64,000 nucleotides of DNA from Candidatus Iainarchaeum sp. (GTDB lineage Archaea > B1Sed10-29 > WALL01 > JAGHAM01). The notes under the pieces were generated by a model. That model worked only from the letters and a program-made list of their open reading frames with translations, was not told the DNA's origin and did not search any database. This document shows, in pieces, positions 1 to 64,000 of this stretch. The first letter of the stretch is position 1. Each line of letters opens with the position of its first letter. The DNA is taken from contig JAGHAM010000023.1 of assembly GCA_021161465.1 (NCBI GenBank), positions 12,471 to 76,470 of the forward strand. The letters are read 5' to 3'. Both the position numbers and the translations under genes were made by a program.

Positions 1-829
1 CTCGTACCCGGGCGCCGCTTAGCGAGCCGTCATACTCAATCGCTGTGGTGATTCCAACTGCATAGTCCAAACCTCCCCTGAACTGATTCCACCAGATAGT
101 ATGGTGCTTGGATATGCCTCCACCAATCATAATCGCACCTGCCTTAGGCGCGTCGAATACTATTTCTGCCAGCTTGTTCTCATCCAGGAACAGGTTAACC
201 ACAAAGTCCTTGTGGTCCTGCCAGAAGAAGAAAAGCTGTGACCCGACTGCACCATCGGTTATGCCAGGGATGAATACAGGGATTTTATTCTTCCAAGCCC
301 AGTAGATTATAGACTCCTTAGCCTTTTTCTCCTTGGCAATCTCCCTACCAAGAGCCCACACCAACTCATGTGTGGATATCTCTTTTTTCTCCTTGTATAT
401 TTTAGCCAGCATTGGCTGAAGCTTCTTCTCTAGAATTATCCCATAACTCTCCAAAGGAGCGAATATGTTGCCAATCCGATTTATGCCCTTCCTGTGAAGC
501 TCAACATCATTAGCCTGAAAGCTTCCATGGTAGTAATTCCTCCAGAGCCTGGCAAGGTCATAGTCCAGCATACCACTGGCTGTCATTATTGCCTGGACTC
601 GCTTCTTCCTAACTAGCTCTGTGAGGATACCACGAGTCCCTGTAGATGCTATGCACGCGGGGAAAGATAGGAAATTAACGCATTCCCCCTTTTCTGCCTC
701 CCTAAACATCCTCTCCACTATCTTAGCTGCTGTTCCCAGGTGCTTGGCAGTAAAGCCACCAGCCTCGAACATCTCATCGACAAGTTCCCCTGTCGACTTA
801 GTTGCATGGATATCTTTAACTGTTTTCAT
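1..829 (-). CDS. dys: Deoxyhypusine synthase, partial (C-terminus beyond window)
   Basis: This enzyme transfers the aminobutyl group of spermidine, via NAD, to a lysine of translation factor aIF5A, the first step of hypusine formation. Reading the minus strand from the ATG at 829 gives about 276 residues beginning MKTVKDIHATKSTGELV. Family blocks are visible: SFPACIASTGTRG near the N-terminus, then GAIMIGGGISKHHTIWWN, then LDYAVGITTAIEYDGSLSGA just before the window edge. The catalytic lysine, which in this family lies shortly after the DGSxSGA block, falls outside the window. The start has a GAGGT site at 836-840. The gene follows the large surface protein gene by only 19 bases, so it may be read from the same message. 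Identification is firm; completeness cannot be judged. Confidence 0.95.
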   Translation of the reverse strand, partial: MKTVKDIHATKSTGELVDEMFEAGGFTAKHLGTAAKIVERMFREAEKGECVNFLSFPACIASTGTRGILTELVRKKRVQAIMTASGMLDYDLARLWRNYYHGSFQANDVELHRKGINRIGNIFAPLESYGIILEKKLQPMLAKIYKEKKEISTHELVWALGREIAKEKKAKESIIYWAWKNKIPVFIPGITDGAVGSQLFFFWQDHKDFVVNLFLDENKLAEIVFDAPKAGAIMIGGGISKHHTIWWNQFRGGLDYAVGITTAIEYDGSLSGARVR

Positions 830-848
830 AATTTAACCTCCTGAAAAA

Positions 849-3800
849 TCAAGGTGTTTCGCGCTTCTTCTTTTTAGAGTAAACGCGGGCAAGGAATATC
901 CCGCCAACTAGAGCCAGTGCGTAAATCACAACTGTCCAGTCTGCCGGCCTTATCGGAACCTTTATTCCACCAGTGCCATTTAGATTCGGGTAGTTCGTTA
1001 ATCCAGTGTCAACTGCACTTGGCTGCAACAGTGGCGGCTCTGTCCTTCCAGTGATTGGATTGAAACCAACTTTGCTGAAATCGTTGTTTAGCTGTATTGG
1101 TTGGCCATTGACAAAAACGTAATTATTTGTATTTGGGTCATACTTGATGGCCCCACCCGTGCCCCTAATCCAGTCAACTATCCTTGGCTCTGTGAGCTGT
1201 TTGCCATTCCCGTCATGTATGTGAATCTCAGTGGCGCCATTCGGCAAAGTCTTCAAGCATACCTCTCTAAGTAGATTCGCCTGTATGTGTTCCTTGCCCT
1301 CCTCATAAATTTTTATGCAGCCAGTATCCTCATCAATCTCTATCTGGCTTCCGTCGTAGGTCTCTCTCTTGCCATCGTACCATAGGTCCATCTTGGTCCT
1401 GTTATCTTTTCCAGTGTAGAACCTGAATCCTGCCGTTTCATTGGCATCGATTTTGCCGTTCCCATTAAGGTCTTTGGATGCGTCCACCCTGGTTATTATG
1501 CCAAGCTTGTCTCCTCCAGGTATCCTCGTGTTGGAACCATTGATGCCAATCAGTCTACCATACTCATCATTAACCTCCAGTGGCGCGCCCGTGTCAGAAA
1601 CCAATGGCTGGCCCTTGGTAGCCCTCAGCCAGTCCATCGCAGTCATTGGCGGCTTGAAGTACTTTGGAACTATGTATATCCTATCTCCCTTCTTGATTAT
1701 CACGCCACCCTCGAAAACTGCCGACTTGAATGCAAAACTCTCGTTGTTGAACTTGACATTACCCATCCCAGTCACGGTGAGTTTCTCTGCGCTGTATTTG
1801 AACGAACCATCTACGTAATCCATCTCCCAGCGGTAATGCCCATTGTAGTCCATATTGGGATATATGGCACCCTTGTCCGTCTCTATGTCCCTCAGTGGGC
1901 CCATGCTTCTTGCAAGCTCATCGAAGTGCTCTCCGGAGAATTTAGCTATCACCATCGGGTTAAAGCTAACTACCTTTCCGCTTGGGTCCGATATGAATAT
2001 CGGGCAGTCCGTGGTTTCATTCATGTTAACAACCACAGCGGTATTTGGTATCACCATTGCAGGTAAGGTTTCATCCATCCACCTGAATGGCACAAGGTCA
2101 TCGGAAACTATCGTCCTGTTACCAACTATTAGATTCCTATTGTTTATTGTAACACATAGCGAATCGTTAACATCATTGCCTTCCATCGGGCAAAGGTGGA
2201 TTGGCAGGTTGCTCGTGAGCCAGTCTATCTTGGCATCCTTAAGGTGCACGTAATAAATGCGCTTAAATGCTACCCTGCCAGTAGCATTCTCCATCTCCGA
2301 GTGGATATTCATCTGCATCTGCGCAGGCTTCAACATGCTGTCATTCTTATCTTTGCTGAAGCCTTCGAGGAAGTCGTTAAGTGGCAGATTCTCAAGCCCT
2401 GGCAAACCTTTCAACTGCTTGGACTGCTCCTCCTCAGCCTTAAGCACTGAAGGGTCTTCATACTGTGAACCACCAACAACCATAAAGGACCTCTCACTGC
2501 AGGTAAGCAGGTCCTGCATACACTCTGAAGTAACTTCCATCTTGCCTTTTATCTTTCCGGGTCCTGCTAGCACTACATAGTCAACAAGACCCAATCCTAT
2601 GTTAAGAGGAGTTAAAACCATTGAGTTCTGTGTGATAGATTGGATAATCCCGCTTGTCCCGAGCCAGATACTCATCATACCTATCTTGGCTTCGCAACTG
2701 GCTTCCACAGCCTCGCATGGAGGTCTCTTCACGCAATCAAGACCGCCACCAGTGTAATTGGTCTGCGAATAGCATTTCTCAAGGTCCTTCATAGATGTCA
2801 ATTTTGTCGTCAAGAATGTCTTGGTTCCACCAGAAATGGCTTTCCCTGCCAAACCAAGGATTAAAGGTGCAATGGCATACTTGGTAACAGGAATTGCAGG
2901 CCACAAATAGACTATAGAAGAAACGCCAATTAAGCTGGTTTGTGTACCCCAGTCACGAAGCTTTTCTGACATCGACCAACTGAACGGGAAAACGTTCTTG
3001 ACCTCACCAGGATTACCAAGGATATGTTGATATACATCAATATCTGAGGTCCTCATGCCCAAAGCTGTCGTGGCTTTCCCATTAGCAATATCCATTGATG
3101 CTGGGTCCTCAACCATGACCATCACCTGGTTCTCCCAGTCGCGCAACCGCATCAAGTAACCGTTGCTAGTTGGTTCTATCTTGGTAATTCCCTTGGGCTT
3201 TGCCCTCTGGACTTCTATTATACCTGGGTAATGCTCATACATTATGCCACCGAACAACAAGTTCTGCCCAAGCTCACTGTATTTTGTTGCAACAACAGAA
3301 TTCAACCCAGAAGAAACCAAGAAATCCCTGAGAGTTTTACCAACTATATATCCACCAAAACCGGAACCATAAAAAGCACTTATGCTCTTAGGCACACCTA
3401 TTAGGATTATATAAGATTTTGGTGTCAGCAATGCCCCAGTTTCACTGGGGTCCCAATGAAAACTCAATCCTGGAGCAGTAAGTGTAAGATACCCCTGCTT
3501 TTCGAATAGGAGTCCTGTCAGGTGCAAACCATAAGCTATCAGTGTGATTGGCCTAGCAATGAAATAAAGTCCTTGCACAAAAGCAAACAGGGACTTCTGT
3601 GGGAGCCTTAAGGCACGTATCACAAGAGGATTAGTAACTTTAGTGCTCTCAGTACCAGACGATAATATTCTTCCCTTCCTACCAATCCAACTAGCACCAA
3701 AAAATTCTCTTTCTTTAGTGAACCATCGGGTATATCTCGGTAAGTTATCAACAGGCTTGGACTGGTAACCTGTTCTTACCATCCTGAAGATTTCATTCGT

Positions 3801-5405
3801 TGGCTCCTTCTTCATAGTTGATAGCTCAGACAAGGCTGTCCTAAAACTAACTGTATCTTCAGCGGACGCCGCTCTATGAGCTGCCTTGAGAAGTTTCTCT
3901 TCATCTCTTAAAGCATCATAATAACTTGAGATGGCTCTTAAATCTTGGGGATCCATGATTTCTGCCACTTTTCCTTCCTTAATTAGCCCTACCTTTTTGC
4001 ATTTACCGAAAAGCTCATACGATCTTGTATGCTTCATTAAGTCATATGTGTTATGTACCTCCAGTTTACTCAACACATCAGTGCCAGTGATTGAAAAACT
4101 CCCTGATGGCAGGATTTCATAGGACTTTATGACCTTATCCACTGCATCATCTGTGAACCCAAACCCATGTAGCACACTCTTAGCTGACTGCATATCCTTT
4201 CCTTCCAGAGCCATGGTCAGCTTATTCGTAAACTCAGTTTCTTTAACGAGGTCCCCCTCACCTGTCATATCATTTATGACTTTAGCCAGCTTGTTTGAAA
4301 ATATATCATCAGCATCATCGGTGTGCCTGATAAGGTCATCTAATTTATTCAAAACAGATGACCGTTTAAGTTCCTTTGATCTAAGAAGCGCCTTCACCTC
4401 ATCATCCATATTGTCAAGATGCTTCTGAAGGGTGATTATATCCGTATCTGAGTCCAAAAATAGCTTCCTAGCATTCTCATTAGCCCTTGCAGTTTGTTTT
4501 AGAAACAAAGAGTCTCTTTTGAATATCTTTGAAACTGCAGGTTTTAGAAGGCTCCCGAAGGCATAAGCCATGAACACAAACTGCGTCGCACCATCAAACC
4601 AGGCGAGAGACTTCATTCTAGTGGTGAAATACATATATGTTCTTGGAATCACAAAAACCGAACCACCAGCAGGGAAAACTGCCATAGTTGTGGTCCACTT
4701 GCTTGCTTTTAGCCTTGATGGATTGAGAGAAACATAACCCCATGCACCTGCATCTGAGTGCAAGGATAGACTGTTTATTGCTGTAATCCAATTGCTACCA
4801 ACGGTTTCAGCAGTTTTGTTAATAAACCCTGTTGTATACCCACCGGGCTTTATGTTGAAGTCATCTGTCTTCTCACCGTTCCTCTTGGTGCAAATGCCCT
4901 CACTGGTTTCATTAATCGGCAACTCGGGGCATATGGCAAGGTCCTCACCCATCTCACCACCATACTCAACCCGGCCATCAATGCTTGTGCCTATGAGCCA
5001 TTCATTGTTTGACCTCATTCTATCATTCAAAACTGGCGAGTAGTAAACAATGCCATCGGGTCCCATGAAATACAAATTGTATTTTTCCAGACGTTTCTGG
5101 GACTCAGTTTTTTGAGTGTTATTTAAGCCAAATTTCTCAGCAGCTTGCTGCTCGCGGTAGCGCTCTGCGCTGGTTGCAACATCCTGCGTAACTATGCCCT
5201 GGATGGCAACGGCCTCATCTCTATCAAGGTTTATAACCTCCAACCCTGACAATGCACACATCGTTGTTGTGGCGGGGAGTTCACTATTGCTATCCCCTTC
5301 GCCAGCTGTATTGTTCTCCTGTGCCATGACTGCAATCGGCCAGAAGGAAGAAGCTAACAAGATAAAAACAAAAATTAAGGCACCAGTCCAGCGCGGGGAA
5401 TTCAT
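849..5405 (-). CDS. Large membrane/surface protein next to archaeosortase (1518 aa)
   Basis: The function is not recognised. The ATG at 5405 is preferred over the in-frame upstream start at 5483. It begins directly with a signal sequence (MNSPRWTGALIFVFILLASS), has a TATA-like box 24-31 bases upstream, and avoids overlap with the gene before it. After the signal come a sequon-rich stretch, a helical charged region (about residues 290-560), several hydrophobic segments mid-protein, further exported domains with cysteines and many N-glycosylation sequons, and a final membrane segment followed by KKKKRETP. Near residue 1308, DLNGNGKIDANE has the spacing of an EF-hand/dockerin calcium loop. The C-terminal layout (hydrophobic helix plus basic tail) resembles sorting signals of archaeosortase substrates, and the neighbour at 5458-6036 is such an enzyme. 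A classical PGF motif is not seen. Confidence 0.75.
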   Translation of the reverse strand: MNSPRWTGALIFVFILLASSFWPIAVMAQENNTAGEGDSNSELPATTTMCALSGLEVINLDRDEAVAIQGIVTQDVATSAERYREQQAAEKFGLNNTQKTESQKRLEKYNLYFMGPDGIVYYSPVLNDRMRSNNEWLIGTSIDGRVEYGGEMGEDLAICPELPINETSEGICTKRNGEKTDDFNIKPGGYTTGFINKTAETVGSNWITAINSLSLHSDAGAWGYVSLNPSRLKASKWTTTMAVFPAGGSVFVIPRTYMYFTTRMKSLAWFDGATQFVFMAYAFGSLLKPAVSKIFKRDSLFLKQTARANENARKLFLDSDTDIITLQKHLDNMDDEVKALLRSKELKRSSVLNKLDDLIRHTDDADDIFSNKLAKVINDMTGEGDLVKETEFTNKLTMALEGKDMQSAKSVLHGFGFTDDAVDKVIKSYEILPSGSFSITGTDVLSKLEVHNTYDLMKHTRSYELFGKCKKVGLIKEGKVAEIMDPQDLRAISSYYDALRDEEKLLKAAHRAASAEDTVSFRTALSELSTMKKEPTNEIFRMVRTGYQSKPVDNLPRYTRWFTKEREFFGASWIGRKGRILSSGTESTKVTNPLVIRALRLPQKSLFAFVQGLYFIARPITLIAYGLHLTGLLFEKQGYLTLTAPGLSFHWDPSETGALLTPKSYIILIGVPKSISAFYGSGFGGYIVGKTLRDFLVSSGLNSVVATKYSELGQNLLFGGIMYEHYPGIIEVQRAKPKGITKIEPTSNGYLMRLRDWENQVMVMVEDPASMDIANGKATTALGMRTSDIDVYQHILGNPGEVKNVFPFSWSMSEKLRDWGTQTSLIGVSSIVYLWPAIPVTKYAIAPLILGLAGKAISGGTKTFLTTKLTSMKDLEKCYSQTNYTGGGLDCVKRPPCEAVEASCEAKIGMMSIWLGTSGIIQSITQNSMVLTPLNIGLGLVDYVVLAGPGKIKGKMEVTSECMQDLLTCSERSFMVVGGSQYEDPSVLKAEEEQSKQLKGLPGLENLPLNDFLEGFSKDKNDSMLKPAQMQMNIHSEMENATGRVAFKRIYYVHLKDAKIDWLTSNLPIHLCPMEGNDVNDSLCVTINNRNLIVGNRTIVSDDLVPFRWMDETLPAMVIPNTAVVVNMNETTDCPIFISDPSGKVVSFNPMVIAKFSGEHFDELARSMGPLRDIETDKGAIYPNMDYNGHYRWEMDYVDGSFKYSAEKLTVTGMGNVKFNNESFAFKSAVFEGGVIIKKGDRIYIVPKYFKPPMTAMDWLRATKGQPLVSDTGAPLEVNDEYGRLIGINGSNTRIPGGDKLGIITRVDASKDLNGNGKIDANETAGFRFYTGKDNRTKMDLWYDGKRETYDGSQIEIDEDTGCIKIYEEGKEHIQANLLREVCLKTLPNGATEIHIHDGNGKQLTEPRIVDWIRGTGGAIKYDPNTNNYVFVNGQPIQLNNDFSKVGFNPITGRTEPPLLQPSAVDTGLTNYPNLNGTGGIKVPIRPADWTVVIYALALVGGIFLARVYSKKKKRETP

Positions 5406-5428
5406 GCTTAGATATACTAACAAAGAAT

Positions 5429-5436
5429 ATATAAAA
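5429..5436 (-). promoter_or_regulatory. TATA box of the 1518-aa protein gene
   Basis: On the minus strand this reads TTTTATAT and lies 24-31 bases before the ATG at 5405. No room is left for a ribosome site, as expected for a leaderless archaeal message. It supports the shorter start of the gene. Confidence 0.55.
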
Positions 5437-5457
5437 CTAAGCGTATTTGCATGGAAC

Positions 5458-6036
5458 TCATCTTCCCAATAAACCGCGTTCAACTAACTTTTCATGAATA
5501 GAGGACACTCCAACATACCAGAACCAATAGAAGCCAACCAGCACAACCAGCAGAGTCAGCCTGAAAAACAGCGAGTGCAGGAAAACCATGACTGGAGCTC
5601 CAAACCATACGCCAGATGCTAAGGTCAGGGCAATCCTAATAGGGTTGATTAAAAGCACGAACAAGAAACCAGCAATAGCGCCTACAAACCGGTTTCTCCA
5701 GCTCCTGTCCTCGGTTGCCAGTATAGCTCCAATCAAAATTGCCAGCTCTAAATCACCAACGCAGAGTGGTAGGATCTCCACAGGTAAAGCGAAAACTCCT
5801 GTGAGCGTTGGTGGGTTGGTGCAAAATGCAGTAGTTGATACACCAAACAAAATCAAAACCCAACTTGTTAAAACAGCAGTAACCCACTCAAATTCGTGCA
5901 TGAACTGCGAAACTATGAAGTAGCAAGTCAAACCAAAAACGGATAGAAGAACTAAAAAACGCGCGCCCTTCAGAAGCTCCTGCTTGTTGAAAAGTTTAAT
6001 GGAAGCTTTCTTAGTACGAGGCGAATTCGACACCAT
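5458..6036 (-). CDS. Archaeosortase/exosortase-family membrane protein
   Basis: This is a 192-residue polytopic membrane protein. Archaeosortases are membrane cysteine transpeptidases thought to cut C-terminal sorting signals and attach the protein to a lipid. The order of conserved residues matches the family: Cys92 in LCVGDLELA at the start of a helix, Arg134 in NPIRIAL, and His154 in FLHSLFFR, each at the edge of a hydrophobic segment. The length is typical of the minimal core. The gene sits immediately upstream of, and on the same strand as, a 1518-residue surface protein with a C-terminal helix and basic tail, which suggests a dedicated enzyme-substrate pair. The start at 6036 has a TATA box 24-30 bases upstream. 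The call rests on motif order, not on a database match. Confidence 0.72.
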   Translation of the reverse strand: MVSNSPRTKKASIKLFNKQELLKGARFLVLLSVFGLTCYFIVSQFMHEFEWVTAVLTSWVLILFGVSTTAFCTNPPTLTGVFALPVEILPLCVGDLELAILIGAILATEDRSWRNRFVGAIAGFLFVLLINPIRIALTLASGVWFGAPVMVFLHSLFFRLTLLVVLVGFYWFWYVGVSSIHEKLVERGLLGR

Positions 6037-6068
6037 GTTTTTTATACTAGGTATTATTCTATTTAACT
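6037..6068. promoter_or_regulatory. Divergent pair of leaderless promoters
   Basis: The 32 bases between two divergent start codons (6036 minus, 6069 plus) hold both promoters. For the minus gene the box is TTAAATA (complement of 6060-6066), and for the plus gene it is TTTTTATA (6039-6046). Each lies 23-30 bases before its own ATG, so each TATA box overlaps the other gene's predicted transcription start. Confidence 0.6.
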
Positions 6069-8294
6069 ATGCGTGCATGGGTACCTATTGCAATTCTTTT
6101 GCTTATCGCTGCAGGTAGCGTTCTGGTTCTCAACGAAGTTTTTAGTCCAAATCCAACCGGGCTTGCTGGGCTTTACCTTGGAGGCGACACTCACCAAGGG
6201 GAAGTAAACATAACCGCCAGAGTGATCAAAGATACAAGTGAACCCCTAATCAATGCAAGAGTTGATGGGGATAATATAATAATCACAGTATGTGACCCAG
6301 AACTTCCAGATGGTTTTCCAGGTGTTGGAATTGGACCAAACCCGGATATAACGGTATACATAGATGGCAATAAGATAGAAAACTTAGTGCTTGGTGAAGA
6401 TGAACAAGAGTACATCATATATGATTTTGTTGAATATCTCTCCACTATGAATCAACATAGCTTGATGGTCACGGTTTCAGATTCACTTGGAAATGAAAGA
6501 AGCATAACCGGTTCAATAAAAGAAAAATCGGGATACAGGAAACATACATTTTATGAGAGCTCAGGAAGCATATACGACTCATTAATGACGACGAATGAAG
6601 AACTCATTATTAGGACACATAAAAAACTAAAAGCTGATAAGATTGCGCTTTGTGTTGGTAGATCATATCTCCATATCCCCGTTCTCTCTTGTGATGATAA
6701 GAGTTACGTCAGAGCATACGTGGATAAAGGTAATAACGAATGGATTAGAGTAGACTCTCCATTCAGTAGATTATGTTGCTGTCCAGATCTCAAGTGCGGA
6801 TGCGCATTCGACCCTGGGACTTATTTTGGATGGGTCTATCCTAAATGCAACACCTTTGATTATGCTGGCAATGTAACAGGATTTAAGGCATCTGTGAAAA
6901 CTGGAATATTCCAATCAGACCCAGGTATCTGGTATTTTAAGGCTGTGGTCCTCTCTAAAGGATATGAAATCACAGGATTTGACAAAGATCTTTCAACCTG
7001 TGGAGGCCATTTTAAAGGACTTTTAGAATGCAAAGAAAAAAATGAAGGCGATTCATGCTCTGATGGGAGGGGTATCTGCTGCAATGGAGAATGTATTACT
7101 CCAGACTGCTCATCAGACAGTGACTGCGGAACCAGTGATGAATGTACAACTTATGAATGTATGAACCCCGGAACGTGTGAAGCAAAATGTGAAAAGATTG
7201 TTGAGGATGATTGTGAAAACTGTGCCAAATCAGGGGAAGACTGTTCTAATGATATGCCATGTTGCATCTCGTCTGGGTTAACCTGTTGTGATAGCGGTCC
7301 AAATGCTGGGAAGTGTATGACCGATTGTGGTGGAACTACTGGAACCCACACTTGCTGGAAGTGCGATGGAACCACTGCAAAAAGTATCTCTTGCTCAGCT
7401 AGTGATTCTTGTGGAACAGGTGATTGCAGTGGTTATTCTCTCAGTTCAAGACCTACATGTGGAACTGACGAGCCTACATGTGAAATAGTAACCAGCGGAA
7501 ATCCAGATGATGATATAGGTCTATGGCTTGAAGACTGGCACTTTGCCAAATATTCAGAGGCAACTGCTGATAAGACAAGGGGGGAGTTCCAGGTTGTAGC
7601 ATCCGCACCTTCTGGTAAAACCTTAGATAGAATCGCTTGCACAAGGGAGGGTGGGTTAGCAGATTTACTCCCCATAACTAAATCTGTTTCAGGACAGACA
7701 GCAACAGCAAATTTCAATGTGTGGGAAGTTGTTGGGGATGACTTCAGTGGTGAGGATAATATAGTCTGTCAGGTGTATACCTCAGATGATAGTCGGGGTA
7801 TCTGCACCTCTCCACAAAAGGTGAAATTCACCCAATTTGACGATTGTAAACTGAATTATGCTATACCTGACCAGAGTTGTGTTGTTGAGATTTCAAAAGA
7901 TATATCTGATATTGACTCCTCTCTATCGGAAATAGAATTGAAGAGGTTCCATGCTCAGATCAAATCCTGCAGTTCTCATGAGGAGTATAACTGCCATGAG
8001 AGATTTTATTTAGGGTATTCGGGCTCTGAAACTAAATATTGCGATGGAGAATACGCAACACACATTAGTATGGGACTTTCGATATGTGATTGGTATCACA
8101 AGTACGGGCCAGACCACTACGGTTTCAAACCTATGCGGGTAGATTCATTTAAATGGTACAATAGTTGCCAGGTGTATACCTATGGACATGATTGGGTTGA
8201 TCTTTATTTGAACTTAGATGGTTGCCAAGATTATGACGGATGGTCGGATGAAAGCAAATGTGACTTCTATAAGGCAAACGATTGTGCGACCTAG
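6069..8294 (+). CDS. Secreted, cysteine-rich membrane-anchored protein (741 aa)
   Basis: The function is not recognised. An N-terminal hydrophobic segment (about residues 5-22, VPIAILLLIAAGSVLVL) serves as signal or anchor, and the rest is exported. Residues about 60-150 look like a beta-sandwich domain. Residues about 325-470 form a cysteine-dense region with repeated CC, CxxxC and DCG elements (for example GICCNGECITPDC and MPCCISSGLTCC), like knottin-type or disulfide-rich surface modules. A further Ig-like stretch and a cysteine-containing C-terminal domain follow. The TATA box at 6039-6046 gives a leaderless start. The gene lies between the archaeosortase and the pilus ATPase and may belong functionally with either. 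The short cysteine-rich ORF at the window end (63830) shares this style. Confidence 0.75.
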   Translation: MRAWVPIAILLLIAAGSVLVLNEVFSPNPTGLAGLYLGGDTHQGEVNITARVIKDTSEPLINARVDGDNIIITVCDPELPDGFPGVGIGPNPDITVYIDGNKIENLVLGEDEQEYIIYDFVEYLSTMNQHSLMVTVSDSLGNERSITGSIKEKSGYRKHTFYESSGSIYDSLMTTNEELIIRTHKKLKADKIALCVGRSYLHIPVLSCDDKSYVRAYVDKGNNEWIRVDSPFSRLCCCPDLKCGCAFDPGTYFGWVYPKCNTFDYAGNVTGFKASVKTGIFQSDPGIWYFKAVVLSKGYEITGFDKDLSTCGGHFKGLLECKEKNEGDSCSDGRGICCNGECITPDCSSDSDCGTSDECTTYECMNPGTCEAKCEKIVEDDCENCAKSGEDCSNDMPCCISSGLTCCDSGPNAGKCMTDCGGTTGTHTCWKCDGTTAKSISCSASDSCGTGDCSGYSLSSRPTCGTDEPTCEIVTSGNPDDDIGLWLEDWHFAKYSEATADKTRGEFQVVASAPSGKTLDRIACTREGGLADLLPITKSVSGQTATANFNVWEVVGDDFSGEDNIVCQVYTSDDSRGICTSPQKVKFTQFDDCKLNYAIPDQSCVVEISKDISDIDSSLSEIELKRFHAQIKSCSSHEEYNCHERFYLGYSGSETKYCDGEYATHISMGLSICDWYHKYGPDHYGFKPMRVDSFKWYNSCQVYTYGHDWVDLYLNLDGCQDYDGWSDESKCDFYKANDCAT

Positions 8295-8308
8295 CCCTCA
8301 CCAATATC

Positions 8309-8316
8309 TATAAATA
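8309..8316 (+). promoter_or_regulatory. TATA box of the pilus ATPase gene
   Basis: TATAAATA lies 23-30 bases before the ATG at 8339, so the message is probably leaderless. It is the likely head promoter of the secretion block. Confidence 0.65.
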
Positions 8317-8338
8317 AAACCCTTGCTTCTTTCTAATC

Positions 8339-10624
8339 ATGGCTAGTGGTAAGGTTAAAGTTGTAACCAAGGGCGGAAAGCGCTACCTGACTATTGATTG
8401 CAGCGGCTCGCCTTACGGGCCAAGTATTGCTGATTATCCCCAGAGAATGGCCCAGGTCATTGAGGCTCTCACTGTAAACGACGTTGATGGAATCGTCCTA
8501 GCTGATGTTTACGAGCGCGTCTATGACGAGAGGCAAACGCGCATGTTGAAGGAAATCGCGCGACTGGTTGTGAAGTTCAAGAAAGCTGGTGTCTGGGCAC
8601 CTTCGATGCTTGGTGGGAATGCCTGCTCCAGGTTCATATCTAAAAGAAAGGGCCTTATGGTTGATATTGCAAGCAATCTGCTGCGCACTGACCCGATAAG
8701 GGCTTACATAAAGTGCCTGCAAGCCATAGATATGGAAAAAGCAAAACTTGAGATAATCCAGCCACCTTACAAGAAGTGCACCCAGAAGTACATGGAGACT
8801 CTTGAATTCGTCAGGGCCAACCTTGAAGCCACCGAGCTGATACAAAAGCTCAGAAATTATATAAAGAAGCTCAAAAGCATACCGCCAGGAAGAGGGTTTT
8901 ACAGAAGCATACTCGAAGCACAGCTGAAGCCATCTTTCATAGGCTCAAGGCTTATATTTGACCTGCCGGAGGAGATAGAGCTCCTGGACCAGTATGCAGT
9001 AGGGGACACCAAAGTCAGCATCTACAAGCACCCCGAGAGGGTGGAGGCTTTATACATACTGGACCCGCCCGAATACTCACTAACCCCTGAACAATATTTC
9101 CTTATGTCCAAAACCAAGGAGATAGTCAGTGGGTATCACCCAGAAGGCCTGGAATTCACAGACCTTGCAACCAACAAAGGCTACTTCAGAAAGATTTATG
9201 AAACAACTATAGCAGACCTAGCAAATGAAAACAACATAACTGCAACCCCTGAAGAAATCGCAGAACTGGCAAGAATAGTTGTAAGATACACAATTGGCTT
9301 TGGAATGATGGGTGTTTTGCTCTCAGACGAGAAACTAACTGATGTTTACATGGATGCCCCATTAGGGTACAGACCTGTGTATGTAGTACACTCCGATCAC
9401 GGGCTGTGTGAAACCAATATAATCTTCTCAGAAGAGGAAGCAGAAGGTATTATATCCCGCTTCAGGTCGATGAGTGGGAGGCCATTTGACGAAGCACACC
9501 CAATCATGGACTTCGACCTGGCTGAATACCACGCCAGAACTGCAACCATAGGGAGGCCACTTTCACCTGATGGTATTGGGTTCGCCCTGAGGATACACAA
9601 GTCTACCCCATGGACGCTCCCACAGTTCATAGACGTTAAAATGCTTACGCCAGAAGTGGCAGGGCTGCTTTCCTTCCTGATTGACTCACAAGCCTCAACA
9701 CTTGTGGTCGGTAGCAGGGGCGCTGGCAAAACTTCAATGCTGATGGCCCTCATGCTGGAAATCCTGCGTTCGCAAAGAATCATAACTATAGAGGATACGT
9801 TAGAGCTGCCGGTTGACCACATGAGAAGTATAGGGTTTAAGGTATGCAGACTTAAAACAAGGTCAGCAATATCTGTTGGCCAGGTCACGGCAGAGGTCAG
9901 CCCAGAGGATGCACTCAGAACAGCACTCCGTCTTGGTGAGTCAGTGTTGATAGTTGGCGAAGTTAGAAGTAAGGAAGCCTTAGTGCTTTACGAAGCCATG
10001 CGCGTTGGCGCGATTGGAAACGTCGTCATGGGCACCATCCACGGAGAGAACGCTTACTCTGTTTGGGATAGGGTTGTAAATGACCTTGGGGTACCAAACA
10101 CATCATTCAAGGCAACAGATATGTGTGTCACATGCGCGCCCATCAGGTTCAAAGGTTCACTAAAACGGGATAGAAGGCTAATTGAGGTCACAGAGATAGG
10201 TAAAGATTGGTATGAAGACCCAAAGAAAGAAGGCGGGCTAATCGACCTGGTAACCTACGATGCTGGCACTGACACGCATAAGATACATAAGGACAACATA
10301 CTTAATAACTCGCATTTCTTTAAGCGGACCGTCAAACTAAGAGGCCTTGATATGGAAGAGATATGGAACGACATAGTGTACAGAGGGAAGGTAAAGGCTA
10401 CATTGGTTGATTTCAAGAACAAGTACAACCTCCCCGAGCTGCTTGAGTCTGAAAACACAGTGGAAGCAAATGATATGTATCTGCTTATGCAGGAGAGGAG
10501 CAGGCAGGAGGTTGGCGCTGTTGAATACGCAAAGGTCTTTGACAAGTGGAAGAAATGGGTTGGGGAAACCATGGTGAAAGGCTTGCTGGCAAGGAGGAAG
10601 AGCAGTGAGGAAGCAAAAGGATAA
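8339..10624 (+). CDS. Type II/IV secretion ATPase (archaeal pilus/archaellum type)
   Basis: This is a hexameric cytoplasmic motor ATPase that powers pilin assembly (GspE/FlaI/TadA-like). Landmarks in its 761 residues: the P-loop GSRGAGKT near residue 457; the Walker B/Asp-box region IVGEVRSKEALVLYEAM near 535-550, with the Glu-Val-Arg signature of the family; an upstream catalytic acidic stretch RIITIEDTLELP near 480; and a conserved histidine in GTIHGENAYS. The N-terminal part (about 300 residues) is longer than in FlaI and is probably a cytoplasmic adaptor region. It overlaps the platform protein gene by 20 bases, so the two are translationally coupled. Family assignment is secure; whether it builds pili, an archaellum or another fibre is not shown by the sequence. 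Confidence 0.95.
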   Translation: MASGKVKVVTKGGKRYLTIDCSGSPYGPSIADYPQRMAQVIEALTVNDVDGIVLADVYERVYDERQTRMLKEIARLVVKFKKAGVWAPSMLGGNACSRFISKRKGLMVDIASNLLRTDPIRAYIKCLQAIDMEKAKLEIIQPPYKKCTQKYMETLEFVRANLEATELIQKLRNYIKKLKSIPPGRGFYRSILEAQLKPSFIGSRLIFDLPEEIELLDQYAVGDTKVSIYKHPERVEALYILDPPEYSLTPEQYFLMSKTKEIVSGYHPEGLEFTDLATNKGYFRKIYETTIADLANENNITATPEEIAELARIVVRYTIGFGMMGVLLSDEKLTDVYMDAPLGYRPVYVVHSDHGLCETNIIFSEEEAEGIISRFRSMSGRPFDEAHPIMDFDLAEYHARTATIGRPLSPDGIGFALRIHKSTPWTLPQFIDVKMLTPEVAGLLSFLIDSQASTLVVGSRGAGKTSMLMALMLEILRSQRIITIEDTLELPVDHMRSIGFKVCRLKTRSAISVGQVTAEVSPEDALRTALRLGESVLIVGEVRSKEALVLYEAMRVGAIGNVVMGTIHGENAYSVWDRVVNDLGVPNTSFKATDMCVTCAPIRFKGSLKRDRRLIEVTEIGKDWYEDPKKEGGLIDLVTYDAGTDTHKIHKDNILNNSHFFKRTVKLRGLDMEEIWNDIVYRGKVKATLVDFKNKYNLPELLESENTVEANDMYLLMQERSRQEVGAVEYAKVFDKWKKWVGETMVKGLLARRKSSEEAKG

Positions 10625-12695
10625 GTTCCTGGATGCCATGTACAGCGATGGCGAGGAGCTGGCAGCCGAGAAACCAAAGGAACCGCTCTACATTAAGTTC
10701 TGCAAGTACTCATACAAATACTTTGGGAAGAACGCTAAAAAAGAGCTTACAGAAAAATACAAAGTTGCACTTGCATTCCTGGACTGGGACATAGAGCCAC
10801 AAGAACTTAACTCCGCACCACTATTTGCAATGACCATTGGCATCATGCTTTCTTTTTTATGGGCACTGCTAAATTATGTGTTTTACAATTTCTTTAGGCC
10901 TATAGAACTTGGCGGGGCAACCCTGATAGGATACGCGCCTGAACTTGGTTTACCACTAATGATTTACTTGCTCCCATTTGCAGGAGCGCTTGGGCTGGGA
11001 TACTACATACAGGCTTACCCCTTGAAAGCTGCTGAGAAGGAAAAGATAAAGTCCCTCAGATACATACCGGAGATAGTGAACTACATTGTGATGTCCATGA
11101 AGGTCTCACCGAATCTGGAGAGAGCTATCCGGTTTGCTGCCGAGCATGGGCATGGCAGGATTGCGAAAGATTTCAGAAAGCTGCACTATGATATACAAAT
11201 AGGCAAATACAAAACCGTGGAAGAAGCTTTGGACTACCTGGCGTGGAAGTGGGGAGAGTATTCAGAAGAATTCAAGCATGCTCTAATGCTCATCCGCTCA
11301 TCTGTGATGGAAATTGATGAGGGCAAGAGGAATAACTTATTGGATAAGGCTGTTGAGGATACACTAGCTGGAGTCAAAGACAAGATGGATATGTACTCAC
11401 GAGCTATGCACCAGCCATCGATATACCTCTACTATTTTGGGGTGCTCTTGCCTCTCCTGCTGGTAATAATCATCCCAGTTGGGTCAATGATGGCAGCAGA
11501 CACTATGGGCTTCCTTGCAACCCCTGCTGCCATGATTTTGATGTATAACATAGCGATACCCGCAGTGTCCCTACTGCTTGCGAAATCGATACTTGAGAAA
11601 AAGCCCCCCACCCGACCAGTGCCGAAGATTCCTGATAACCTGCCTGGCTTACCAAAAAAGGGCTGGTTTAGTATAGGCAGTTACCAGCTTCCAATAGGTC
11701 TTATAAGCCTTGGTATACTGGCTTCGCTTGTCATAGCTGGCTTCGCGCTTGAGCCAGTCCTAAACCCAAAGCCGCCTGCGTACATGACTGCTGGAAGAGA
11801 TGTTGAACACCTGCCAATAGTGGAGTACGCCGGAATTGCACTTGGCTTTGTCTGGGCAGCCTCATTTTACATCTGGGCAAGCAACAAGGATAAGAGGAAA
11901 GCCCAGCTGGAGCTGATTAGGATGGAAGACGAGTTCCAGGACACCCTCTACGTTTTAGCCTCCCGACTTGGTGAGGGAAAACCAATGGAAGAAGCCTTAA
12001 AGCACTCGGCTGAGTTCCTGCCAAACTCGCCAACAACTAAGAAGATATTCATACCGACACTTCAGAACGTAACTGTGATGGGAATGACCTTAAAGATGGC
12101 CCTTTTTGACAAGGCCTATGGCTCGCTGAAATATATTCCATCGGATTTTATCAGAGGGACCATGAGAATAGTGGTTGAATCGCTGACTCTTGGTGTACAG
12201 ACAGCAGCGCGTTCACTGGTTTCACTTTCGCTCCAGTTGCAGGACTCGCAAAAGGTGGAAAGGTCATTAAGGGCCTTGCTTGAAGATATCACAAGCATGA
12301 TGAGCATTATGAGCACTTTGATTGCACCTGTAGTGCTTGGGATTACCATAGCCTTGCAGAAAGTTATTTACAGCGCGCTTGGTAGTGCTGCAGGGAACAG
12401 CGCGTTAAAGAATATAAACACGGCGGGCATACCAGGCGTGGGTATGGTCTCACCAATGTTGAACATGAACATGGGGGCAAAACTCCCAGCCATAGACCAA
12501 ACAATGCTCCTGGCAATAATAACAATATACATGATTGAGATAGTCCTAGTCCTTATCTACTTCGCATCCAGCGTCACTGAGGGTGACAACAAGCTGGCTT
12601 TCAAGATAAACGCAAGCATTGCATTGCCAATATCACTAACAATATTCTTTGCAATAGCCTTCTTCGCCACCAAACTAATTCCAGCAGGGATCTGA
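10605..12695 (+). CDS. Pilus platform protein with two T2SSF domains (TadC/FlaJ-like)
   Basis: This is the polytopic inner platform that partners the ATPase at 8339 in pilin extrusion. Its 696 residues contain two GspF/T2SSF-type helical domains. The first is around residues 145-300, with RYIPEIVNYIVMSMKVSPNL typical of archaeal FlaJ/TadC proteins. The second is around 430-590 (EDEFQDTLYVLASRLGEGKP). Both are surrounded by membrane helices. The GTG start at 10605 is chosen because an AAGGAGG ribosome site lies at 10591-10597 inside the end of the ATPase gene. The next in-frame ATG is at 10638. The next gene begins at the base after the stop. Confidence 0.92.
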   Translation: MRKQKDKFLDAMYSDGEELAAEKPKEPLYIKFCKYSYKYFGKNAKKELTEKYKVALAFLDWDIEPQELNSAPLFAMTIGIMLSFLWALLNYVFYNFFRPIELGGATLIGYAPELGLPLMIYLLPFAGALGLGYYIQAYPLKAAEKEKIKSLRYIPEIVNYIVMSMKVSPNLERAIRFAAEHGHGRIAKDFRKLHYDIQIGKYKTVEEALDYLAWKWGEYSEEFKHALMLIRSSVMEIDEGKRNNLLDKAVEDTLAGVKDKMDMYSRAMHQPSIYLYYFGVLLPLLLVIIIPVGSMMAADTMGFLATPAAMILMYNIAIPAVSLLLAKSILEKKPPTRPVPKIPDNLPGLPKKGWFSIGSYQLPIGLISLGILASLVIAGFALEPVLNPKPPAYMTAGRDVEHLPIVEYAGIALGFVWAASFYIWASNKDKRKAQLELIRMEDEFQDTLYVLASRLGEGKPMEEALKHSAEFLPNSPTTKKIFIPTLQNVTVMGMTLKMALFDKAYGSLKYIPSDFIRGTMRIVVESLTLGVQTAARSLVSLSLQLQDSQKVERSLRALLEDITSMMSIMSTLIAPVVLGITIALQKVIYSALGSAAGNSALKNINTAGIPGVGMVSPMLNMNMGAKLPAIDQTMLLAIITIYMIEIVLVLIYFASSVTEGDNKLAFKINASIALPISLTIFFAIAFFATKLIPAGI

Positions 12696-13181
12696 ATGCA
12701 AAAGGGGCAGTACTACGCAGTGATGAAACTACTCCAGGCTGCCGTGTTCGCTGCGGTGCTGATGCTAGTTGCTTGGGGCATAATCAGCTATATCGAAAGC
12801 TACATGGCAGGCACTGATGTCCGAAGTGTCTCCGTTGAAGTTCTTAAGAGTGCCTATGTGTCAAGGGATGCAAACCAGTCATTTACTCGAGAGGCCAAGC
12901 TTATGGGGCAAGGCTTCAGTAATGAATCCCTGAGGAATTCAGCAGGCATACCTAAAGGGACCATAATAAGAATTTTCTGTAACGAAAGCTTCTGTGAAAA
13001 TCCATGCCATTACTATAGCGATAAGTCCCACTGGAACAACCATTGTGGCGACCAAGTAACACTAAAGAAAGGCGGGAAGATAAAAGTATGTGCCTCATGC
13101 AAAACATATGGAACAACAGTTAAAACAGTTAAGTGCGGGCTCTTCCTAGATGCAGATACTTGCAACATTTACATGCCCTGA
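12696..13181 (+). CDS. Pilin-like single-anchor protein
   Basis: A 161-residue protein with an N-terminal hydrophobic helix (about residues 10-32) after MQKGQYYAVMKLLQ. The KGQ motif three residues in matches the start of class III signal peptides processed by archaeal prepilin peptidases. The exported remainder has nine cysteines, several as CNESFCENPCH and CASC, suggesting a disulfide-bonded head. The ATG follows the platform protein stop without a gap (TGA-ATG). Probably a minor pilin or assembly factor; no specific family is recognised. Confidence 0.75.
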   Translation: MQKGQYYAVMKLLQAAVFAAVLMLVAWGIISYIESYMAGTDVRSVSVEVLKSAYVSRDANQSFTREAKLMGQGFSNESLRNSAGIPKGTIIRIFCNESFCENPCHYYSDKSHWNNHCGDQVTLKKGGKIKVCASCKTYGTTVKTVKCGLFLDADTCNIYMP

Positions 13182-13207
13182 TTGACTCGCGACTAGAACA
13201 GTAAACT

Positions 13208-13243
13208 ATTTAAATACCAATAATGTAGTTTTGAGTAGGTGAT
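13208..13243 (+). promoter_or_regulatory. Promoter and ribosome site of the first short pilin
   Basis: ATTTAAATA at 13208-13216 is a TATA box whose transcription start would fall near 13238. An AGGTGAT ribosome site at 13237-13243 sits just before the ATG at 13247. A separate promoter here suggests the pilins are made at a higher level than the ATPase and platform protein. Confidence 0.5.
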
Positions 13244-13246
13244 TTC

Positions 13247-13720
13247 ATGCTAAATGAGAGAGGTCAAGCGTTTGATGCGTTTAAGCTGCTGATAGCTGCA
13301 GTGGTTGCTGGTGCAATACTTGTTATAATATTAGGTATGCTTCAGGGTTTCATAATACCTGTTGGACAGCCTATGAGTGTTATGACTCAGGGCATATCAA
13401 CTACCTCAAAAGCCGCTGGCTCTGGAACAGTTTCTCCACAAGCAGTTAAGTTTGTAAAGGGAGATATACTTTCAACTGATGGCGTAGCCGACCAGGCTGG
13501 CGTAAACAAAAATAGAGTCTGCTTTTGCAATAGCACAACAATAGATGGTGCTAAAGCCTGCCCAGCAGGATATGTATTTGATAATGGTACATACTTCACA
13601 GTCCTTGGAAAATGTGGAGGTACCACTGGTATGAGCATAGAAGCATTAGAGGACATTAATGGAAAGATAAGGGTATACAACAAGGAAGGGACTTTTTACA
13701 TAGGTTTCAAACCAAGTTAG
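13247..13720 (+). CDS. Type IV pilin-like protein, class III signal peptide
   Basis: 157 residues. The N-terminus MLNERGQAFDAFKLLIAA is a class III signal peptide: a short charged leader, RGQ, then a hydrophobic helix, with cleavage expected between G6 and Q7. The head has four cysteines (CFC, AC and KCGG) and a C-terminal strand ending YNKEGTFYIGFKPS. It is a close paralogue of the protein at 13964-14422, which has nearly the same first 22 residues and the same ending (IGF-K-S). Likely a structural pilin of the fibre driven by the ATPase at 8339. Confidence 0.85.
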   Translation: MLNERGQAFDAFKLLIAAVVAGAILVIILGMLQGFIIPVGQPMSVMTQGISTTSKAAGSGTVSPQAVKFVKGDILSTDGVADQAGVNKNRVCFCNSTTIDGAKACPAGYVFDNGTYFTVLGKCGGTTGMSIEALEDINGKIRVYNKEGTFYIGFKPS

Positions 13721-13737
13721 GTTTAGAAGGTAAATAG

Positions 13738-13866
13738 ATGAACACCAAGGGAGATGTGAACTGGACACCAATATACCTGCTGATACTGGCAGCAATAGCC
13801 TTAATCCTGATAGTAAGCGTTATAAAGCCAATGTTCCAAGCGGCTGCTGGAAACATAAGCTTCTAA
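13738..13866 (+). CDS. Mini-pilin-like protein (42 aa)
   Basis: A very short gene reading MNTKGDVNWTPIYLLILAAI and then a continued hydrophobic helix and about ten polar residues, ending GNISF. The TKGD leader followed by one helix mimics the class III signal of the neighbouring pilins but without a head domain. An AGAAGGT ribosome site lies at 13726-13732, and the gene fits exactly between two pilin genes on the same strand. It may be a minimal fibre subunit or a regulator of assembly. Confidence 0.6.
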   Translation: MNTKGDVNWTPIYLLILAAIALILIVSVIKPMFQAAAGNISF

Positions 13867-13963
13867 GGTACATGGAGCGTTGCAACCTGCGCCCAACTGC
13901 AAGTGGTTGGTAAAAGTAAAGTATTTAAATGAAAACATTGTTATTTGCTCTAGAGGAGTTAGT

Positions 13964-14422
13964 ATGTTAAACGAGAGAGGTCAGGCGTTTGATGCGTTTA
14001 AGCTACTGATAGCTGCAGTGGTTGCAGCAGCTATACTTGCTGTTATTTATGCTATAATCATCCAAGTCCAGCCACCATTTCAACAAGCCGCACAAACAAT
14101 AACAAAAGGTATCTCATCTGAGAATATTGCTGGTGCTGGCTCATATTATGGAGATGGAAAAGTTAAGTTCAATAAAGGTAGGGTGCTATCTTCAAGTGGT
14201 CTCGCTGGAGCAGTCGGTATAAATGAGAAGAATGTTTGTTTTTGCACTTCCACCAATCCGCCAGAGTGCCCAAGTGACTCTATATTCACGGAACCTGATT
14301 TTACAGTAACAGGAACATGTGGAAATGGACAAACACTAAAAGCAAACGAAGAAGTATATGGTAATGTGTGGATATACAGAAACAATGACAACAGGTACAT
14401 GATTGGTTTCCAGAAAAGTTGA
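13964..14422 (+). CDS. Type IV pilin-like protein, second copy
   Basis: 152 residues from the ATG at 13964. A longer reading from 13880 exists but lacks a signal, while 13964 has GAGGAG at 13953-13958 and a TATA box (TATTTAAA) near 13922. The N-terminus MLNERGQAFDAFKLLIAA is identical to that of the 13247 gene, and the DNA over this part is almost unchanged, so the pair arose by recent duplication or is kept alike by gene conversion. Heads differ, but both carry CFC and end in an IGF motif. Likely a structural pilin. Confidence 0.85.
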   Translation: MLNERGQAFDAFKLLIAAVVAAAILAVIYAIIIQVQPPFQQAAQTITKGISSENIAGAGSYYGDGKVKFNKGRVLSSSGLAGAVGINEKNVCFCTSTNPPECPSDSIFTEPDFTVTGTCGNGQTLKANEEVYGNVWIYRNNDNRYMIGFQKS

Positions 14423-14461
14423 TGATAAACATTTATAGCCTAGTTGTTCGTTATTTTGAGT

Positions 14462-15016
14462 ATGGTGAGCTTTAAGTCTGGGCAAAGAGGTCAAGAAAGC
14501 GCGCCTTTTAATTTAATCATAGCGGGAGTTATGATTACTTTCACGATAGTAGTGCTAGGCCACTTATTGGTGAATTCAAATACTACCTTCTGCGTGGAAA
14601 AGATGCAAAGCAACGCGCAAAGCTTGGCTAGGGAGATTGAGAAAACAGCCCAGTACTCAAGGAACAACACAGAGCTCACAGTTAACCTCAATTTCCCATC
14701 ATGTGGTGACATACAAATAGACAACTTCACAATCAAAGACTCTGACCCCATACACTGCGTTAAGTACTGCCATGCCAGTAGCTGCATGCTTATGACCATA
14801 AATGGTTACACCGGTGGGAGTGCTACCACAGTAACAGAGCCCATTTGTATAAAGGTTCCGACCAACACCACCATAAATACCACAGGATGCCAGTCGTTAT
14901 TTGGAGCAGGATACAAAGATATACCAGATAGAGCATTCAAGCCCAAAGTCTACCAGCTGTCATTGATAAAGACTATAAGCGGTGAAACCACTATACACAT
15001 CTGTGACGTTGGATAG
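14462..15016 (+). CDS. Pilin-like protein with cysteine-rich head (paralogue A)
   Basis: 184 residues from the ATG at 14462. The longer reading from 14444 is rejected because a TTTATA box at 14432-14437 sits 25-30 bases before 14462, giving a leaderless start. The leader ends QRGQESAPFNLIIAG, a class III signal. The head carries nine cysteines in the pattern FC, SCGD, HCVKYC, SCMLM, ICIK, GC and HIC. The same pattern recurs in the next gene, so the two are paralogues with conserved disulfides. Probably minor pilins or tip proteins. Confidence 0.82.
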   Translation: MVSFKSGQRGQESAPFNLIIAGVMITFTIVVLGHLLVNSNTTFCVEKMQSNAQSLAREIEKTAQYSRNNTELTVNLNFPSCGDIQIDNFTIKDSDPIHCVKYCHASSCMLMTINGYTGGSATTVTEPICIKVPTNTTINTTGCQSLFGAGYKDIPDRAFKPKVYQLSLIKTISGETTIHICDVG

Positions 15017-15139
15017 AGATTTAACGACATACTGCTTTCTCACGTGACTAAACTTGGCCTCACCGGGTGACCCGAACAGGTTTGGATATGACTTCAAAAT
15101 TTCAAAACTTTTATAACCTAGTTCCCCGTTATTTCTGTG

Positions 15140-15691
15140 ATGAAAGCCAGGGCTGCTGGGACAAAAGGCCAAGAGGAAGCACCGTTTGCACTGTTCCTTG
15201 CAGTGGCGATGCTAGCACTGCTGCTGCCAATAGCCGCTGAGCTTTACAAGAACGCCAGCACTGCCGTCTGTGAAGAGCAGATACAAAGCAGTATGGAAAC
15301 TCTGGCAAGAGATATTGAGATAGGAACAGCACTCCCAGGAAACAACACAGTCTTCAATGTTGATTTCGGATTTTTCTCGTGTGGCAACTGGATTATCAGC
15401 AACTTCACTCTTAAATCACCAGGCTCCGAAGAATGTGTCCGCAGCTGTCAAACTGCCAATTGTATGATGGTCAGAGGCAATGGATACGTTGGAGAGGAAC
15501 CAACTGTGATTGGCGAACCAGTTTGTGTAAGGCTTCCTTTAGACGTAAATCTTAGAACCAGTGGTTGTACTGGTTTTGGTTACACTGGGCTACCCTCCAA
15601 TACATTCAACACCACCAAATATACGCTGGTCTTGGTGAAAAAAGAACACGGTGGCCTGACTGACTTACATCTCTGCAATTACAATAGCTAG
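15140..15691 (+). CDS. Pilin-like protein with cysteine-rich head (paralogue B)
   Basis: 183 residues. An in-frame GTG lies one codon upstream, but the ATG at 15140 is best placed relative to the TATA box CTTTTATA at 15108-15115. The leader AAGTKGQEEAPFALFLAVAM is a class III signal. The cysteine pattern of the head (VC, SCGN, ECVRSC, NCMMV, VCVR, GC, HLC) aligns one for one with the gene at 14462. A separate leaderless promoter for each paralogue suggests individually tuned expression. Confidence 0.82.
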   Translation: MKARAAGTKGQEEAPFALFLAVAMLALLLPIAAELYKNASTAVCEEQIQSSMETLARDIEIGTALPGNNTVFNVDFGFFSCGNWIISNFTLKSPGSEECVRSCQTANCMMVRGNGYVGEEPTVIGEPVCVRLPLDVNLRTSGCTGFGYTGLPSNTFNTTKYTLVLVKKEHGGLTDLHLCNYNS

Positions 15692-15699
15692 GTGGATAT

Positions 15700-16374
15700 A
15701 TGCAACTAAAAAAGAAACGCCTTGGGAATAAAGGCTTGGGTATGTGGGTGATGTCCAAGACAGTACTTTTCATCTTTCTTTTGCTGCTTGTAGCGGTACT
15801 AAGTGGCTTCTTAAACATTTACCAGAAAAAAGTTATTGAAGACAGCGCGCGCAGTGTGATAATGCTCTGGGCTGAGTCCGCCAACTCCGTCGCGCAATTC
15901 CCTTCAGGAAGCGCTATCTGGCCACTGCAACAACAGGTTATTATAAAGAGCGCCGGAAGAAAAGTCTCGGTAGCCAAGGATTACACAACTGGTATAGTTG
16001 CTCTGGATAGCCCAGATGGAAAGCGATTGGTGTTTATGCTTGCATGGGGGGACCATAATGAAACTAAAATTGAGGATATTCCTGAATACGCGACTGCTGT
16101 TTCCACCGGCCTGCCGCTGGACATAACTAATGTATATTTCTTCAATGGTTCAACCACCCCTGGAGATCCACCAACATATCTGCAATATGCTGGGAATCCT
16201 AAAGAGGAAATTATAGTTAGACCATCAATAGGTGGCACAAGGGATGCATATATAGTATTTTATAGGAATCAAACAACATTCTGCATTGGAACCATAAAGC
16301 AAACTGAAACTGACTTAAAAACAGCTGTTGGGAACATAGCAACATGCTGTAATGCTCCATCATCATGTCCATGA
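15700..16374 (+). CDS. Pilin-like anchored protein (224 aa)
   Basis: A lysine-rich leader (QLKKKRLGNKGLG) precedes one membrane helix (about residues 20-40) and an exported head that ends in a small cysteine cluster (ATCCNAPSSCP). The leader contains NKGLG in place of the usual KGQ, so processing is uncertain. An AGGTGG site at 15693-15698 precedes the ATG, and the gene follows the previous stop by eight bases, indicating the same message. Not matched to a named family; probably a minor pilin or pilus-associated protein. Confidence 0.7.
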   Translation: MQLKKKRLGNKGLGMWVMSKTVLFIFLLLLVAVLSGFLNIYQKKVIEDSARSVIMLWAESANSVAQFPSGSAIWPLQQQVIIKSAGRKVSVAKDYTTGIVALDSPDGKRLVFMLAWGDHNETKIEDIPEYATAVSTGLPLDITNVYFFNGSTTPGDPPTYLQYAGNPKEEIIVRPSIGGTRDAYIVFYRNQTTFCIGTIKQTETDLKTAVGNIATCCNAPSSCP

Positions 16375-16383
16375 GGTAGAGAT

Positions 16384-16899
16384 ATGAGAAAAGGATATAT
16401 TGGTCCATTGGGGGATGATTTCCCTGCACTGCTACCAATAGCACTAGGGCTGCTGATGTTCTTCAGTGCCATATCGCTTGCTTATGCAATCCATGACGCA
16501 AAAAGTACAACTGTAAATCTTATGAGAGCTAATGTAATGATTTCAAGGTCAATCAGAGAAGATGTGCATTTCACAAGAGAATACTGGACTGGTGAAGCCT
16601 GCTCAAAAATGAATAATACTGCAGTGAATTATGGTGTTAAGGTTGCAATGAGGATAGTGATGAGTAATTATACCTATTACAGTACCACAGGTTCCAGTTC
16701 AATAGAGATTCCATCAAACAAAACCGAAGATTCCGTCATGCTTGTCAACTCGAGCGGAGGAAGTAGGGCTGTCTGCCCGTTAGGTGCCCAGTGGGAGGAT
16801 TACGTACCAGCAAGTGGCTTAGCTATGAGCTACCCTGTAGTTGTTGATTCACAAGGACAGATATTACCAGCAACGTTGGTGGTGGTAACATGGCAGTAA
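16384..16899 (+). CDS. Pilin-like anchored protein (171 aa)
   Basis: The leader MRKGYIGPLGDDFPALLPIA is followed by one hydrophobic helix (about residues 14-37) and a head with two cysteines and several sequons. It resembles minor pilin-like proteins of archaeal pilus clusters in layout only. A GAGGT ribosome site lies at 16373-16377. The last ten bases overlap the next gene, so the two are translationally coupled. Confidence 0.7.
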   Translation: MRKGYIGPLGDDFPALLPIALGLLMFFSAISLAYAIHDAKSTTVNLMRANVMISRSIREDVHFTREYWTGEACSKMNNTAVNYGVKVAMRIVMSNYTYYSTTGSSSIEIPSNKTEDSVMLVNSSGGSRAVCPLGAQWEDYVPASGLAMSYPVVVDSQGQILPATLVVVTWQ

Positions 16900-17453
16900 A
16901 GGCACAGGCCGTAATCATTGATGCGTTCCTCCTGTTCATACTTTGCTCTTTTGCTGCAACTTTCCTTCTCTGGGCATCAAGTGTCTATGGGAACAAATCG
17001 CTAAGGGCCTACACTTACTTATATGAGGGAGAATATGAAACAAGCCTGATAAATGTTCTCTCTGAGATGAAATACAACGTTAGCGATGTGCCAAGACATT
17101 GGATAGATGAAGTTGGGTATTATATGAATGGAGAATTTGATGAAAGCAGCGATAGATACACCAACATGACAAAGTATTGGGATATCATATGCCTTCAGGC
17201 CCCTGTCCCATTGCAGCTTGAAGTCGTTACCAATACCAAAAATCCAAGTCATTCGAAAATGATTTTCAATTGTTCCCTTGACCCAACCAGGCTAGATAGG
17301 GAAAGAATAAACGAAAGTGTACAGGATTACATGACAAGAGATTGCAACCCTCCTGGAATTTGTAGACCTCCGCCGCCTTATTACTCCTCTGGGTCTGAAA
17401 CTCGGTTATGCGGCGACCTAGTTTGCAAGATGGAGGCAAAGATTTATTATTAA
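16890..17453 (+). CDS. Pilin-like anchored protein (187 aa)
   Basis: The leader MAVKAQAVIIDAFLLFILCS has a short basic start and then a hydrophobic helix with an aspartate at its beginning, similar to the QAxxxDAF pattern of the two short pilins. The head has seven cysteines, several in the C-terminal half (RDCNPPGICRPPPP and RLCGDLVCK). The start lies inside the upstream gene, with GGTGGTAAC just before the ATG. Probably part of the same assembly; no family name can be given. Confidence 0.7.
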   Translation: MAVKAQAVIIDAFLLFILCSFAATFLLWASSVYGNKSLRAYTYLYEGEYETSLINVLSEMKYNVSDVPRHWIDEVGYYMNGEFDESSDRYTNMTKYWDIICLQAPVPLQLEVVTNTKNPSHSKMIFNCSLDPTRLDRERINESVQDYMTRDCNPPGICRPPPPYYSSGSETRLCGDLVCKMEAKIYY

Positions 17454-17473
17454 GTTAAGTGTGAGAGAATACA

Positions 17474-17914
17474 ATGCTAATAGAGTCCTATTTAACTGCA
17501 CTGCTCCTTTGTACTTCCTATGGAAAGCCAGCTTGTATGGGTGTCCTATCATTCATAACCTCCCTAATTGTTTTCGCGTTTGTAGCGCTAACCACACTAT
17601 TTTTCAGGAGAAAAAACAAAGAAGCAAACTGGTTTGCTAAACTTATGTTAACGATAGTCTATTTCACTATAGTATGGATAGCCATATGCATATATTATGG
17701 AACAAGCCCCATGGAAGGTTTATCAATACCATTGAAATATGGATTTGGTGTGTTCTTTTTATTCGTCCTGCCGTTCTCATGGGTGTATAAAAAGCTGATG
17801 AACAAGTATCCTATGCTCCCATGGCATTTCGTCCAGTACCTATGTTGCCTGGTTGCCAGCCTAATCTTTTGGGCTGCCGTAATTTTCTACTTTGGTATCT
17901 TCTCACTCGTATGA
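17474..17914 (+). CDS. Four-helix membrane protein in the pilus block
   Basis: 146 residues with about four membrane segments (roughly 20-45, 55-80, 88-108 and 118-143) and almost no soluble domain. The loop between helices one and two is basic (RRKNKEANWF), placing it inside the cell. No family is recognised. It sits between pilin-like genes on the same strand. The ribosome site is weak, so the start is less certain than for its neighbours. Confidence 0.6.
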   Translation: MLIESYLTALLLCTSYGKPACMGVLSFITSLIVFAFVALTTLFFRRKNKEANWFAKLMLTIVYFTIVWIAICIYYGTSPMEGLSIPLKYGFGVFFLFVLPFSWVYKKLMNKYPMLPWHFVQYLCCLVASLIFWAAVIFYFGIFSLV

Positions 17915-17947
17915 AAGCTTAAAAAGGATTAGCGAGTAAGGTGATTT

Positions 17948-20014
17948 ATGCACAGAGGATTCAGTGTTTTCACACCAATGGTTGGAGTTATAGTAATCAC
18001 TATAACTATCCTTCTGGTCGCTGCAATTCTTCAAGATGAAAGAGTGGTTACTGCTGGCACTCTGCAAACATATCAGAACATACGAATCGCCAATATAATG
18101 AGGGATGTACAGGGTAGAGTGTCGGAAAGTATAAGGATAAGTATGTTTGAGAATTGGGTTGAACAAACTACAGCCGAGATAAAAACAGACAACTGTTTTA
18201 ATGACTCCCTGGCAAATAATTATGACAGTGGTCTGAAGGAATGCAAAGCTAGTCTACTTAATGAAACTAAGAATGACATCAAAACCATTATGAAGGATGC
18301 CCTAAAAGGAAGTGTCATATCAGATACTATCGATAGGATGAGCTATGATTATAAGGACGCCAAGATAACAGGCATATCCATCTCAGATATCAACAATGTA
18401 GTAGGGGAAACCAAATTCGTAGATTGTGAATCCCCTGAGGACTGCAATGATGGTAGAATCAAAGTCACTATAAATTTTTCAAAGTTAGAAGGCAAACCAG
18501 TTGCAACCATAGAAACCAACACAAGCACAATAAATGTCTACATGCCACCAGGGGAGTCAACATTCATAACAGACGATCCAGTAGGCATCTATGCTATAAA
18601 AATAGGGGAATTCTTTGGAAATTTCACGCTAATGGACAAAACATGGCATGGTGCGGGCAACAGCATAACTAGGACCATAGGACCAAGTGATAGATGCGAT
18701 TATAATGGAGAGGACACACCATATGGTGCAATACCTCTAGATAAAAATAATGAGTGTAGAGGTTACGGGAACGGCAGCCAGTGGTACCACTACAAATATG
18801 TGTTCCAAAGAAGAGAACCGCAGAACTTAACAGAAGATGGGGGTAGTGGTTATGTCACCACTGGATGGAAGAGTGGGTTTAACTTCTCTGATAACGGGAA
18901 CCGACCAATTAGGTTGAGTGAGAAAATCTATGAGCTTGTAAAGGGGTGGTTGGACACACATATCACAATTAGTATGAGTGGTTGGGAAAACTGCCTTGAC
19001 CTGTTCAGCAAAGCACACCTTAGAGAGGTCAGCTACAATATATGTGGTGATTTTGATTGTCTTGAGAACTATTTCATCTCAGGTTATATAAGAGGGAAGA
19101 AGCTTGCCTACAATGAGAGTGGATACGGTTATCCGGGGTACGCAGCAAACCTCAAGCTAAACCAGTTAGTATACAGAAAGGGAGACCCAACTGCCCTTGC
19201 TAGTGAACAATATGCGTTGCCTGGCGGGCATGCTCATAAAGATACACCTAGCGAGTACATCAACATCAGAGGTAAGAAAAACGCCTTAATCGATGACCCT
19301 AGTTACCAAAGCATAATCTCGCAAGAACCTGACAACACAATCTTAGAAAATACCACCAACTATTTTGATGAAAGATTCTTTAAGGATAACTCATATTCTG
19401 ATGGGCCACTCGAAGACTTGGTTGGGAAAATAAAAGAATCTTCCAGAGATTATGCTTCCTCTATGGGGTTCTATTCAGAGGAACCAAGATATAATTTAAC
19501 CGTTGAAAGCTGGCAATATTATGTCCACAAGGATATCTCTGGTGGTGATAACTGGTATTGCGGTGAGTTTGTAGGATGGTATATACCTAGCTTTGCTGGA
19601 GGTTCTTATACTGCGACTGAAGCACTTGATAAGTTCGGTGATCACGCAATGTTCTTCTCATTGCCCATGAATTTCACCTGCAATACATACACCTTAGTGG
19701 CGGTTAAGGAGGATTATAAGTTACTCAGGAACACAGAGGCACATCCAGATGATATAAACAAAACAGTTTTCCATGCAGTCTTAGAACGGGTGAAAACAGA
19801 TTATTCAGAAGGCACGAGTGAGGTGGCACTATGGAAAGGTAGTGGTATCACCGAATTCGATAGAAGGTGGCTCAGACCAACAATAAAAGACATCTCAGAT
19901 ATGCAATCAGATATGCCCTCAGAAAAACTAAGCATAAGGCACTGCATATACTCATATAAGGAAGGGACTGGAGGGAACGAAGAGTGTTACTGGATAGGGC
20001 AGAAACCAATATGA
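17948..20014 (+). CDS. Large pilin-like surface protein (688 aa)
   Basis: An N-terminal helix (MHRGFSVFTPMVGVIVITIT, hydrophobic to about residue 28) looks like a pilin anchor, followed by a 650-residue exported region with many sequons and scattered cysteines. The start has AAGGTGAT at 17938-17945. After the anchor comes a helical segment (about residues 35-120) typical of pilin spines. The large head suggests a tip adhesin or a linker between the fibre and the giant proteins that follow. No known domain is recognised with confidence. Confidence 0.72.
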   Translation: MHRGFSVFTPMVGVIVITITILLVAAILQDERVVTAGTLQTYQNIRIANIMRDVQGRVSESIRISMFENWVEQTTAEIKTDNCFNDSLANNYDSGLKECKASLLNETKNDIKTIMKDALKGSVISDTIDRMSYDYKDAKITGISISDINNVVGETKFVDCESPEDCNDGRIKVTINFSKLEGKPVATIETNTSTINVYMPPGESTFITDDPVGIYAIKIGEFFGNFTLMDKTWHGAGNSITRTIGPSDRCDYNGEDTPYGAIPLDKNNECRGYGNGSQWYHYKYVFQRREPQNLTEDGGSGYVTTGWKSGFNFSDNGNRPIRLSEKIYELVKGWLDTHITISMSGWENCLDLFSKAHLREVSYNICGDFDCLENYFISGYIRGKKLAYNESGYGYPGYAANLKLNQLVYRKGDPTALASEQYALPGGHAHKDTPSEYINIRGKKNALIDDPSYQSIISQEPDNTILENTTNYFDERFFKDNSYSDGPLEDLVGKIKESSRDYASSMGFYSEEPRYNLTVESWQYYVHKDISGGDNWYCGEFVGWYIPSFAGGSYTATEALDKFGDHAMFFSLPMNFTCNTYTLVAVKEDYKLLRNTEAHPDDINKTVFHAVLERVKTDYSEGTSEVALWKGSGITEFDRRWLRPTIKDISDMQSDMPSEKLSIRHCIYSYKEGTGGNEECYWIGQKPI

Positions 20015-20065
20015 TGCAAAAATATATATATTCATACCTTATAACTAACTATAGAGGGGTTGCAA

Positions 20066-23000
20066 ATGGGAATTGACGAGATATACGCTAAAATTGAAGA
20101 TAAATATTACGCTTTTTTGGATTACCTACAAAAGAGAGGCATCCCCGTGTATTCAGTCATCGATCCGATAGAGCACGCTGGAATACCCTCTCTGCCGCTT
20201 CTGGTTGGCTTGCTCATACTAATCCTTGGGCTAGCGTATTATACAACGGCGGGCCCAGTGGGTGAGGATGTTACGCTGACTATAACCTCAAATGGTGTTG
20301 CTGTCACTGACGCCCAAGTAAAGGCACTGCTTGATGGAACTACAATCAAATCGGTGGTAAGCAGGAATGGGGAAGCCATCCTAAGTGGATTGCCACCAAA
20401 CAAAAATATCACTATAACAATTGATAAACCTGGTTGCGCGTTGTGGTCCAAGACTATAACACCATCGGAAATTAATGACCTTAACCCCCAGCTGCAGTGT
20501 GAAAGTGCCATATACTCCTGCCTGGACATATCAAGCGACATGGTGACGGCATATGTACAGGATAAAGACAGCATCCCCCCAACTTCATGCGAAGTTAGAG
20601 TACACCCACGTAGCAACCCATCCACATCTATAGCTGTTGGTTGGAAAGTTGAAAACGGGGTGCTTCACATAGAAGACCCCTCACAAGACAACTGCCCAAG
20701 TAAGGATGATTATGTCGCTATACTGTGTGACAATGGAGATTACAACAATACCATATCTGGACTGCTATCTGACATAAAACTTAAGGGAAGCATAACACTC
20801 ACAACAACTCAACCACCAGAAAAGCCAAATGCAACCGAACTTCCCAAGATACATATACATGTACAATCAGACACTGGACACCCTCTTGATGGTATAATAG
20901 TAAAAGCTGTCGATGCACAATGCAATGACAGAGCATCAGACTTTGCAAACGCCGTGCTCCAGGCAGCCACCGGACCAAATGGTGATGCCACATTGCAGAT
21001 ACCTAATGGGCAAGATTTTTATCTAGCTGCATCCGACAAGAGTGGAGTTTACAATGAGTATTGCAACTCTGACGATAAGTACACGTCAAGCCTTGATATG
21101 GAGGCCAAAAATATTACAATAGTTATGAGAGTGGGCTCAGGAACAAAAATAGAAGTTAGAGAATCTGGAACGCAAGAGCCCATCCCGGGCGCGCTCGTCA
21201 CAGTGAAAGACGAGACCGGCAGAAGTGTGGGAACACCAATACTTACTGATTCCTCTGGAGAAGCAAACTTTGTCCTCTATACTGGCAAGAGCTACACCGT
21301 TGAAGTGAGGCACAGAGCTTATGAGCTCATAAAAGACACAGTAACTGGGGGAGAAGACGCCTACATATACATGGACCCCGTTGACATAACCCAAACAGGA
21401 AATCTTGAATTGACAACGGTAAAGGCGTACGGCACAAAGGACAGGCTCGGTGGGGTAACAGTCCAGCTGGTGCGGAATGATACAGTTTATGCCGAGATTA
21501 AGACAGACCGCTCGGGTTATTACCTATTAACCAATGTAGTTGCTGGCGACTACCAGACTAAAGTTCTGCCACCGGGGGGAGTCAACTATCAGAGCGGCCC
21601 AGACGTGACAATAGCGCCACAAAATACCACCAAGACAACCATAGAAGTCAAACCAGAGAAGGTAACCCTAAGTGTCATAACCTATGTTGAAATGGGCGGT
21701 AAGAAACTCAGAAAGCAGAACGTAAAGGTTGAAATGTGGGACGCACGTTACGATGAAAAAATCGAAGAAAAGACATCAGGCATAGAGAGAAAAGTGGATT
21801 TCACTGTTGATAAATGCTCTGAGGTTTACTTCGTGCTTAGCTACGCTGAAAATGAAGGTCCCTATGCTGGCAAAAAGTATGGGCCCCTGACCAGTGACCC
21901 TGAAACTTACTGTGGGTCAAGAGAGATAAAAGATTTAGTGTTGAAAGAAAAGCCAGACCAGACTACAGTTAGTTTAACAGTAACTACACCCCAGGGTGAT
22001 GAAGTAGACCAGCTGATTCCTGGTAACCATTACAATGCATTGCTTGAGGTAGCACTCCCAGAATACACAAAGAAGAACACCTACAATCAGGTTGATGTTG
22101 AGATGTTCGTTGGTGAGACTGGAAGCCTGCTCAACACAGAAAGGACTCCTGTGATTATAGGCACCGTCGGCCTGCAGGACCTAGCAACACAGGACCCTTA
22201 TATATCAGACGTCTTCAAATCTGATGACTACAGCTTCGGCCAGCAGCCAAGCAGAGAGGAAACAGGACCTAGCAAGTACATTAAGATAACTATAACCAAA
22301 TACACTCCGGGTACATATGTAGCCAGAATCCCCTTGTATGTAAGGAAGTTAGCTGATTACGAAACCACTAAGATAAGTTACAAGGCAACGTGGGTCCCCC
22401 CAAAAGGGAACAGTATATGCTCTGAGGAAGGATGCCTCTGGACACGCAATAGTTACCAGATAGTTCCAGAAGGCACACCACAGCTTTACGGCCTTGACTC
22501 CGGAGCGTTTTACGCTTACAAAGCATGGCTCACTGCAAGCAAAAATGGCTCACCAATAACAATAGACACACCTATAACACAAGACGCTTACTTCTACCTG
22601 CACATCAATGCAACTGCAAGAAGCGACATAACAAGTTGGGGAGTTAAATTTGAAACCATACCAGAGATAGCAGAGCCCATTGCCTATGAAGGAACGATAT
22701 ACAGGGCTAGTGGAGCAACAACAGAGATAACATCAACAGGATTAACTGGTTATACGATAACAAATGACAAGGATATCTATGCACTACACAGCGATGACCA
22801 GCTTTTGTTGACTGTCACTATGAAAGCAGTTTCGCCTGGCAGATGCTCTCTGGTACCATTCAATGACCTTGCACACTCGCTAAGCTTTAAGGTATCAGAG
22901 GTTCCACTACTCAAAAAAGAAACCCTAATTGCTGGTGTAACCGCAACCCTACAGGCCAAAAGCTTGTTTGAGAAAGGGCAGGATTACGCTAAGGACCTCT

Positions 23001-26000
23001 GGGCTAGTTATGACGTAGAGAATGAAACCCTGCCAACCAACTACAAGAAATTCAAGCTGATATTCCAATTCGGCAACACAGCGGGAGAGACTATAAATGC
23101 AAAACTTGTCCTGGATGCAAAGGACAAGAGCCTATCATTTACCAATGTAACAGTAGATGGTGAATCCAACCCGGGAACAGGCACATACATACAAACTACT
23201 GAATTCGAAGTGCCATCAAGTGGTGCTGAAGTTGTGATAGAAGGAGAGGGAACAACCCAATCAACAAGCAACATGGACATATACTTCTGGGAACAAGACA
23301 CACCAAGGCCAGACACACCATGGGCAACCATAAGCTATGGTAAAATTGATTACTCTGCTAGCATTAAAGCGTACGAGAAAGGAGCTGTATTAAAAGGCGT
23401 CTCCGAGAATGCAGACGAGGTCAGAGTCTGGGTTTACAAGAGCGTTGATGATTCTGTATCCAGTATCGGAGGAGGTATTATCGAAGGGGACCATGTCAAG
23501 ATAGCTTACGACAACAACTCAGTGATTGAATGGGCGTCTTTAGAGCCATCTGGACCCTACTTTAAGTACGTAGTCCCTGAAGATAAACCAATCAGGGGAA
23601 AACTAACAGCAATCATCACGAGCTCGAAATTTGGCGAGATTGATGAAACACTAAGCTCGTCTTACGTCAGCTTTACACCGAAAAGCACAAACATAAAAGA
23701 TTTCCTGAACATGAACTTGGTCTCTAACGAGGAGAAGACAAAAGATATAATAGTAGCCAGCCACTACAACGAGCCTCTTGATATGACCATAGGAAACATC
23801 CAAAAAGACGGATGGAAATTCTCACTCGAAACAACTATATACTCACTAAAGCCGGGAACAGCAACAGTGTTCATGAAGAGAGAAACCCAGAAAGGGAGTG
23901 GCAAGGTAACCATACCTGCCAAAGGGAAGGCAGTAATTAAAGTTACCGCAAGCCCTGTTGACGTGAAGTGCAGGTACAACGAAACGGCCTTGCTCCAACT
24001 TGATGTGGAGAACGTCAGGAAGCCTTATGTGTATTCCTTTGCCTTAAACTGTACCAATGGCACTTCCGGCGTAAGTTATACTACTGCAGTACCGACAGAC
24101 CATATAGTCAGGCTAGACATAGACCCATCAACTGTCACGCGCTTTGATTGCTTTAACAATAGTGCTGAGAGTGGATTGGACACAGCGTACCTTTGCGACG
24201 CTGAGCAGTTTGGGGTGTCTCTGCTTGATGCAGCCTGGGCACTTTACACAGACGATTACTCTGTTGAACACTCTTATTTCTATTCACTTGGAAAAGATGA
24301 GTTAGGTCAGGAGGGGCTATCACAAATTCTCAGTAGGTATGGGGACAAATTTGAGATAAGCCATGTATACAACAGTGAGGACTCTGCCAAAGCTACAAAA
24401 ACTACAGACATAGTCCTAGATGGAAAAGCTGGTTGTGGCATCAATAAGGTAGTCCTAACTAAGATAAACCATGATGAAGACATCAGGATAACTATAACAA
24501 CTAACAGCAGTGTTCCATGGTGTGGTAGAGCAGCCCACGCCTATTTGATAGGCCTGCTAAACTACGACCAGAACTTAAGGCCTACCCTCGGAAAATACTA
24601 CTCGTTCGATACAAGCATGGAGGGTGAAAATGTAATAGATGCAATACAGTACGCTAAGAAACAGGGCAACTCCATATCGAACACAATGTTATTCAGCTAT
24701 GGTTCTGCCGGTGAAAGTTATTCTGCCCAAACCATAGTCAATGCAAGAGCTGGTGGGAGACCGCAGAGTTACATAAAATACAAAGACTGCGAAATCATGT
24801 CCGGCACTGATTGCCCAATATTTGCGATTAACTTCTTTACAACCCTGAAAGAACCAATAATAGGTTACTTTGATATAGACAACAAGGACGACATACATGT
24901 TGGTTTGGTATACGACAGGAGCGAGATTACCACTGAAGGTGCGGGGAACCAGCTGGACACCTACCGGGCATTATTCATAACCCGGCTCTTGGATTATGCT
25001 GTTTCTGGGAATATGGGCCAGGGCATATGGATTGGCTCCAACAACAGCCAGATGATTTACATCCCAACGAAAGACACAAGCCAAAATATTGTTGACTTAA
25101 GCCCTGTTACGCAAAGAGTTTTGGTTTATGGTAAGAATTACTATGATGTGGAAAATGAGGAAATTACAGGTAACAGGAGCGTCCACGTGCACATAGACAT
25201 AGATGACGAACCGCGCTATTGTGTCGTTGGCAACCTCAAACCAGATGGAACTATAACTGATTCGCAGGAAGAAACACCCGTATTCCAACCAAACAGCAAA
25301 GACTGGCCATATGGTATTGATGTATTTGACTGGACATTACTACCTGGCAATGGAAGAAAACGGGTTGTAGCTTACTGTATGGATAAGAATGGTGTCACTT
25401 CCAGGATAAGTGTGGGTGAGATTCTACTTGACACTACAGGTATGCTAGTGTTCAGGGGCGAGCAATATCCAAATACACTCAGCATGTACAAACCAATGAT
25501 AACTAAAGACCTGTTTTATCACTTTATCGTGATGAATAAATATGGAGAAACTACCAAATGCTGGATGGAATACAAGGATAAAGAGTATATGACAGAAGGG
25601 GAGATTAGCTTAGGTACTGCACCGGAGGATAAAAACATATGCAACAACGGTCAGAACGACAACAGTCCAATTCCTGGAGTCTCAGATAACTGGCAGATAG
25701 ATGATGGCTGCTGCTATCCTGTAGGTGGAAATTCAGGAAATGTTGAGGGCAGCGGAACAGAAAAAACATACTTCTTCAATATGCAGGAATTCACCTGCAA
25801 CAGCCCGATAGTTGAAACGGAAAACGAGGAGATTCCTGTAGAGATATGGTGCATGAACAGCTTAGGGCAAAAGAAAAAATTAATTGATGTTAACTTATAC
25901 AGGCAAAGCACCGACGCACCAATGTTTGTTCTACCGGGGGACTTTACATTCTCTGTAAATGGAACCTACGAAAACGGTGTTATGACCAGCAACTATGGAG

Positions 26001-28093
26001 GTCAAGGGTTATACTTTGACAGGAACATTGTATGGAACTCAACCGAAAATGGACTTGAAGACACCTGGCACCCCCTACAACTTAACAAAGAAATAGAAAC
26101 GGGAATAGGCCTAAAAATCACTAAAAGCGTTGGCAAGAATGATGTCATGATACATGATAAACCAGACCTTGAAGGAGATTGGGAAGATGAACTCACAAAG
26201 GAGAGCGATAAGGTATATACACTCAAATTCATAGCTAGTGATAATGATGGTGTTGGCTCATGTATAGCAAGAATCCAACACAAAACAGATGGGAGTTATT
26301 ACCTAAAATCATGCAAAGTAGTAGAGAAACTTGGGACAACTACCCCAAAGAAGGTTATATACTCTTGCCCGATGGAGCTACTGGAAGGTCCAAATGACAT
26401 TACAATCAACTGCACAGACTTAACTGGAAAAACCAATACAGGTAGATTCACGGTCACTCTAGACGAACAAGGCCCAGAGATAGTGAAAGATAGCATAAAA
26501 GTGGGTAAGTATGGGAACATAGACGAACAAGGTACAAGAGTAAGAGCCCCAGACATAAACTTCACAGTCAAGGATGACTACTCTAAACCAGTTGAATGTA
26601 ATTTGACCATCCCGCCTGCAGAGATTTACAAGAACAATGGCTATAACTTTTTAACAACAACATATGAGTGTGAGCTAACACCAACTGGCGACCACACTGT
26701 GCTCGCCGAGTGCACAAGCCCAGACTTCTCTGTGCTGTTCGTTAATCTTGACCCAAGCACGTGGGGGTTCTCATGCAATGATTCTCTCGGAAACGTGAGA
26801 AAGCAAGATGTGTATATGCCAAAAGGGTTGGGTGAGGAGGCTCCATCCATACTACAACTGAAGGATGACATAATGGAAGCCTGCAAGATAATAAGATACA
26901 AAAGAAGTCAACAGTACATAGAGGACAAAGGTTTCATAGACCTAGGAGAAAATGGTTCAGTTGAGGTCCGTGATGGCGGCCAGATAGACAGGGATGGTAT
27001 CCTTATGGAGATATACTACAAGAACGACGGGAAGAGTGTAACTAGGAAAGACTTAGCTAGCCATATGAAATCACTTAATATTGATGCAGGTGTGCCAAGA
27101 GCCGCTTCCTGCTCAAAGCAAGCTGTTTGTGGAACCTCAATTGACTTAGTGCTAAAATATGCCACTGCAAACGTTGGTTCGACGATAGTGAATAAAGAAG
27201 TGGCAGAACAAGCTGAGAAGCAACAGAAGGGATTGATTAGGAGAATATTCTCTGAATTGTATCAAAAAATAACAAAGAAAACAACTGAAGAAGTTAGTAG
27301 TGAAGTAACAGAAAAAGCAATTAAAGGTATGAAGATGCGGGCAGGGAAGGTACTCAAAGGAAGTATGAGTGCAGAGAAATTTGCGAAAAAATTCAATAAA
27401 GAATCTGTTGATGAAATTGTAAATTTCTTTAAGAAGAATCCAGAGAAATATAAAGATTTGATAATTTCTAGTAAAAAAGATGTGAATGGGCTACCAAAAC
27501 TGCTGGCCAAAGGAGAGTATAAGACAGCAGGAATTACATTGGCAGGCATTGCAAAGAATGTCCCTGAAGCATCACCTATACTGGTAAAAGGCTTTGGAAC
27601 AACATCACCTGAGGTAGCTACGAAGGCCATAGAAAGAATGTCAATGGCCATAACTAAGGAGGGTGTAGGCAAATGGTTCGTGAAGATGCTTATCATAGAT
27701 GACATAAGTCGTATGCTACCTAGGGCGATTGCCGGAGATTATGCAAAGTATCTCACAGGTATAGAAGAAACACTTGATTCAAGGTTCCCAGGAGACCTGA
27801 CAGATGGTGACTGTGACACTTCTTATGACTTCTGGTCAAAAGTTGGTGCTAACATTGATGTCTTCCCACTCATTGGAGATTATGTAAAGGCGTTCACTCC
27901 AGACCCGTTCCAAACAGTGGTGTGCAGTCCAAAGAAACTGGAAGGGGGAAGATTGTATATAATTAGTGTGAAAGGGGCACAGGTCAACTTGGATTCCAAA
28001 GAGATGCCAACATGGGCACAGGTCATGGGCAAGTGCTTTGACTCATGTGCAGACTACCAGTGCTCGGTAACAATCGTCGAGGAGAAGAAGTGA
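20066..28093 (+). CDS. Giant surface protein 1 (2675 aa)
   Basis: The function is unknown. The ATG at 20066 is chosen over a TTG two codons earlier because AGAGGGG at 20053-20059 is well spaced to it. Residues 1-40 are cytoplasmic, with the segment YAFLDYLQKRGIPVYSVIDP, then IPSLPLLVGLLILILGLAY as membrane anchor. Four or so small beta domains follow (residues about 70-560) with PxxGAxVTVKD and TDSSGEANF elements, typical of carboxypeptidase-regulatory-like or Cna-B/PEGA-type folds. Long Ig-like and cysteine-containing regions come next. The last 310 residues are different: lysine-rich and helical. The same layout and motifs (a W-x-PPKGN block, a PWCxR/N block) recur in giant protein 2, so the two are paralogues. 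Probably a pilus-associated or S-layer-like adhesin. Confidence 0.8.
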   Translation: MGIDEIYAKIEDKYYAFLDYLQKRGIPVYSVIDPIEHAGIPSLPLLVGLLILILGLAYYTTAGPVGEDVTLTITSNGVAVTDAQVKALLDGTTIKSVVSRNGEAILSGLPPNKNITITIDKPGCALWSKTITPSEINDLNPQLQCESAIYSCLDISSDMVTAYVQDKDSIPPTSCEVRVHPRSNPSTSIAVGWKVENGVLHIEDPSQDNCPSKDDYVAILCDNGDYNNTISGLLSDIKLKGSITLTTTQPPEKPNATELPKIHIHVQSDTGHPLDGIIVKAVDAQCNDRASDFANAVLQAATGPNGDATLQIPNGQDFYLAASDKSGVYNEYCNSDDKYTSSLDMEAKNITIVMRVGSGTKIEVRESGTQEPIPGALVTVKDETGRSVGTPILTDSSGEANFVLYTGKSYTVEVRHRAYELIKDTVTGGEDAYIYMDPVDITQTGNLELTTVKAYGTKDRLGGVTVQLVRNDTVYAEIKTDRSGYYLLTNVVAGDYQTKVLPPGGVNYQSGPDVTIAPQNTTKTTIEVKPEKVTLSVITYVEMGGKKLRKQNVKVEMWDARYDEKIEEKTSGIERKVDFTVDKCSEVYFVLSYAENEGPYAGKKYGPLTSDPETYCGSREIKDLVLKEKPDQTTVSLTVTTPQGDEVDQLIPGNHYNALLEVALPEYTKKNTYNQVDVEMFVGETGSLLNTERTPVIIGTVGLQDLATQDPYISDVFKSDDYSFGQQPSREETGPSKYIKITITKYTPGTYVARIPLYVRKLADYETTKISYKATWVPPKGNSICSEEGCLWTRNSYQIVPEGTPQLYGLDSGAFYAYKAWLTASKNGSPITIDTPITQDAYFYLHINATARSDITSWGVKFETIPEIAEPIAYEGTIYRASGATTEITSTGLTGYTITNDKDIYALHSDDQLLLTVTMKAVSPGRCSLVPFNDLAHSLSFKVSEVPLLKKETLIAGVTATLQAKSLFEKGQDYAKDLWASYDVENETLPTNYKKFKLIFQFGNTAGETINAKLVLDAKDKSLSFTNVTVDGESNPGTGTYIQTTEFEVPSSGAEVVIEGEGTTQSTSNMDIYFWEQDTPRPDTPWATISYGKIDYSASIKAYEKGAVLKGVSENADEVRVWVYKSVDDSVSSIGGGIIEGDHVKIAYDNNSVIEWASLEPSGPYFKYVVPEDKPIRGKLTAIITSSKFGEIDETLSSSYVSFTPKSTNIKDFLNMNLVSNEEKTKDIIVASHYNEPLDMTIGNIQKDGWKFSLETTIYSLKPGTATVFMKRETQKGSGKVTIPAKGKAVIKVTASPVDVKCRYNETALLQLDVENVRKPYVYSFALNCTNGTSGVSYTTAVPTDHIVRLDIDPSTVTRFDCFNNSAESGLDTAYLCDAEQFGVSLLDAAWALYTDDYSVEHSYFYSLGKDELGQEGLSQILSRYGDKFEISHVYNSEDSAKATKTTDIVLDGKAGCGINKVVLTKINHDEDIRITITTNSSVPWCGRAAHAYLIGLLNYDQNLRPTLGKYYSFDTSMEGENVIDAIQYAKKQGNSISNTMLFSYGSAGESYSAQTIVNARAGGRPQSYIKYKDCEIMSGTDCPIFAINFFTTLKEPIIGYFDIDNKDDIHVGLVYDRSEITTEGAGNQLDTYRALFITRLLDYAVSGNMGQGIWIGSNNSQMIYIPTKDTSQNIVDLSPVTQRVLVYGKNYYDVENEEITGNRSVHVHIDIDDEPRYCVVGNLKPDGTITDSQEETPVFQPNSKDWPYGIDVFDWTLLPGNGRKRVVAYCMDKNGVTSRISVGEILLDTTGMLVFRGEQYPNTLSMYKPMITKDLFYHFIVMNKYGETTKCWMEYKDKEYMTEGEISLGTAPEDKNICNNGQNDNSPIPGVSDNWQIDDGCCYPVGGNSGNVEGSGTEKTYFFNMQEFTCNSPIVETENEEIPVEIWCMNSLGQKKKLIDVNLYRQSTDAPMFVLPGDFTFSVNGTYENGVMTSNYGGQGLYFDRNIVWNSTENGLEDTWHPLQLNKEIETGIGLKITKSVGKNDVMIHDKPDLEGDWEDELTKESDKVYTLKFIASDNDGVGSCIARIQHKTDGSYYLKSCKVVEKLGTTTPKKVIYSCPMELLEGPNDITINCTDLTGKTNTGRFTVTLDEQGPEIVKDSIKVGKYGNIDEQGTRVRAPDINFTVKDDYSKPVECNLTIPPAEIYKNNGYNFLTTTYECELTPTGDHTVLAECTSPDFSVLFVNLDPSTWGFSCNDSLGNVRKQDVYMPKGLGEEAPSILQLKDDIMEACKIIRYKRSQQYIEDKGFIDLGENGSVEVRDGGQIDRDGILMEIYYKNDGKSVTRKDLASHMKSLNIDAGVPRAASCSKQAVCGTSIDLVLKYATANVGSTIVNKEVAEQAEKQQKGLIRRIFSELYQKITKKTTEEVSSEVTEKAIKGMKMRAGKVLKGSMSAEKFAKKFNKESVDEIVNFFKKNPEKYKDLIISSKKDVNGLPKLLAKGEYKTAGITLAGIAKNVPEASPILVKGFGTTSPEVATKAIERMSMAITKEGVGKWFVKMLIIDDISRMLPRAIAGDYAKYLTGIEETLDSRFPGDLTDGDCDTSYDFWSKVGANIDVFPLIGDYVKAFTPDPFQTVVCSPKKLEGGRLYIISVKGAQVNLDSKEMPTWAQVMGKCFDSCADYQCSVTIVEEKK

Positions 28094-28138
28094 AGGTCGC
28101 TACGAAAAAGGGTCTCTTGCATCTTTGCCAAGCAAAAC

Positions 28139-28146
28139 TTTAAATA
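28139..28146 (+). promoter_or_regulatory. TATA box of giant protein 2
   Basis: TTTAAATA lies 23-30 bases before the ATG at 28169, in a 75-base gap after giant protein 1. The second giant gene therefore has its own leaderless promoter. Confidence 0.6.
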
Positions 28147-28168
28147 ATCCTATTTGGTATTCTAAATC

Positions 28169-31100
28169 ATGGCACTTGTAGATATTTACCATCAAATAGA
28201 GGACAACTACTATTTCTTCCTTGACTGGCTAGATGAAAAAGGAATTCCGATATACAACGTAGTTGACCCAATAGAAGCAAAAGGCATCCCAACGTTCCCA
28301 CTTGCTGTTGGGATGGTGCTTCTAATCCTCTTGCTATTGCTATCCTTAATAATAGGTATGGGCACTCAAGCAAACATGAACGTGAATGTAACCGTTACCA
28401 CCAATGGCAATGCGCTGGCAGATGCCTCTGTTGTAGCCATCCAGGATGGGGAAGAAGTGAGTATAAAAACTACAGGTGATGACGGAAAAGTTTCACTCAC
28501 AATTCCAAAAGCAGAAACGAGAATAAACGTAACCGCAGAAGGGTGCCAATCTCAGGAGAAGGAGATAAATGAATCCGGGAACCTGAGCTTTGAACTAACA
28601 TGTGGGGGAAAACCTGCTGGTTGCATACCTATTTCAGCAACCATAAGCATGGTCAGGCTGACTGGTGATGACAACAAAGCACCGAAGAACTGCCACGTAA
28701 CTATCTTAGATGATAAGGGAGACCCAACAGGTATAGAATGGCGCGTTGATGGCTCAAAGTTGTATCTTCCTGACCCTGATAAATATTGTATTAAGGAGAA
28801 TTACACTGTCCAGATTTCATGTACTGGGTACAAGCTGGTTGACACAGGAAAAAACATTATGAGTGAAATAAATGGGATGGGTGAGCTTGAGTTGCCATCA
28901 ACAACTACACCTCCTGAGGACAAGTGTGCTCTTGGAGAAGAATGGAATGAAACTCTTGGGAAATGTGTAGAGAAACCAGTTACATGTCCAACTGGTGAGA
29001 AATGGGACAGCACATTAGAGATGTGTATTCCAGAACAAGTTGATGACGAGTATTCAATATATGTCATTGTAAAGAACAACAACACAGCCTTGTCTGGGAT
29101 TCTTGTGACTGCCATAAGCTCATCTGGAAGTCAGTTAACAGAAGGCACCACCCAGGATTATACAGATAATGCTGGCAAGGCAGAGCTGTCCCTGAAAAAA
29201 GGCCAGAAGTTTAAGATAAAAGCAGAAGATGAAGCAGGAAAGTATTCTATGGTCATAACCAAAGAGTATACCGCTGACGCCACAAAAACCATCAACATCA
29301 GCATGCCAAAGGGAAGCCAGACTACAATAAGGGTTATTGACAAGGAGACAAAGGAAAGCATTCCTTCTGCAACTGTCCTGCTCTACAAGGGGACTGAGGC
29401 ATACGCAGCATTTACTACTGATAAAAATGGAAAAGTTGGTCTGACACTGCCTCCAGGAGTAACATATACCGCTTATGCATATGCCAATGGCTACAAGACC
29501 GATAAAGGCACAATCGCCGCTGGAAGCGCCATTACAATAAGCCTCCAGAAGGTATATGCACTTGAAGCAGGTAACCTAACGCTAAAAGCAGAAAATGCTT
29601 TGGACGGAAGCTCTATGGAAGGTGTTACATTCAGAATTTTCTCAAAGATTGGTAACGTGCCTTATGGTGGGTGCATCACAGGCTCAGATGGCAAATGTGC
29701 CATTTACTCCCTGCCAGAGGGCAGTTATTCTGTATACGCAACACCAAAGGGCAGTTACGATGAAGAGGACGTAGGTTCAGTTGATGTAAAGCATGGGGAA
29801 ACAGTAGAAGAAACAATTAAGATTTACCCCTCCACGTTCAAATTAACGGTTTACACATGGCTGAACGGTGGCACCCCTAAGAGATGCGCGTCTGGGGCAC
29901 ATGTCACAATTGGGACTACAAATGACATAGGTGTAAGCACCGAGCTAAACGACAGCTACACTGACAACAATGACTGCAAAGCAGAGTTCCATGTTTATAA
30001 GGGTCAGGATATCTGGATAAAGGCAACCTACACAGACGGTGGAAACATTCTCAGGGCAAGTGCCACATACACAGTAACTGGAGAAAAAGAAATAAACCTG
30101 ATACTAACGCAACCAACAGCTAATGTCTCGTTCAGCATGGGCGCGCTGGATATGGCTCCTGGTGATGTAAAGACCGGGACGCTATCCTTTGGTCTCCCAT
30201 ATTATGACAGCGACGGAACCAGGTATAAAAACATTGAAATTAAGCTATGGGTTGGTGAAGAGGGGGATACTACAGACGCAGTAAAAACACCAGTCATGAT
30301 AAACGGTTTTGAAGACTCTAACATGCAAGGTGCTGCTGTATACGGGTACAAGAACTACCCGGGGACCACCATAGTTAGCGATACAAGCGGCGAGTACCTG
30401 AAATACCTTAAATTTGTAATCAGCAACAGCTCCGCTTACTACTCCAACAACATCAATACTTCTGTTAACGTGCCGATAAAGTTGAAAGCAAAAAATGCTT
30501 TTGAAGCCGACCAAACAATAGTCCATGTGAGGGGTAAGTGGACCCCACCAAAAGGAAATCCAATAACTGCCGACTTTGATTTCAGGATAAATCTAACAGC
30601 GGGTACAAGCTGGTGCATGCTCCCTGGCGGAAGTGATTTCAGTGCATTTAAGGCCGGCTTCACGATAACCCCTGATGACAACGAGAGCCACTGGGAAGAG
30701 CATATGAGCACCACGAATGGCTCGGAATTCTACCTTAACATAAGAGCGATAGCCGCCAAGCAGCTTGACAGTTATAAGATAAACATGAAAACCCAGCCAT
30801 CATATGGGTATTCTGTACTGAAGCTACTTCAATACTTCATTGGAAAGAATAGCCCACCAACAAATTACAAAGATGTAAACGAAGATGTATCTAGTAGTGG
30901 TATGGACCTAGAACCTGCTGACGCCTCAAAGGGTCTAGGTGACTTATATCAGTTAAACCAGGATGATGAAATCTCTTTGAGAATCAAGCTGAAGGCAATT
31001 CACAACGCAACTGGTACCAACTGGATAAAACTATTCGATGATGAATCATGCAAGAAATCTTTTGAAATACGGGATGTGACCAACAAACCTACACCACTGC

Positions 31101-34100
31101 CAAACGTCACGGTTGAGGAGCACTATTTCGTACAAGTTTGTCCACCAGAAGGTTACACAGGAACTATATGTAGATGGGGAGAAAGTGATGCCGATAAAAT
31201 TGATAACCAGGAACTGGAACTCCCAACCTACTCGGCAGTATATGGCGAGGGCAGGAACTTTAGCATAAATCTTACCTTCAACAATATCGGTAGCACACCT
31301 GCAAACGTCCACATTGAAGCTGTAGATTCTGTGGGGGGCATAAGCTCATTGCATACGCCAGCAGATTTCACCATCCAGCCAAATAACCAGACAGAAGTTA
31401 ACATAACTGGAAAGGGCGCTTCTGCCCAAGCAGGCACGATTAAATTGTACTTGTCCACATCGGCTAATGGCGCTAAAACACTATGGAGAACTATAAAGTA
31501 TGGACCAGTTGACTATAACATAACCTTGTGGGCAAATGCCTCTATCAGCGCTGGCGGAAACGAGCTGAAGGAAGAGTTAGTCAAACAAATAGACAGCGTA
31601 AAAGTGGTAGTATTCAGAAACAACAATCCCACAACAGGCATAACAAACAATGGAAAAGTAGAATTCAATTACATCGACCCTGTGAATGGGCAGACCACTA
31701 AGGAGCTAAGAGGGGTGGATAATTATTACATCTTTAACCATGACGCTATGAGTATCACAGCAGGGGATAGGAGTGCTGAAGTACATGTGGAGTATGGTGA
31801 GTTCGGAGGCCTAACAAAAGGTTACCCCGTGCAGGGGATGGAGGTAACACCAGACGGAACGAGGTTCCCAGCTGATGGAGATTACACGCTGAGTGTGACC
31901 AATCTTAGAGAATCCAAGGTTGTGGGTGTGAACTCATCATGGCTCAGGTCTGCTAACTTTACACTGGATATCACCGGGTTTGATGTAGACAATGCTAAAA
32001 ACAGAGGGTATGACACAATGATACAAGTTTTCATCTACAACAGCACCAATGACCTTGTGAATACAATAACTCCAGATGGTGTCGTGAACATAACCCTGCC
32101 TGCCAAGGGAAGAGCGGACATAAATGTCACCGTGGGGCTTTTGGAGAACAAGATATCAGCCTGCATCCAGGAACCATTCGTTGGAGAGATAAAGGTAACC
32201 CCCTGTTACCAGGACACAAAAACATATGAATTCCATTATAGTTGTGCTGAGCTTGTTAGATACCAGCCAGCTAACAGGAAAGTTGAGTACATATTCACAA
32301 AAGACAACACAAGCTATACCGAGAGCCCTGCAATAACAGTGACCTCACTAGCTAACAAAAACCTGAATGTATTATTTGGATTCGAAAAGTATAACTCATG
32401 GTTAGACACATCATTCGAAAACTTTGAAATTAATATAACTACATTCTATCAGAATGGTGCAAAAAAGCAGACGTGCTCCCTAAATACCGAACATGATGGA
32501 ACTATCAAGTGCGAGTTACCTCCAAACGGTACAGCGCAGGTGTCCATAAAGGCGAGTATAGATCCTGATAATCCGCCTGAAAAAGGAGACCTTTACATAT
32601 CTTATCTACATATAACCCCAGATAGATGGCTTGAAGAGAACTTCACTTTGACGTTTAGTTATAGCGAAACTGGGGAGTACATATCCAAGTACACTGTGCA
32701 TAGGGACACACATGAACCATTAGACATAACCAAAGAAGAGGTAATAGATAATGATAATGTCTGCTGGTTTGGTGCTGGCCATTACACTTTATGCGATAGC
32801 ACACAACTCTCGAAAGTTATCGACGTTATTGGTAAACACATAAATGCGAACGGAGGGCTATTAAGGAAAGAATTTGCATTCGGGAATGATATCGCCACCA
32901 TTAGCACAATCCAAACAATTGCTGGAAGCCAGGTGAAGGAAACTGAAGACGGCGCATCATATGGCGATATCGTGGTCAACATATTGACACGAGATAAGAA
33001 GATAACCTGTGGTGTGGTAACCATAACCGCACAACAGGTAGGGGGGTTAACGCGTGTCAATATAACTGTGGATAAAAACCAACCATGGTGCGATAATGGG
33101 GAGGAACCCTTCCTATTCACTGGATTAGCTAATTACGACGAGGATTTAGCTGAGAGCACAGGCGCGCCAGTGAAATTTATGAGGTTTGATGGAGACGCTA
33201 CCGAGTTAAGCAAATTCAGGGATGCATTTGAGTACATAGACCCAGATTACATCCCAGTAGTCTTTGGATATGCTTATGCTAATGGGGAGGTATTTGATAC
33301 TGGCAGTGAGAACCCGCCAATAGTGGTCCACTACAAAGAGTATAATTGCTCAGGGACGCCACCCGAAGGAACCAACGACTGCATAGACCTACCATCGTAC
33401 TTACAATTCATCTATCGGGATTTCTACAACAATCCCGACTCACCAGATGGTGTAGGGTACTTTAGTTATCAGTATATAAGTACAACAGAGACAAATAATT
33501 TCTTCGTAGGTATAGCATACAAGAAGGCAATGGACGAAAGCGAACTAGACGAGCTGAGGAGGATACTGGCAAGCAACTTGATAAGCTACTGGACTATGGG
33601 AAACACATCTTGTATACAAGATAACACAGGTGAGTTAATAGGAGAAAATTTAAATGGCAAAGTTTGCTCGATGATTGGCAAATTACCAAGAGGTGAGGGT
33701 GCCATAGACCTTAAAACCTTTGACCCTACCAATAGAGGGTTTAAAGACTCAACTGGGAGCGATGGCAAGATTGGGCTGAACCTTACATTCGGTTCAGGTA
33801 CAGTGTCATGTAGGATATGGAACAACTGTGGTTCAAATACCTGTAAAAACGAAACCCTGATAAAAGGAGTAAATTGGGATAAGGATAACACCTATGTAGA
33901 AGTGCCTGACTGGACTGTCCCAACAGATACTGGAGGAGGGAAACAGATTAAAGCAGAGTGCTATTCTGGTGGATACAAGGGTACTGGTGACCCTGTTTCT
34001 GCCGTCGTAGTTGTCGACAAAACAGCACCTACAGTCAGTGAAGATGAAAACTGTGACAGCGAGCCATGCTTTGAGGAAGGAGATGACCATGACCTGACAT

Positions 34101-34828
34101 TCACAGCCACTGATAAGTATGGTATAGCTTCATGCGAAGCATTTAGGGTCTATAGCGACGGTTCAGTTACACCATTAAGCTGTGGGCGTATAGGTGATTC
34201 AGATAGATTCAGGTGCTCTGGTATAGAAAAGCCGCCAGAAGGCCAGTACCACCAGTATCCATCAGAGTACTCAGGTGACTGCGGTTCGTACCACCTATCA
34301 AGTGATGGGAGGGCGTGTCTTGACATAATAAACTACACCTGCACAGACAAGAATGGGAATACCGCGGAGGATAGGCAGATAAAAATCTTCTGGGGAGAGA
34401 GTAGTATTGAGGTACATGTAAAAGAGATTTACTCCCAGCTTATCAACTTAGCTAATAATGGTGTGGTAGAATACGGAAAGGTGGAACCAATTGAGTCTGG
34501 TAAAGCTGTTGTATACAACACAATAACCAAAAATGGAGATACTCAATCTGTACCTGTGTACTACACAAGTTCAACTGAAAACGTGATAAAGTTCAACATC
34601 ACTGGGAAATTTGGCATTAGCGACCTTAGTTGCGATGACGCACATATCATAGGGCCTAATAGCGATGAGCTCACTCCCTCACAAGACCACGACTCAGCAC
34701 CAGGATGGAAAGACTATACACTAGATTTCAACCTGGAAAGCGAAGGTGAGTATGTTGTGAATATAACTTGCATAGGAAATGGGAATTACGAGGATACGCC
34801 CTCTATGAAAGTGCCCGTAAAAGAATAG
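28169..34828 (+). CDS. Giant surface protein 2 (2219 aa)
   Basis: Paralogue of the preceding giant. The cytoplasmic/juxtamembrane part (YFFLDWLDEKGIPIYNVVDP, then a helix at about residues 44-66) aligns with giant 1 without gaps. Beta domains follow with the same TxxxGxAxxxL pattern (for example TDKNGKVGLTLPPG and GSDGKCAIYSLPEG). The TPPKGNPI and PWCDNGEEPFLF blocks match giant 1. It contains many sequons and cysteines, including a CALGEEWNETLGKC/CPTGEKWDSTLEMC tandem near residue 255. It lacks the helical C-terminal module of giant 1 and ends in an Ig-like domain. It has a leaderless start (TATA at 28139). Role inferred from context: envelope adhesin or scaffold working with the pilus machine. 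Confidence 0.8.
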   Translation: MALVDIYHQIEDNYYFFLDWLDEKGIPIYNVVDPIEAKGIPTFPLAVGMVLLILLLLLSLIIGMGTQANMNVNVTVTTNGNALADASVVAIQDGEEVSIKTTGDDGKVSLTIPKAETRINVTAEGCQSQEKEINESGNLSFELTCGGKPAGCIPISATISMVRLTGDDNKAPKNCHVTILDDKGDPTGIEWRVDGSKLYLPDPDKYCIKENYTVQISCTGYKLVDTGKNIMSEINGMGELELPSTTTPPEDKCALGEEWNETLGKCVEKPVTCPTGEKWDSTLEMCIPEQVDDEYSIYVIVKNNNTALSGILVTAISSSGSQLTEGTTQDYTDNAGKAELSLKKGQKFKIKAEDEAGKYSMVITKEYTADATKTINISMPKGSQTTIRVIDKETKESIPSATVLLYKGTEAYAAFTTDKNGKVGLTLPPGVTYTAYAYANGYKTDKGTIAAGSAITISLQKVYALEAGNLTLKAENALDGSSMEGVTFRIFSKIGNVPYGGCITGSDGKCAIYSLPEGSYSVYATPKGSYDEEDVGSVDVKHGETVEETIKIYPSTFKLTVYTWLNGGTPKRCASGAHVTIGTTNDIGVSTELNDSYTDNNDCKAEFHVYKGQDIWIKATYTDGGNILRASATYTVTGEKEINLILTQPTANVSFSMGALDMAPGDVKTGTLSFGLPYYDSDGTRYKNIEIKLWVGEEGDTTDAVKTPVMINGFEDSNMQGAAVYGYKNYPGTTIVSDTSGEYLKYLKFVISNSSAYYSNNINTSVNVPIKLKAKNAFEADQTIVHVRGKWTPPKGNPITADFDFRINLTAGTSWCMLPGGSDFSAFKAGFTITPDDNESHWEEHMSTTNGSEFYLNIRAIAAKQLDSYKINMKTQPSYGYSVLKLLQYFIGKNSPPTNYKDVNEDVSSSGMDLEPADASKGLGDLYQLNQDDEISLRIKLKAIHNATGTNWIKLFDDESCKKSFEIRDVTNKPTPLPNVTVEEHYFVQVCPPEGYTGTICRWGESDADKIDNQELELPTYSAVYGEGRNFSINLTFNNIGSTPANVHIEAVDSVGGISSLHTPADFTIQPNNQTEVNITGKGASAQAGTIKLYLSTSANGAKTLWRTIKYGPVDYNITLWANASISAGGNELKEELVKQIDSVKVVVFRNNNPTTGITNNGKVEFNYIDPVNGQTTKELRGVDNYYIFNHDAMSITAGDRSAEVHVEYGEFGGLTKGYPVQGMEVTPDGTRFPADGDYTLSVTNLRESKVVGVNSSWLRSANFTLDITGFDVDNAKNRGYDTMIQVFIYNSTNDLVNTITPDGVVNITLPAKGRADINVTVGLLENKISACIQEPFVGEIKVTPCYQDTKTYEFHYSCAELVRYQPANRKVEYIFTKDNTSYTESPAITVTSLANKNLNVLFGFEKYNSWLDTSFENFEINITTFYQNGAKKQTCSLNTEHDGTIKCELPPNGTAQVSIKASIDPDNPPEKGDLYISYLHITPDRWLEENFTLTFSYSETGEYISKYTVHRDTHEPLDITKEEVIDNDNVCWFGAGHYTLCDSTQLSKVIDVIGKHINANGGLLRKEFAFGNDIATISTIQTIAGSQVKETEDGASYGDIVVNILTRDKKITCGVVTITAQQVGGLTRVNITVDKNQPWCDNGEEPFLFTGLANYDEDLAESTGAPVKFMRFDGDATELSKFRDAFEYIDPDYIPVVFGYAYANGEVFDTGSENPPIVVHYKEYNCSGTPPEGTNDCIDLPSYLQFIYRDFYNNPDSPDGVGYFSYQYISTTETNNFFVGIAYKKAMDESELDELRRILASNLISYWTMGNTSCIQDNTGELIGENLNGKVCSMIGKLPRGEGAIDLKTFDPTNRGFKDSTGSDGKIGLNLTFGSGTVSCRIWNNCGSNTCKNETLIKGVNWDKDNTYVEVPDWTVPTDTGGGKQIKAECYSGGYKGTGDPVSAVVVVDKTAPTVSEDENCDSEPCFEEGDDHDLTFTATDKYGIASCEAFRVYSDGSVTPLSCGRIGDSDRFRCSGIEKPPEGQYHQYPSEYSGDCGSYHLSSDGRACLDIINYTCTDKNGNTAEDRQIKIFWGESSIEVHVKEIYSQLINLANNGVVEYGKVEPIESGKAVVYNTITKNGDTQSVPVYYTSSTENVIKFNITGKFGISDLSCDDAHIIGPNSDELTPSQDHDSAPGWKDYTLDFNLESEGEYVVNITCIGNGNYEDTPSMKVPVKE

Positions 34829-35037
34829 TGACTGCATTACTGGAGAGGATAGTCATAAACTTGTTTGGGAGTCTGGATGAATTCTTAGGAGTGCCTCCAG
34901 AGCTAACCCTGCTTTTCCTCCTAGCAAAGCTAGCCATCATAGGCGCGCTTCTGTTTGCGGTTTACAGGTATTTCACGAAGAACAAGCTCGTGCTGGCCCT
35001 GGCTGCAGCAGTCATGGCATACATCCTGTTTTTGTAA
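34828..35037 (+). CDS. Small two-helix membrane protein (about 70 aa)
   Basis: The likely start is the GTG at 34828, which overlaps the last base of the giant 2 stop (TAGTG). The reading open from 34768 would overlap giant 2 by 60 bases. The product VTALLERIVINLFGSLDEFL has an amphipathic start, then two membrane helices. No family is recognised. Its coupling to giant 2 suggests a small partner of that protein. Confidence 0.5.
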   Translation: MTALLERIVINLFGSLDEFLGVPPELTLLFLLAKLAIIGALLFAVYRYFTKNKLVLALAAAVMAYILFL

Positions 35038-35244
35038 GCAACACTCTCGCTGCTGCGTTCCTCGCTCTCTCACAGAAAAAATGTACATTCTGCTTTTGTA
35101 GATGCAACACTGGCAAGTCAATGGTCCAAACATCAGGCAATCACAGGTTAAGCCGTTCCAGCCAGTATGGGCGCGGACTCCACTATTGCCCTCTTTTCTA
35201 TGTTTTTGGGTATTGCGCTGTTGTCTGCGCTTCGAGCATAGTTT

Positions 35245-35252
35245 TTTATATT
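35245..35252 (+). promoter_or_regulatory. TATA box of the small membrane protein operon
   Basis: TTTTATAT lies 21-28 bases before the ATG at 35273, within a 235-base gap (35038-35272) that shows no gene or RNA I can support. It is the probable head promoter of the run of small membrane protein genes. Confidence 0.55.
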
Positions 35253-35272
35253 TTTGGCTCTTTGATTAGCTT

Positions 35273-35599
35273 ATGAACCTTGGATTCCTTGGTGACATAA
35301 AAAACACCATAGACCTGTTATTCCTTGGATTTAAGGTCGTAGTTCTTGTATTCCTTGTAGGATGGGTTAGGGGCCACCTGGGCGGAGGGATAATCGCAAC
35401 AGTTGCCATACTCATCATTGGATGGCTTGTGCTCTTCAAATACTTCTATTTATTTGGGCCAATGGCAGTAATTTACCTGATATTGATAGTTGGAGGTAGT
35501 GGTGTTATAATGGATATAGCCTTTGGTAGGTCCATGTACCTCGAGGAACCATACATAGGAAAGGATTTGATGGATGGAAGGAGGCCCCCACCAATATGA
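35273..35599 (+). CDS. Small membrane protein, family A member 1
   Basis: 108 residues with about three membrane helices and a short C-terminal cytoplasmic tail (DLMDGRRPPPI). The segment WVRGHLGGGIIATVAILIIG aligns with WVRNTVGPGMVSILISLILI of the next protein, so the two are paralogues, and the gene at 36060 looks more distantly alike. Leaderless start. No known family is recognised; it heads eight consecutive small membrane protein genes. Confidence 0.65.
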   Translation: MNLGFLGDIKNTIDLLFLGFKVVVLVFLVGWVRGHLGGGIIATVAILIIGWLVLFKYFYLFGPMAVIYLILIVGGSGVIMDIAFGRSMYLEEPYIGKDLMDGRRPPPI

Positions 35600-35972
35600 A
35601 GGTGAAAACTTGAGAACAAGTGAGATAAAACTAAACAAGAAAGGTTTTCTCCCGCTTATAGCTGGGATTCCAACAGCCTTGATAGTTTTGATAGTGGTAA
35701 TACTCCTACTGGTGCTAAGCCCTGCTATCCTTATGCAAATTCGTGAAATAAAGCTGCTTTTCCAGATATTCGCTGCGATAATCATTCTCTCATGGGTCAG
35801 AAACACCGTTGGCCCTGGGATGGTATCAATCCTGATAAGCTTAATCCTGATATATATCTTCGTCCTTATGGTCCCCGAACTTCTCGGCGCGATATGGGCA
35901 ATGTACATCCTGTTGACATTCGGCTTGTGGTCAATGATATTCTGGGGTCTGCCTTTGATTTTCAGGAAGTGA
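35574..35972 (+). CDS. Small membrane protein, family A member 2
   Basis: 132 residues from the ATG at 35574, which overlaps the previous gene by 26 bases. A TTG at 35610 with GGTGA at 35601-35605 is an alternative start giving 120 residues and avoiding the overlap. It has about four membrane helices. The middle part (WVRN..G.G, then AIWAMYILLTFG) matches member 1 (WVRG..GGG, then MAVIYLILIVGG). The N-terminal KKGFLPLIAG resembles the leader of pilin-like proteins, but no RGQ is present. Function unknown. Confidence 0.62.
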   Translation: MEGGPHQYEGENLRTSEIKLNKKGFLPLIAGIPTALIVLIVVILLLVLSPAILMQIREIKLLFQIFAAIIILSWVRNTVGPGMVSILISLILIYIFVLMVPELLGAIWAMYILLTFGLWSMIFWGLPLIFRK

Positions 35973-36059
35973 TTAAAAATGAAGAGTATAATGTTGAGTG
36001 CCTGTCAGAAGAGCATAAAGTTAAATAGCGGTATTGCAAAAAAATAACTTGGTGGATAG

Positions 36060-36302
36060 ATGGGAGACATAGTCAATGATTTGAGAGTGGCTCTGACACT
36101 AGTCGTACTTGTCTACCTTGCCCAGTGGGCCATCGCTGGCACGGGCTCCAGGAAAGTAGGGATAATAGTTGCACTGGTAATAGTGTACCTAACAGTCTGG
36201 CAACACCTCATGGTTCTTATCATCGTGATAGCATTCTTCTTCGGATACGCTTTCTTTGAAGCCTTTGAGAGCACGTTTATACCACTGGATCAGGGAGGTT
36301 GA
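36060..36302 (+). CDS. Small membrane protein (80 aa), possible family A member
   Basis: It starts MGDIVNDLRVALTLVVLVYL, followed by hydrophobic helices to about residue 70 and a short acidic end. The opening DIVNDLRVAL resembles the DIKNTIDLLF opening of member 1, but similarity is weak. A GGTGG site lies at 36051-36055. The next gene begins one base after its stop region, with a shared ribosome site, so both are in one operon. Confidence 0.6.
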   Translation: MGDIVNDLRVALTLVVLVYLAQWAIAGTGSRKVGIIVALVIVYLTVWQHLMVLIIVIAFFFGYAFFEAFESTFIPLDQGG

Positions 36303-36303
36303 A

Positions 36304-36600
36304 ATGGACACTTTTACTCTCGTAGTATTCCTGATTCTGATAATAATAGCCATACAGGCTAAAGTCTATGCAATAGCGCTGCTCCTAATGGCATTCCTCT
36401 TGTTCACCCTTAAGTCAAGAACTATGATATTGATTGCAATAGTGGCTGGAGTTATAGGGTTCTTCTTAAACTATTCGTTCAATGTGGAGTTGCAGGTAAT
36501 AATGATATTGATTGTGGTCCTGCTCCTTGCTGGTGCCATGCTCACTTCAAGGAGTGAGGGACCTGGCTCATATACGCCAAGTGCCTTTGGGGTGTTTTGA
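36304..36600 (+). CDS. Small hydrophobic membrane protein (98 aa)
   Basis: From the ATG at 36304 with GGGAGGT at 36294-36300. A longer reading from 36256 would run back into the previous gene and is not needed. It is almost wholly hydrophobic (about four helices) with a polar tail, SRSEGPGSYTPSAFGVF. The stop overlaps the next start (TGATG), giving tight coupling to the family B genes. No family is recognised. Confidence 0.62.
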   Translation: MDTFTLVVFLILIIIAIQAKVYAIALLLMAFLLFTLKSRTMILIAIVAGVIGFFLNYSFNVELQVIMILIVVLLLAGAMLTSRSEGPGSYTPSAFGVF

Positions 36601-36941
36601 TGGATACTCTGACCCTTTTGCTGCTGTCACTGATAGTTATCGTTGGATTCTACACTGAATGGTGGGTTGCACTGATTGGGGTAGTCCTTCTGGTCGCGTA
36701 TATTTATGGTGCAAGAGAGGGGACACACGCGCCAGCACCTGCTGGTGGGGTCAAGGTGCGACCAATAATCGTACAAAGGCGTTACGTTGGTCCTGAATCA
36801 ATATACCCAAGAGTGATGAAGATGAGAATCAGGCCTGACTGGGATACCAGACCGTGGTTTGAACAGGCATCCGGGGCATTTGGGCGCTTAATGGGATGGG
36901 CAACCAACGCTGGCAAACCAAGCAGCAAGAGTGAAGACTGA
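36600..36941 (+). CDS. Small membrane protein, family B member 1
   Basis: 113 residues: two N-terminal membrane helices (to about residue 37), a loop THAPAPAGG, then a conserved cytoplasmic or exported tail. The tail has PIIVQRR, then SIYPRVMKMRIRPDW, then EQASGAFGRLMGW. The same pattern recurs in the next two or three proteins. The start overlaps the previous stop by one base. Function unknown; the tail looks like a binding module and not an enzyme. Confidence 0.65.
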   Translation: MDTLTLLLLSLIVIVGFYTEWWVALIGVVLLVAYIYGAREGTHAPAPAGGVKVRPIIVQRRYVGPESIYPRVMKMRIRPDWDTRPWFEQASGAFGRLMGWATNAGKPSSKSED

Positions 36942-36967
36942 CAAACCATCAACATTTTTGCAGAAGA

Positions 36968-36975
36968 TTTAAATA
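36968..36975 (+). promoter_or_regulatory. TATA box before family B member 2
   Basis: TTTAAATA lies 20-27 bases before the ATG at 36995, an internal promoter inside the small membrane protein run. Confidence 0.5.
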
Positions 36976-36994
36976 ATTGAACTCCGATATTTTA

Positions 36995-37372
36995 ATGATG
37001 GACAGGCCAATAGGGTTAATGGTAATAGTTATAATACTATCAGTTGTGACTAAAGTTTACTGGCTGGCCATACTAGTTGGTATAGCAGCATTACTGGTGG
37101 CTATAGCCAGCATTGAGATAAAACGACCAAGTCCAGTCCCATCTGGCGGCAAAGAAGAAGAGATATTAACACCTGTGATAGTTCAGGATGTTGGGGAACC
37201 GCCGTACCTTTACCCGCCAAACTTTGACTTGAAGTTAAAACCCAATGAATCGCTCATGCCATTGTATGATATAGCTGCTGGTTCATTTGGCAAGCTGTTC
37301 AGAGCAATTTATCGAACCGCCCGCGGGGACAGCCTCAGGAACTTGTCCCCAAAGAAGGTGAAGTGGAGGTAA
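36995..37372 (+). CDS. Small membrane protein, family B member 2
   Basis: 125 residues from the ATG at 36995 (a second ATG is one codon later; the TTG at 36977 would sit at the promoter). Two membrane helices are followed by the family tail: ILTPVIVQDVG, then LYPPNFDLKLKPN, then DIAAGSFGKLFRAIYR. It aligns with member 1 (PIIVQ / IYPxxMKMRIRP / ASGAFGRL). It ends KKVKWR. Paralogy is clear in the sequence; function is unknown. Confidence 0.65.
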   Translation: MMDRPIGLMVIVIILSVVTKVYWLAILVGIAALLVAIASIEIKRPSPVPSGGKEEEILTPVIVQDVGEPPYLYPPNFDLKLKPNESLMPLYDIAAGSFGKLFRAIYRTARGDSLRNLSPKKVKWR

Positions 37373-37376
37373 TGAC

Positions 37377-37742
37377 GTGGATACTGACCAGCTGCTGCTG
37401 TTGCTTGTAGTTTGCGCAGGGGCTTACCTCGCTGGATACCGCGGCCTTGCAATTGGCCTTGCCATAATCACAGGGCTAGTAGCTCTGGCTGGTGGCACAA
37501 AAAAGAGCAGAAAGTATCAAACGGTCGCTATTGGCGGCGTAAATGTGCGTGGTGCGGAAATGCTTGAGCCCATAATCATTGAAAGCACTAGGGGTGCCCC
37601 ATTTAGGATACCCTCAGACATGGACATGAGGATAAATCCCAAGTGGAGTGCGACTAACCTTATAGAAAAGGCAACACAGAAGGGGCTTGCTCCGTTCGCC
37701 AGGCTTATACACAGGATGTTTTACAGGGGGAAGTCACAATGA
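37377..37742 (+). CDS. Small membrane protein, family B member 3
   Basis: 121 residues from a GTG at 37377, supported by GGAGGT at 37365-37370 inside the end of the previous gene. Two helices are followed by the tail EPIIIEST, then FRIPSDMDMRINPKW, then APFARLIHRMFYRG, matching members 1 and 2 in order and spacing. The loop between helices and tail is longer and contains TVAIGGVNVRGAE. The stop overlaps the next start by four bases. Confidence 0.65.
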   Translation: MDTDQLLLLLVVCAGAYLAGYRGLAIGLAIITGLVALAGGTKKSRKYQTVAIGGVNVRGAEMLEPIIIESTRGAPFRIPSDMDMRINPKWSATNLIEKATQKGLAPFARLIHRMFYRGKSQ

Positions 37743-38173
37743 ACGCACTGATATTTGTAATAGCGCTGCTGGTAATAGGCGCGGTCTTTGGGTCTCCCTG
37801 GCTTGCTTTGATTAGCATTGGCGCAGTTTTCCTGACAGCAATAGCATTAGTAATCGAGAGAGCTGAACAACAGGCAGCCCCAGCAGGTGGGACTGGTAGA
37901 AAGCACAAGATAATACAAGCGTCCATGGATGACTGGGACAACGATGACACCATGACATATATGATGGCCATGTCAGGCTCAAAGCCGATATCCTTAAAAT
38001 CCCCTGAGGACCCAATGAAAGCCGTAACTAGTGCTTTTGGTGCAAAAGGAAAGATACCAGCCAGTGTCGTCAGAAATGTCCTGCCTTTCAGCAACTATGG
38101 CAGGGATTCTACGTTTGAGCACGTATTCATTGGCCTTCCAGTCAGTATTGGCAAGTTGATATCAAAAAAATAG
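37739..38173 (+). CDS. Small membrane protein, divergent family B member
   Basis: 144 residues starting at the ATG of an ATGA overlap. Two N-terminal helices and an APAGG loop (as in member 1) precede KIIQASMDDWDND and a tail ending FGAKGKIPASVVRNVLPFSN. The tail keeps the PIIV-like strand (HKIIQ) and an FG element but has diverged. It ends in KKK-like basic residues. Function unknown. Confidence 0.58.
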   Translation: MNALIFVIALLVIGAVFGSPWLALISIGAVFLTAIALVIERAEQQAAPAGGTGRKHKIIQASMDDWDNDDTMTYMMAMSGSKPISLKSPEDPMKAVTSAFGAKGKIPASVVRNVLPFSNYGRDSTFEHVFIGLPVSIGKLISKK

Positions 38174-38181
38174 GTGAGAAA

Positions 38182-38835
38182 ATGAAAATTAGCAATTTTA
38201 TCGTTGTTTGCGCACTCCTGACAATGATGCCACTGGCCTCTACACAGGTCATAACGCCAGAAGATATACAAAAAGAAACTGGCTGTCAGGTCTATGACAC
38301 TTACTGGCTATGCCCACAGACCATCGTCCTGGAAAATATTCCATTAAAGTATACAACTAACTTAGTTTGCTATGAACTAGACAATGAAAGTTATGGTTGC
38401 TATGGCAATGCAATCTTGTTATCAGACGCGCACTACCAAGAGTGCCAGATTTATATCCCACTACTTGCAGGGAACGAGGTCGACTACACTAAGATGCAAT
38501 ATAACTACAACTGCCATGATAGGAAATGGAAGAGTGGTTCAACTGTCGAGCTACTCACATACCCTGACTTGTTAAATGGAATAGATTGCCATACCACTGA
38601 AAGCAATGACTCGTACTCTGAGAAAGCATGTAAAGCTAAAGGCCAAGCCATAGTGGCAAACGCTACAATTGACGAGGAAAACGGAACAAAATACCTAATC
38701 GTTATGAGCTCAAAGCCACAGACTGGTATTATTCCAAATCTACAGAATGGTATCGTTCTGGAGACATGGCAGTGGGTTGCCATTGCATTGTTTGTACTGG
38801 TTTTGGTGTGGATGTACCTAAAAAGGAGAAAATAG
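38182..38835 (+). CDS. Secreted protein with C-terminal membrane anchor (217 aa)
   Basis: A cleavable signal (MKISNFIVVCALLTMMPLAS) is followed by an exported domain with ten or so cysteines and several sequons. A single C-terminal helix (WQWVAIALFVLVLVWMYL) and KRRK end the protein. This tripartite layout resembles archaeosortase substrates or tail-anchored envelope proteins, and the helix-plus-basic end parallels the 1518-residue protein at 849. AGGTGA lies nine bases after the previous gene. It closes the same-strand envelope block. Confidence 0.68.
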   Translation: MKISNFIVVCALLTMMPLASTQVITPEDIQKETGCQVYDTYWLCPQTIVLENIPLKYTTNLVCYELDNESYGCYGNAILLSDAHYQECQIYIPLLAGNEVDYTKMQYNYNCHDRKWKSGSTVELLTYPDLLNGIDCHTTESNDSYSEKACKAKGQAIVANATIDEENGTKYLIVMSSKPQTGIIPNLQNGIVLETWQWVAIALFVLVLVWMYLKRRK

Positions 38836-39297
38836 CTACTTGGTATCGAGCCGTGTGAGCATTTTCTTGTTGATTTTGATTAAATCCTCGTTAAGCCTTT
38901 TTATTGAGGCGACCAGCGGTTTAATCTCATCAACCTCTCTCTTTAAATCAGCCAATTCTTCCCTGATAGCCTTGGTATCCTCTCCAGTAGTTACGTTTTT
39001 CTCATGTATCTCGTTTAGATGGGCGTGTATCCTCTCAAAGTGCTCCCCATGTTCACCAAGCTTCTCCATGGCAGGCTTTAGGTGCTCACCGCTCTCAAGG
39101 AGCTTCACCGCCTGGTCTGCCTTCTCACTAACATCTGCTACAGTGGTCTCGGGATTCGCCGCTGCAATTATGTCTTCTATATCCTCATCGTTCAATCCCA
39201 TCTGCTTCAGGTTTGAAACTATTTCTGTTTTGGTAACGCCTTGGGCATTCATCTCTTTTACTATCCCTACTATACGATTGAAGACAGATTTTTCCAT
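38836..39297 (-). CDS. Coiled-coil protein with N-terminal helical hairpin
   Basis: 153 residues. Residues 1-50 (IVKEMNAQGVTKTEIVSNLK, then MGLNDEDIEDIIAAA) form a small helical module of UBA-like or SHOCT-like style. A similar element starts the protein at 63135. The rest is charged and heptad-like, ending LNEDLIKINKKMLTRLDTK, so a coiled coil is likely. GAGGTTTAG precedes the ATG. It is convergent with the envelope block and divergent from the HerA-like gene. Function not recognised; it could be a cytoplasmic adaptor of the neighbouring ATPase. Confidence 0.65.
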   Translation of the reverse strand: MEKSVFNRIVGIVKEMNAQGVTKTEIVSNLKQMGLNDEDIEDIIAAANPETTVADVSEKADQAVKLLESGEHLKPAMEKLGEHGEHFERIHAHLNEIHEKNVTTGEDTKAIREELADLKREVDEIKPLVASIKRLNEDLIKINKKMLTRLDTK

Positions 39298-39412
39298 ATC
39301 TAAACCTCAAAGTATTTAAAGCACGATGTAATAAAAGACAGATAACAGCTATATAAAGGATTAGGGTGGTCCAACGAAAACTCTTGAACTTCCTCATGGC
39401 CCTTGGAGAGAA

Positions 39413-40825
39413 GTGCTATCTGGAATCTGGGATGAGAAGGAAGTCGCTTATTATGAGAATCCGGAGAAACGCATACTCATAGTTATATATGACAAGAAAG
39501 GGGATGAAATTGCCGGTGTTGTAACACTGATGGCAAAGTTTTTCCTAGTTGAAGGAAATGCGACAGAACTTGCTTACTCTCTGGACAACACAATCCTCAT
39601 CCAAAAAAGGACACCTTTATTTAAGGGTTCATTCATTGGGGTAGTCACGGACCCTACATACATAGAATATACACCAAGGAACTTGATTAATGAAACCGCT
39701 GAACTGTATAACAAACTTGACGAGAGAAACGCGGAAATCATGAGGAAAACTGGTGACTATAACATCAGCCTGATTTCGCTTGAATTTGCAGGTGACAAAA
39801 CTAAGGAGCTATTCGGCGAGCCGCTTGCACTTCCAGCCATGGTTGTCAGGAAACCTGGTCCCAAGACTGTGATGGAAACGCCCGTGGGCAATGTAGTGCT
39901 TGGTATAGACTTAAAAGGCGAAACAGTAAAGGAAGACATGAAGTCGTTTGCAGTTACAATCATAAGCGGCGACAAAACAAGGCTTATAACACATCTGATA
40001 GTCGAGGGTTTCATATTGAACGGCACACCAAGCTTGATTTTTGATGGAAAGAACGAATTCACGCATCTCGATGAGCCAAACAGGCAGGCAACCGACCTGC
40101 AGAGCTATGACCCTGAGCTGGAGCCATTAAGCCTCCCTTTGAGAAGGTTTGTGCCTGGAAGTGATGTGTTTGTAAACTTAGATTCACTTAATGAAAAATT
40201 ATTCGCAAACATAGCAGGGATAAAACAAGGGAAAGAAACCGAGTTAGTGAGTGAAGTGCTCTCAAAAAAAGACATCAAGTCGCTTGGTGAACTGGCTACA
40301 AAACTAGAGGAGTTTACAAGCGAAGATGATAAATACTATGCAGCCAGAGCGATAAGAATATGCAAACTTCTTGATGAAACCTATCCAGGAGTATTCAACG
40401 GTGCGGTTGAGCCCAACGAGCTACTCGCCCCATGGATGAAAAGGATTGGGAGAGTCGCCCTCATAGACCTCAGTGGTATCGACAAGAGGATTGCTAAGGG
40501 TATAATTTATTCTGTGCTGACTATCTTATACAAAAAGTTAAAGGAGGAATCATCCGGTGATGAAACGCGGATAGTGGTCGCTCTTGAGGACCGTGGTGGA
40601 GATGGAGAATACATTGATAAAGAGACAAATGCCCTGATAAAGCTTTGCTCCTCCTATGGGATGGGGATATGCCTCAGAACGCCATCAGAAAGTAATGTTG
40701 ACACGGACCTGTTCACGAATGCAACTGCTAGAGTAAAATGCATAAATGAAAAAGAAGTGTCAGTGCACCTCCAAACAAAAAACCCGTATAGGGTGAAGCT
40801 TAGGCCTCCATTAAGTGCAGAATAA
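39413..40825 (+). CDS. HerA/FtsK-like ATPase homologue with degenerate P-loop
   Basis: 470 residues from a GTG at 39413 (no other start codon lies between it and the upstream in-frame stop; GGAG at 39405-39408). The N-terminal 150 residues look like a HAS-barrel. Near residue 183, FAVTIISGDKTRLITHLIVE occupies the Walker A position of HerA-type ATPases and is followed by GTPSLIFDGKNEF, matching the family's (I/V)LIFDxxGEY strand. The GxGKS glycines are missing. Later, VALIDLSGIDKRIAKGIIYS and RIVVALEDRGGDGEY match HerA helices and the Walker B region, again without a standard acidic pair. Probably catalytically reduced. It sits between two coiled-coil genes beside the pilus block. Confidence 0.62.
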   Translation: MLSGIWDEKEVAYYENPEKRILIVIYDKKGDEIAGVVTLMAKFFLVEGNATELAYSLDNTILIQKRTPLFKGSFIGVVTDPTYIEYTPRNLINETAELYNKLDERNAEIMRKTGDYNISLISLEFAGDKTKELFGEPLALPAMVVRKPGPKTVMETPVGNVVLGIDLKGETVKEDMKSFAVTIISGDKTRLITHLIVEGFILNGTPSLIFDGKNEFTHLDEPNRQATDLQSYDPELEPLSLPLRRFVPGSDVFVNLDSLNEKLFANIAGIKQGKETELVSEVLSKKDIKSLGELATKLEEFTSEDDKYYAARAIRICKLLDETYPGVFNGAVEPNELLAPWMKRIGRVALIDLSGIDKRIAKGIIYSVLTILYKKLKEESSGDETRIVVALEDRGGDGEYIDKETNALIKLCSSYGMGICLRTPSESNVDTDLFTNATARVKCINEKEVSVHLQTKNPYRVKLRPPLSAE

Positions 40826-40827
40826 GT

Positions 40828-41316
40828 TTATAGTCTCGGCTTTTTTCCAGAGAGGACATTATTTACCTTCTTGTCTATGACCTCATTAAGCTCATCTATC
40901 GTGACGTATTCCAGTGGGTTAATGCTATCCAAAGTATATTTCAGCTCATCCACCTGTTGTTTCAGGTTAACCATAGTCTTCTTTAAGTCAGAGATCTCGC
41001 CGGTTAGCTGTGTTACAACTTCTGGAGCCGCCTGCACGACCTTTTGGTTTTCCGGCTTCTGCTTGCTTAGCTCGGCAATTATCTCCGCCTTAAGCTCTTC
41101 TTTCATGGTGCTGGATGCAGCAGGACCTTTCATCTCTATCTCCTTCAACTTCTTGTTGTGGGACACGAGCGTCCTGCCTATGACCTGCTCATTCATCTCT
41201 ATAATTTTAAGCCTCTGTGCCAGGAGCTTCATTTTTGCGTCTAAGGTGCTTATTGCACTCTCGATATCGCGCAACCCTATCGTTGCTTTCTCCCGTGTAA
41301 TTCTCCTAGAAGGCAA
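40828..41316 (-). CDS. Coiled-coil protein (162 aa)
   Basis: From a TTG at 41316 supported by a GGTGG site upstream. Nearly the whole protein is heptad-like: two coiled-coil regions (about 15-65 and 95-140) separated by a Pro/Ala stretch, ending with NPLEYVTIDELNEVIDKKVN. The organisation resembles archaellum accessory coiled-coil proteins in a general way, but their C-terminal signatures are not seen. The stop is two bases from the stop of the HerA-like gene (convergent). Function unknown. Confidence 0.6.
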   Translation of the reverse strand: MPSRRITREKATIGLRDIESAISTLDAKMKLLAQRLKIIEMNEQVIGRTLVSHNKKLKEIEMKGPAASSTMKEELKAEIIAELSKQKPENQKVVQAAPEVVTQLTGEISDLKKTMVNLKQQVDELKYTLDSINPLEYVTIDELNEVIDKKVNNVLSGKKPRL

Positions 41317-41382
41317 TCAACCACCATTAAATAAGACTTTAACTCAATTAAGTATGTTTCAATATAAAAGCCTTGTGATACC

Positions 41383-43674
41383 ATGAAAGGCGTCTTAATT
41401 GATGTGGAGAGCGATAACCACATTATAAAACTCTTCATAAAGGATACCGAAACAGGGAAAGTTGAAGAGGTAGTGGATAGCTCGTTCTACCCTTATTTCT
41501 ACCTGCTTGGAGTGGATGAGGAAGATGCAAAAAGCCTTGGGGAAGGGCTGAGAGGAATTGAGAGGAGCAAGGGCGCCCTGAAGATAATCGCTGAAAAGCC
41601 ATCTGATGTTCCATACCTGAGGGAAAAAGCAAAAGAGATTGGTGAGATACGGGAATATGACATACCATATACTCAGAGGTATCTCATAGACAAAGGTCTG
41701 AAGCCCATGAAGCGCTACGAATGGGTTCTTGATGGGAACAAGCTCATCTCCTTTAAAGAGGATGTAGGTAAGTGGTCTGTAAGCAGGAAAGCTTTTGACA
41801 TAGAAACCTATAACCCCCAAGGCATGCCAAGGCCGTCACAAGACCCTGTTATAATGGCTTCCTTCTGGAATGAGGAACTGGGGAAGGTCATCACATGGAA
41901 GCCAGCAAAGGCTAGCTTCGTTGAGATGGTTGAAGACGAGAAGCGGCTTATAGCCAGGATAACTGAAGAGATAAACTCGGCAGATGTAATTTATACTTAT
42001 AATGGAGACAACTTTGACCTGCCCTACATAAAGAAACGCGCTGACAACTATAAGATACCAACAGCCATAGACTTAAGGCGCGGGGGGCAAGGCACAAAAG
42101 CCAAGATAAGAGGAAAAATCCACTTAGATGCCTATCTTGGCGTTAATTTCCTAACAACTATAGGCTGGCTAAAGCTGCCGAGGTACAGACTGGAAGATGT
42201 ATACAAGGAGTTCACTGGAAAAGAAAAGCTAGATATGGAGGTAACGGACCTTTGGAAGGACTGGGAGAACGGCACTATAGACAAGGTGACTGACTACTCG
42301 CTCCAGGATGCCGAGGCCGCATATGTCATAGGCGAGAGACTGCTTCCCCTGTATGTGGAGTTCTGCAAACTCGTTGGGCAAACCATGTTTGATGTTTCAA
42401 GAATGAGCGCCTCCCAGATTGTTGAGCTGTTGCTACTGAAGAAAGCATTCCACAAGAAACAGATAGCCCCAAACAAGCCGACAGAACACGAGTTCGTATC
42501 GAGGATAAGAAAGCCAATAAAAGGGGCGTTCGTGAAGCAGCCCGAACCCGGGCTTCACGAGAACTTAGCCATCCTTGACTTCAGGTCTCTGTATCCCTCC
42601 ATTATAATAAGCCATAATGTAAGCCCTGAAACCCTCAACTGCGAGTGCTGCAAAGATGATGGATATGTATCGCCAAACGGTTACCGTTTCTGCAAGAAAA
42701 AACGTGGCATAATTCCTGAGATGCTTGAGGAACTGTTAAGCAAGAGAGTTGAAGTGAAAAAACTGCTTAAGTCAACCAAGGACCCCGAAGAGAGGAAAAG
42801 GCTGGACGCAAAACAACAGGCTTTGAAGATAACAGCAAACGCCACTTATGGATACACACTGTTTGCAAGAGCGCGCTGGTATTGCAGAGAATGTGGTGAG
42901 GCCATAACAGCATGGGGAAGGCACTACGTCCAGAACCTAATATCCCAGGCCGAAGAAACTGGGTTTAAAGTGCTTTACGCCGACACGGATTCCTGCTTCC
43001 TTGAGCTAAGGGATAAGACCAAAGAAGATGTGATTAAATTCCTCAAGGACTACAACAGCAAGCTACCGGAGGCCATGGAACTCGAGCTTGAAGGCTTTTA
43101 CCCCAGAGGGATTTTTGTAACTAAGCGCGAGGGAGGGGCAGCCAAGAAGAGATACGCCCTTATACGCGAAGACGGGCAGGTAGAGATAACCGGGCTTGAG
43201 TTTGTTAGGAGGGATTGGAGTGGGCTTGCCAAAAAAACCCAGGAGAAAGTCATAAGGGCCATACTCGAGAACAAGATTGGAAAGGCCAAAGAGGTAGTTA
43301 TGGACACGATAGATGCAATCAGGGAAGGAAAAGTGCCACTGGATGACCTAGTGATATACACGCAAATTAAGCGGAAGATAAGCAAATATGACGCTATTGG
43401 CCCCCATGTCAAAGCAGCAAAACGGCTTGAGGAAAGCGGAGTTAAAGTAGAGCCTGGTATGACGATAGGATATGTAGTGACGCAGGGAGCAGGCAATATA
43501 GGTGACAGGAGTTATCCTCCTCAGTTGATTGGAAACAGGAAACCAGATGTAGACTACTACATAAACAACCAGGTGCTACCCGCAGTTATGAAGATACTGT
43601 CAGAAGTAGGGATAAAAGAAGATGATTTAAAGATAGGTGGGAAGCAAAGCGACCTTGGCCAATGGGTTGGCTAA
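41383..43674 (+). CDS. polB: Family B DNA polymerase
   Basis: Replicative DNA polymerase with proofreading 3'-5' exonuclease. All motifs are intact in 763 residues: Exo I DIET near 138, Exo II YNGDNFDLPY near 206, Exo III YSLQDAEAAY near 305, motif A DFRSLYPSII near 400, motif B KITANATYGYT near 482, motif C YADTDS near 532, and KKRYAL near 588. Cysteine pairs near 422 (CECC) and 507 (CRECG) could bind metal or form disulfides, as seen in some archaeal enzymes. The length is usual for archaeal PolB. A TATA-like AATATAAA lies near 41363. No intein is present. Confidence 0.97.
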   Translation: MKGVLIDVESDNHIIKLFIKDTETGKVEEVVDSSFYPYFYLLGVDEEDAKSLGEGLRGIERSKGALKIIAEKPSDVPYLREKAKEIGEIREYDIPYTQRYLIDKGLKPMKRYEWVLDGNKLISFKEDVGKWSVSRKAFDIETYNPQGMPRPSQDPVIMASFWNEELGKVITWKPAKASFVEMVEDEKRLIARITEEINSADVIYTYNGDNFDLPYIKKRADNYKIPTAIDLRRGGQGTKAKIRGKIHLDAYLGVNFLTTIGWLKLPRYRLEDVYKEFTGKEKLDMEVTDLWKDWENGTIDKVTDYSLQDAEAAYVIGERLLPLYVEFCKLVGQTMFDVSRMSASQIVELLLLKKAFHKKQIAPNKPTEHEFVSRIRKPIKGAFVKQPEPGLHENLAILDFRSLYPSIIISHNVSPETLNCECCKDDGYVSPNGYRFCKKKRGIIPEMLEELLSKRVEVKKLLKSTKDPEERKRLDAKQQALKITANATYGYTLFARARWYCRECGEAITAWGRHYVQNLISQAEETGFKVLYADTDSCFLELRDKTKEDVIKFLKDYNSKLPEAMELELEGFYPRGIFVTKREGGAAKKRYALIREDGQVEITGLEFVRRDWSGLAKKTQEKVIRAILENKIGKAKEVVMDTIDAIREGKVPLDDLVIYTQIKRKISKYDAIGPHVKAAKRLEESGVKVEPGMTIGYVVTQGAGNIGDRSYPPQLIGNRKPDVDYYINNQVLPAVMKILSEVGIKEDDLKIGGKQSDLGQWVG

Positions 43675-43714
43675 AGCCACACATTCAATATGGAGAACGT
43701 GCTGATTTTTGAAC

Positions 43715-44137
43715 CTAGTTAAGATTTACTCCATTAATAGCATCCTCAACAGCTGCTGCCAGCAAAGCCTTTGGGTGTAACTTGCCCTTGTGGTGGTCTA
43801 CACGGTCTAATAGTTTCTTAATCAGATAATCGGTAGATTCTTCGCTAAGCCTCTTATCCCTCACTTCCTTGATAAGCGACTCATCATCCCCTCTTTTCAA
43901 GTGCTGCCTCAGATCATTTAACGCTTCCGCACGCACCTTCATGATTTCATTTCTCATGATTCTCCCATGTTTCTCTCTACCAGCACTAGCTTCTTTCTCA
44001 ACTTCCTCGAGGGATGCACGAACCTCTTCCAGACTCCTTATGGCAGGCTCTGGTAGATGACTATGGCTGAGGATAAACTTCCTCTTCAGCCGTATCTCTT
44101 CACGGATTCGCTCTTCTGCAGACCCGCCTATGGGCAT
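43715..44137 (-). CDS. Charged helical protein of unknown function (140 aa)
   Basis: The ATG at 44137 is chosen because AGGTGAT lies just upstream. A longer reading from 44266 would overlap the upstream gene. The protein is highly charged and helical (RIREEIRLKRKFILSH, ASLEEVEKEASAGREK), ending with a more hydrophobic PKALLAAAVEDAINGVNLN. No family is recognised. It forms a pair with the gene at 44142-44360, which has the same ribosome site. Confidence 0.6.
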   Translation of the reverse strand: MPIGGSAEERIREEIRLKRKFILSHSHLPEPAIRSLEEVRASLEEVEKEASAGREKHGRIMRNEIMKVRAEALNDLRQHLKRGDDESLIKEVRDKRLSEESTDYLIKKLLDRVDHHKGKLHPKALLAAAVEDAINGVNLN

Positions 44138-44141
44138 AAAA

Positions 44142-44360
44142 TCACCTCTGGATGGGTTTTGTATTGAATTCATCGACCGCCTGCGCGCATAGCTGGTTCC
44201 ATATAAACGGCCTTTGTTCCTTAAGTTCCTTCTCACTGTTGTAGCCTTTGTCCCTAGCAAGCTCATTGATTTTTTGAATTACGCGATACTTGTCGATTGC
44301 ATTCATATTTTCAAACTTCTCTAGTGCAAGCTTCTCTTGCAAATGGATGGGGCCAGTCAT
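44142..44360 (-). CDS. Small protein of unknown function (72 aa)
   Basis: MTGPIHLQEKLALEKFENMN and a helical remainder, without membrane segments. An AAGGTGATTTT ribosome site sits directly before the ATG, nearly identical to that of the next gene, and the two genes are four bases apart. The opening MTGPIHLQEK loosely resembles the MPIGGSAEER opening of its partner. Divergent from the methionine aminopeptidase gene. Function unknown. Confidence 0.58.
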   Translation of the reverse strand: MTGPIHLQEKLALEKFENMNAIDKYRVIQKINELARDKGYNSEKELKEQRPFIWNQLCAQAVDEFNTKPIQR

Positions 44361-44431
44361 AAAATCACCTTAGTTACATGACTAACAAAGTAAGCAATAT
44401 ATTTAAATATTGTCCTACAAAAGATAGGGTC

Positions 44432-45331
44432 ATGGTTGACAAGGAGAAGAACAAAACTGACGAGGAACTTTATTTTGAGGCGGGGAGAATCTCGTTTAAA
44501 GCCCTTCAGGAAGGGGCAAAGAAAATCAAAAAGGGCGTTAAGCTGGTTGATGTTGCAGAGTATGCTGAAAAGCTGATAAAGGATGAAGGTGCTGATTGGG
44601 CATTCCCGGCCAACATATCACAGAACGAGCGCGCAGCACACTACACTCCATCTTTTGATGATGAGTCTGTCTTCGGGGATGACATCGTGAAGCTGGATGT
44701 CGGCGCGCATATAGATGGTTTCGTTGGCGACAACGCGCTAACCGTCGACCTAACCGGAAAATACAAAAACTTGGTTAAGGCAACAGAAGATGCCCTAAAA
44801 AACGCGATAAAGACTGTCGCCCCTGGTGTAAAGAGCACAGAGGTTGGAGCTGTAATACAGGAAACTATCGAGAAAGCAGGATTCAAGCCTGTAGAGAACC
44901 TAAGTGGCCATGTACTCAGGAAGAACTTACTTCACTCTGGACTGTCCATGCCAAATGTGTCATGGGGAAATGAATTTGTGATAGAAGAAGGGATGGCAAT
45001 AGCAATAGAACCTTTCGCATCCACCGGAAGAGGCAGAGTAACCGACGAGAGGCTTGTTGAGATATTCTCGCTTAGGAAGCCAGTGCCCCTAAGGAACACT
45101 GAGGCTAGAAAAATTTTAAACTATGTGCAAGAGAATTATCCTTATTTTCCATTTGCAGAAAGATGGCTGAATAGTGTCTCAAGTGGGTTCAAATTCAAGG
45201 CCGCACTTAAGGAACTAATCCAAAAGGGTGTGTTCGAAACACATCCAGTCCTAAGAGATGAAGGTCTAGTCGCCCAGACAGAGAGGACAGTTTTAGTTAC
45301 CAAAGACGGGTGTGAGGTAACAACAAAATAA
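44432..45331 (+). CDS. map: Methionine aminopeptidase, type II
   Basis: Removes the initiator methionine from new proteins. 299 residues from the ATG at 44432, preceded by the TATA box TATTTAAATAT at about 44400-44409, so the in-frame ATG at 44378, which lies upstream of that box, is not used. Metal-binding residues of the family are visible: two aspartates in KLDVGAHIDGFVGDNAL, a histidine in LSGHVLRKN, a glutamate in AIAIEPFAS and the last glutamate in QTERTVL. A type II-like insertion (VPLRNTEARKILNYV to the end of the domain) is present, and the length is typical of archaeal enzymes. The stop is seven bases from the 3' end of the convergent tRNA-Arg. Confidence 0.95.
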   Translation: MVDKEKNKTDEELYFEAGRISFKALQEGAKKIKKGVKLVDVAEYAEKLIKDEGADWAFPANISQNERAAHYTPSFDDESVFGDDIVKLDVGAHIDGFVGDNALTVDLTGKYKNLVKATEDALKNAIKTVAPGVKSTEVGAVIQETIEKAGFKPVENLSGHVLRKNLLHSGLSMPNVSWGNEFVIEEGMAIAIEPFASTGRGRVTDERLVEIFSLRKPVPLRNTEARKILNYVQENYPYFPFAERWLNSVSSGFKFKAALKELIQKGVFETHPVLRDEGLVAQTERTVLVTKDGCEVTTK

Positions 45332-45338
45332 AAGAAAG

Positions 45339-45663
45339 CGGACCCGGAGGGAATTCCACTCGCAAAGGAGAAGGGCTTATAAGGAACACATAACGCCCTT
45401 ACTGCTTTCCATCCCATTAAGGGAAGGGGCTGATAAGGGGGAACCGTAGGTGCCCCTTATTTTGAACCCCCGATCTTCTGGTTTCTCCCCCTCTCATTAA
45501 GAGAGGTACTAGAACCATAAGTTCTGATACCATCACCCAAAGGACGCGCTAAGGGAGGACTGGAACACAAATTCCAATCCTACCTTAAATCCAAGGGATG
45601 TATCGGAACCGTAGGTTCTGATGTCCGAAGCCAGATGCCTTATCCTAGCTAGGCTACGGGCCC
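45339..45663 (-). tRNA. tRNA-Arg(TCG) with two introns
   Basis: Exons on the minus strand: 45663-45625, 45482-45461 and 45352-45339. The acceptor GGGCCCG pairs with CGGGTCC, discriminator G. Anticodon stem TCTGG/CCAGA with loop CTTCGG-A gives anticodon TCG. T stem GGGGG/CCCTC. Intron 1 (about 45624-45483, 142 nt) is at the usual 37/38 site. Intron 2 (about 45460-45353, 108 nt) splits the T loop after TTCAAA, before T60. TTCA can pair with TGGA in the intron, leaving the three-base bulges AAA and ATT: a bulge-helix-bulge. A TTAAATA box lies at 45690-45696. CCA is not encoded. Confidence 0.88.
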
Positions 45664-45738
45664 GTGAATAAGATTATAGACAAAGCTATTTAAGAAAGTT
45701 AGCAGGGAAAAATGAAAAAGGTGGCAGAGTTGTGGTTC

Positions 45739-46317
45739 TCACAGCTCTGGGTAAACTTCGCCAATTGCAGTGAAAAATGCAACCATGGCTGGGAACGCTA
45801 GCAACCCCAAAGTGAAAAATCCAATTGCCCAAGATATTATCAGCATCACTATCCAGGTTACTATGTATTTCACTGTAAAGGCTTTCTTGAATATTCCTCC
45901 ACAGCCAAATGCTGCTCCAAAATTCCCTTCGATTGCATATTTCGTCAGGGCCAATGGCAGCAAGAAAAATGCAAGAAGTGCTAAGAGTAGTCCAAGCAAT
46001 GTTCCTAAGCCAACTAGGAGTGCCCCTGTGCTGCCACGTATCAGCAACGCTAATATTGGAGCCCCAACAAATACGATTACTGCAGGGATAAGGTATATAA
46101 CTCCAATTATCGCAGCAATCAAACCCTTAACGAAAAGCCCGCCATAATCACTAAACTCAAAAGTGCTAAAGTCATTTCTAGATGCTGTTGCCGCCGACTT
46201 CAAAGCATACCCTAAAGGTATAAAGTTTGCAATAGGTATAACGTACAAAACTATCCCAATTATCAAAGTCGTTATATCAGAGAATGGCCTTTTGATAGCA
46301 CGCATATAATCAACCAT
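45739..46317 (-). CDS. DUF4013-like membrane protein
   Basis: 192 residues with five or six membrane helices and glycine/alanine-rich loops. It starts MVDYMRAIKRPFSDITTLII and has GYALKSAATASRND and EFSDYGGLFVKGL, a pattern I associate with DUF4013 archaeal membrane proteins of unknown function. AGGTGATAAAAC precedes the ATG. It stands alone between tRNA-Arg and pyrI. Family placement is from memory of the pattern. Confidence 0.7.
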   Translation of the reverse strand: MVDYMRAIKRPFSDITTLIIGIVLYVIPIANFIPLGYALKSAATASRNDFSTFEFSDYGGLFVKGLIAAIIGVIYLIPAVIVFVGAPILALLIRGSTGALLVGLGTLLGLLLALLAFFLLPLALTKYAIEGNFGAAFGCGGIFKKAFTVKYIVTWIVMLIISWAIGFFTLGLLAFPAMVAFFTAIGEVYPEL

Positions 46318-46372
46318 GTTTTATCACCTCATAATTGAATAGGGGTTGTTGTATATAATTCTATCTTAAGTC

Positions 46373-46816
46373 TCATGCCTTCAATAGAGATTCTCCCTCA
46401 AACTCCTTGTTGCAGTATGCACATATGAGCCTAAGAGGATTTTGCTTTACTATGAACTTCGTAACTGCTGGCTCTCTCGGTTTATTAGTAATACATTTGG
46501 GATTCAAGCATTTTAAGACCCCAGAAACTTCCTTAGGAAGTTTAACCTGTCTTTTTTCAGCGACTTTCCCGTTCTTTATCACGTCCACTGTGGCATTTGG
46601 TGCTATAAGCGATATCAAGTCAAGTTTTTTCTTGTCTATGTAAACATCTTCCATCTTAAGTATATCCTTCCTTCCATGCTTGGTGCTGAGGACATTGATT
46701 GCTATGACTGTGATGCTGCTATTTGGGCCGCCAATTATTTTCAGAACCTCCAAGGCTTTTCCAGCGTTTATATGGTCTATAACTGTACCGTTTTCTATGT
46801 GCTTTACCATCATCAT
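46373..46816 (-). CDS. pyrI: Aspartate carbamoyltransferase regulatory subunit
   Basis: Regulatory chain of ATCase; binds nucleotides at its N-terminal domain and the catalytic chain through a zinc ribbon. The nucleotide-binding part reads GTVIDHINAGKALEVLKIIG. The zinc-site cysteines are CLNPKC (about residues 103-108) and CAYC (about 133-136). The length is usual for PyrI. Three consecutive ATGs follow the pyrB stop; the first shares its A with the TGA (TGATG), with GGAGGTGG at 46823-46830. It is translationally coupled to pyrB. Confidence 0.96.
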   Translation of the reverse strand: MMMVKHIENGTVIDHINAGKALEVLKIIGGPNSSITVIAINVLSTKHGRKDILKMEDVYIDKKKLDLISLIAPNATVDVIKNGKVAEKRQVKLPKEVSGVLKCLNPKCITNKPREPAVTKFIVKQNPLRLICAYCNKEFEGESLLKA

Positions 46817-47712
46817 CAATTACCACCTCCAGCAACCATCTTTATTATAGCCATTCTGGTTGGCACGCCATAAAACGCCTGTTTGAAATAAACAGCCCTT
46901 GGGTCAGAATCGCAATGCCAGTCTATCTCGCCAACCCTAGGAAGGGGATGCATAATAATTGCGTCCTTCTTCATGGTTTTCATAGTTTCAGGTGTTATGC
47001 GGTAGATGTTCTTAAGCTTCTCGTATTCTGTTTGGTCAGGGAACCTCTCCTTTTGTATCCTTGTCATATAAACAACATCAGCGTCCTCCAGTTCAAGCTT
47101 GTTGGTCTCTCTGTATTCGCCTATTTTGTACTCGTTTGGAATTGCTAATTCCTTGGGTGAGATAAACGTGAACCTTATTTTCTTGTAGTTTTGAAAAGCC
47201 TTGCACAGTGAGTGAACTGTTCTACCATATTTCAGGTCGCCAACCAGCGCTATATGCAGGTCATCCAATCTACCCTTCTCTTTCTTTATTGTGAACATAT
47301 CAAGCATAGTCTGCGTTGGATGCTCCCTGCTACCATCGCCACCGTTTATTATTGGAACTCGTGAAACCTCGCTTGCAAGCTTCGCTGCCCCAGGGAAAGG
47401 GCTCCTCATGGCAATGACATCACAGTATTGTGAGATGGTTTTAACAGTATCTGCTATGGTCTCCGACTTTGCAAGTGATGTAGACGCAGGCTCAGCAAAG
47501 CCGATGACACTCCCGCTAAGCCTATGCATCGCAGATTCAAAACTTAAGCGCGTCCTGGTGCTTGCCTCAAAGAAAAGCGCGCCCATTATTTTGCCTTTCA
47601 TAATATCAAGTTGCTTACCTTTCTTAACAAAGGAAAGCATTTTGTCTGCTTCAGCTAGTAGCGAATCCAGGTCTTTCCTAGAAAAATCTTCTATAGATAT
47701 AACGTGTTTCAT
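46816..47712 (-). CDS. pyrB: Aspartate carbamoyltransferase catalytic subunit
   Basis: Makes N-carbamoyl-L-aspartate from carbamoyl phosphate and aspartate, the committed step of pyrimidine synthesis. Signature motifs are present: FFEASTRTRLSFESA (carbamoyl-phosphate site), GGDGSREHPTQTMLD, and MHPLPRVGEI near the C-terminus. 298 residues is the normal length. The pyrB-pyrI order with overlapping ends is standard in archaea and supports the dodecameric enzyme. Confidence 0.97.
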   Translation of the reverse strand: MKHVISIEDFSRKDLDSLLAEADKMLSFVKKGKQLDIMKGKIMGALFFEASTRTRLSFESAMHRLSGSVIGFAEPASTSLAKSETIADTVKTISQYCDVIAMRSPFPGAAKLASEVSRVPIINGGDGSREHPTQTMLDMFTIKKEKGRLDDLHIALVGDLKYGRTVHSLCKAFQNYKKIRFTFISPKELAIPNEYKIGEYRETNKLELEDADVVYMTRIQKERFPDQTEYEKLKNIYRITPETMKTMKKDAIIMHPLPRVGEIDWHCDSDPRAVYFKQAFYGVPTRMAIIKMVAGGGN

Positions 47713-47827
47713 CTCAACCCCCCAGAACTAGAAATAAGGTTAGTTGTTACTAGTATAAATAACTACAAGGTTGACCTTAGAAAAAGCCATTAAACTTTGT
47801 GTTTAAGTTGATAATATTGTTTTTGGT

Positions 47828-49177
47828 TTACTCTGGTTGATATTGATAAATCACCATGACTTCATCAAAGTCTTTCAAGCGTGTAAAATGCTGATCTGAA
47901 TTGAGAAATTTTTCATTTGGATGCCTATTAACACTCTTGTACAAAACAAACCAACCTGGAAAGGGCATATTCTTCGGGAAGTTTTCATAAAATCTTTCAT
48001 CGTAGGGAAGAATTGCAAAAGTTTTTCTCTGACTATAGTAGGCTAACACAGGATATTCAAAGTTAGAATAAATTACATATCCAGATGGCATATCCTTGCT
48101 GATGTAACCAGCAACTCCCTTTGTAAGGGTTGGACCCCAGAACTCATGAACCCAAGAGGGCGTTATTAATAGGGGGCAAAAAACACACAACAGCAACATT
48201 ATAGTAATGATAGCACCACGCCAGTTTTTGTGTAAAAAACTCGAAAATCCCTTAGAAGCTATCAAAATCATTGGTGTTACTGCTGGGATTACATATCTGA
48301 CTTCCTTGTGAGGTATAATAGTCATAATCGCAAGAAAAAGAGCTGCCCACAATAATAAGATGGCATCACTACCTTCAAAATGTTTATTTACTAGATAAAG
48401 AAGCAACCCAACTATCACTACAACACCGGAAACCTCAAAGAGTGCACGGAGATAAAAGGTTGGATCTAAAACAGGTTCTGTGACCACCGCAGTAGTAGCC
48501 ACTATAAATGGTTCCCCAAAGAACCCAAGAGTCGATTGAGCCCAAATTAGATATGGGATGATTACAATTAAAGATCCTATCACTGAGTTAACAAGTGTCT
48601 TAAAGTCTATCTTTTGAAAAAAGAAAAATAAGAAGAAGACTGGGTAGATAATGATTGAATTGAACCTCATGAGAACTGCAAGACCACCAATGATTCCAGC
48701 AAATACAGCTGTCTTTTCATGGCCTTTGACTAAAAGGTAAAGTGAAAAAACCACAAGTGAAACTGCAGGAAGACCTGTCAGGATTAAATGAGATAAGTTA
48801 ATCTGGTAGGAAGAAAACGCTACTATGGAACCTGCAATCAAACCAGTCTTCCAATCATAAAGCTCTCTGCCAAGCAGAAAGGTAGAAACTACAAGAAGTG
48901 AGGATAGGGTAGCTACAATCGCCAAGGCAATGGTGGGGTTATCCCAAAAAGGTGATATTAGAATAGAAATCAAGGGTGGACGATAATTCAACTCCTGATA
49001 TGGGGCACTTCCGGTCCATATCACTTCTGCGTTAAGTAAATACACGCATTCATCCCAAAAATGGTTTTCGTTAACAGGAATAAACCTGAGGTAAAAACCT
49101 ACCGTTAACACAACTAGCAATATTACAATTATCAAATGCTCTCTTTTGAGTTTTCTCATAAATCTATGAGATTCCAC
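47828..49177 (-). CDS. GT-C membrane glycosyltransferase (GT39/PMT-like)
   Basis: 449 residues with about eleven membrane helices. The first outer loop has the acidic motif FWDECVYLLNAE and the later RPPLISIL, typical of the GT39/ArnT group that uses lipid-linked sugars on the outer face. A GTG start at 49177 has GGTGA at 49183-49187 inside the upstream gene. It is the last of three coupled genes: flippase-like protein, GT2, GT-C. The order suggests transfer of a polyprenyl-linked sugar made by the GT2 onto glycans or proteins outside. The substrate is unknown. Confidence 0.85.
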   Translation of the reverse strand: MESHRFMRKLKREHLIIVILLVVLTVGFYLRFIPVNENHFWDECVYLLNAEVIWTGSAPYQELNYRPPLISILISPFWDNPTIALAIVATLSSLLVVSTFLLGRELYDWKTGLIAGSIVAFSSYQINLSHLILTGLPAVSLVVFSLYLLVKGHEKTAVFAGIIGGLAVLMRFNSIIIYPVFFLFFFFQKIDFKTLVNSVIGSLIVIIPYLIWAQSTLGFFGEPFIVATTAVVTEPVLDPTFYLRALFEVSGVVVIVGLLLYLVNKHFEGSDAILLLWAALFLAIMTIIPHKEVRYVIPAVTPMILIASKGFSSFLHKNWRGAIITIMLLLCVFCPLLITPSWVHEFWGPTLTKGVAGYISKDMPSGYVIYSNFEYPVLAYYSQRKTFAILPYDERFYENFPKNMPFPGWFVLYKSVNRHPNEKFLNSDQHFTRLKDFDEVMVIYQYQPE

Positions 49178-49181
49178 TTAC

Positions 49182-49874
49182 TCACCTAAATCCAAGTAAC
49201 AGTTGAATCAGATTAACCCACATACTCCAGCTTGTTTTCACAATATTGACATTGCTTTCTTTTTTTCTATCGATATAACTAATTGGATACTCAACCACTC
49301 TAAATCCAGCACGCTTTGCTCTTGCTATGAAAGCTGAGTCCCACTCGAATCCATCGCCGGGTATGCCACCAATCTTATCCAGCACCTGCTTCCTGAACAC
49401 CTTCAAACCTGATTGGGGGTCATAGACTCCAAAAAACGTATGAAACAAAAATGAGTAAATCTTTCCTGTTATCCGCCTAGCGAAAGGCACCTCCTTCAGT
49501 TTCCCTCCTGGGCAATATCGTGACCCTATCACCACATCAGCCTTTTTAAGCAGGTTTATCATCTTGGGAATTTCCTCTGCCGGATATGAACCATCGGCAT
49601 CGGTCATGACTAGAATGCTGTTTTTCTCTGCGCGCCTAAACCCCTCTTTCAGGGCTGCCCCCTTACCTGGCTTCCCAAACCTAACAAGTTTCACATTTCC
49701 ATACTTTTTACTTAATTCTTCAACTAGCTTTGGTGTTGAATCCTCACTTCTATCAACTACGACTATGCTAGACAATGGAACTGCCTCCTCTAAAGCTTCT
49801 AAACACTCCCGGATGTTTTTCTCCTCATTCCTAGACGGAACCACTATCGATAGTATAGCATTGCTCCTTACCAT
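49182..49874 (-). CDS. GT2 glycosyltransferase, dolichyl-phosphate sugar synthase-like
   Basis: 230 residues, one GT-A domain. Motifs: SIVVPSRNEEKNIRECLEAL at the N-terminus, VVVDRSEDSTP (nucleotide-sugar binding) and the DXD motif MTDADGSYP. The C-terminal SGLKVFRKQVLDKIG and DGFEWDSAFIARA match dolichyl-phosphate mannose/glucose synthases. No membrane tail of the long kind is present. It overlaps the flippase-like gene by seven bases. Likely loads a sugar onto a polyprenyl phosphate for the GT-C enzyme next to it. Confidence 0.88.
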   Translation of the reverse strand: MVRSNAILSIVVPSRNEEKNIRECLEALEEAVPLSSIVVVDRSEDSTPKLVEELSKKYGNVKLVRFGKPGKGAALKEGFRRAEKNSILVMTDADGSYPAEEIPKMINLLKKADVVIGSRYCPGGKLKEVPFARRITGKIYSFLFHTFFGVYDPQSGLKVFRKQVLDKIGGIPGDGFEWDSAFIARAKRAGFRVVEYPISYIDRKKESNVNIVKTSWSMWVNLIQLLLGFR

Positions 49875-50794
49875 TTTAACAGCCTCTTCAAACCAAGCAT
49901 GTCAATAGATATGTTCATAGCCCTGTCGAGTAGTAGGAATGCAAGCACAGTCTCAGCAGCCTTCCCTGCAGTGGCAACACCCATATTTGTTATGACTGTA
50001 ATCCCAGCAAACTCAACCACACCTAGGCCAGCTATGCTTACCGGTATGAAAGCAAATATTGTGATGAGGGGATGTAGCAGAACCGCTTGGACCACACTGA
50101 TACGCAAGCCAACTGCCTGGGCAACGAAGAACCATTCCAGTCCACGAATGAACCAGCCAAGCAATGTTATTCCCAGTGCCGTCACAAACACTTTCTTGGT
50201 CGCCTTTGTGTGCTCTTGGAAACTTATGAAAGAAGGCATCAACCTTTTACTCCACTTGAAGAGTAGGTTAGAATGCCTTGAGAAGCTCACAAGCAGGATG
50301 AAAATTATCGCTATGACAATCAACCCAAATGCAAGGAAGAAGTATGAGGGTAGCTCTGTCCCAGACAAAAAGCTCATCAGCAGGAGGAAGGCCACCAAAG
50401 CCCCTACAACCTTTACTACCAGCTCAGTTAGCTGGAAGATTGTAAGCGCTGCCGCGCCATGCACTTTTTTAAGCTTTTCTCGTAGGAGGGCTATTGCATA
50501 GAAGTAACCCACACGGCCGGGAGTAACATCACTAGCCAGCATACCAGCTAGATTTATGAAAAACAATTCTCTGAACCCAAACAGCTTCTTCCCGGGGCGT
50601 ATAAGCAAACCTAACTTGAATGCATTAAGCGCGTTTAACAACAAATATGCAACTATTCCAAAAGCCAAGAGAGGGATGTTTGCCTTGAAGAGTATTCCGG
50701 AAAGCTTCTCCAGGTTCAGACTATGCAAGATAAAAAGCAGTAGGATAACCCCAACTATTAACTGAAGAACCAGAGACACCTGTTTCCTATCCAT
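49868..50794 (-). CDS. Flippase-like membrane protein (UPF0104/AglD C-terminal type)
   Basis: 308 residues with about eight helices. FINLAGMLASDVTPGRVGYF and PVSIAGLGVVEFAGITV are the signatures of the lysylphosphatidylglycerol-synthase transmembrane/UPF0104 group, which in archaea often accompanies dolichol-phosphate sugar synthases. First gene of the three-gene set running on the minus strand. Membrane flipping or lipid-linked sugar handling is inferred from the family and context. Confidence 0.82.
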   Translation of the reverse strand: MDRKQVSLVLQLIVGVILLLFILHSLNLEKLSGILFKANIPLLAFGIVAYLLLNALNAFKLGLLIRPGKKLFGFRELFFINLAGMLASDVTPGRVGYFYAIALLREKLKKVHGAAALTIFQLTELVVKVVGALVAFLLLMSFLSGTELPSYFFLAFGLIVIAIIFILLVSFSRHSNLLFKWSKRLMPSFISFQEHTKATKKVFVTALGITLLGWFIRGLEWFFVAQAVGLRISVVQAVLLHPLITIFAFIPVSIAGLGVVEFAGITVITNMGVATAGKAAETVLAFLLLDRAMNISIDMLGLKRLLKW

Positions 50795-50847
50795 GGCTTA
50801 TTATTTGAAAGAAAGAATATAAATAACAAACCAGAAAATAATCCCAT

Positions 50848-51114
50848 AGCCCCGTAGTGTAGTGGACAATCATATCGGACTCTGGACATCAGAACCTACG
50901 GTTCCGATACCTCCCTTAAGGTTTTAAGGTAGGGTTGGTTCCGATACCTCCCTTGACGGTAGATAAAGTATATCTCCTGTGATGGGGGTGTAGAAGCAGT
51001 TGTTCTGGAGTAACTCTGGAACTCTTGATGCCTCTCTCAATTGATGAGAGAAATCCGATGACAGCGGTTCGAAAGAAGGGTTTTACCCCATCAACGAAAT
51101 TCCGCTCGGGGCTA
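50848..51114 (+). tRNA. tRNA-Gln(CTG) with two introns
   Basis: Exons 50848-50885, 51053-51073 and 51101-51114. Acceptor AGCCCCG/CGGGGCT with A73, anticodon stem TCGGA/TCCGA, loop CTCTGG-A giving CTG, T stem AGCGG/CCGCT. Intron 1 (50886-51052, 167 nt) is at 37/38 and contains repeated CCGATACCTCCCTT units. Intron 2 (51074-51100, 27 nt) splits the T loop after TTCGAA. Here TTCG pairs with CGAA in the intron, covarying with TTCA/TGAA in other tRNAs, with bulges AAA and ATT. A TATA box ATATAAATA lies at 50818-50826. Confidence 0.9.
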
Positions 51115-51119
51115 TTAGT

Positions 51120-51303
51120 GGACCCGTGGTCTAGTCTGGTTTAGGACATCAGCTTCACAGATTCCGTCGGCGCGCAGGGCAAAGCACGAGAACGATGGAA
51201 TTGAGAGCGCTGGGGATCCCCGGTTCAAAAAAAGGAAGGGAGACACATTCCCCCTCCCCTTATAAGCCCTCCTCCTTTGGAGGTGAACATCCGGGCGGGT
51301 CCA
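51120..51303 (+). tRNA. tRNA-Val(CAC) with two introns
   Basis: Exons 51120-51159, 51208-51229 and 51290-51303. Acceptor GGACCCG/CGGGTCC with A73, anticodon stem TCAGC/GCTGG, loop TTCACA-C giving CAC, T stem CCCGG/CCGGG. Intron 1 (51160-51207, 48 nt) is in the anticodon loop. Intron 2 (51230-51289, 60 nt) splits the T loop after TTCAAA; TTCA pairs with TGAA at 51284-51287, leaving bulges AAA and CAT. It begins five bases after tRNA-Gln, so both are probably made from one transcript. Confidence 0.9.
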
Positions 51304-51409
51304 CTATAGGAGTTACAACTCTGCTACCATTACATGGGGGGATAATTGACATATACTATATCAGGGGTAACAGGAAATCTTAAATTCACTGCAAAAGATA
51401 AAAACTTCA

Positions 51410-52843
51410 ATGTCAGTGACGAGGAAGAAAACCATCATAATACTAGCATTATTGCTGATAGTAGCGTTTCTAGTGAGAGTGACATTCATCTCACTTGATC
51501 TAATCCCTTGGTGGGACAGCCTAGAGTATGCCTCAAATGCGCGGTTCTTTGCTGGAACTCACATTTATTTCTCGAGCTTGAGGCCTCCTCTCCTATCATT
51601 CCTCATGATTCCATTCCATACCTCCCTTAAGCTCATGGAGGTGTCAAATGCTTTTCTTGCGGTATGTTCACTCTTAATGGCATTCATTTTCTTCAAAGAA
51701 GTCTCTGATAGGAGAACATCCTTATTAGTAACTGCAATCCTGGCAACCAACTTTTTATTTGCCCTTCGGTCATACCAAATTTCAACAGAGAGTGGGGTAA
51801 TCCTATTCACGCTTTTAGTACTTTATTCATTCGTCAAAGCAGCAAAAGACAAGAAATGGTTTTATCTATCAGGAGTATCCACCGGTCTAGCCTCCCTATT
51901 TAGGTACCCTTTATTCCTTGTTGGGATTGCAGGATTAGCATGGTATCTATATTGGGCACCAGAACGCAAAAACACACGGAGGATGCTCGCTATCTGGGTA
52001 TCCACTGTATTTTTAGTGACCCTACCGTGGCTTGTCTGCAACCAAATCATGTTTGGGTTCCCGATATATAGCATGCTTGAAGGAATATGGGTGTTCTCTC
52101 AGACCTACCCAATGTTTCAATCCTGGAACTACTATCTAACCCATATATTTGAGTTAGCCAATCCCCTCATACTTGTTTTTTCCATTGTTGGATTATTCAG
52201 CCATGAAACACTTAGCAAAAAAAAGAGCCTGCTTTTAGTATGGATGCTAATCAGCATAAGTTTCTTTCACCTCCAGGGAGTTAAGGAAATTCGTTACCTC
52301 CTGCCAGTGCTTCCTATGGTTGCTTTCTTCTCCATTGAGGGCATGAAAAAAGTTTTCTCATTATCAAAAAGATTGAGAGGGAAAGAAGGCTACCTGGTGT
52401 TAGCTATTATCCTAGCTAATTTAGTGTACACTGGAATGTATATGGAGGGAGCTTACAAGGACCGGGTGATGCGTGTGGATGGTGTTGCTATTGCCTCAAA
52501 AGTACTCAAGAGCATTACCCAAAAAGATGCAATAATATATACTAATTTCTGGCCTGAAGTAGCATTCTACTCCGAACGCCATGTGAAGGGGATATTTACC
52601 ATCACAACCAAGGAAGAATTCATGGAGAACTTAGGGAAGGCAGACTACGTATTGATAGGAAAACCAAGATTTGAGAATCCTGACATAAACAAAGAGTTCC
52701 TCGATTCTGTTGAGCAACTTGAGTATGTAGGAGAGTATGGTGGGCCAACAGACTATGATAAAGTGTTTGTGTATAGGGTAAAAGATAGATTCCGGGAGAA
52801 AAATCCAGTATTTAAAAACCCATTATGGGATGGTAAGTTCTAG
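51410..52843 (+). CDS. GT-C membrane glycosyltransferase (GT39-like)
   Basis: 477 residues with about eleven helices. The first outer loop reads IPWWDSLEYASNARFFAGTH, with the Asp and Glu typical of GT-C enzymes, followed by SSLRPPLLSFL. The soluble C-terminal part (about residues 350-477) is exported. It is similar in layout to the minus-strand enzyme at 47828 (both have RPPL and an acidic first loop) but not a close copy. It is followed nine bases later by the DNA glycosylase. Likely transfers a lipid-linked sugar at the outer surface. Confidence 0.85.
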   Translation: MSVTRKKTIIILALLLIVAFLVRVTFISLDLIPWWDSLEYASNARFFAGTHIYFSSLRPPLLSFLMIPFHTSLKLMEVSNAFLAVCSLLMAFIFFKEVSDRRTSLLVTAILATNFLFALRSYQISTESGVILFTLLVLYSFVKAAKDKKWFYLSGVSTGLASLFRYPLFLVGIAGLAWYLYWAPERKNTRRMLAIWVSTVFLVTLPWLVCNQIMFGFPIYSMLEGIWVFSQTYPMFQSWNYYLTHIFELANPLILVFSIVGLFSHETLSKKKSLLLVWMLISISFFHLQGVKEIRYLLPVLPMVAFFSIEGMKKVFSLSKRLRGKEGYLVLAIILANLVYTGMYMEGAYKDRVMRVDGVAIASKVLKSITQKDAIIYTNFWPEVAFYSERHVKGIFTITTKEEFMENLGKADYVLIGKPRFENPDINKEFLDSVEQLEYVGEYGGPTDYDKVFVYRVKDRFREKNPVFKNPLWDGKF

Positions 52844-52851
52844 GTGACCGA

Positions 52852-53409
52852 ATGCCATTGCAAAGAGATTTTTATGCACGGAACACGTTGGTAGTAGCGA
52901 AACAACTGCTTGGTAAAGTGCTAGTCAGGAAATCTAAAGTAGGCATTATGAAAGGCATCATCATTGAGGTAGAGGCTTACAAGGAAAATGACCCTGCTAG
53001 CCACTCCTATCGAGGGCCAACCAAAAGAAATGCTGTTATGTATGGTCCACCAGGGCATGCTTATGTTTACTTCTGCTATGGCAATCACTGGTTGCTGAAC
53101 TTCGTGACAGAAAAAGAGGGAACAGCAGGGGCTGTGCTGATTCGCGCGATTAAGCCAACAAAGGGTATTGACTTGATGAAGAAAAACCGAGGGAAAGAAG
53201 ACTTAAAGAACCTAACCAATGGCCCAGGTAAACTCACAAAAGCTCTAGCTATAGATGGAAAAGACAATGGCATCGACATAACTCATGGCAACCTCTACGT
53301 CGAGGAAGGCATTAAGCCAAAGGAAATCCACAAAAGCACACGCATTGGTATCAAGGCTGGAACTGATAGGAAGTGGCGGTTCTTTGTAAAGGAAAACGAA
53401 CTGCAGTGA
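52852..53409 (+). CDS. mpg: 3-methyladenine DNA glycosylase (AAG/MPG family)
   Basis: Base-excision repair enzyme that removes alkylated purines. Motifs: DFYARNTLVVAKQLLGKVLV at the N-terminus, the catalytic region IEVEAYKENDPASHSYRGPT with the active glutamate, then MYGPPGHAYVYFCYGNHWLLN and NGPGKLTKAL. The length of 185 residues matches bacterial and archaeal AAG. The C-terminal RIGIKAGTDRKWRFFV is also typical. An unusual neighbour for glycosyltransferases, probably only co-transcribed. Confidence 0.94.
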   Translation: MPLQRDFYARNTLVVAKQLLGKVLVRKSKVGIMKGIIIEVEAYKENDPASHSYRGPTKRNAVMYGPPGHAYVYFCYGNHWLLNFVTEKEGTAGAVLIRAIKPTKGIDLMKKNRGKEDLKNLTNGPGKLTKALAIDGKDNGIDITHGNLYVEEGIKPKEIHKSTRIGIKAGTDRKWRFFVKENELQ

Positions 53410-53410
53410 G

Positions 53411-54598
53411 CTAGTGCCCTCTAAACACGTCAATTATAAAACCAAACACGGCAAATAGCCCAACCAAACCCATAAAAACCCATGCATAAAGTGGGAAGCA
53501 GATGAAGGCAATAAGCTCGCCAAAACCAAACTCCTTATTCTCCCTCACCTGAGACGCAAGCACCGTTAACGAAGAAAACACACCGATGAGGATTCCCGTT
53601 GTCCCTTCAATTGGAAATCCCCAGGATGGAAGATTAAAGAGGTTTACCCACGGCCCGATAAAAGTTACCCAGTTCACAGTGTAAGGCACAAAGAATGACG
53701 GAACCCACTGCCACCATTTAAGGAATTCCGGGACATTAAGTGCAAGCGTGACAAAAGTTCCAATTGGCCATAGGATAAACAGGGCAAGCATATATGTAAG
53801 TGAGCCCCCCCTAAAGAAGGAACGCCAGTGCTTGAAGAATAACTGTATTCCCCCTTTCATCCACCTTAGCCTTTGTAAGAATAGTTCTCTAAACCCTGCT
53901 GCTGGCTCTGTCAGGACTACTGCCTCTGAACCAACTATTTTGTAACCTGCCTCCAGCAGTGAAACATATGTATCACTGTCTTCTATTAAGGTTCCACACT
54001 GAAAACCCCCTATGTCTTCCAATGCTTTTTTCTGTATTGCAGTAAAAGCCCCATAAACAAAAGGCAGGGATATGCCAAAAGAAGAATGTGCATGAAGGAG
54101 TGCTGAGGTCATGGCATACTCAACACGCTGGAACCAGCTAAGAATGCCTCTCCTGAATACATTCACTTTGCCAGAAACAAGTCCTACTTTCTTACCTGAA
54201 AGGGGAGCAACTACCTTTTCTATCGCGCCAGGTGGGACTACTATATCAGCATCTGCCACCAGCAGGACATCATACTTAGCCTTCCTCAACCCAGTATTCA
54301 AAGCATGGCATTTCCCTCTGTGCTTGGTCTTTATGATTATTGCAGATGCCTTAAGACCATCTGTGCTGCCATCTGTGCTGCCGTCATCAACGATGATTAT
54401 CTCCATATTCCCAGGATAACCTGCTTTTTCCAAGGACTCCAAAAACCGGGGAAGAGTCTCCTTCTCGTTGTAAACTGCTGCTATAATCGATACATCTGGA
54501 TGAAAACTCTTTCTTGGTATCTTCCTCTGGAATACAAGTAAGAATAACCAGAAAAGGAAGAGGGAGATCAATGCCAGATTTATCAAAATTAGTATCAT
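53411..54598 (-). CDS. Processive GT2 glycosyltransferase (cellulose synthase-like)
   Basis: 395 residues: an N-terminal helix, a GT2 domain, and three or four C-terminal helices. Motifs: SIIAAVYNEKETLPRFLESL, IIVDDGSTDGSTDG, VADADIVVP (DXD), IEDSDTYVSLLEAGYK, and the QRLRW (QxxRW) signature of processive enzymes that make and extrude polysaccharide. It shares one base with the next gene upstream (54598), a homologue. Likely makes a surface glycan or a lipid-linked sugar. Confidence 0.9.
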   Translation of the reverse strand: MILILINLALISLFLFWLFLLVFQRKIPRKSFHPDVSIIAAVYNEKETLPRFLESLEKAGYPGNMEIIIVDDGSTDGSTDGLKASAIIIKTKHRGKCHALNTGLRKAKYDVLLVADADIVVPPGAIEKVVAPLSGKKVGLVSGKVNVFRRGILSWFQRVEYAMTSALLHAHSSFGISLPFVYGAFTAIQKKALEDIGGFQCGTLIEDSDTYVSLLEAGYKIVGSEAVVLTEPAAGFRELFLQRLRWMKGGIQLFFKHWRSFFRGGSLTYMLALFILWPIGTFVTLALNVPEFLKWWQWVPSFFVPYTVNWVTFIGPWVNLFNLPSWGFPIEGTTGILIGVFSSLTVLASQVRENKEFGFGELIAFICFPLYAWVFMGLVGLFAVFGFIIDVFRGH

Positions 54599-55812
54599 CA
54601 GAAACCCTTATGTTTTGTGGTCACGTGCCAGTGCATATCCTTCTTAAGAAGAATTTTAGATATGGCCAAGGTATTTGCAAATGCCACTAAGATTCCAACC
54701 AGGAAGGTCGCAACAATCGATTTGACTATGAGTTTATTATGTCCCTCACCAGACATGGTGTAGACAACTGCCACTAGATACCCTCCGGTTATTATCGGTA
54801 TTAGTATGGACAATTGACCCAATGGGGATATATTAAAAAACCCAAGCACAGTTCCAGCAGTAAGCTGGAGGAGTATCAATGGGTTTATGAATAACATGAA
54901 TGCTATAAACAATAGGAAAGTTTTTTGGAATGGTGACAGAGCAGGTGTCTTCAATATGTCCTTAAATCTCATTGAAAAGGCCTCTAAAGTCCCATAAGTC
55001 CAGCGCATCTGCTGTTTTACTAAAGTCATTGCACTAAAGGGAACCTGGCAGGTAGCAAACAAATCTGGGTCAAAGATTATACGGTATCCTGTGCATAAAA
55101 TCCTCAACCCTAATTCTGTATCTTCCGATTTTATATTTGGGGTCCAGCCACCAGCATCTTCCATGGCTTTTCGCCTTATAGCCACAGCAGAACCAGAAAG
55201 CAATGGAACCCCTACCCAGTTCTTTATTGGGTATATCAAGCGCTGATAGACAAGAAGGCTTAAGCTTGCAAACACTGAGATGAAATTTTCGTCAATATTA
55301 AGGAATTTCCATCTTCCCTGAACAACCCCTACCTCTGGGTCCTCGAAGTGAGATACTACCCGTCTTAAAAAGTCCCTGGGAGGCACAAAATCAGAATCAA
55401 ACAATAGCAGTATATCTCCATCGCTCCCGTTCATAGCGTTGTTAAGGGCCCCTGCCTTAAAGCCCTCCCTGTGGTTTCTCCTTATTACCTTCACCCTACC
55501 ATATCTCTCAGCATAGTTATCCACTATCTTGCTCACTTCGGGGTCGGTGCTGTCATCAGCAACCATAATTTCAAACCGGTCCTTGGGATAATCCATGTTG
55601 AGGCATGCCTTGATACAATCCCCAACAACAGGGTCGTTAAACACAGGTATCTGAACAGTAACAAATGGGCATTCCCCACGTTTCAGCTTTGGTGCGGGTT
55701 TTGGCTTTTTTGTTGCCATAAAGACCACACCAAAGTAGAAAAACAGTGACAGAGTTAGTACTGGGATTGAGAATAACAGATATGCATCTGTCACTAGGCT
55801 TAGGAAATCCAT
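54598..55812 (-). CDS. Processive GT2 glycosyltransferase (cellulose synthase-like)
   Basis: 404 residues, an N-terminal helix, GT2 domain and C-terminal helices. Motifs: VTVQIPVFNDPVVGDCIKAC, MVADDSTDPEVSK, LFDSDFVPP (DXD), KSEDTELGLRILCTGYR (TED-like) and QQMRW (QxxRW). It resembles glucomannan/cellulose synthase-like enzymes. It is followed without a gap by a second GT2, so the two probably work on the same polymer. A TATA-like TTTATTTAAA region at 55816-55825 is shared with the divergent gene. Confidence 0.9.
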   Translation of the reverse strand: MDFLSLVTDAYLLFSIPVLTLSLFFYFGVVFMATKKPKPAPKLKRGECPFVTVQIPVFNDPVVGDCIKACLNMDYPKDRFEIMVADDSTDPEVSKIVDNYAERYGRVKVIRRNHREGFKAGALNNAMNGSDGDILLLFDSDFVPPRDFLRRVVSHFEDPEVGVVQGRWKFLNIDENFISVFASLSLLVYQRLIYPIKNWVGVPLLSGSAVAIRRKAMEDAGGWTPNIKSEDTELGLRILCTGYRIIFDPDLFATCQVPFSAMTLVKQQMRWTYGTLEAFSMRFKDILKTPALSPFQKTFLLFIAFMLFINPLILLQLTAGTVLGFFNISPLGQLSILIPIITGGYLVAVVYTMSGEGHNKLIVKSIVATFLVGILVAFANTLAISKILLKKDMHWHVTTKHKGF

Positions 55813-55845
55813 AAGTTTATTTAAAGTAAAACTCTTTTTATATCT

Positions 55846-56457
55846 ATGCGTTCACGATTGATTCCTGCAGTCTTACTCTCCGCATTGGTTATATATCTCA
55901 TAGGAATCTATACTGGCTGGTACATCACTAACAACCAAATGCGAGGAGCTGATGCTAAGATTCAAGAAATAGAAGGTAAGCTTAATGACATAAGAGAATG
56001 GACAACAGCAAGCGATCAGAGAACGTGCCCAATACTTGAAAGTCAGTTTCAAAACCAAGTTAAGGAACTCTCATTATTCTGGAGCGCCCTACCACCAAAG
56101 ATAGAAACATCAGACGTTTCTGATGAAACGCTCAGGTCCTATGTAGAGCTAGAAGTAGAAGCTTACTTCGTTGGTGAATCTTTAGAACAGCAATGTGGGA
56201 GGAAGCTTAATTTGGTTCTGTATTTCCCAAAGAGAGGCGATGCAAACTCAGTAGAAGCAGGAAGACTCATTGACAAAAGTGGCAAAGGAGCGATGATTTT
56301 AACCATGCCTGTCGATGTAAACTCAACTGTGGTTAGTGCACTAGCCAAGAGCTTTAATATCACTAACTTCCCTGCAGTAAGAACCTGCACCAAGACACTT
56401 ACATGGCCATTCACAGAAGATGAACTATCCATAGCTATCTCGGAGTGCAACTCATGA
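55846..56457 (+). CDS. Membrane-anchored exported protein, thioredoxin-like fold possible
   Basis: 203 residues: an N-terminal helix (about residues 6-28), a coiled stretch (IQEIEGKLNDIREWT), then an exported domain. LNLVLYFPKRGDANSVEAGR, then PVDVNSTVVSALAKSFNITN, then FPAVRTC resembles the strand-helix and cis-proline-like part of thioredoxin folds, but no CxxC motif is present. A TATA box lies 21-30 bases upstream. Coupled by an ATGA overlap to the next gene. Function not known. Confidence 0.6.
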   Translation: MRSRLIPAVLLSALVIYLIGIYTGWYITNNQMRGADAKIQEIEGKLNDIREWTTASDQRTCPILESQFQNQVKELSLFWSALPPKIETSDVSDETLRSYVELEVEAYFVGESLEQQCGRKLNLVLYFPKRGDANSVEAGRLIDKSGKGAMILTMPVDVNSTVVSALAKSFNITNFPAVRTCTKTLTWPFTEDELSIAISECNS

Positions 56458-57050
56458 AACACGATAAATATTTGGTCATACCTGTATTCCATATTTCAAC
56501 AATACTCTTTGTTTTTCTGATTGGTATGTATACCGCCCAAATAATAATGCCACTTGAGCCTGACCTAGTTAAAAGTCCTGTTTTTTCATCTGTAATATCA
56601 CAAACTAAAGGTAATTACACAACAGAAGAGGCAATCATTGGTTTTTTTATTTTTGTGTTCTTTCTCCCCCTCAATCTATCGATAGTGTACCATATCTCTA
56701 CAGAGATGGCCTCCAAGGGTGATATTTACAACTCCATTGAGAAAGGTTTTATGGATTATCCTATGTTTTTCATGGGTTTCTCGAGCGTATTCTTTTTTTC
56801 CTTGGTTTTCCCCGCTATCGTCCCCCTGATAATTTACGCCGCATTTAGAAGACTTGAACCGAAAGTCCCATGGAAATACCACGTGCTATCAACAATTTTG
56901 TTCATCTCATGGCTTATTCCAATAGCACTAACCAACAGAATAGAAAGTATCCTGTGGAGGAGGTCTATATCCTTCATTTTCCTCATGGCTTTATTCATTC
57001 CATTCATTGGACACGCCACTATGATAGACCATGTATTAAAGAAAAAGTAG
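56454..57050 (+). CDS. Polytopic membrane protein of unknown function (198 aa)
   Basis: The ATG at 56454 overlaps the previous stop (ATGA). A GTG three codons earlier is less likely. About five membrane helices; no conserved motif is recognised. It ends HVLKKK. Its coupling to the anchored protein at 55846 suggests that the two act together. Confidence 0.6.
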   Translation: MKHDKYLVIPVFHISTILFVFLIGMYTAQIIMPLEPDLVKSPVFSSVISQTKGNYTTEEAIIGFFIFVFFLPLNLSIVYHISTEMASKGDIYNSIEKGFMDYPMFFMGFSSVFFFSLVFPAIVPLIIYAAFRRLEPKVPWKYHVLSTILFISWLIPIALTNRIESILWRRSISFIFLMALFIPFIGHATMIDHVLKKK

Positions 57051-57089
57051 TGAAACTTTTTAAACAAGAATAGCAAAAATCTTAAACAC

Positions 57090-57380
57090 GCTCCCGTAGT
57101 CTAGTCCGGTTAACCACGAACCGCAAAATCCGTTCATGCTTTGTGTGATTGCTACGCAATCACACTGTTGGCAGGACGTAGCTGCTCTCTGGGAACAATC
57201 CCTTGCAGTAGCAATTTGTGGTACGGAAAAGGATAAGGGCCTCTCGAGGCTTTCCTTGATATCTAAGGAAAGCCAAGGAAAGCCCTAGACCCGGGTTCAA
57301 AATAAGGGAGGGGGACACATTCCCCCTCCCCTTATAAGCCCTTCCCCTTTGGAAGAGCATGAACAGTCCCGGCGGGAGCA
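57090..57380 (+). tRNA. tRNA-Glu(CTC) with three introns
   Basis: Exons approximately 57090-57112, 57231-57246, 57281-57301 and 57367-57380. Acceptor GCTCCCG/CGGGAGC with A73, anticodon stem AGGGC/GCCCT, loop CTCTCG-A giving CTC, T stem CCGGG/CCCGG. D-loop intron about 118 nt: TCCG (57105-57108) pairs with CGGA (57224-57227), and ACCAC with GTGGT forms the inner helix; exact ends are uncertain by two bases. Anticodon intron 57247-57280 (34 nt). T-loop intron 57302-57366 (65 nt) after TTCAAA. A TTTTTAAAC box lies near 57057-57065. Confidence 0.85.
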
Positions 57381-57381
57381 C

Positions 57382-57414
57382 TAGGGGGGTTTCACCCCCT
57401 CTACCCCCTTATAG
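57382..57414 (+). other. Hairpin after tRNA-Glu resembling a T-loop intron
   Basis: Directly after the discriminator base, GGGGGTTTCACCCCC can form a strong hairpin and is followed by CTACCCCCTTATAG. The order of blocks closely follows that of the T-loop intron of tRNA-Thr (63594-63626). It may be a 3' processing or termination structure, or a copy of intron-type sequence. Confidence 0.45.
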
Positions 57415-57487
57415 GGATAGAATATCACCTGTATCCTGATTGCTAGAAAGAGTGTAGCTGGTTCTCTTCGTAACGCTGAAAGCAGCC

Positions 57488-58606
57488 TCAAATCATCTTC
57501 TTTAAGAGTCCAGTCAAAGTTTCTTCTGTCAGCTCGCGCGGGTTGTTTTTAAGCGAGCTACTGTATGAGCTCTCTCCGATTAGCAAGGGGATATCCTTCT
57601 CAGCAACACCAACCTCACTGAAGCAAGTCTTCAATCCCAACACCTCAGCCAGCTTCTTCAAGTTCCTTATACCACCTTCTATCGAGGACGCACCACTCGC
57701 CCTGGCTATGGCCAGGACTTTCTCAGGGGCTGCCTCTTTGTTGTAATCCATTAATGCGGGCAGGGGTATCAAACAGCCATTCCCATGTGTTATTCCAAAG
57801 TGCGCGGTGACGGCGTGTGAAATGGGATGTGCTGCTGTAACACCCGCAAGATTTATAGCAATCCCAGCAAGCATACTGGCGAAGCTCATATTGGTTCTTG
57901 CCTCTAGGTCATTGGGGTTCCTATAAGCTTTTTCAAGATTCTGAAATACCAGCTCTATTGCCCTAAGCGAAAACATCTCGCTCATTGGACTGCTCTTCTT
58001 GGACCAGTAGGATTCTATTGCATGTGCCAGCGCATCGACACCTGAGTTAGCCGTGACCTTTGGTGGCATTGTAAGCGTCAGCTTTGGGTCAATAATTGAG
58101 ACATCTGGATAAATCGACTCATGATGAAATCCCCTCTTCCAGTGCCTTTCGTTGTCAGAGATGACAGCAAAACGGTTAGCTTCGCTCCCAGTGCCAGAGG
58201 TAGTAGGTATGGCTATCAGCGGGAGGGATGGCTTACTTGGCTCTTTCCCGTCAAAAACATAATCATAACAACTGCCACCGTTAGCTGCAACTAAAGCAAT
58301 CATCTTGGCAGTATCCATCGCACTTCCCCCACCAAGACCAATCACGAGCTCACAGCGGTTCTCATCTAGGAGCTCCACCCCCTTATCAACCGTCTGGTAC
58401 GATGGGTTCTCTTCAGCTCTGTCAAACACAACAACATTGGCATCCAGCATATCAACAATCCTGTCAATTACTCCAGCCTTTTTCATCGCGTGCCTACCAG
58501 TCACCAGAAGGATTTTCCCATCCCCAACATATTTTGAAAGCTCATCAAGAGCATCCACGCCGAAGACAAGTTTAGCTGGCATATAATACGACCACATATA
58601 CCCCAC
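57488..58606 (-). CDS. Iron-containing alcohol dehydrogenase
   Basis: 372 residues, group III metal-dependent dehydrogenase. NAD(P)-binding glycine motif IGLGGGSAMDTAK near residue 97. The phosphate-contact segment IPTTSGTGSEANRFAVIS follows. Metal ligands: an aspartate and histidine in SGVDALAHAIESYW, and histidines in AHPISHAVTAHFGITHGNG. The normal length is about 380. An in-frame ATG three codons downstream is an alternative start. The substrate (alcohol, lactaldehyde, hydroxybutyrate or similar) cannot be told from the sequence. It is divergent from the prenyltransferase. Confidence 0.93.
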   Translation of the reverse strand: MGYMWSYYMPAKLVFGVDALDELSKYVGDGKILLVTGRHAMKKAGVIDRIVDMLDANVVVFDRAEENPSYQTVDKGVELLDENRCELVIGLGGGSAMDTAKMIALVAANGGSCYDYVFDGKEPSKPSLPLIAIPTTSGTGSEANRFAVISDNERHWKRGFHHESIYPDVSIIDPKLTLTMPPKVTANSGVDALAHAIESYWSKKSSPMSEMFSLRAIELVFQNLEKAYRNPNDLEARTNMSFASMLAGIAINLAGVTAAHPISHAVTAHFGITHGNGCLIPLPALMDYNKEAAPEKVLAIARASGASSIEGGIRNLKKLAEVLGLKTCFSEVGVAEKDIPLLIGESSYSSSLKNNPRELTEETLTGLLKKMI

Positions 58607-58638
58607 CGAATTAATTATAAAACCACAGATATTAAAGT

Positions 58639-59478
58639 ATGGTGATGGATATCCTGAAAAAATATCACGTGCTGGTGGAACTGATGAGGCCAGTGAACGG
58701 CCTCATGGCTGGCATAGCTGCCTTAATTGGTTATTTGATAGCTGAGGGTAATCTTGCCATGGCTCCAGAATTGTTCATGGCAATATCGGTCCCATTCCTA
58801 ATTTCATGTGGCGGTATGCTCATCAACGACTATTTTGACAGGGACATAGACAAGCACCGCCCAATACAAAGAGGCGAGATAAAGCCAAACAATGTAGCAT
58901 TAATTGGTGTTTTATTTTATATATCTGGAATAACCCTAGCGTTTGCATTCAACATTGAAGCTGGGTATATTGCACTGATAGCAGCTGCCATGCTAACAAT
59001 GTATGATGCCTCCCTGGCCAAGACGCCTCTTGTTGGCAACATAATAATCGCGCTGAATACTGCACTTACATTCCCCTTCGGTGCCGCATTCACTGGAAAT
59101 GCCTTCCCCCCTGCTATAAGCACTCTCTTCATAATGGCCTTGTTCTCCACTCTTGCAAGGGAAACTTACAAAGGAATCCAGGACATGGAGAAAGACAGGA
59201 AGACAAGAAAAACCCTGGCCATAATCCTTGGCGCGAAGAAATCATGCGCTCTAGCTGCACTGTTTAACCTTGCAGCAATCTCGATAAGCCCTGTGCCTGC
59301 TCTGCTAAACATCTTTGGACTGCCATACCTTGCCCTGGTTGCACTGGCAGACCTTGGCTTTGTGTATACTTCTGTAACTGCTTTCAACTCAAAAGACTTT
59401 TATATCCAGTCGAGAAACATGAAAATACTTCAAGCTTTGGGTTTGCTTGCATTTCTTGCAGGCGCGTTAAACTTTTAA
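58639..59478 (+). CDS. ubiA: UbiA prenyltransferase, digeranylgeranylglyceryl phosphate synthase-like
   Basis: 279 residues, about eight helices. The first aspartate motif is NDYFDRDIDKHRPIQRGEI, and the second is ETYKGIQDMEKDRKTRK. This pair is typical of archaeal enzymes that attach the second geranylgeranyl chain to geranylgeranylglyceryl phosphate in membrane ether-lipid synthesis. The opening VELMRPVNGLMAGIAALIGY also matches that subgroup. A TATA-like ATTATAAAA lies about 22-27 bases upstream, so the start is leaderless. A quinone role cannot be excluded but is less likely. Confidence 0.9.
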   Translation: MVMDILKKYHVLVELMRPVNGLMAGIAALIGYLIAEGNLAMAPELFMAISVPFLISCGGMLINDYFDRDIDKHRPIQRGEIKPNNVALIGVLFYISGITLAFAFNIEAGYIALIAAAMLTMYDASLAKTPLVGNIIIALNTALTFPFGAAFTGNAFPPAISTLFIMALFSTLARETYKGIQDMEKDRKTRKTLAIILGAKKSCALAALFNLAAISISPVPALLNIFGLPYLALVALADLGFVYTSVTAFNSKDFYIQSRNMKILQALGLLAFLAGALNF

Positions 59479-59509
59479 AAAACCTTGGAGAAAACAAAGT
59501 GGTGTTCCT

Positions 59510-59959
59510 ATGACAGACCAGATAGAATTCTTCGCGCAGTATGGCAAATGGGTTGCAGTGAAAAAGCTGAAAATTGAAAACCAATCAAAGGCAGAAGTAG
59601 CGCGCTTCCTAGCAAGCGTGCACGAGAGCATAGATAGGAAAATGTGGGAGTTCCTTGATGAGGATATCCCATTAGGGGCTTTGGACGAGATAGCTGTTGA
59701 GATAACCGGGGCAACTAGAAAAGGCAAGAAATGGGTAACGCCGCGATTGAATGAGGAAAGGACTATCGAAATCATGGCAAGGCTAAGGAGCACGGGAACC
59801 ACGAGAAAAATAAAACAACACGTTAAAAGCAAAGAACTGGTTGAGCTCGCGAAAATTTACCTAACCAGGCGCGCGCTTGAGATGATTGGGGTCAACCTGG
59901 AGCCAGACCCAAAGGTTATTGAGAAGTATACAACCAAAAAAGAACTTGGTGAAGTTTAG
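59510..59959 (+). CDS. DUF2666-like protein (149 aa)
   Basis: A soluble, basic archaeal protein beginning MTDQIEFFAQYGKWVAVKKL. The FFAxYGKWVAVKKLxI opening is one I associate with DUF2666, whose role is unknown. The middle segment is rich in aromatic and charged residues (RKMWEFLDEDIPLG), and the C-terminus is lysine-rich. GGTGTT precedes the ATG; the gene follows the prenyltransferase by 31 bases and may share its message. Family placement is from pattern memory. Confidence 0.65.
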   Translation: MTDQIEFFAQYGKWVAVKKLKIENQSKAEVARFLASVHESIDRKMWEFLDEDIPLGALDEIAVEITGATRKGKKWVTPRLNEERTIEIMARLRSTGTTRKIKQHVKSKELVELAKIYLTRRALEMIGVNLEPDPKVIEKYTTKKELGEV

Positions 59960-60099
59960 CCCCCTAACTCTGACAACCACAACTCCCTAAGTTCCTTCGT
60001 TTGCACAAAACCGTCTAGGACCTTACCAACTATTGCTCGAGTGGCATTTATAAATCTTAGAAAGCAATTTAAAAGTTAAATGTAAAAGTATAGACGCAC

Positions 60100-60225
60100 G
60101 GGGTCGTAGGGTAGCCTGGACCATCCTACGGGCTTTGGGAGTCTTTTCTGGACGCGCGGGTCAAGCCTGAGCAATGGAAAAGGCAAAAACAGCCTGTGAC
60201 CGGAGTTCAAATCTCCGCGACCCCA
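60100..60225 (+). tRNA. tRNA-Pro(TGG) with one intron
   Basis: Exons 60100-60139 and 60191-60225. Acceptor GGGGTCG/CGACCCC with A73. Anticodon stem CGGGC/GCCTG, loop TTTGGG-A giving TGG. The D arm GGGTAGCCTGGACCATCC is typical of archaeal tRNA-Pro. T stem CGGAG/CTCCG with an intact loop TTCAAAT. The intron (60140-60190, 51 nt) is at 37/38. There is no T-loop intron, unlike most tRNAs here. A TTTAAAAG box lies near 60068-60075. Confidence 0.9.
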
Positions 60226-60228
60226 CCT

Positions 60229-60375
60229 AAACTTCTTTGGGAAAGAAGTTTAATCAAGAAAAAGAAGGAAACTTCTTTGGGAAAGAAGTTTAATCAAGAA
60301 AAAGAAGGAAACTTCTTAGGAAGAAGTTTAATCCAGAAGGAAGGAAACTTCTGGAAAGGAAGTTTAATCAAGGAA
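60229..60375 (+). repeat. Tandem 40-bp repeat of hairpins between two tRNA genes
   Basis: Nearly four copies. Copies 1 and 2 (from 60229 and 60269) are identical over 40 bases, copy 3 (60309) has a deletion, and copy 4 (60345) is more diverged. Each contains AAACTTCTTT-GGG-AAAGAAGTTT or a variant, a perfect hairpin of up to ten base pairs, followed by AATCAAGAAAAAGAAGG. Sequence changes in copies 3 and 4 preserve the pairing. It may act as a transcription end or RNA-processing array after tRNA-Pro. Confidence 0.85.
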
Positions 60376-60384
60376 TCCAAATCC

Positions 60385-60508
60385 GCAGGGGTTCCGGAGC
60401 GGTCAAACGGGCAGGACTTAAGTAACCCTTCTGTCGGCGCGATGTGCCGGCTGATTTGAGAAATCCTGTGGCTTAGTGCCTTCGAGGGTTCGATTCCCTC
60501 CCCCTGCA
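60385..60508 (+). tRNA. tRNA-Leu(TAA) with one intron
   Basis: Exons 60385-60422 and 60463-60508. Class II tRNA: acceptor GCAGGGG/CCCCTGC with A73, anticodon stem CAGGA/TCCTG, loop CTTAAG-A giving TAA, a long variable arm (about TGGCTTAGTGCCTTC) and T stem GAGGG/CCCTC with an intact T loop. The intron (60423-60462, 40 nt) is at 37/38 and contains the inner hairpin CGGCGCGATGTGCCG. No clear TATA box of its own; it may be read together with tRNA-Pro. Confidence 0.88.
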
Positions 60509-60630
60509 CTTACGTCGCGCATGGGAATCAGGAGACATGAGCGGAAATGCAAGATTCCAGCTATTTAAGAAGGATCCTAGATTTGCTTTATCTAACCACA
60601 ACCATTACAATCAACTGATTCTCCAAAATA

Positions 60631-60657
60631 GTTATATATAATTACTTATATAATAAC
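60631..60657 (+). promoter_or_regulatory. Promoter/operator of the toxin-antitoxin pair
   Basis: GTTATATATA and TATATAATAAC form a near-perfect inverted repeat separated by ATTACT, overlapping the TATA box. An AGGTGG ribosome site follows at 60660-60665 before the ATG at 60673. The palindrome is a good candidate operator for autoregulation by the antitoxin. Confidence 0.5.
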
Positions 60658-60672
60658 TATAGGTGGTATATA

Positions 60673-60900
60673 ATGAGTGATGTTACAACTGTTCAACTAG
60701 ACAAGTCTGTTGTAAAAGCGTTAAAAGAGATTAAGGAATACCCAAGACAAACATATAATGAATTAATTTTACGTTTAATAAAACTCTCAAAAAATGTACG
60801 AATGAGAAACCAATATGATGAATTCCTACACAAGATTCAACAGCCCAAGATGAGGGAGCTATGGGACAATAAGTACGATGAGGTATGGGAAGATGTTTAA
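60673..60900 (+). CDS. Antitoxin, ribbon-helix-helix type
   Basis: 75 residues. A short N-terminal strand (VTTVQLDKSVVKALKEI) and two helices (about 12-22 and 27-40) have the ribbon-helix-helix layout of dimeric DNA-binding antitoxins. The C-terminal half (about 45-75, acidic: MRELWDNKYDEVWEDV) would bind the toxin. The next gene starts inside its last codons, as is normal for such pairs. An inverted repeat in its promoter supports autoregulation. Confidence 0.75.
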   Translation: MSDVTTVQLDKSVVKALKEIKEYPRQTYNELILRLIKLSKNVRMRNQYDEFLHKIQQPKMRELWDNKYDEVWEDV

Positions 60901-61207
60901 AGCAGGAGACGTTGTTATAGCTAAGGTACAATTCACAGATACCTTTGAAGTTAAAAAGAGACCTGTCCTTGTCTTATTTGAAGAGTTCGATAATGTGGTT
61001 GTGGCAGGGATAACAAGCAATGTTAAAATGAAGGGAATCCCTATTTCAAAGAAAGAAGGGGCAGTAAGAAACAGCATAATAAAACTGAACTACATATTTA
61101 CAATATCAAAGGCCATGGTATCTAAAAAACTGTTTCATTTAGGCAAAAAGAAAAAACAACTTGTTTTCAATGAAATGACAAAACTCTTAAGTGGACTAAA
61201 AACCTAG
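60893..61207 (+). CDS. MazF/PemK-like toxin (probable endoribonuclease)
   Basis: 104 residues from the ATG at 60893, which overlaps the antitoxin stop; a reading from 60878 exists but is less likely. KAGDVVIAKVQFTDTFEVKK, then RPVLVLFEEFDNVVVAGITS, are the strands of the PemK/MazF barrel (GDVxxxxF...KxRPVLVLS...VxxITSN). The family cleaves RNA. The conserved Arg and Thr-Ser are present. Together with the antitoxin it forms a complete module next to a tRNA cluster, suggesting horizontal arrival. Confidence 0.8.
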   Translation: MFKAGDVVIAKVQFTDTFEVKKRPVLVLFEEFDNVVVAGITSNVKMKGIPISKKEGAVRNSIIKLNYIFTISKAMVSKKLFHLGKKKKQLVFNEMTKLLSGLKT

Positions 61208-61420
61208 CTTAAGTGTGGGTTCTAATGCTGGTTCAAATATTCTACACAGCGTTAACGTTGTGCAATAGCTTTTGGAGTATCGAGGTCGCCATGAGCATCC
61301 AACAAAACCATCGTGTTATCTAAGGACTGGTTTGTGTGTTCATGTTTTCATGACTGCCATTATGCCCACAGTAGTTACAGTTTTTAGTATTGGCAAAGCC
61401 AACCAATAGTTTATTTCAAC

Positions 61421-61653
61421 ATGGAACCAATAAGACACACGGGAGAGAGGGCGAAGCTCGCCATAAATCTACGGGGGGATTTCATGGCCCAGAGAGGGAT
61501 TAGAGAAGCCGCTAATATGGTAGTAAAGGCCATAGAAAAAACTATACAAGACAAAACCATAACTTATGACCTTGAGCGGCAGATGGGGGGGCCAAACTCC
61601 TGAAATGCTCCGAGTTCGGGGATGCCATTATAGCCAACATGGACAAAGTGTGA
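61421..61653 (+). pseudogene. Decayed isocitrate dehydrogenase (C-terminal remnant)
   Basis: Two frames together give a C-terminal part of an isocitrate dehydrogenase-type enzyme: REAANMVVKAIEKTIQDKTI and TYDLERQMG in the first frame, then AKLLKCSEFGDAIIANMDKV ending at 61653 in another. The frame changes at a run of seven Gs at about 61584-61590; five Gs would restore the reading. The upstream catalytic domains are missing. The 213 bases from 61208 to 61420 hold no gene I can support, though GGCAAAGCCAACC near 61392 may be a further trace. Frame loss and truncation indicate a pseudogene. Confidence 0.58.
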
Positions 61654-61707
61654 TGGCCCAAATACGCAACCTACTATTTTTTATTTTCCTGATGCGTATT
61701 CCTCGCC

Positions 61708-63105
61708 ATGACCTCCCCATTTAATTTCACGCCAGAGTCTTATAGGATAAAAACCATTGAAAAGATTGAACTTAAACCAAGGGCATATCGGGAGAAGAGA
61801 ATAGGAGAAGTTGGGTACAATGTCTTCATGCTTGACATTGATGATATTTTTATCGACCTCTTAACTGACAGTGGTACCTCCGCAATGAGTGATGAACAAT
61901 GGGCTGCAATGCTCACCACCAAGCAGGCATATGCCGGCAGCAACTCTTACCGGCTGTTAGACCGCGCTGTTAAGGAGATATTTGGCTTCGAGCACTTCGT
62001 GCCAACACATCAAGGTAGGGCTGCAGAGCATATTCTGTTTTCCACAATTATCACAAAGGAAGGGCAGTATGTCCCAAATAACACACATTTTGACACAACC
62101 GAAGCCAATGTTATGTACAAAAAAGGTATCCCTATGAACCTCCCTGTTGAGGAAGCTTACCAACCCGGTAAGGTATCAGACTTTAAGGGTAATATGGACA
62201 CAAACAAACTGGAAAACTTCATAAATGAAAAAGGCCCAGAGAACATACCTGTTGTAATGCTTACCATAACCAACAACACTGTTGGTGGTCAACCTGTTTC
62301 TATGAAGAACATAAGAAAAGTAAGCGAGATAGCTCACGACCACAAAATACCTATGTTCCTTGATGCCTGCAGATTTGCAGAGAATGCTTTTTTCATAAAA
62401 GAGAGAGAGCCAGGATACAGAGATAAGACCATCAGAGAAATTGTCAAAGAAGAGTTCTCATATGCAGATGGTTGCACGTTCAGCGGGAAGAAGGAGGCCC
62501 TAACAAACATAGGTGGGATGCTTTGTACGAGGGACAAGGAGCTTTATGAAAAATTCAGGAACTTACTTGTTGTGATAGAGGGCTTTCCAACCTACGGTGG
62601 GATGGCGTGCAGGGAACTGGCTGCGATGGCTGTTGGGCTCCATGAGTCCACTGACTATGACTACCAGAAAGCAAGGCACGCACAGATAGAATTCCTGGCA
62701 GACTCACTGGACAAGCAAGGTGTACCTATAGTAAAGCCTGCTGGGGGTCATGCTGTTTATGTTGATGGAAAGGAATTCCTGCCACACTTAACCCCAGATA
62801 AATTTCCAGCACAGTCACTAACTGCTCAATTGTATATAGAATCAGGCATCAGGGCTGTTGAGCTTGGGAATTCCTGCTTTGGCAAAACCGGCGATGATGG
62901 AAATTTTATCCCCGCTAAACTTGACCTGATGCGGCTGGCAATCCCTAGGAGAAGATACACCATAAGCCACCTAGCATACGTCGCAGACTCTGTTGTAGAG
63001 CTCTACGAGCAAAGGGATCAGATAACAGGACTAAAACGTGTTTATGCACCAAAGCTGCTGGGACACTTTTTGTCAAGATTTGAACCGATACCCAAAAATA
63101 TTTAA
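61708..63105 (+). CDS. tnaA: Tryptophanase-like PLP beta-eliminating lyase
   Basis: 465 residues, full length. Splits tryptophan (or tyrosine) to indole (phenol), pyruvate and ammonia with PLP. Family landmarks: IDLLTDSGTSAMSDEQWAAM, VPTHQGRAAEHIL, FDTTEANV, SYADGCTFSGKKEALTNIGG with the PLP lysine at 262, FPTYGGMACRELAAMAVGLH and RLAIPRRRYTISH. At the specificity positions it has an aspartate in FDTT (threonine in tyrosine phenol-lyase) and leucine in RAVELG where tyrosine phenol-lyase has its substrate-binding arginine. Both favour tryptophanase. No clear promoter or ribosome site is seen. Its position next to a pseudogene and a toxin pair suggests acquisition by transfer. Confidence 0.9.
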   Translation: MTSPFNFTPESYRIKTIEKIELKPRAYREKRIGEVGYNVFMLDIDDIFIDLLTDSGTSAMSDEQWAAMLTTKQAYAGSNSYRLLDRAVKEIFGFEHFVPTHQGRAAEHILFSTIITKEGQYVPNNTHFDTTEANVMYKKGIPMNLPVEEAYQPGKVSDFKGNMDTNKLENFINEKGPENIPVVMLTITNNTVGGQPVSMKNIRKVSEIAHDHKIPMFLDACRFAENAFFIKEREPGYRDKTIREIVKEEFSYADGCTFSGKKEALTNIGGMLCTRDKELYEKFRNLLVVIEGFPTYGGMACRELAAMAVGLHESTDYDYQKARHAQIEFLADSLDKQGVPIVKPAGGHAVYVDGKEFLPHLTPDKFPAQSLTAQLYIESGIRAVELGNSCFGKTGDDGNFIPAKLDLMRLAIPRRRYTISHLAYVADSVVELYEQRDQITGLKRVYAPKLLGHFLSRFEPIPKNI

Positions 63106-63134
63106 ACCATGCACGCTTTTTCTTAGTTGATAAA

Positions 63135-63416
63135 ATGCCAACTGAAGAAGAGGAGATAATTAACCTGATTGCCGAAGAGTTAGAATCAGGAAAGCCACCA
63201 GAAATGATAGTGGAAGAGCTAGTCCAGGCAGGGCTCCCAAGAGGAGATGCGGAGCAGGTAGTTTCTGCTGTTGGTAGAGAGATATCAAAACGAGCAGGTG
63301 GGCAACCAAGAAGCAAAGCTCCAGCAAGGGCCCCACCTAGAGGCGGCCTCCCATGGGGATACATCCTAATGATAATAGCTATTTTAGTTTTGCTTTACAT
63401 CCTCCTTTACACCTAA
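63135..63416 (+). CDS. Small tail-anchored protein with helical hairpin
   Basis: 93 residues: an acidic helical N-terminal module (EEEIINLIAEELESGKPPEM, then LVQAGLPRGDAEQVVSAVG), a basic Pro/Ala linker, and a single C-terminal membrane helix (LPWGYILMIIAILVLLYILL). The N-terminal module resembles that of the coiled-coil protein at 38836. AATATTTAAA at 63096-63105 is the likely TATA box. Function unknown; probably a cytoplasmic domain tethered to the membrane. Confidence 0.7.
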   Translation: MPTEEEEIINLIAEELESGKPPEMIVEELVQAGLPRGDAEQVVSAVGREISKRAGGQPRSKAPARAPPRGGLPWGYILMIIAILVLLYILLYT

Positions 63417-63480
63417 CTTTATCTTAACGCTCGGTAATCCGTAACGCATAAATTAGAATCACTACAAAACTATAGCTTAG

Positions 63481-63673
63481 GCCTCGGTGGCTCAGGTTGG
63501 TAGAGCACTTCCTTGGTAACAACCCTTTTTTGTCAGCGCTGTCAAAAAAGCGTTGACGGAAAAGGCCAAACAGGAAGGGGTCGTGGGTTCAAAATGGGGG
63601 TTTAACACCCCCTATAACCCCCGTAGAGGATTGCTATGCAATCCGTTTGGGTTTGGGACTCCCACCCGAGGCT
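63481..63673 (+). tRNA. tRNA-Thr(GGT) with two introns
   Basis: Exons 63481-63518, 63572-63593 and 63660-63673. Acceptor GCCTCGG/CCGAGGC with T73, anticodon stem CTTCC/GGAAG, loop TTGGTA-A giving GGT, T stem GTGGG/CCCAC. Intron 1 (63519-63571, 53 nt) contains the hairpin TTTTTTGTCAGCGC/GCGTTGACGGAAAA-like. Intron 2 (63594-63659, 66 nt) splits the T loop after TTCAAA; TTCA can pair with TGGG, leaving the bulges AAA and ACT. A CATAAATTA box lies at 63447-63455. Confidence 0.9.
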
Positions 63674-63740
63674 TTAAACCCTTTTTGCTCCAAGATGCGC
63701 TTCTGGCTTGAAAAAATTTTCAAAAGTTTGGATTCCCATT

Positions 63741-63768
63741 GGGCTCTGAGCCTATGCTACTAGAGCCC
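63741..63768 (+). other. Inverted repeat after tRNA-Thr
   Basis: GGGCTCT and AGAGCCC (seven base pairs) flank a 14-base loop. It lies between tRNA-Thr and the next gene, just after a TTGAAAAAATTTTCAA palindrome at 63708-63723. It may be an RNA-end structure; nothing else supportable lies in 63674-63796. Confidence 0.4.
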
Positions 63769-63829
63769 AAAACCACTAGGATTAATTTGAGCACAAGGTT
63801 TTTATTCTGTGGAAGAATATTTTTGATTT

Positions 63830-64000
63830 ATGAGAATAACACCTATGACAGTAATCCTGCTATTCTTGCCAGCTTTTTTCTTGGTTGGGTGCGTTACCCA
63901 ATGCCACTCAGGCGAAACAAGAGACTGTATGGTAGGCAAATGCCCCGGAACTCAAAACTGTGTCAACAGTACTTGGGGAAATTGTGTTAAGAGCAACCCT
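63830..64000 (+). CDS. Secreted cysteine-rich protein, partial (runs off window)
   Basis: From the ATG at 63830, 57 codons are visible. The hydrophobic signal MRITPMTVILLFLPAFFLVG ends in LVGC, a possible lipobox cysteine, followed by VTQCHSGETRDCMVGKCPGT and then QNCVNSTWGNC. The GTQxC...G/STWGxC pattern is seen in repeated cysteine-rich surface modules. TTTTTATT at 63799-63806 would be a TATA box for a leaderless start. The C-terminus is outside the window. Confidence 0.65.
   Translation, partial: MRITPMTVILLFLPAFFLVGCVTQCHSGETRDCMVGKCPGTQNCVNSTWGNCVKSNP

Follow-up and report, generated by a model that had tools for sequence, protein, structure and literature searches.

A conserved archaeal gene block combining a type IV pilus-like motor with giant surface proteins and an archaeosortase: a candidate attachment machine

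A candidate surface machine occupies about 40 kb of a Candidatus Diapherotrites MAG of only about 1 Mb. The block is well supported as one conserved, co-inherited unit: the gene set is present in equal order in about 35 other small archaeal genomes, and since each part has orthologs in matching order in many genomes, a chance arrangement is far excluded. Judged from the sequences, we consider it rather probable that the genes of the block specify one envelope machine that derives from a type IV pilus and is specialised for surface attachment. New elements are the anchor domain of the giant proteins, a dedicated archaeosortase with its own sorting signal, the small membrane proteins and a conserved dead HerA-like ATPase.

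Extent and conservation of the block

The sequence-only reading had described a 30 kb same-strand block at positions 8339-41316 of the window, the whole stretch of 64,000 nucleotides analysed, and had proposed one pilus-derived machine of ATPase, platform, pilins, giant proteins, small membrane proteins, a HerA-like protein and coiled coils. All named parts are present and the block is real, but it is larger (approximately 849-41316) and includes minus-strand genes. That reading had missed the archaeosortase with its candidate substrate, a conventional pilus cluster and the prepilin peptidases, which lie at other places in the genome. A local inversion separates the archaeosortase (5458-6036, minus strand) and its likely substrate (849-5483, minus strand) from the rest of the block, which was kept together through this event.

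The conserved order in relatives consists of two divergent arms. The first runs metAP, polB, coiled coil, pseudo-HerA, coiled coil, small membrane proteins of family B (sB) and of family A (sA), giants, p9 and archaeosortase; the second runs ATPase, platform, ordered pilins, a 4-TM protein and the candidate archaeosortase substrate. The order is identical in a second archaeal lineage, placed in another phylum by computed kinship and suspected to be Micrarchaeota, where profiles recognised the main proteins with E values from 1e-10 to below 1e-100. Because polB and metAP also lie within the conserved order, synteny alone is no proof of functional linkage. These housekeeping neighbours and the phylum-wide presence would argue against a mobile or viral nature. 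The ORF 34768-35037 (89 aa), for which no homolog was found, may not be a real gene.

Motor and pilin-like proteins

The following genes encode the motor and the pilin-like proteins (a slash marks the predicted cleavage site):

8339..10624, plus strand: secretion ATPase (T2SSE/FlaI-like), N-terminal region of about 290 aa; PF00437, E 6e-21
10605..12695, plus strand: platform membrane protein (TadC/FlaJ type, fused halves, 8-9 TM); PF00482 (T2SSF) at family level
12696..13181, plus strand: pilin-like p1 (KG/QYYAVMKLL); signal and orthologs
13247..13720, plus strand: pilin-like p2, family pA (RG/QAFDAFKLL); orthologs in both lineages
13880..14422, plus strand: pilin-like p3, paralog of p2 in family pA, probably starting near 13964; signal and orthologs
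14444..15016, plus strand: pilin-like p4, family pB (RG/QESAPF); signal and orthologs
15137..15691, plus strand: pilin-like p5, family pB (KG/QEEAPF); signal and orthologs
15700..16374, plus strand: pilin-like p6 (KG/LGMWVMSK); signal and orthologs
16384..16899, plus strand: pilin-like p7 (KG/YIGPLGDDFP); best-conserved minor pilin across lineages
16890..17453, plus strand: pilin-like p8 (KA/QAVIIDA); signal and orthologs
17474..17914, plus strand: 4-TM membrane protein; between pilins and archaeosortase substrate in relatives
17948..20014, plus strand: p9, 688 aa, class III-type N-terminus (RG/FSVFTPMVG); orthologs adjoin the giants in both lineages

The motor derives from a type IV pilus. 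The ATPase motifs seen in the first reading are intact (Walker A GSRGAGKT, GEVR, GTIHGE), and the nearest solved chains belong to archaeal secretion ATPases, to CpaF and to FlaI. The cut-off for the BasE ATPase of the bindosome assembly system was not reached (85.9 bits vs 1000). The block ATPases form a single clade with 99/100 support, and the remaining secretion ATPases of those genomes fall outside it. The earlier T2SSF assignment of the platform stood at the family level, with PF00482 matching 11 of 14 members (best 9e-7), but the window copy alone remained below threshold; hhalign gave 95.8% to a PF00482 protein, and a PDB sequence search with the platform profile returned nothing useful.

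Where eight or nine pilin-like anchors had been claimed, nine class III-type signals were counted, eight with [KR]G and one with KA, each followed by a hydrophobic helix; their cleavage is predicted. The pilin-like N-termini are orthologous across lineages. A prepilin peptidase gene had been reported missing from the window; it is encoded elsewhere in the genome (G000) in two copies (PF01478), and 18 of 19 Diapherotrites possess one.

Archaeosortase and its candidate substrate

The inverted segment and the gene adjoining it comprise:

849..5483, minus strand: AS, secreted protein of 1544 aa, candidate archaeosortase substrate; C-terminal VPIRP motif, TM and KKKKR tail
5458..6036, minus strand: archaeosortase (exosortase/archaeosortase family); TIGR04178, 37.7 bits, cut-off 23
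6069..8294, plus strand: Cys-rich secreted protein, 741 aa; only in the window's own family

The Cys/Arg/His motifs of the archaeosortase are invariant in 17 block copies. The protein scored below the cut-offs of the named subfamilies compared, and a PDB sequence search gave nothing useful. Its candidate substrate AS has orthologs in the corresponding block of relatives (41-51% identical). The tripartite C-terminus of AS ([VLI]P[ST]xPE, TM, basic tail) is conserved in both lineages and the remainder diverges to borderline similarity; the sorting signal can be summarised as [VLI]P-x-x-P. This is the expected substrate layout for the archaeosortase/exosortase family, and processing of AS is predicted. 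An AlphaFold model of AS residues 40-1150 (pLDDT 33) allowed no structural assignment. Known archaeosortase/exosortase systems (TIGR04178) share the catalytic Cys/Arg/His and substrates with a short motif, TM and basic tail; the enzyme of the block differs in being paired with one large candidate substrate inside a pilus block and in the motif. In the literature on archaeosortases with Diapherotrites or DPANN, no such locus was found described. The Cys-rich protein is probably also a block member; it has a weak N-terminal homolog at the corresponding place in one relative (G001) and is absent from the others.

Giant surface proteins

Two giant paralogs, claimed by the first reading, were confirmed:

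20060..28093, plus strand: giant 1, 2677 aa, N-terminal anchor domain, TM and Ig-like stalk; anchor profile, PF13620/PF17210 repeats
28169..34828, plus strand: giant 2, 2219 aa, paralog of giant 1; anchor profile, PF13620/PF17210 repeats

Each genome carries two to six giants, all with one common N-terminal anchor (consensus Y..iEdKYY..LD..KGIPVY..iDPiE..GIPSlP). In the two giants of the window, Pfam found only Ig-like, carboxypeptidase-regulatory and similar repeats. Giant 1 has a conserved base in close relatives (about 50% identity) and a fast-changing distal end, down to 12-27%; the last third of the giants has homologs in just 1-3 of the other giants. A PDB sequence search with giant 1 yielded nothing useful. 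For one conserved giant-1 domain, AlphaFold gave a moderate model (pLDDT 65) without clear known fold: Foldseek matched nothing at E 0.001 and VIA-align reached no Z of at least 5, a result that does not prove a new fold.

Giant Ig-like surface proteins of host-associated DPANN archaea are also known as nanohaloarchaeal SPEARE proteins, proposed for host binding (PMC10266531). SPEARE proteins reach 9409 aa and combine a VirB4/TraG-like ATPase domain with a Sec signal, whereas the block giants have a cytosolic N-terminal anchor, lie beside a pilus motor and showed no such ATPase domain in Pfam searches.

Small membrane proteins, coiled coils and pseudo-HerA

The last part of the block contains:

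35273..35599, plus strand: small membrane protein A1; orthologs in both lineages, hhalign 97% to A2
35574..35972, plus strand: small membrane protein A2; orthologs in both lineages, profile comparison
36060..36302, plus strand: small membrane protein A3; orthologs in both lineages, profile comparison
36256..36600, plus strand: small membrane protein B1, probably starting near 36300; orthologs in both lineages
36597..36941, plus strand: small membrane protein B2, cytosolic tail; orthologs across Diapherotrites
36977..37372, plus strand: small membrane protein B3; orthologs across Diapherotrites
37377..37742, plus strand: small membrane protein B4; orthologs across Diapherotrites
37739..38173, plus strand: small membrane protein B5; orthologs across Diapherotrites
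38182..38835, plus strand: secreted protein, TM and KRRK tail at the C-terminus; five other Diapherotrites have orthologs
38836..39297, minus strand: coiled-coil protein cc38836; orthologs in both lineages
39413..40825, plus strand: HerA-like pseudoATPase, likely starting upstream of 39413; DUF87, E 3e-4
40828..41316, minus strand: coiled-coil protein cc40828, conserved NP..(F/Y)(V/I/M)T motif; orthologs in both lineages

The eight small membrane proteins fall into two families, as first proposed, with three members in family A, linked by profile comparison, and five in family B. The HerA-like protein, already called degenerate and flanked by coiled coils, lacks Walker A: no GKS/T occurs in any of 11 orthologs. 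Pfam and NCBIfam matches of the coiled coils are generic; hhalign related cc38836 (90%) and cc40828 (97%) to coiled coils adjoining the ATPase of distant systems.

Co-occurrence and related systems

In a sample of 394 archaeal genomes, the new anchor domain of the giants was present in 34, pseudo-HerA in 37 including all 34, and the block-type ATPase in 35. The 34 giant-bearing genomes had pseudo-HerA in every case, the ATPase in 32 and the archaeosortase in 30; p-values for this co-occurrence overstate it because the genomes are related. On the ATPase's contig, 54 of 62 giant copies lie at most 45 kb from the ATPase; in one genome (G118) the two are far apart. The expectation that ATPase, giant and small-protein genes co-occur in conserved order thus held in Diapherotrites and the second lineage, and the order in two lineages together with the co-occurrence supports one pilus-derived machine uniting the parts. 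An ATPase, platform and pilins without giants, named beforehand as the case against a single system, were not found within the clade, but they exist in distant DPANN-type systems.

Approximately 130 genomes have a more distant ATPase of the same family and no giants. The more distant DPANN-type systems comprise ATPase, platform, pilins and coiled coils, without giants or a nearby archaeosortase. Pilus clusters with ATPases of 34-44% identity (e.g. G361, G378, G084, G034) share the larger ATPase clade, the platform, the pilins and two related coiled coils, but differ in having no giants, no archaeosortase in the regions examined and another, 5-TM family of small proteins, for which profile comparison detected no relation to sA or sB. 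Since a related motor runs without giants, the giant/archaeosortase module is best read as added in this clade to a motor of older origin; it also means that the giants may be cargo or neighbours.

Archaeal type IV pili (Makarova, Koonin and Albers 2016, PMC4858521) and the DPANN pilus dark-matter islands (Makarova et al. 2019, PMC6393860) likewise encode a secretion ATPase, a TadC-type platform, many proteins with class III signals and nearby surface proteins. Some described systems carry a coiled-coil protein, large proteins or an S-layer-like protein, but none of the systems that we found has an archaeosortase, pseudo-HerA, giants with a common anchor or the small membrane families of the block. 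The Myxococcus Kil Tad pilus with interchangeable tips (PMC12075869) also joins a pilus motor to several minor pilins, which expose variable cell-contact domains. Kil is a bacterial Tad system in which the minor pilins are the variable parts, whereas the giants of the block are separate anchored proteins.

Functional interpretation

From the architecture we infer an attachment role; attachment, predation or symbiosis may be the function, and the cells probably use the machine to touch or hold other cells. In the proposed mechanism, the pilins would be processed by the prepilin peptidase encoded elsewhere, and ATPase and platform would build a short pilus or pseudopilus with the conserved minor pilins as its cap. 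Around the motor, the small membrane proteins, the coiled coils and pseudo-HerA would make up a scaffold in membrane and cytosol, on which the giants would dock by their cytosolic anchor, extending Ig-like stalks of 2000-3000 residues outside. The archaeosortase would cut AS from its C-terminal helix and attach it to the outer face of the membrane, where it would form an envelope collar, and contact with partner cells would be made by the giants' divergent distal ends. Tentatively, the pilus motor, the archaeosortase-anchored collar and the dead HerA-like scaffold might assemble and display the giants through the new anchor; the giants rather than the pilus might be the working part, and at least two archaeal lineages might engage other cells in this way, a proposal we hold to be possible rather than probable.

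ATPase, platform and minor pilins could also work like the piston of a type II secretion system: no long filament would form, and the giants, along with AS, would be exported or unfolded across the membrane or S-layer. The one-to-one conserved ladder of minor pilins resembles an ordered pseudopilin set, the giants with their one common anchor look like a substrate class with a docking signal, and the block has only one ATPase, none of retraction type at the equivalog level. Such a secretion and display machine appears unlikely, as the N-terminal TM of the giants could suffice for Sec insertion and related systems retain motor and pilins without giants. We disfavour, as quite improbable, an ordinary archaeal type IV adhesion pilus that unrelated surface-protein genes adjoin by chance: ATPase, platform, pilins and a distant peptidase are the usual minimal set, and polB and metAP share the conserved neighbourhood, but giants, pseudo-HerA, block-type archaeosortase and this ATPase clade co-occur near-exclusively, the block was retained through the inversion, and the genome has its separate conventional pilus cluster. 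A motility or DNA-uptake system (archaellum-like or competence-like) is scarcely plausible, since the highest-scoring named ATPase models, archaellum FlaI and TadA, stay far under their curated cut-offs (ArlI equivalog NF058587, 138.6 vs 550 bits; Tad pilus/conjugation family TIGR03819, 137.7 vs 373 bits), no ArlH-like (KaiC-like) protein was recognised among the block proteins, and a competence set does not account for giants or archaeosortase. Archaellins were likewise not recognised in the block, nor was any archaellum C/D/E family.

To our knowledge, the contact mechanisms between DPANN archaea and their hosts are poorly understood. The block offers a candidate apparatus that is large, conserved and open to testing, and its parts can be listed: one motor, the giant anchor domain, an archaeosortase paired with its candidate substrate, and a conserved pseudoATPase. 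The anchor domain is a marker that can be searched in any genome. The block links archaeosortases to a pilus machine, a link that we did not find reported in the literature searched. Some 40 kb in a genome of this size represent a heavy investment, which suggests a central role in the life of these archaea.

Extent and gene order of the block

The window corresponds to positions 12471-76470 of contig 35 in a MAG of 976 kb (93 % complete), and the named contigs nearest to it in the genome collection were mostly Candidatus Diapherotrites MAGs. All parts listed in the sequence-only reading were found in the window by sequence reading and with Pfam and NCBIfam profiles, but the block had been drawn too small. 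Two further genes belong to it:

849-5483, minus strand: AS, a secreted protein of 1544 aa with a C-terminal VPIRP, a hydrophobic helix and KKKKR
5458-6036, minus strand: archaeosortase (TIGR04178, 37.7 bits, cut-off 23)

Both are located within the block in relatives. Comparison with the sister genome G001 revealed that the segment from the archaeosortase to the membrane protein 4TM is inverted in place in the window; this local inversion explains why the two genes were overlooked as members. At 59888-60227 ARAGORN called a tmRNA in this archaeal DNA, probably a false positive.

In a first comparison set of 19 Diapherotrites genomes, tblastn and ORF maps revealed the gene set in several families, with ATPase identities of 55-77 %. 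The first arm has the order metAP, polB, coiled coil, pseudo-HerA (a HerA-like protein lacking Walker A), coiled coil, secreted protein, genes of the small membrane protein families sB and sA, giants, p9 (688 aa, class III-type N-terminus) and archaeosortase; the divergent second arm comprises ATPase, platform, the pilin-like p1 to p8, 4TM and AS, whose strand is reversed in some genomes. Pieces were absent from fragmented or incomplete genomes, and the ATPase from three (G010, G011, G012), all small and 61-72 % complete.

A search of 394 archaeal genomes for ATPase relatives (E 1e-60 or better) yielded 167 genomes. About 20 had an ATPase at 47-56 % identity and kinship to the window's genome at domain level only, hence they represent a different phylum. 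Profile matches in six genomes of this second lineage (G037, G058, G170, G098, G256, G222) presented the Diapherotrites order: metAP, polB, coiled coil, pseudo-HerA, coiled coil, sB and sA, giants and p9, followed by the archaeosortase or the position it normally occupies, then ATPase, platform, the pilins in their order, 4TM and AS. The first coiled coil escaped calling in G037; the pseudo-HerA matches had E-values of 1e-56 to 1e-101. In some of the six, single members were missed by the profiles or lay outside the stretches compared; the block of G256 is split, with its ATPase half on one contig and its giant half on another. The reduced second-lineage genome G118 (C1) has kept ATPase, giants, archaeosortase and pseudo-HerA, but far apart, a natural test of which block parts must stay together.

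Co-occurrence

The giant anchor profile matched 34 of the 394 genomes (14 Diapherotrites, 20 of the second lineage), and all 34 were among the 37 genomes with the pseudo-HerA profile. Giants were present in 30 of 32 genomes with a block-type archaeosortase (E below 1e-35) and in 32 of 35 with an ATPase at 47 % identity or more. Where the ATPase was solely of the more distant type (some 130 genomes), giants were confined to G239, a congener of the carrier G356. Giant copies on the contig of the ATPase were mostly within 45 kb of it (54/62). Fisher p-values were below 1e-36; the genomes are related, so the association counts at clade level. The earlier claim of one system was to be refuted by related genomes with the motor and pilins but no giants; within the clade it passed this test. 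Judged by gene content and order, the block is one conserved, co-inherited unit.

Motor and pilins

The block ATPase has intact motifs and a long N-terminal region, and scores far below the cut-offs of the named subfamilies. In the IQ-TREE phylogeny the block ATPases of both lineages formed one clade (support 99/100) that excluded both the distant systems and the remaining secretion ATPases encoded in these genomes. The platform is assigned to T2SSF at family level. The pilin-like pA, pB, p6, p7 and p8 were recognisable in both lineages with their order kept, a pattern to be expected if they form a heteromeric set of minor pilins. By these sequence features the motor is of the pilus type. The window lacks a prepilin peptidase gene, as had been noted, but two PF01478 genes occur elsewhere in the genome. 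One belongs to a conventional pilus cluster (C29, L088, around 36-45 kb of the contig) that encodes, besides this prepilin peptidase, an ATPase, two platform proteins and pilins of the QGSIEYL type. The block is thus an additional machine, not the sole pilus of the cell.

An insertion, probably an intein, was observed in the block ATPase of three genomes (G003:C54:14141-18004, G222:C13, G290:C4), with a reading frame of about 1280-1305 aa; in G003 the frame is broken near the Walker A region. Left of the window, G000:C35 (L048) 5924-7552 encodes another secretion ATPase, whose N-terminus carries a ferredoxin-like cysteine motif CVECGACVDACP; it adjoins two short T2SSF proteins, and a large surface protein lies nearby. 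This arrangement recurs in several relatives, with homologs in G002, G003, G006, G098, G205 and others.

Giants, archaeosortase and HerA-like protein

The giants possess one common N-terminal anchor, defined by sequence as a region of about 80 residues immediately before a TM helix with the motif Y..iEdKYY..LD.LD.KGIPVY..iDPiE..GIPSlP. Their base, anchor plus carboxypeptidase-regulatory repeats, is common to up to 32 other giants, and the last third was found in just 1-3. For giant 1, the identity of about 50 % between the window's genome and G001 drops to 12-27 % at the distal end. Both giants contain a conserved alpha/beta domain (24167-25159 and 32747-33730) with invariant CG and WC motifs, for whose predicted structure no clear known fold was matched.

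Cysteine, arginine and histidine of the archaeosortase motifs LC.G..E, N..RI and H..LFR were invariant in 17 of 17 copies. In both lineages AS ends in [VLI]P[ST]xPE or a close variant, a TM helix and a basic tail, while the rest has diverged between them (E ~1e-3 to 1e-8). At sequence level, the archaeosortase motifs are intact and AS is a conserved candidate substrate. Walker A was absent from the HerA-like protein in all 11 orthologs; conservation despite this absence suggests a structural role as likely.

Seven distant systems (G361, G378, G084, G034, G095, G035, G124; ATPase identity 34-44 %) have ATPase and platform, accompanied in most of them by numerous class III pilins, by coiled coils and by a 5-TM protein family. 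Giants and archaeosortase were absent from the regions compared around these seven ATPases. Between these systems and the block, hhalign linked the coiled coils (97 % and 90 %) but detected no relation of the 5-TM proteins to sA/sB. This suggests that the motor and its coiled coils are the older part, to which the clade added giants, archaeosortase, pseudo-HerA and sA/sB.

Proposed function and relation to known systems

The motor may build a short pilus, around which scaffold proteins and the anchor would position the giants; the archaeosortase would fix AS, and binding to other cells might fall to the giants' distal ends. The main rival explanation is that the machine secretes or displays the giants. 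The pilus-centred function is what we infer.

Surveys of archaeal pili reported that some pili have large and S-layer-like proteins as neighbours (PMC4858521) and pointed to pilus islands in DPANN with many unassigned proteins (PMC6393860); neither mentions sortases. Nanohaloarchaeal giants carry a Sec signal and a fused VirB4-type ATPase domain (PMC10266531), hence a different solution from the block giants. The likeness to the Kil pilus of Myxococcus (PMC12075869) does not go beyond functional analogy. The literature searched, which covers few subscription journals or preprints, yielded no account of this locus. The block is real, conserved in two lineages and of the type IV pilus kind, and its accessory modules are strongly novel.

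Follow-up and report, generated by a model that had tools for sequence, protein, structure and literature searches.

A tRNA-Glu(CTC) gene with three putative introns from families shared among the tRNA genes of a small archaeal genome

A tRNA gene broken at three places raises two questions: whether it can still give rise to a tRNA, and how the interruptions arrived. Such a gene lies in the genome of a Candidatus Iainarchaeum species, at positions 57090-57380 of the window analysed here, a stretch of 64,000 nucleotides from contig JAGHAM010000023.1. A first-pass annotation had proposed that inserts of about 118, 34 and 65 bases in the D, anticodon and T loops conceal a complete tRNA-Glu(CTC) with all stems paired, and its coordinates, anticodon and lengths all proved exact. 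The four exons, all on the plus strand, are exon 1 (57090-57111), which runs from the acceptor 5' strand to the D loop and ends in TCCGGTT; exon 2 (57230-57246), from the D-stem 3' strand to the anticodon CTC and G37; exon 3 (57281-57301), from A38 to the T loop, ending in GGGTTCAAA; and exon 4 (57367-57380), which carries T60, the 3' strands of the T and acceptor stems and the discriminator A. Between them lie intron 1 (118 nt, 57112-57229) at position 20a/21 of the D loop, intron 2 (34 nt, 57247-57280) at the canonical position 37/38 of the anticodon loop and intron 3 (65 nt, 57302-57366) at position 59/60 of the T loop, which together account for most of the gene, as had been claimed (217 of 291 nt). 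When the exons are joined, a perfect 74-nt tRNA is obtained with every stem paired (GCTCCCGTAGTCTAGTCCGGTTAGGATAAGGGCCTCTCGAGCCCTAGACCCGGGTTCAAATCCCGGCGGGAGCA). Judging from the sequence, the locus is very probably a working tRNA-Glu(CTC) gene with three protein-spliced introns of the archaeal kind, which appear to be copies from shared families; ARAGORN detects no tRNA anywhere in the window and Rfam gives no match there at its gathering thresholds, a miss that we attribute to the inserts.

The exon-intron junctions carry a bulge-helix-bulge (BHB) motif or a relaxed form of it, the D- and T-loop sites being relaxed. At the D-loop site, exon TCCG (57105-57108, +) forms the central helix with intron CGGA (57224-57227, +), and ACCAC (57113-57117) forms the inner helix with GTGGT (57218-57222); both helices, proposed in the first-pass annotation, are present in the unconstrained minimum free energy (MFE) fold of the whole precursor. 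The anticodon-loop site is near-canonical, with a single C-A mismatch in its central helix and an inner helix formed by GGCTTTCC (57248-57255, +) and GGAAAGCC (57267-57274, +). In intron 3, TGAA (57360-57363, +) pairs with exon TTCA (57296-57299, +) and encloses two hairpins (57302-57335 and 57338-57358); the 3' bulge is of 4 nt and the 5' site adjoins a hairpin. The unconstrained fold of the 291-nt precursor contains the acceptor, D, anticodon and T stems together with the three closing helices, and its energy (z = -8.45 against dinucleotide shuffles) was equalled by none of 200 shuffles.

The first-pass annotation had missed that this gene is typical of its own genome. In a genome-wide census, for which T-loop-like places were collected, the stretches fetched and the cloverleaves parsed, with contigs 31-40 covered in part, 30 tRNAs could be parsed; the T loop measured 34-328 nt in 25 of them, 20 and 23 nt in two and was normal in three. 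Four more were read by eye, tRNA-Asn and tRNA-Tyr being normal and tRNA-Leu-GAG and a tRNA-Ser carrying inserts, so that about 27 of the 34 tRNA genes examined have a T-loop insert at the same site. At least four, those for Glu(CTC), Glu(TTC), Ala(GGC) and Gly(GCC), contain three inserts. Within the window, tRNA-Arg(TCG) (45339-45663, -) has an anticodon-loop insert and a 115-nt T-loop region of stacked family B units (see below), tRNA-Gln(CTG) (50848-51114, +) a long anticodon-loop insert and a 34-nt T loop with TTCG/CGAA pairing, tRNA-Val(CAC) (51120-51303, +) an anticodon-loop insert and a family B insert in the T loop, and tRNA-Thr(GGT) (63481-63673, +) an anticodon-loop insert and a T-loop insert with the hairpin GGATTGCTATGCAATCC; in tRNA-Pro(TGG) (60100-60225, +) and tRNA-Leu(TAA) (60385-60508, +) only the anticodon loop is interrupted and the T loop is intact. 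A tmRNA called by ARAGORN at 59888-60227 overlaps an ORF and tRNA-Pro and was rejected as spurious. Elsewhere, tRNA-Thr(TGT) and tRNA-Thr(CGT) carry near-identical, long, hairpin-rich anticodon-loop inserts within the first ~230 bases of contigs C5 and C2 (loci L043 and L045 of this genome, G000), and repeats of this kind at contig ends probably break the assembly.

The inserts fall into recurrent sequence families. Two dominate the T loops: family A, (A)AGAAGGGTTGCACCCTTTCTAAACCTGCA...GGATTGCTACGCAATCC, and family B, AATAAGG...CCTTATAAGCCC..., to which intron 3 belongs. The long T-loop inserts are stacks, as in tRNA-Leu(CAG) (L099), where a family B unit ending in GGGATGGAAAGC is repeated in tandem. 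Intron 1 contains a hairpin, GTGTGATTGCTACGCAATCACAC, and a module, CCGCAAAATCCG...GCTTTG, that recurs in several further tRNAs, within inserts of the D or anticodon loop; searched for as module C (CCGCAAAATCGG-N-CGCTTTG), it gave one hit in a reversed-sequence control. An anticodon-loop module, CCCTTTT...AAAAGCGTTGACGGA, is present at locus L119 and in the tRNA-Thr(GGT) gene of the window and, by eye, also in an element downstream of tRNA-Glu in genome G010 (L016). Similar intron sequences in different tRNAs, by which transposed tRNA introns of the Thermoproteales type are recognised, are thus found in this genome, and the occurrence of family B and module C in its other tRNAs suggests that the introns spread by copying.

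Nearly all the T-loop introns also share a geometry, in which the intron ends with bases complementary to exon T54-T55-C56-R57, followed by a 3- or 4-nt bulge. The partner of A57 is T in 24 of 25 T-loop introns and that of G57 is C in four of six, counts that come from related rather than independent copies and from a choice of register that slightly favours complementarity. The TTCR closing helix appears in the MFE folds of 15 of 25 T-loop inserts and of 105 of 1000 shuffled inserts. Two hairpins lie between its strands, the first of which covaries among eight tRNAs, with two-sided compensatory changes in three pairs that do not involve the exon. Because the 5' site adjoins a three-way junction and not a simple bulge, we class the motif as a relaxed BHB; by the usual BHB rule, cuts at AA|A and NN|T would restore a normal 7-nt T loop.

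Related sequences occur in other genomes. The class to which the organism belongs was represented by 19 genomes, of about 0.3-1.3 Mb, unlike those of Thermoproteales. Three tRNAs of G012, a genome from another order of the class, carry near-identical family A copies in the T loop, and family A also occurs in the T loop of a tRNA-Leu of the same-family genome G001, whose downstream gene resembles, by eye, that of tRNA-Leu(GAG) here; the same hairpin module recurs in the anticodon loop of tRNA-Asp in G001 and G002, and G354, which lies outside the class, has a related T-loop intron. Of 394 genomes searched, 12 gave matches, several of which lay outside tRNAs on inspection and look like chance. 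A different arrangement was observed in G005, G007, G009 and G010 (L011 1124-1275, L012 2350-2529 on the minus strand, L016, L049, L070 and L074), where 60-160 nt of hairpin-rich DNA separate several different intact tRNAs from a second copy of their 3' end, which starts at the T loop; the arrangement resembles small integrated elements or some stage connected with the gain of T-loop introns. The duplications in relatives of family f2 might be these introns with their first 3' end still in place, although their ends, on inspection, lack the TTCR-pairing geometry. In G008 (L192, contig C17, about position 200), an intact tRNA-Leu and a duplicated stretch of its 3' end have a family A hairpin downstream of them, an arrangement that connects the 3'-end duplications with the T-loop intron family. 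In G204, which is not of the class, the element that follows a tRNA-Gly(GCC) (L229, contig C107) contains the family A hairpin as its reverse complement, along with a second T-arm and 3' end.

These arrangements bear on the strongest alternative, namely that DNA mobile elements, either of the integrase type or hairpin elements resembling single-strand transposons, entered the tRNA genes and that the introns are their spliceable by-products. The use of one insertion site in many tRNAs, the tandem stacking in tRNA-Leu(CAG) and the intact tRNAs of the f2 relatives, followed by short elements and a second 3' end, would all suit such an origin; the splice helices of the inserts, each fitted to the exon that it pairs with and showing the A57/G57 covariation, speak against it. 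We regard it as rather unlikely, while noting that it concerns the arrival of the inserts and is compatible with their present splicing.

A second alternative is that the locus is a decayed pseudogene struck by DNA repeats and that a separate, intact tRNA-Glu does the work, and here the copy number is informative. The genome is a draft of 976 kb in 40 contigs, estimated at 93% complete with 0.17% contamination. A conventional tRNA-Glu(CTC) elsewhere had been named in the first-pass annotation as one of two findings that together would speak against three introns; no intact tRNA-Glu was present among the 8 strong or 15 lenient Rfam tRNA hits of this 93%-complete genome, although an intact copy, or a second EndA subunit, could lie in the ~7% missing from the draft. 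For comparison, G001 has 30 Rfam tRNA hits and the remaining 17 genomes of the class have 13-44, against only 8 here. The isoacceptor tRNA-Glu(TTC), on contig C13 (L121, from position 818), is interrupted at the same three places by inserts of 167, 34 and 65 nt and gives a perfect tRNA when spliced in silico. Its T and anticodon introns are 95% and 85% identical to those of tRNA-Glu(CTC), and the inner helix of the anticodon intron is kept through G-U replacements (GGCTTTCC/GGGAGGCC). Its D intron, the paralogue of intron 1, has diverged and keeps the geometry, with exon TCCGG facing intron CCGGA, a bulge of CCA where the CTC gene has TTA, and a different inner helix. In the nearest relative, G001, the syntenic tRNA-Glu(CTC) is intron-free (L010 1335-1410) and lies beside the same UbiA-like gene. 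The pseudogene has in its favour that the inserts belong to repeated families, as DNA elements would, and that the genome is incomplete. It is nevertheless very improbable, since all tRNA stems are intact, no intact tRNA-Glu was found, and interruptions of the same kind affect most other tRNAs, the TTC isoacceptor among them, which would be lethal without splicing.

An artefact of assembly or binning has even less to recommend it: the assembly is a draft and several of its contigs end within insert repeats, yet a different contig, C13, shows the same architecture, as do many tRNAs whose flanks are unique, estimated contamination is minimal, and related T-loop introns occur in G001, G012 and G354. 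Self-splicing group I introns can be dismissed almost entirely, because inserts of 34-118 nt are too short for the core, no Rfam family reaches threshold in the window, so that no catalytic core was recognised, and the BHB geometry fits. Group I introns have been described in archaea (PMC6125680).

The reading of the locus as a spliced, three-intron tRNA-Glu, which the analysis supports, draws together the intact tRNA, the isoacceptor with the same introns, the lack of any intact tRNA-Glu among the hits and the presence of genes for EndA and RtcB. We infer the splicing, its order and the mechanism of copying from sequence, as follows. In the precursor cloverleaf, every intron would have a closing helix of the BHB or relaxed BHB kind, and the single alpha-type EndA would cleave at all three positions (20a/21, 37/38 and 59/60); ligation of the exons, and probably the formation of intron circles, would fall to RtcB. 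The family B intron and the module C intron probably spread by copying into the conserved T loop, at GTTCRA, and into other loops, through either reverse splicing with conversion or insertion at the DNA level. The C-A mismatch at the anticodon-loop site counts against this reading, and so does the enzyme. The one EndA gene found encodes a protein of ~170 amino acids with the N-terminal and C-terminal domains, whose entire length can be aligned with the M. jannaschii alpha4 enzyme (1a79), the spacing of the catalytic Tyr and His being the same in both; in that alignment no ASL-like insertion is present, and neither a second subunit nor a three-unit fusion was found in this genome, which is 93% complete. 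According to a review, only the (alpha-beta)2 and epsilon2 forms of EndA remove relaxed-BHB introns efficiently, and the alpha type is confined to the strict BHB (PMC6379350). The draft may lack a partner subunit, the alpha enzyme may be unusually tolerant, or the sites may be acceptable to it. Beyond the locus, we put forward tentatively, as a proposal that may well fail, that the T-loop introns constitute a distinct mobile type, characterised by TTCR pairing, two hairpins at a three-way junction, tandem stacking through repeated insertion at 59/60 and sequential removal by an alpha4-type EndA. If true, this would contradict the view that the alpha4 type limits archaea to strict BHB introns, and some tRNAs would exceed the known maximum of three introns.

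In kind, the phenomenon is already known, because multi-intron tRNAs and intron transposition occur in Thermoproteales, where three introns per tRNA, the reported maximum, are exemplified by Pyrobaculum islandicum tRNA-Pro(UGG), and where the resemblance between introns of different tRNAs points to transposition on a large scale (PMC4033280, PMC4090602). The present case differs in its apparently distinct, small-genome lineage, in the dominance of T-loop introns at 59/60 that affect most tRNAs, in the two-hairpin introns and their tandem stacks, and in that only an alpha-type EndA gene was found, in contrast to the (alpha-beta)2 enzyme of Thermoproteales. Similarly, ARMAN (Micrarchaeum) combines a small genome with non-canonical tRNA introns (PMC4033280, PMC6379350), but its EndA is of the epsilon2 form. 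The tRNA-Thr of Caldiarchaeum also ties intron gain to mobile elements at tRNA genes (PMC3293823); there, however, the insertion is of 1.8 kb and carries a recombinase gene, whereas the elements described here, of 34-328 nt, are too short to encode one. Searches of open-licence papers for tRNA introns in Micrarchaeota, DPANN and Diapherotrites brought up no description of such a pattern; as far as those papers show, what is new is the lineage, the predominance of a single T-loop site, the stackable two-hairpin intron and its pairing with an alpha-type EndA.

This tRNA-Glu(CTC) and its genome bear on the spread of tRNA introns in archaea and illustrate how introns can overrun tRNA genes. The lineage includes a nearest relative whose tRNA-Glu is intron-free and whose tRNAs are mostly intact, as well as a genome in which most tRNAs have been invaded at a single site; with introns common to distant genomes, it offers a datable gain and a testable mechanism. 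In addition, the lineage challenges the proposed link between the type of EndA and the introns that are tolerated. Because most of their tRNAs escape standard tRNA finders, such genomes may be wrongly called tRNA-poor.
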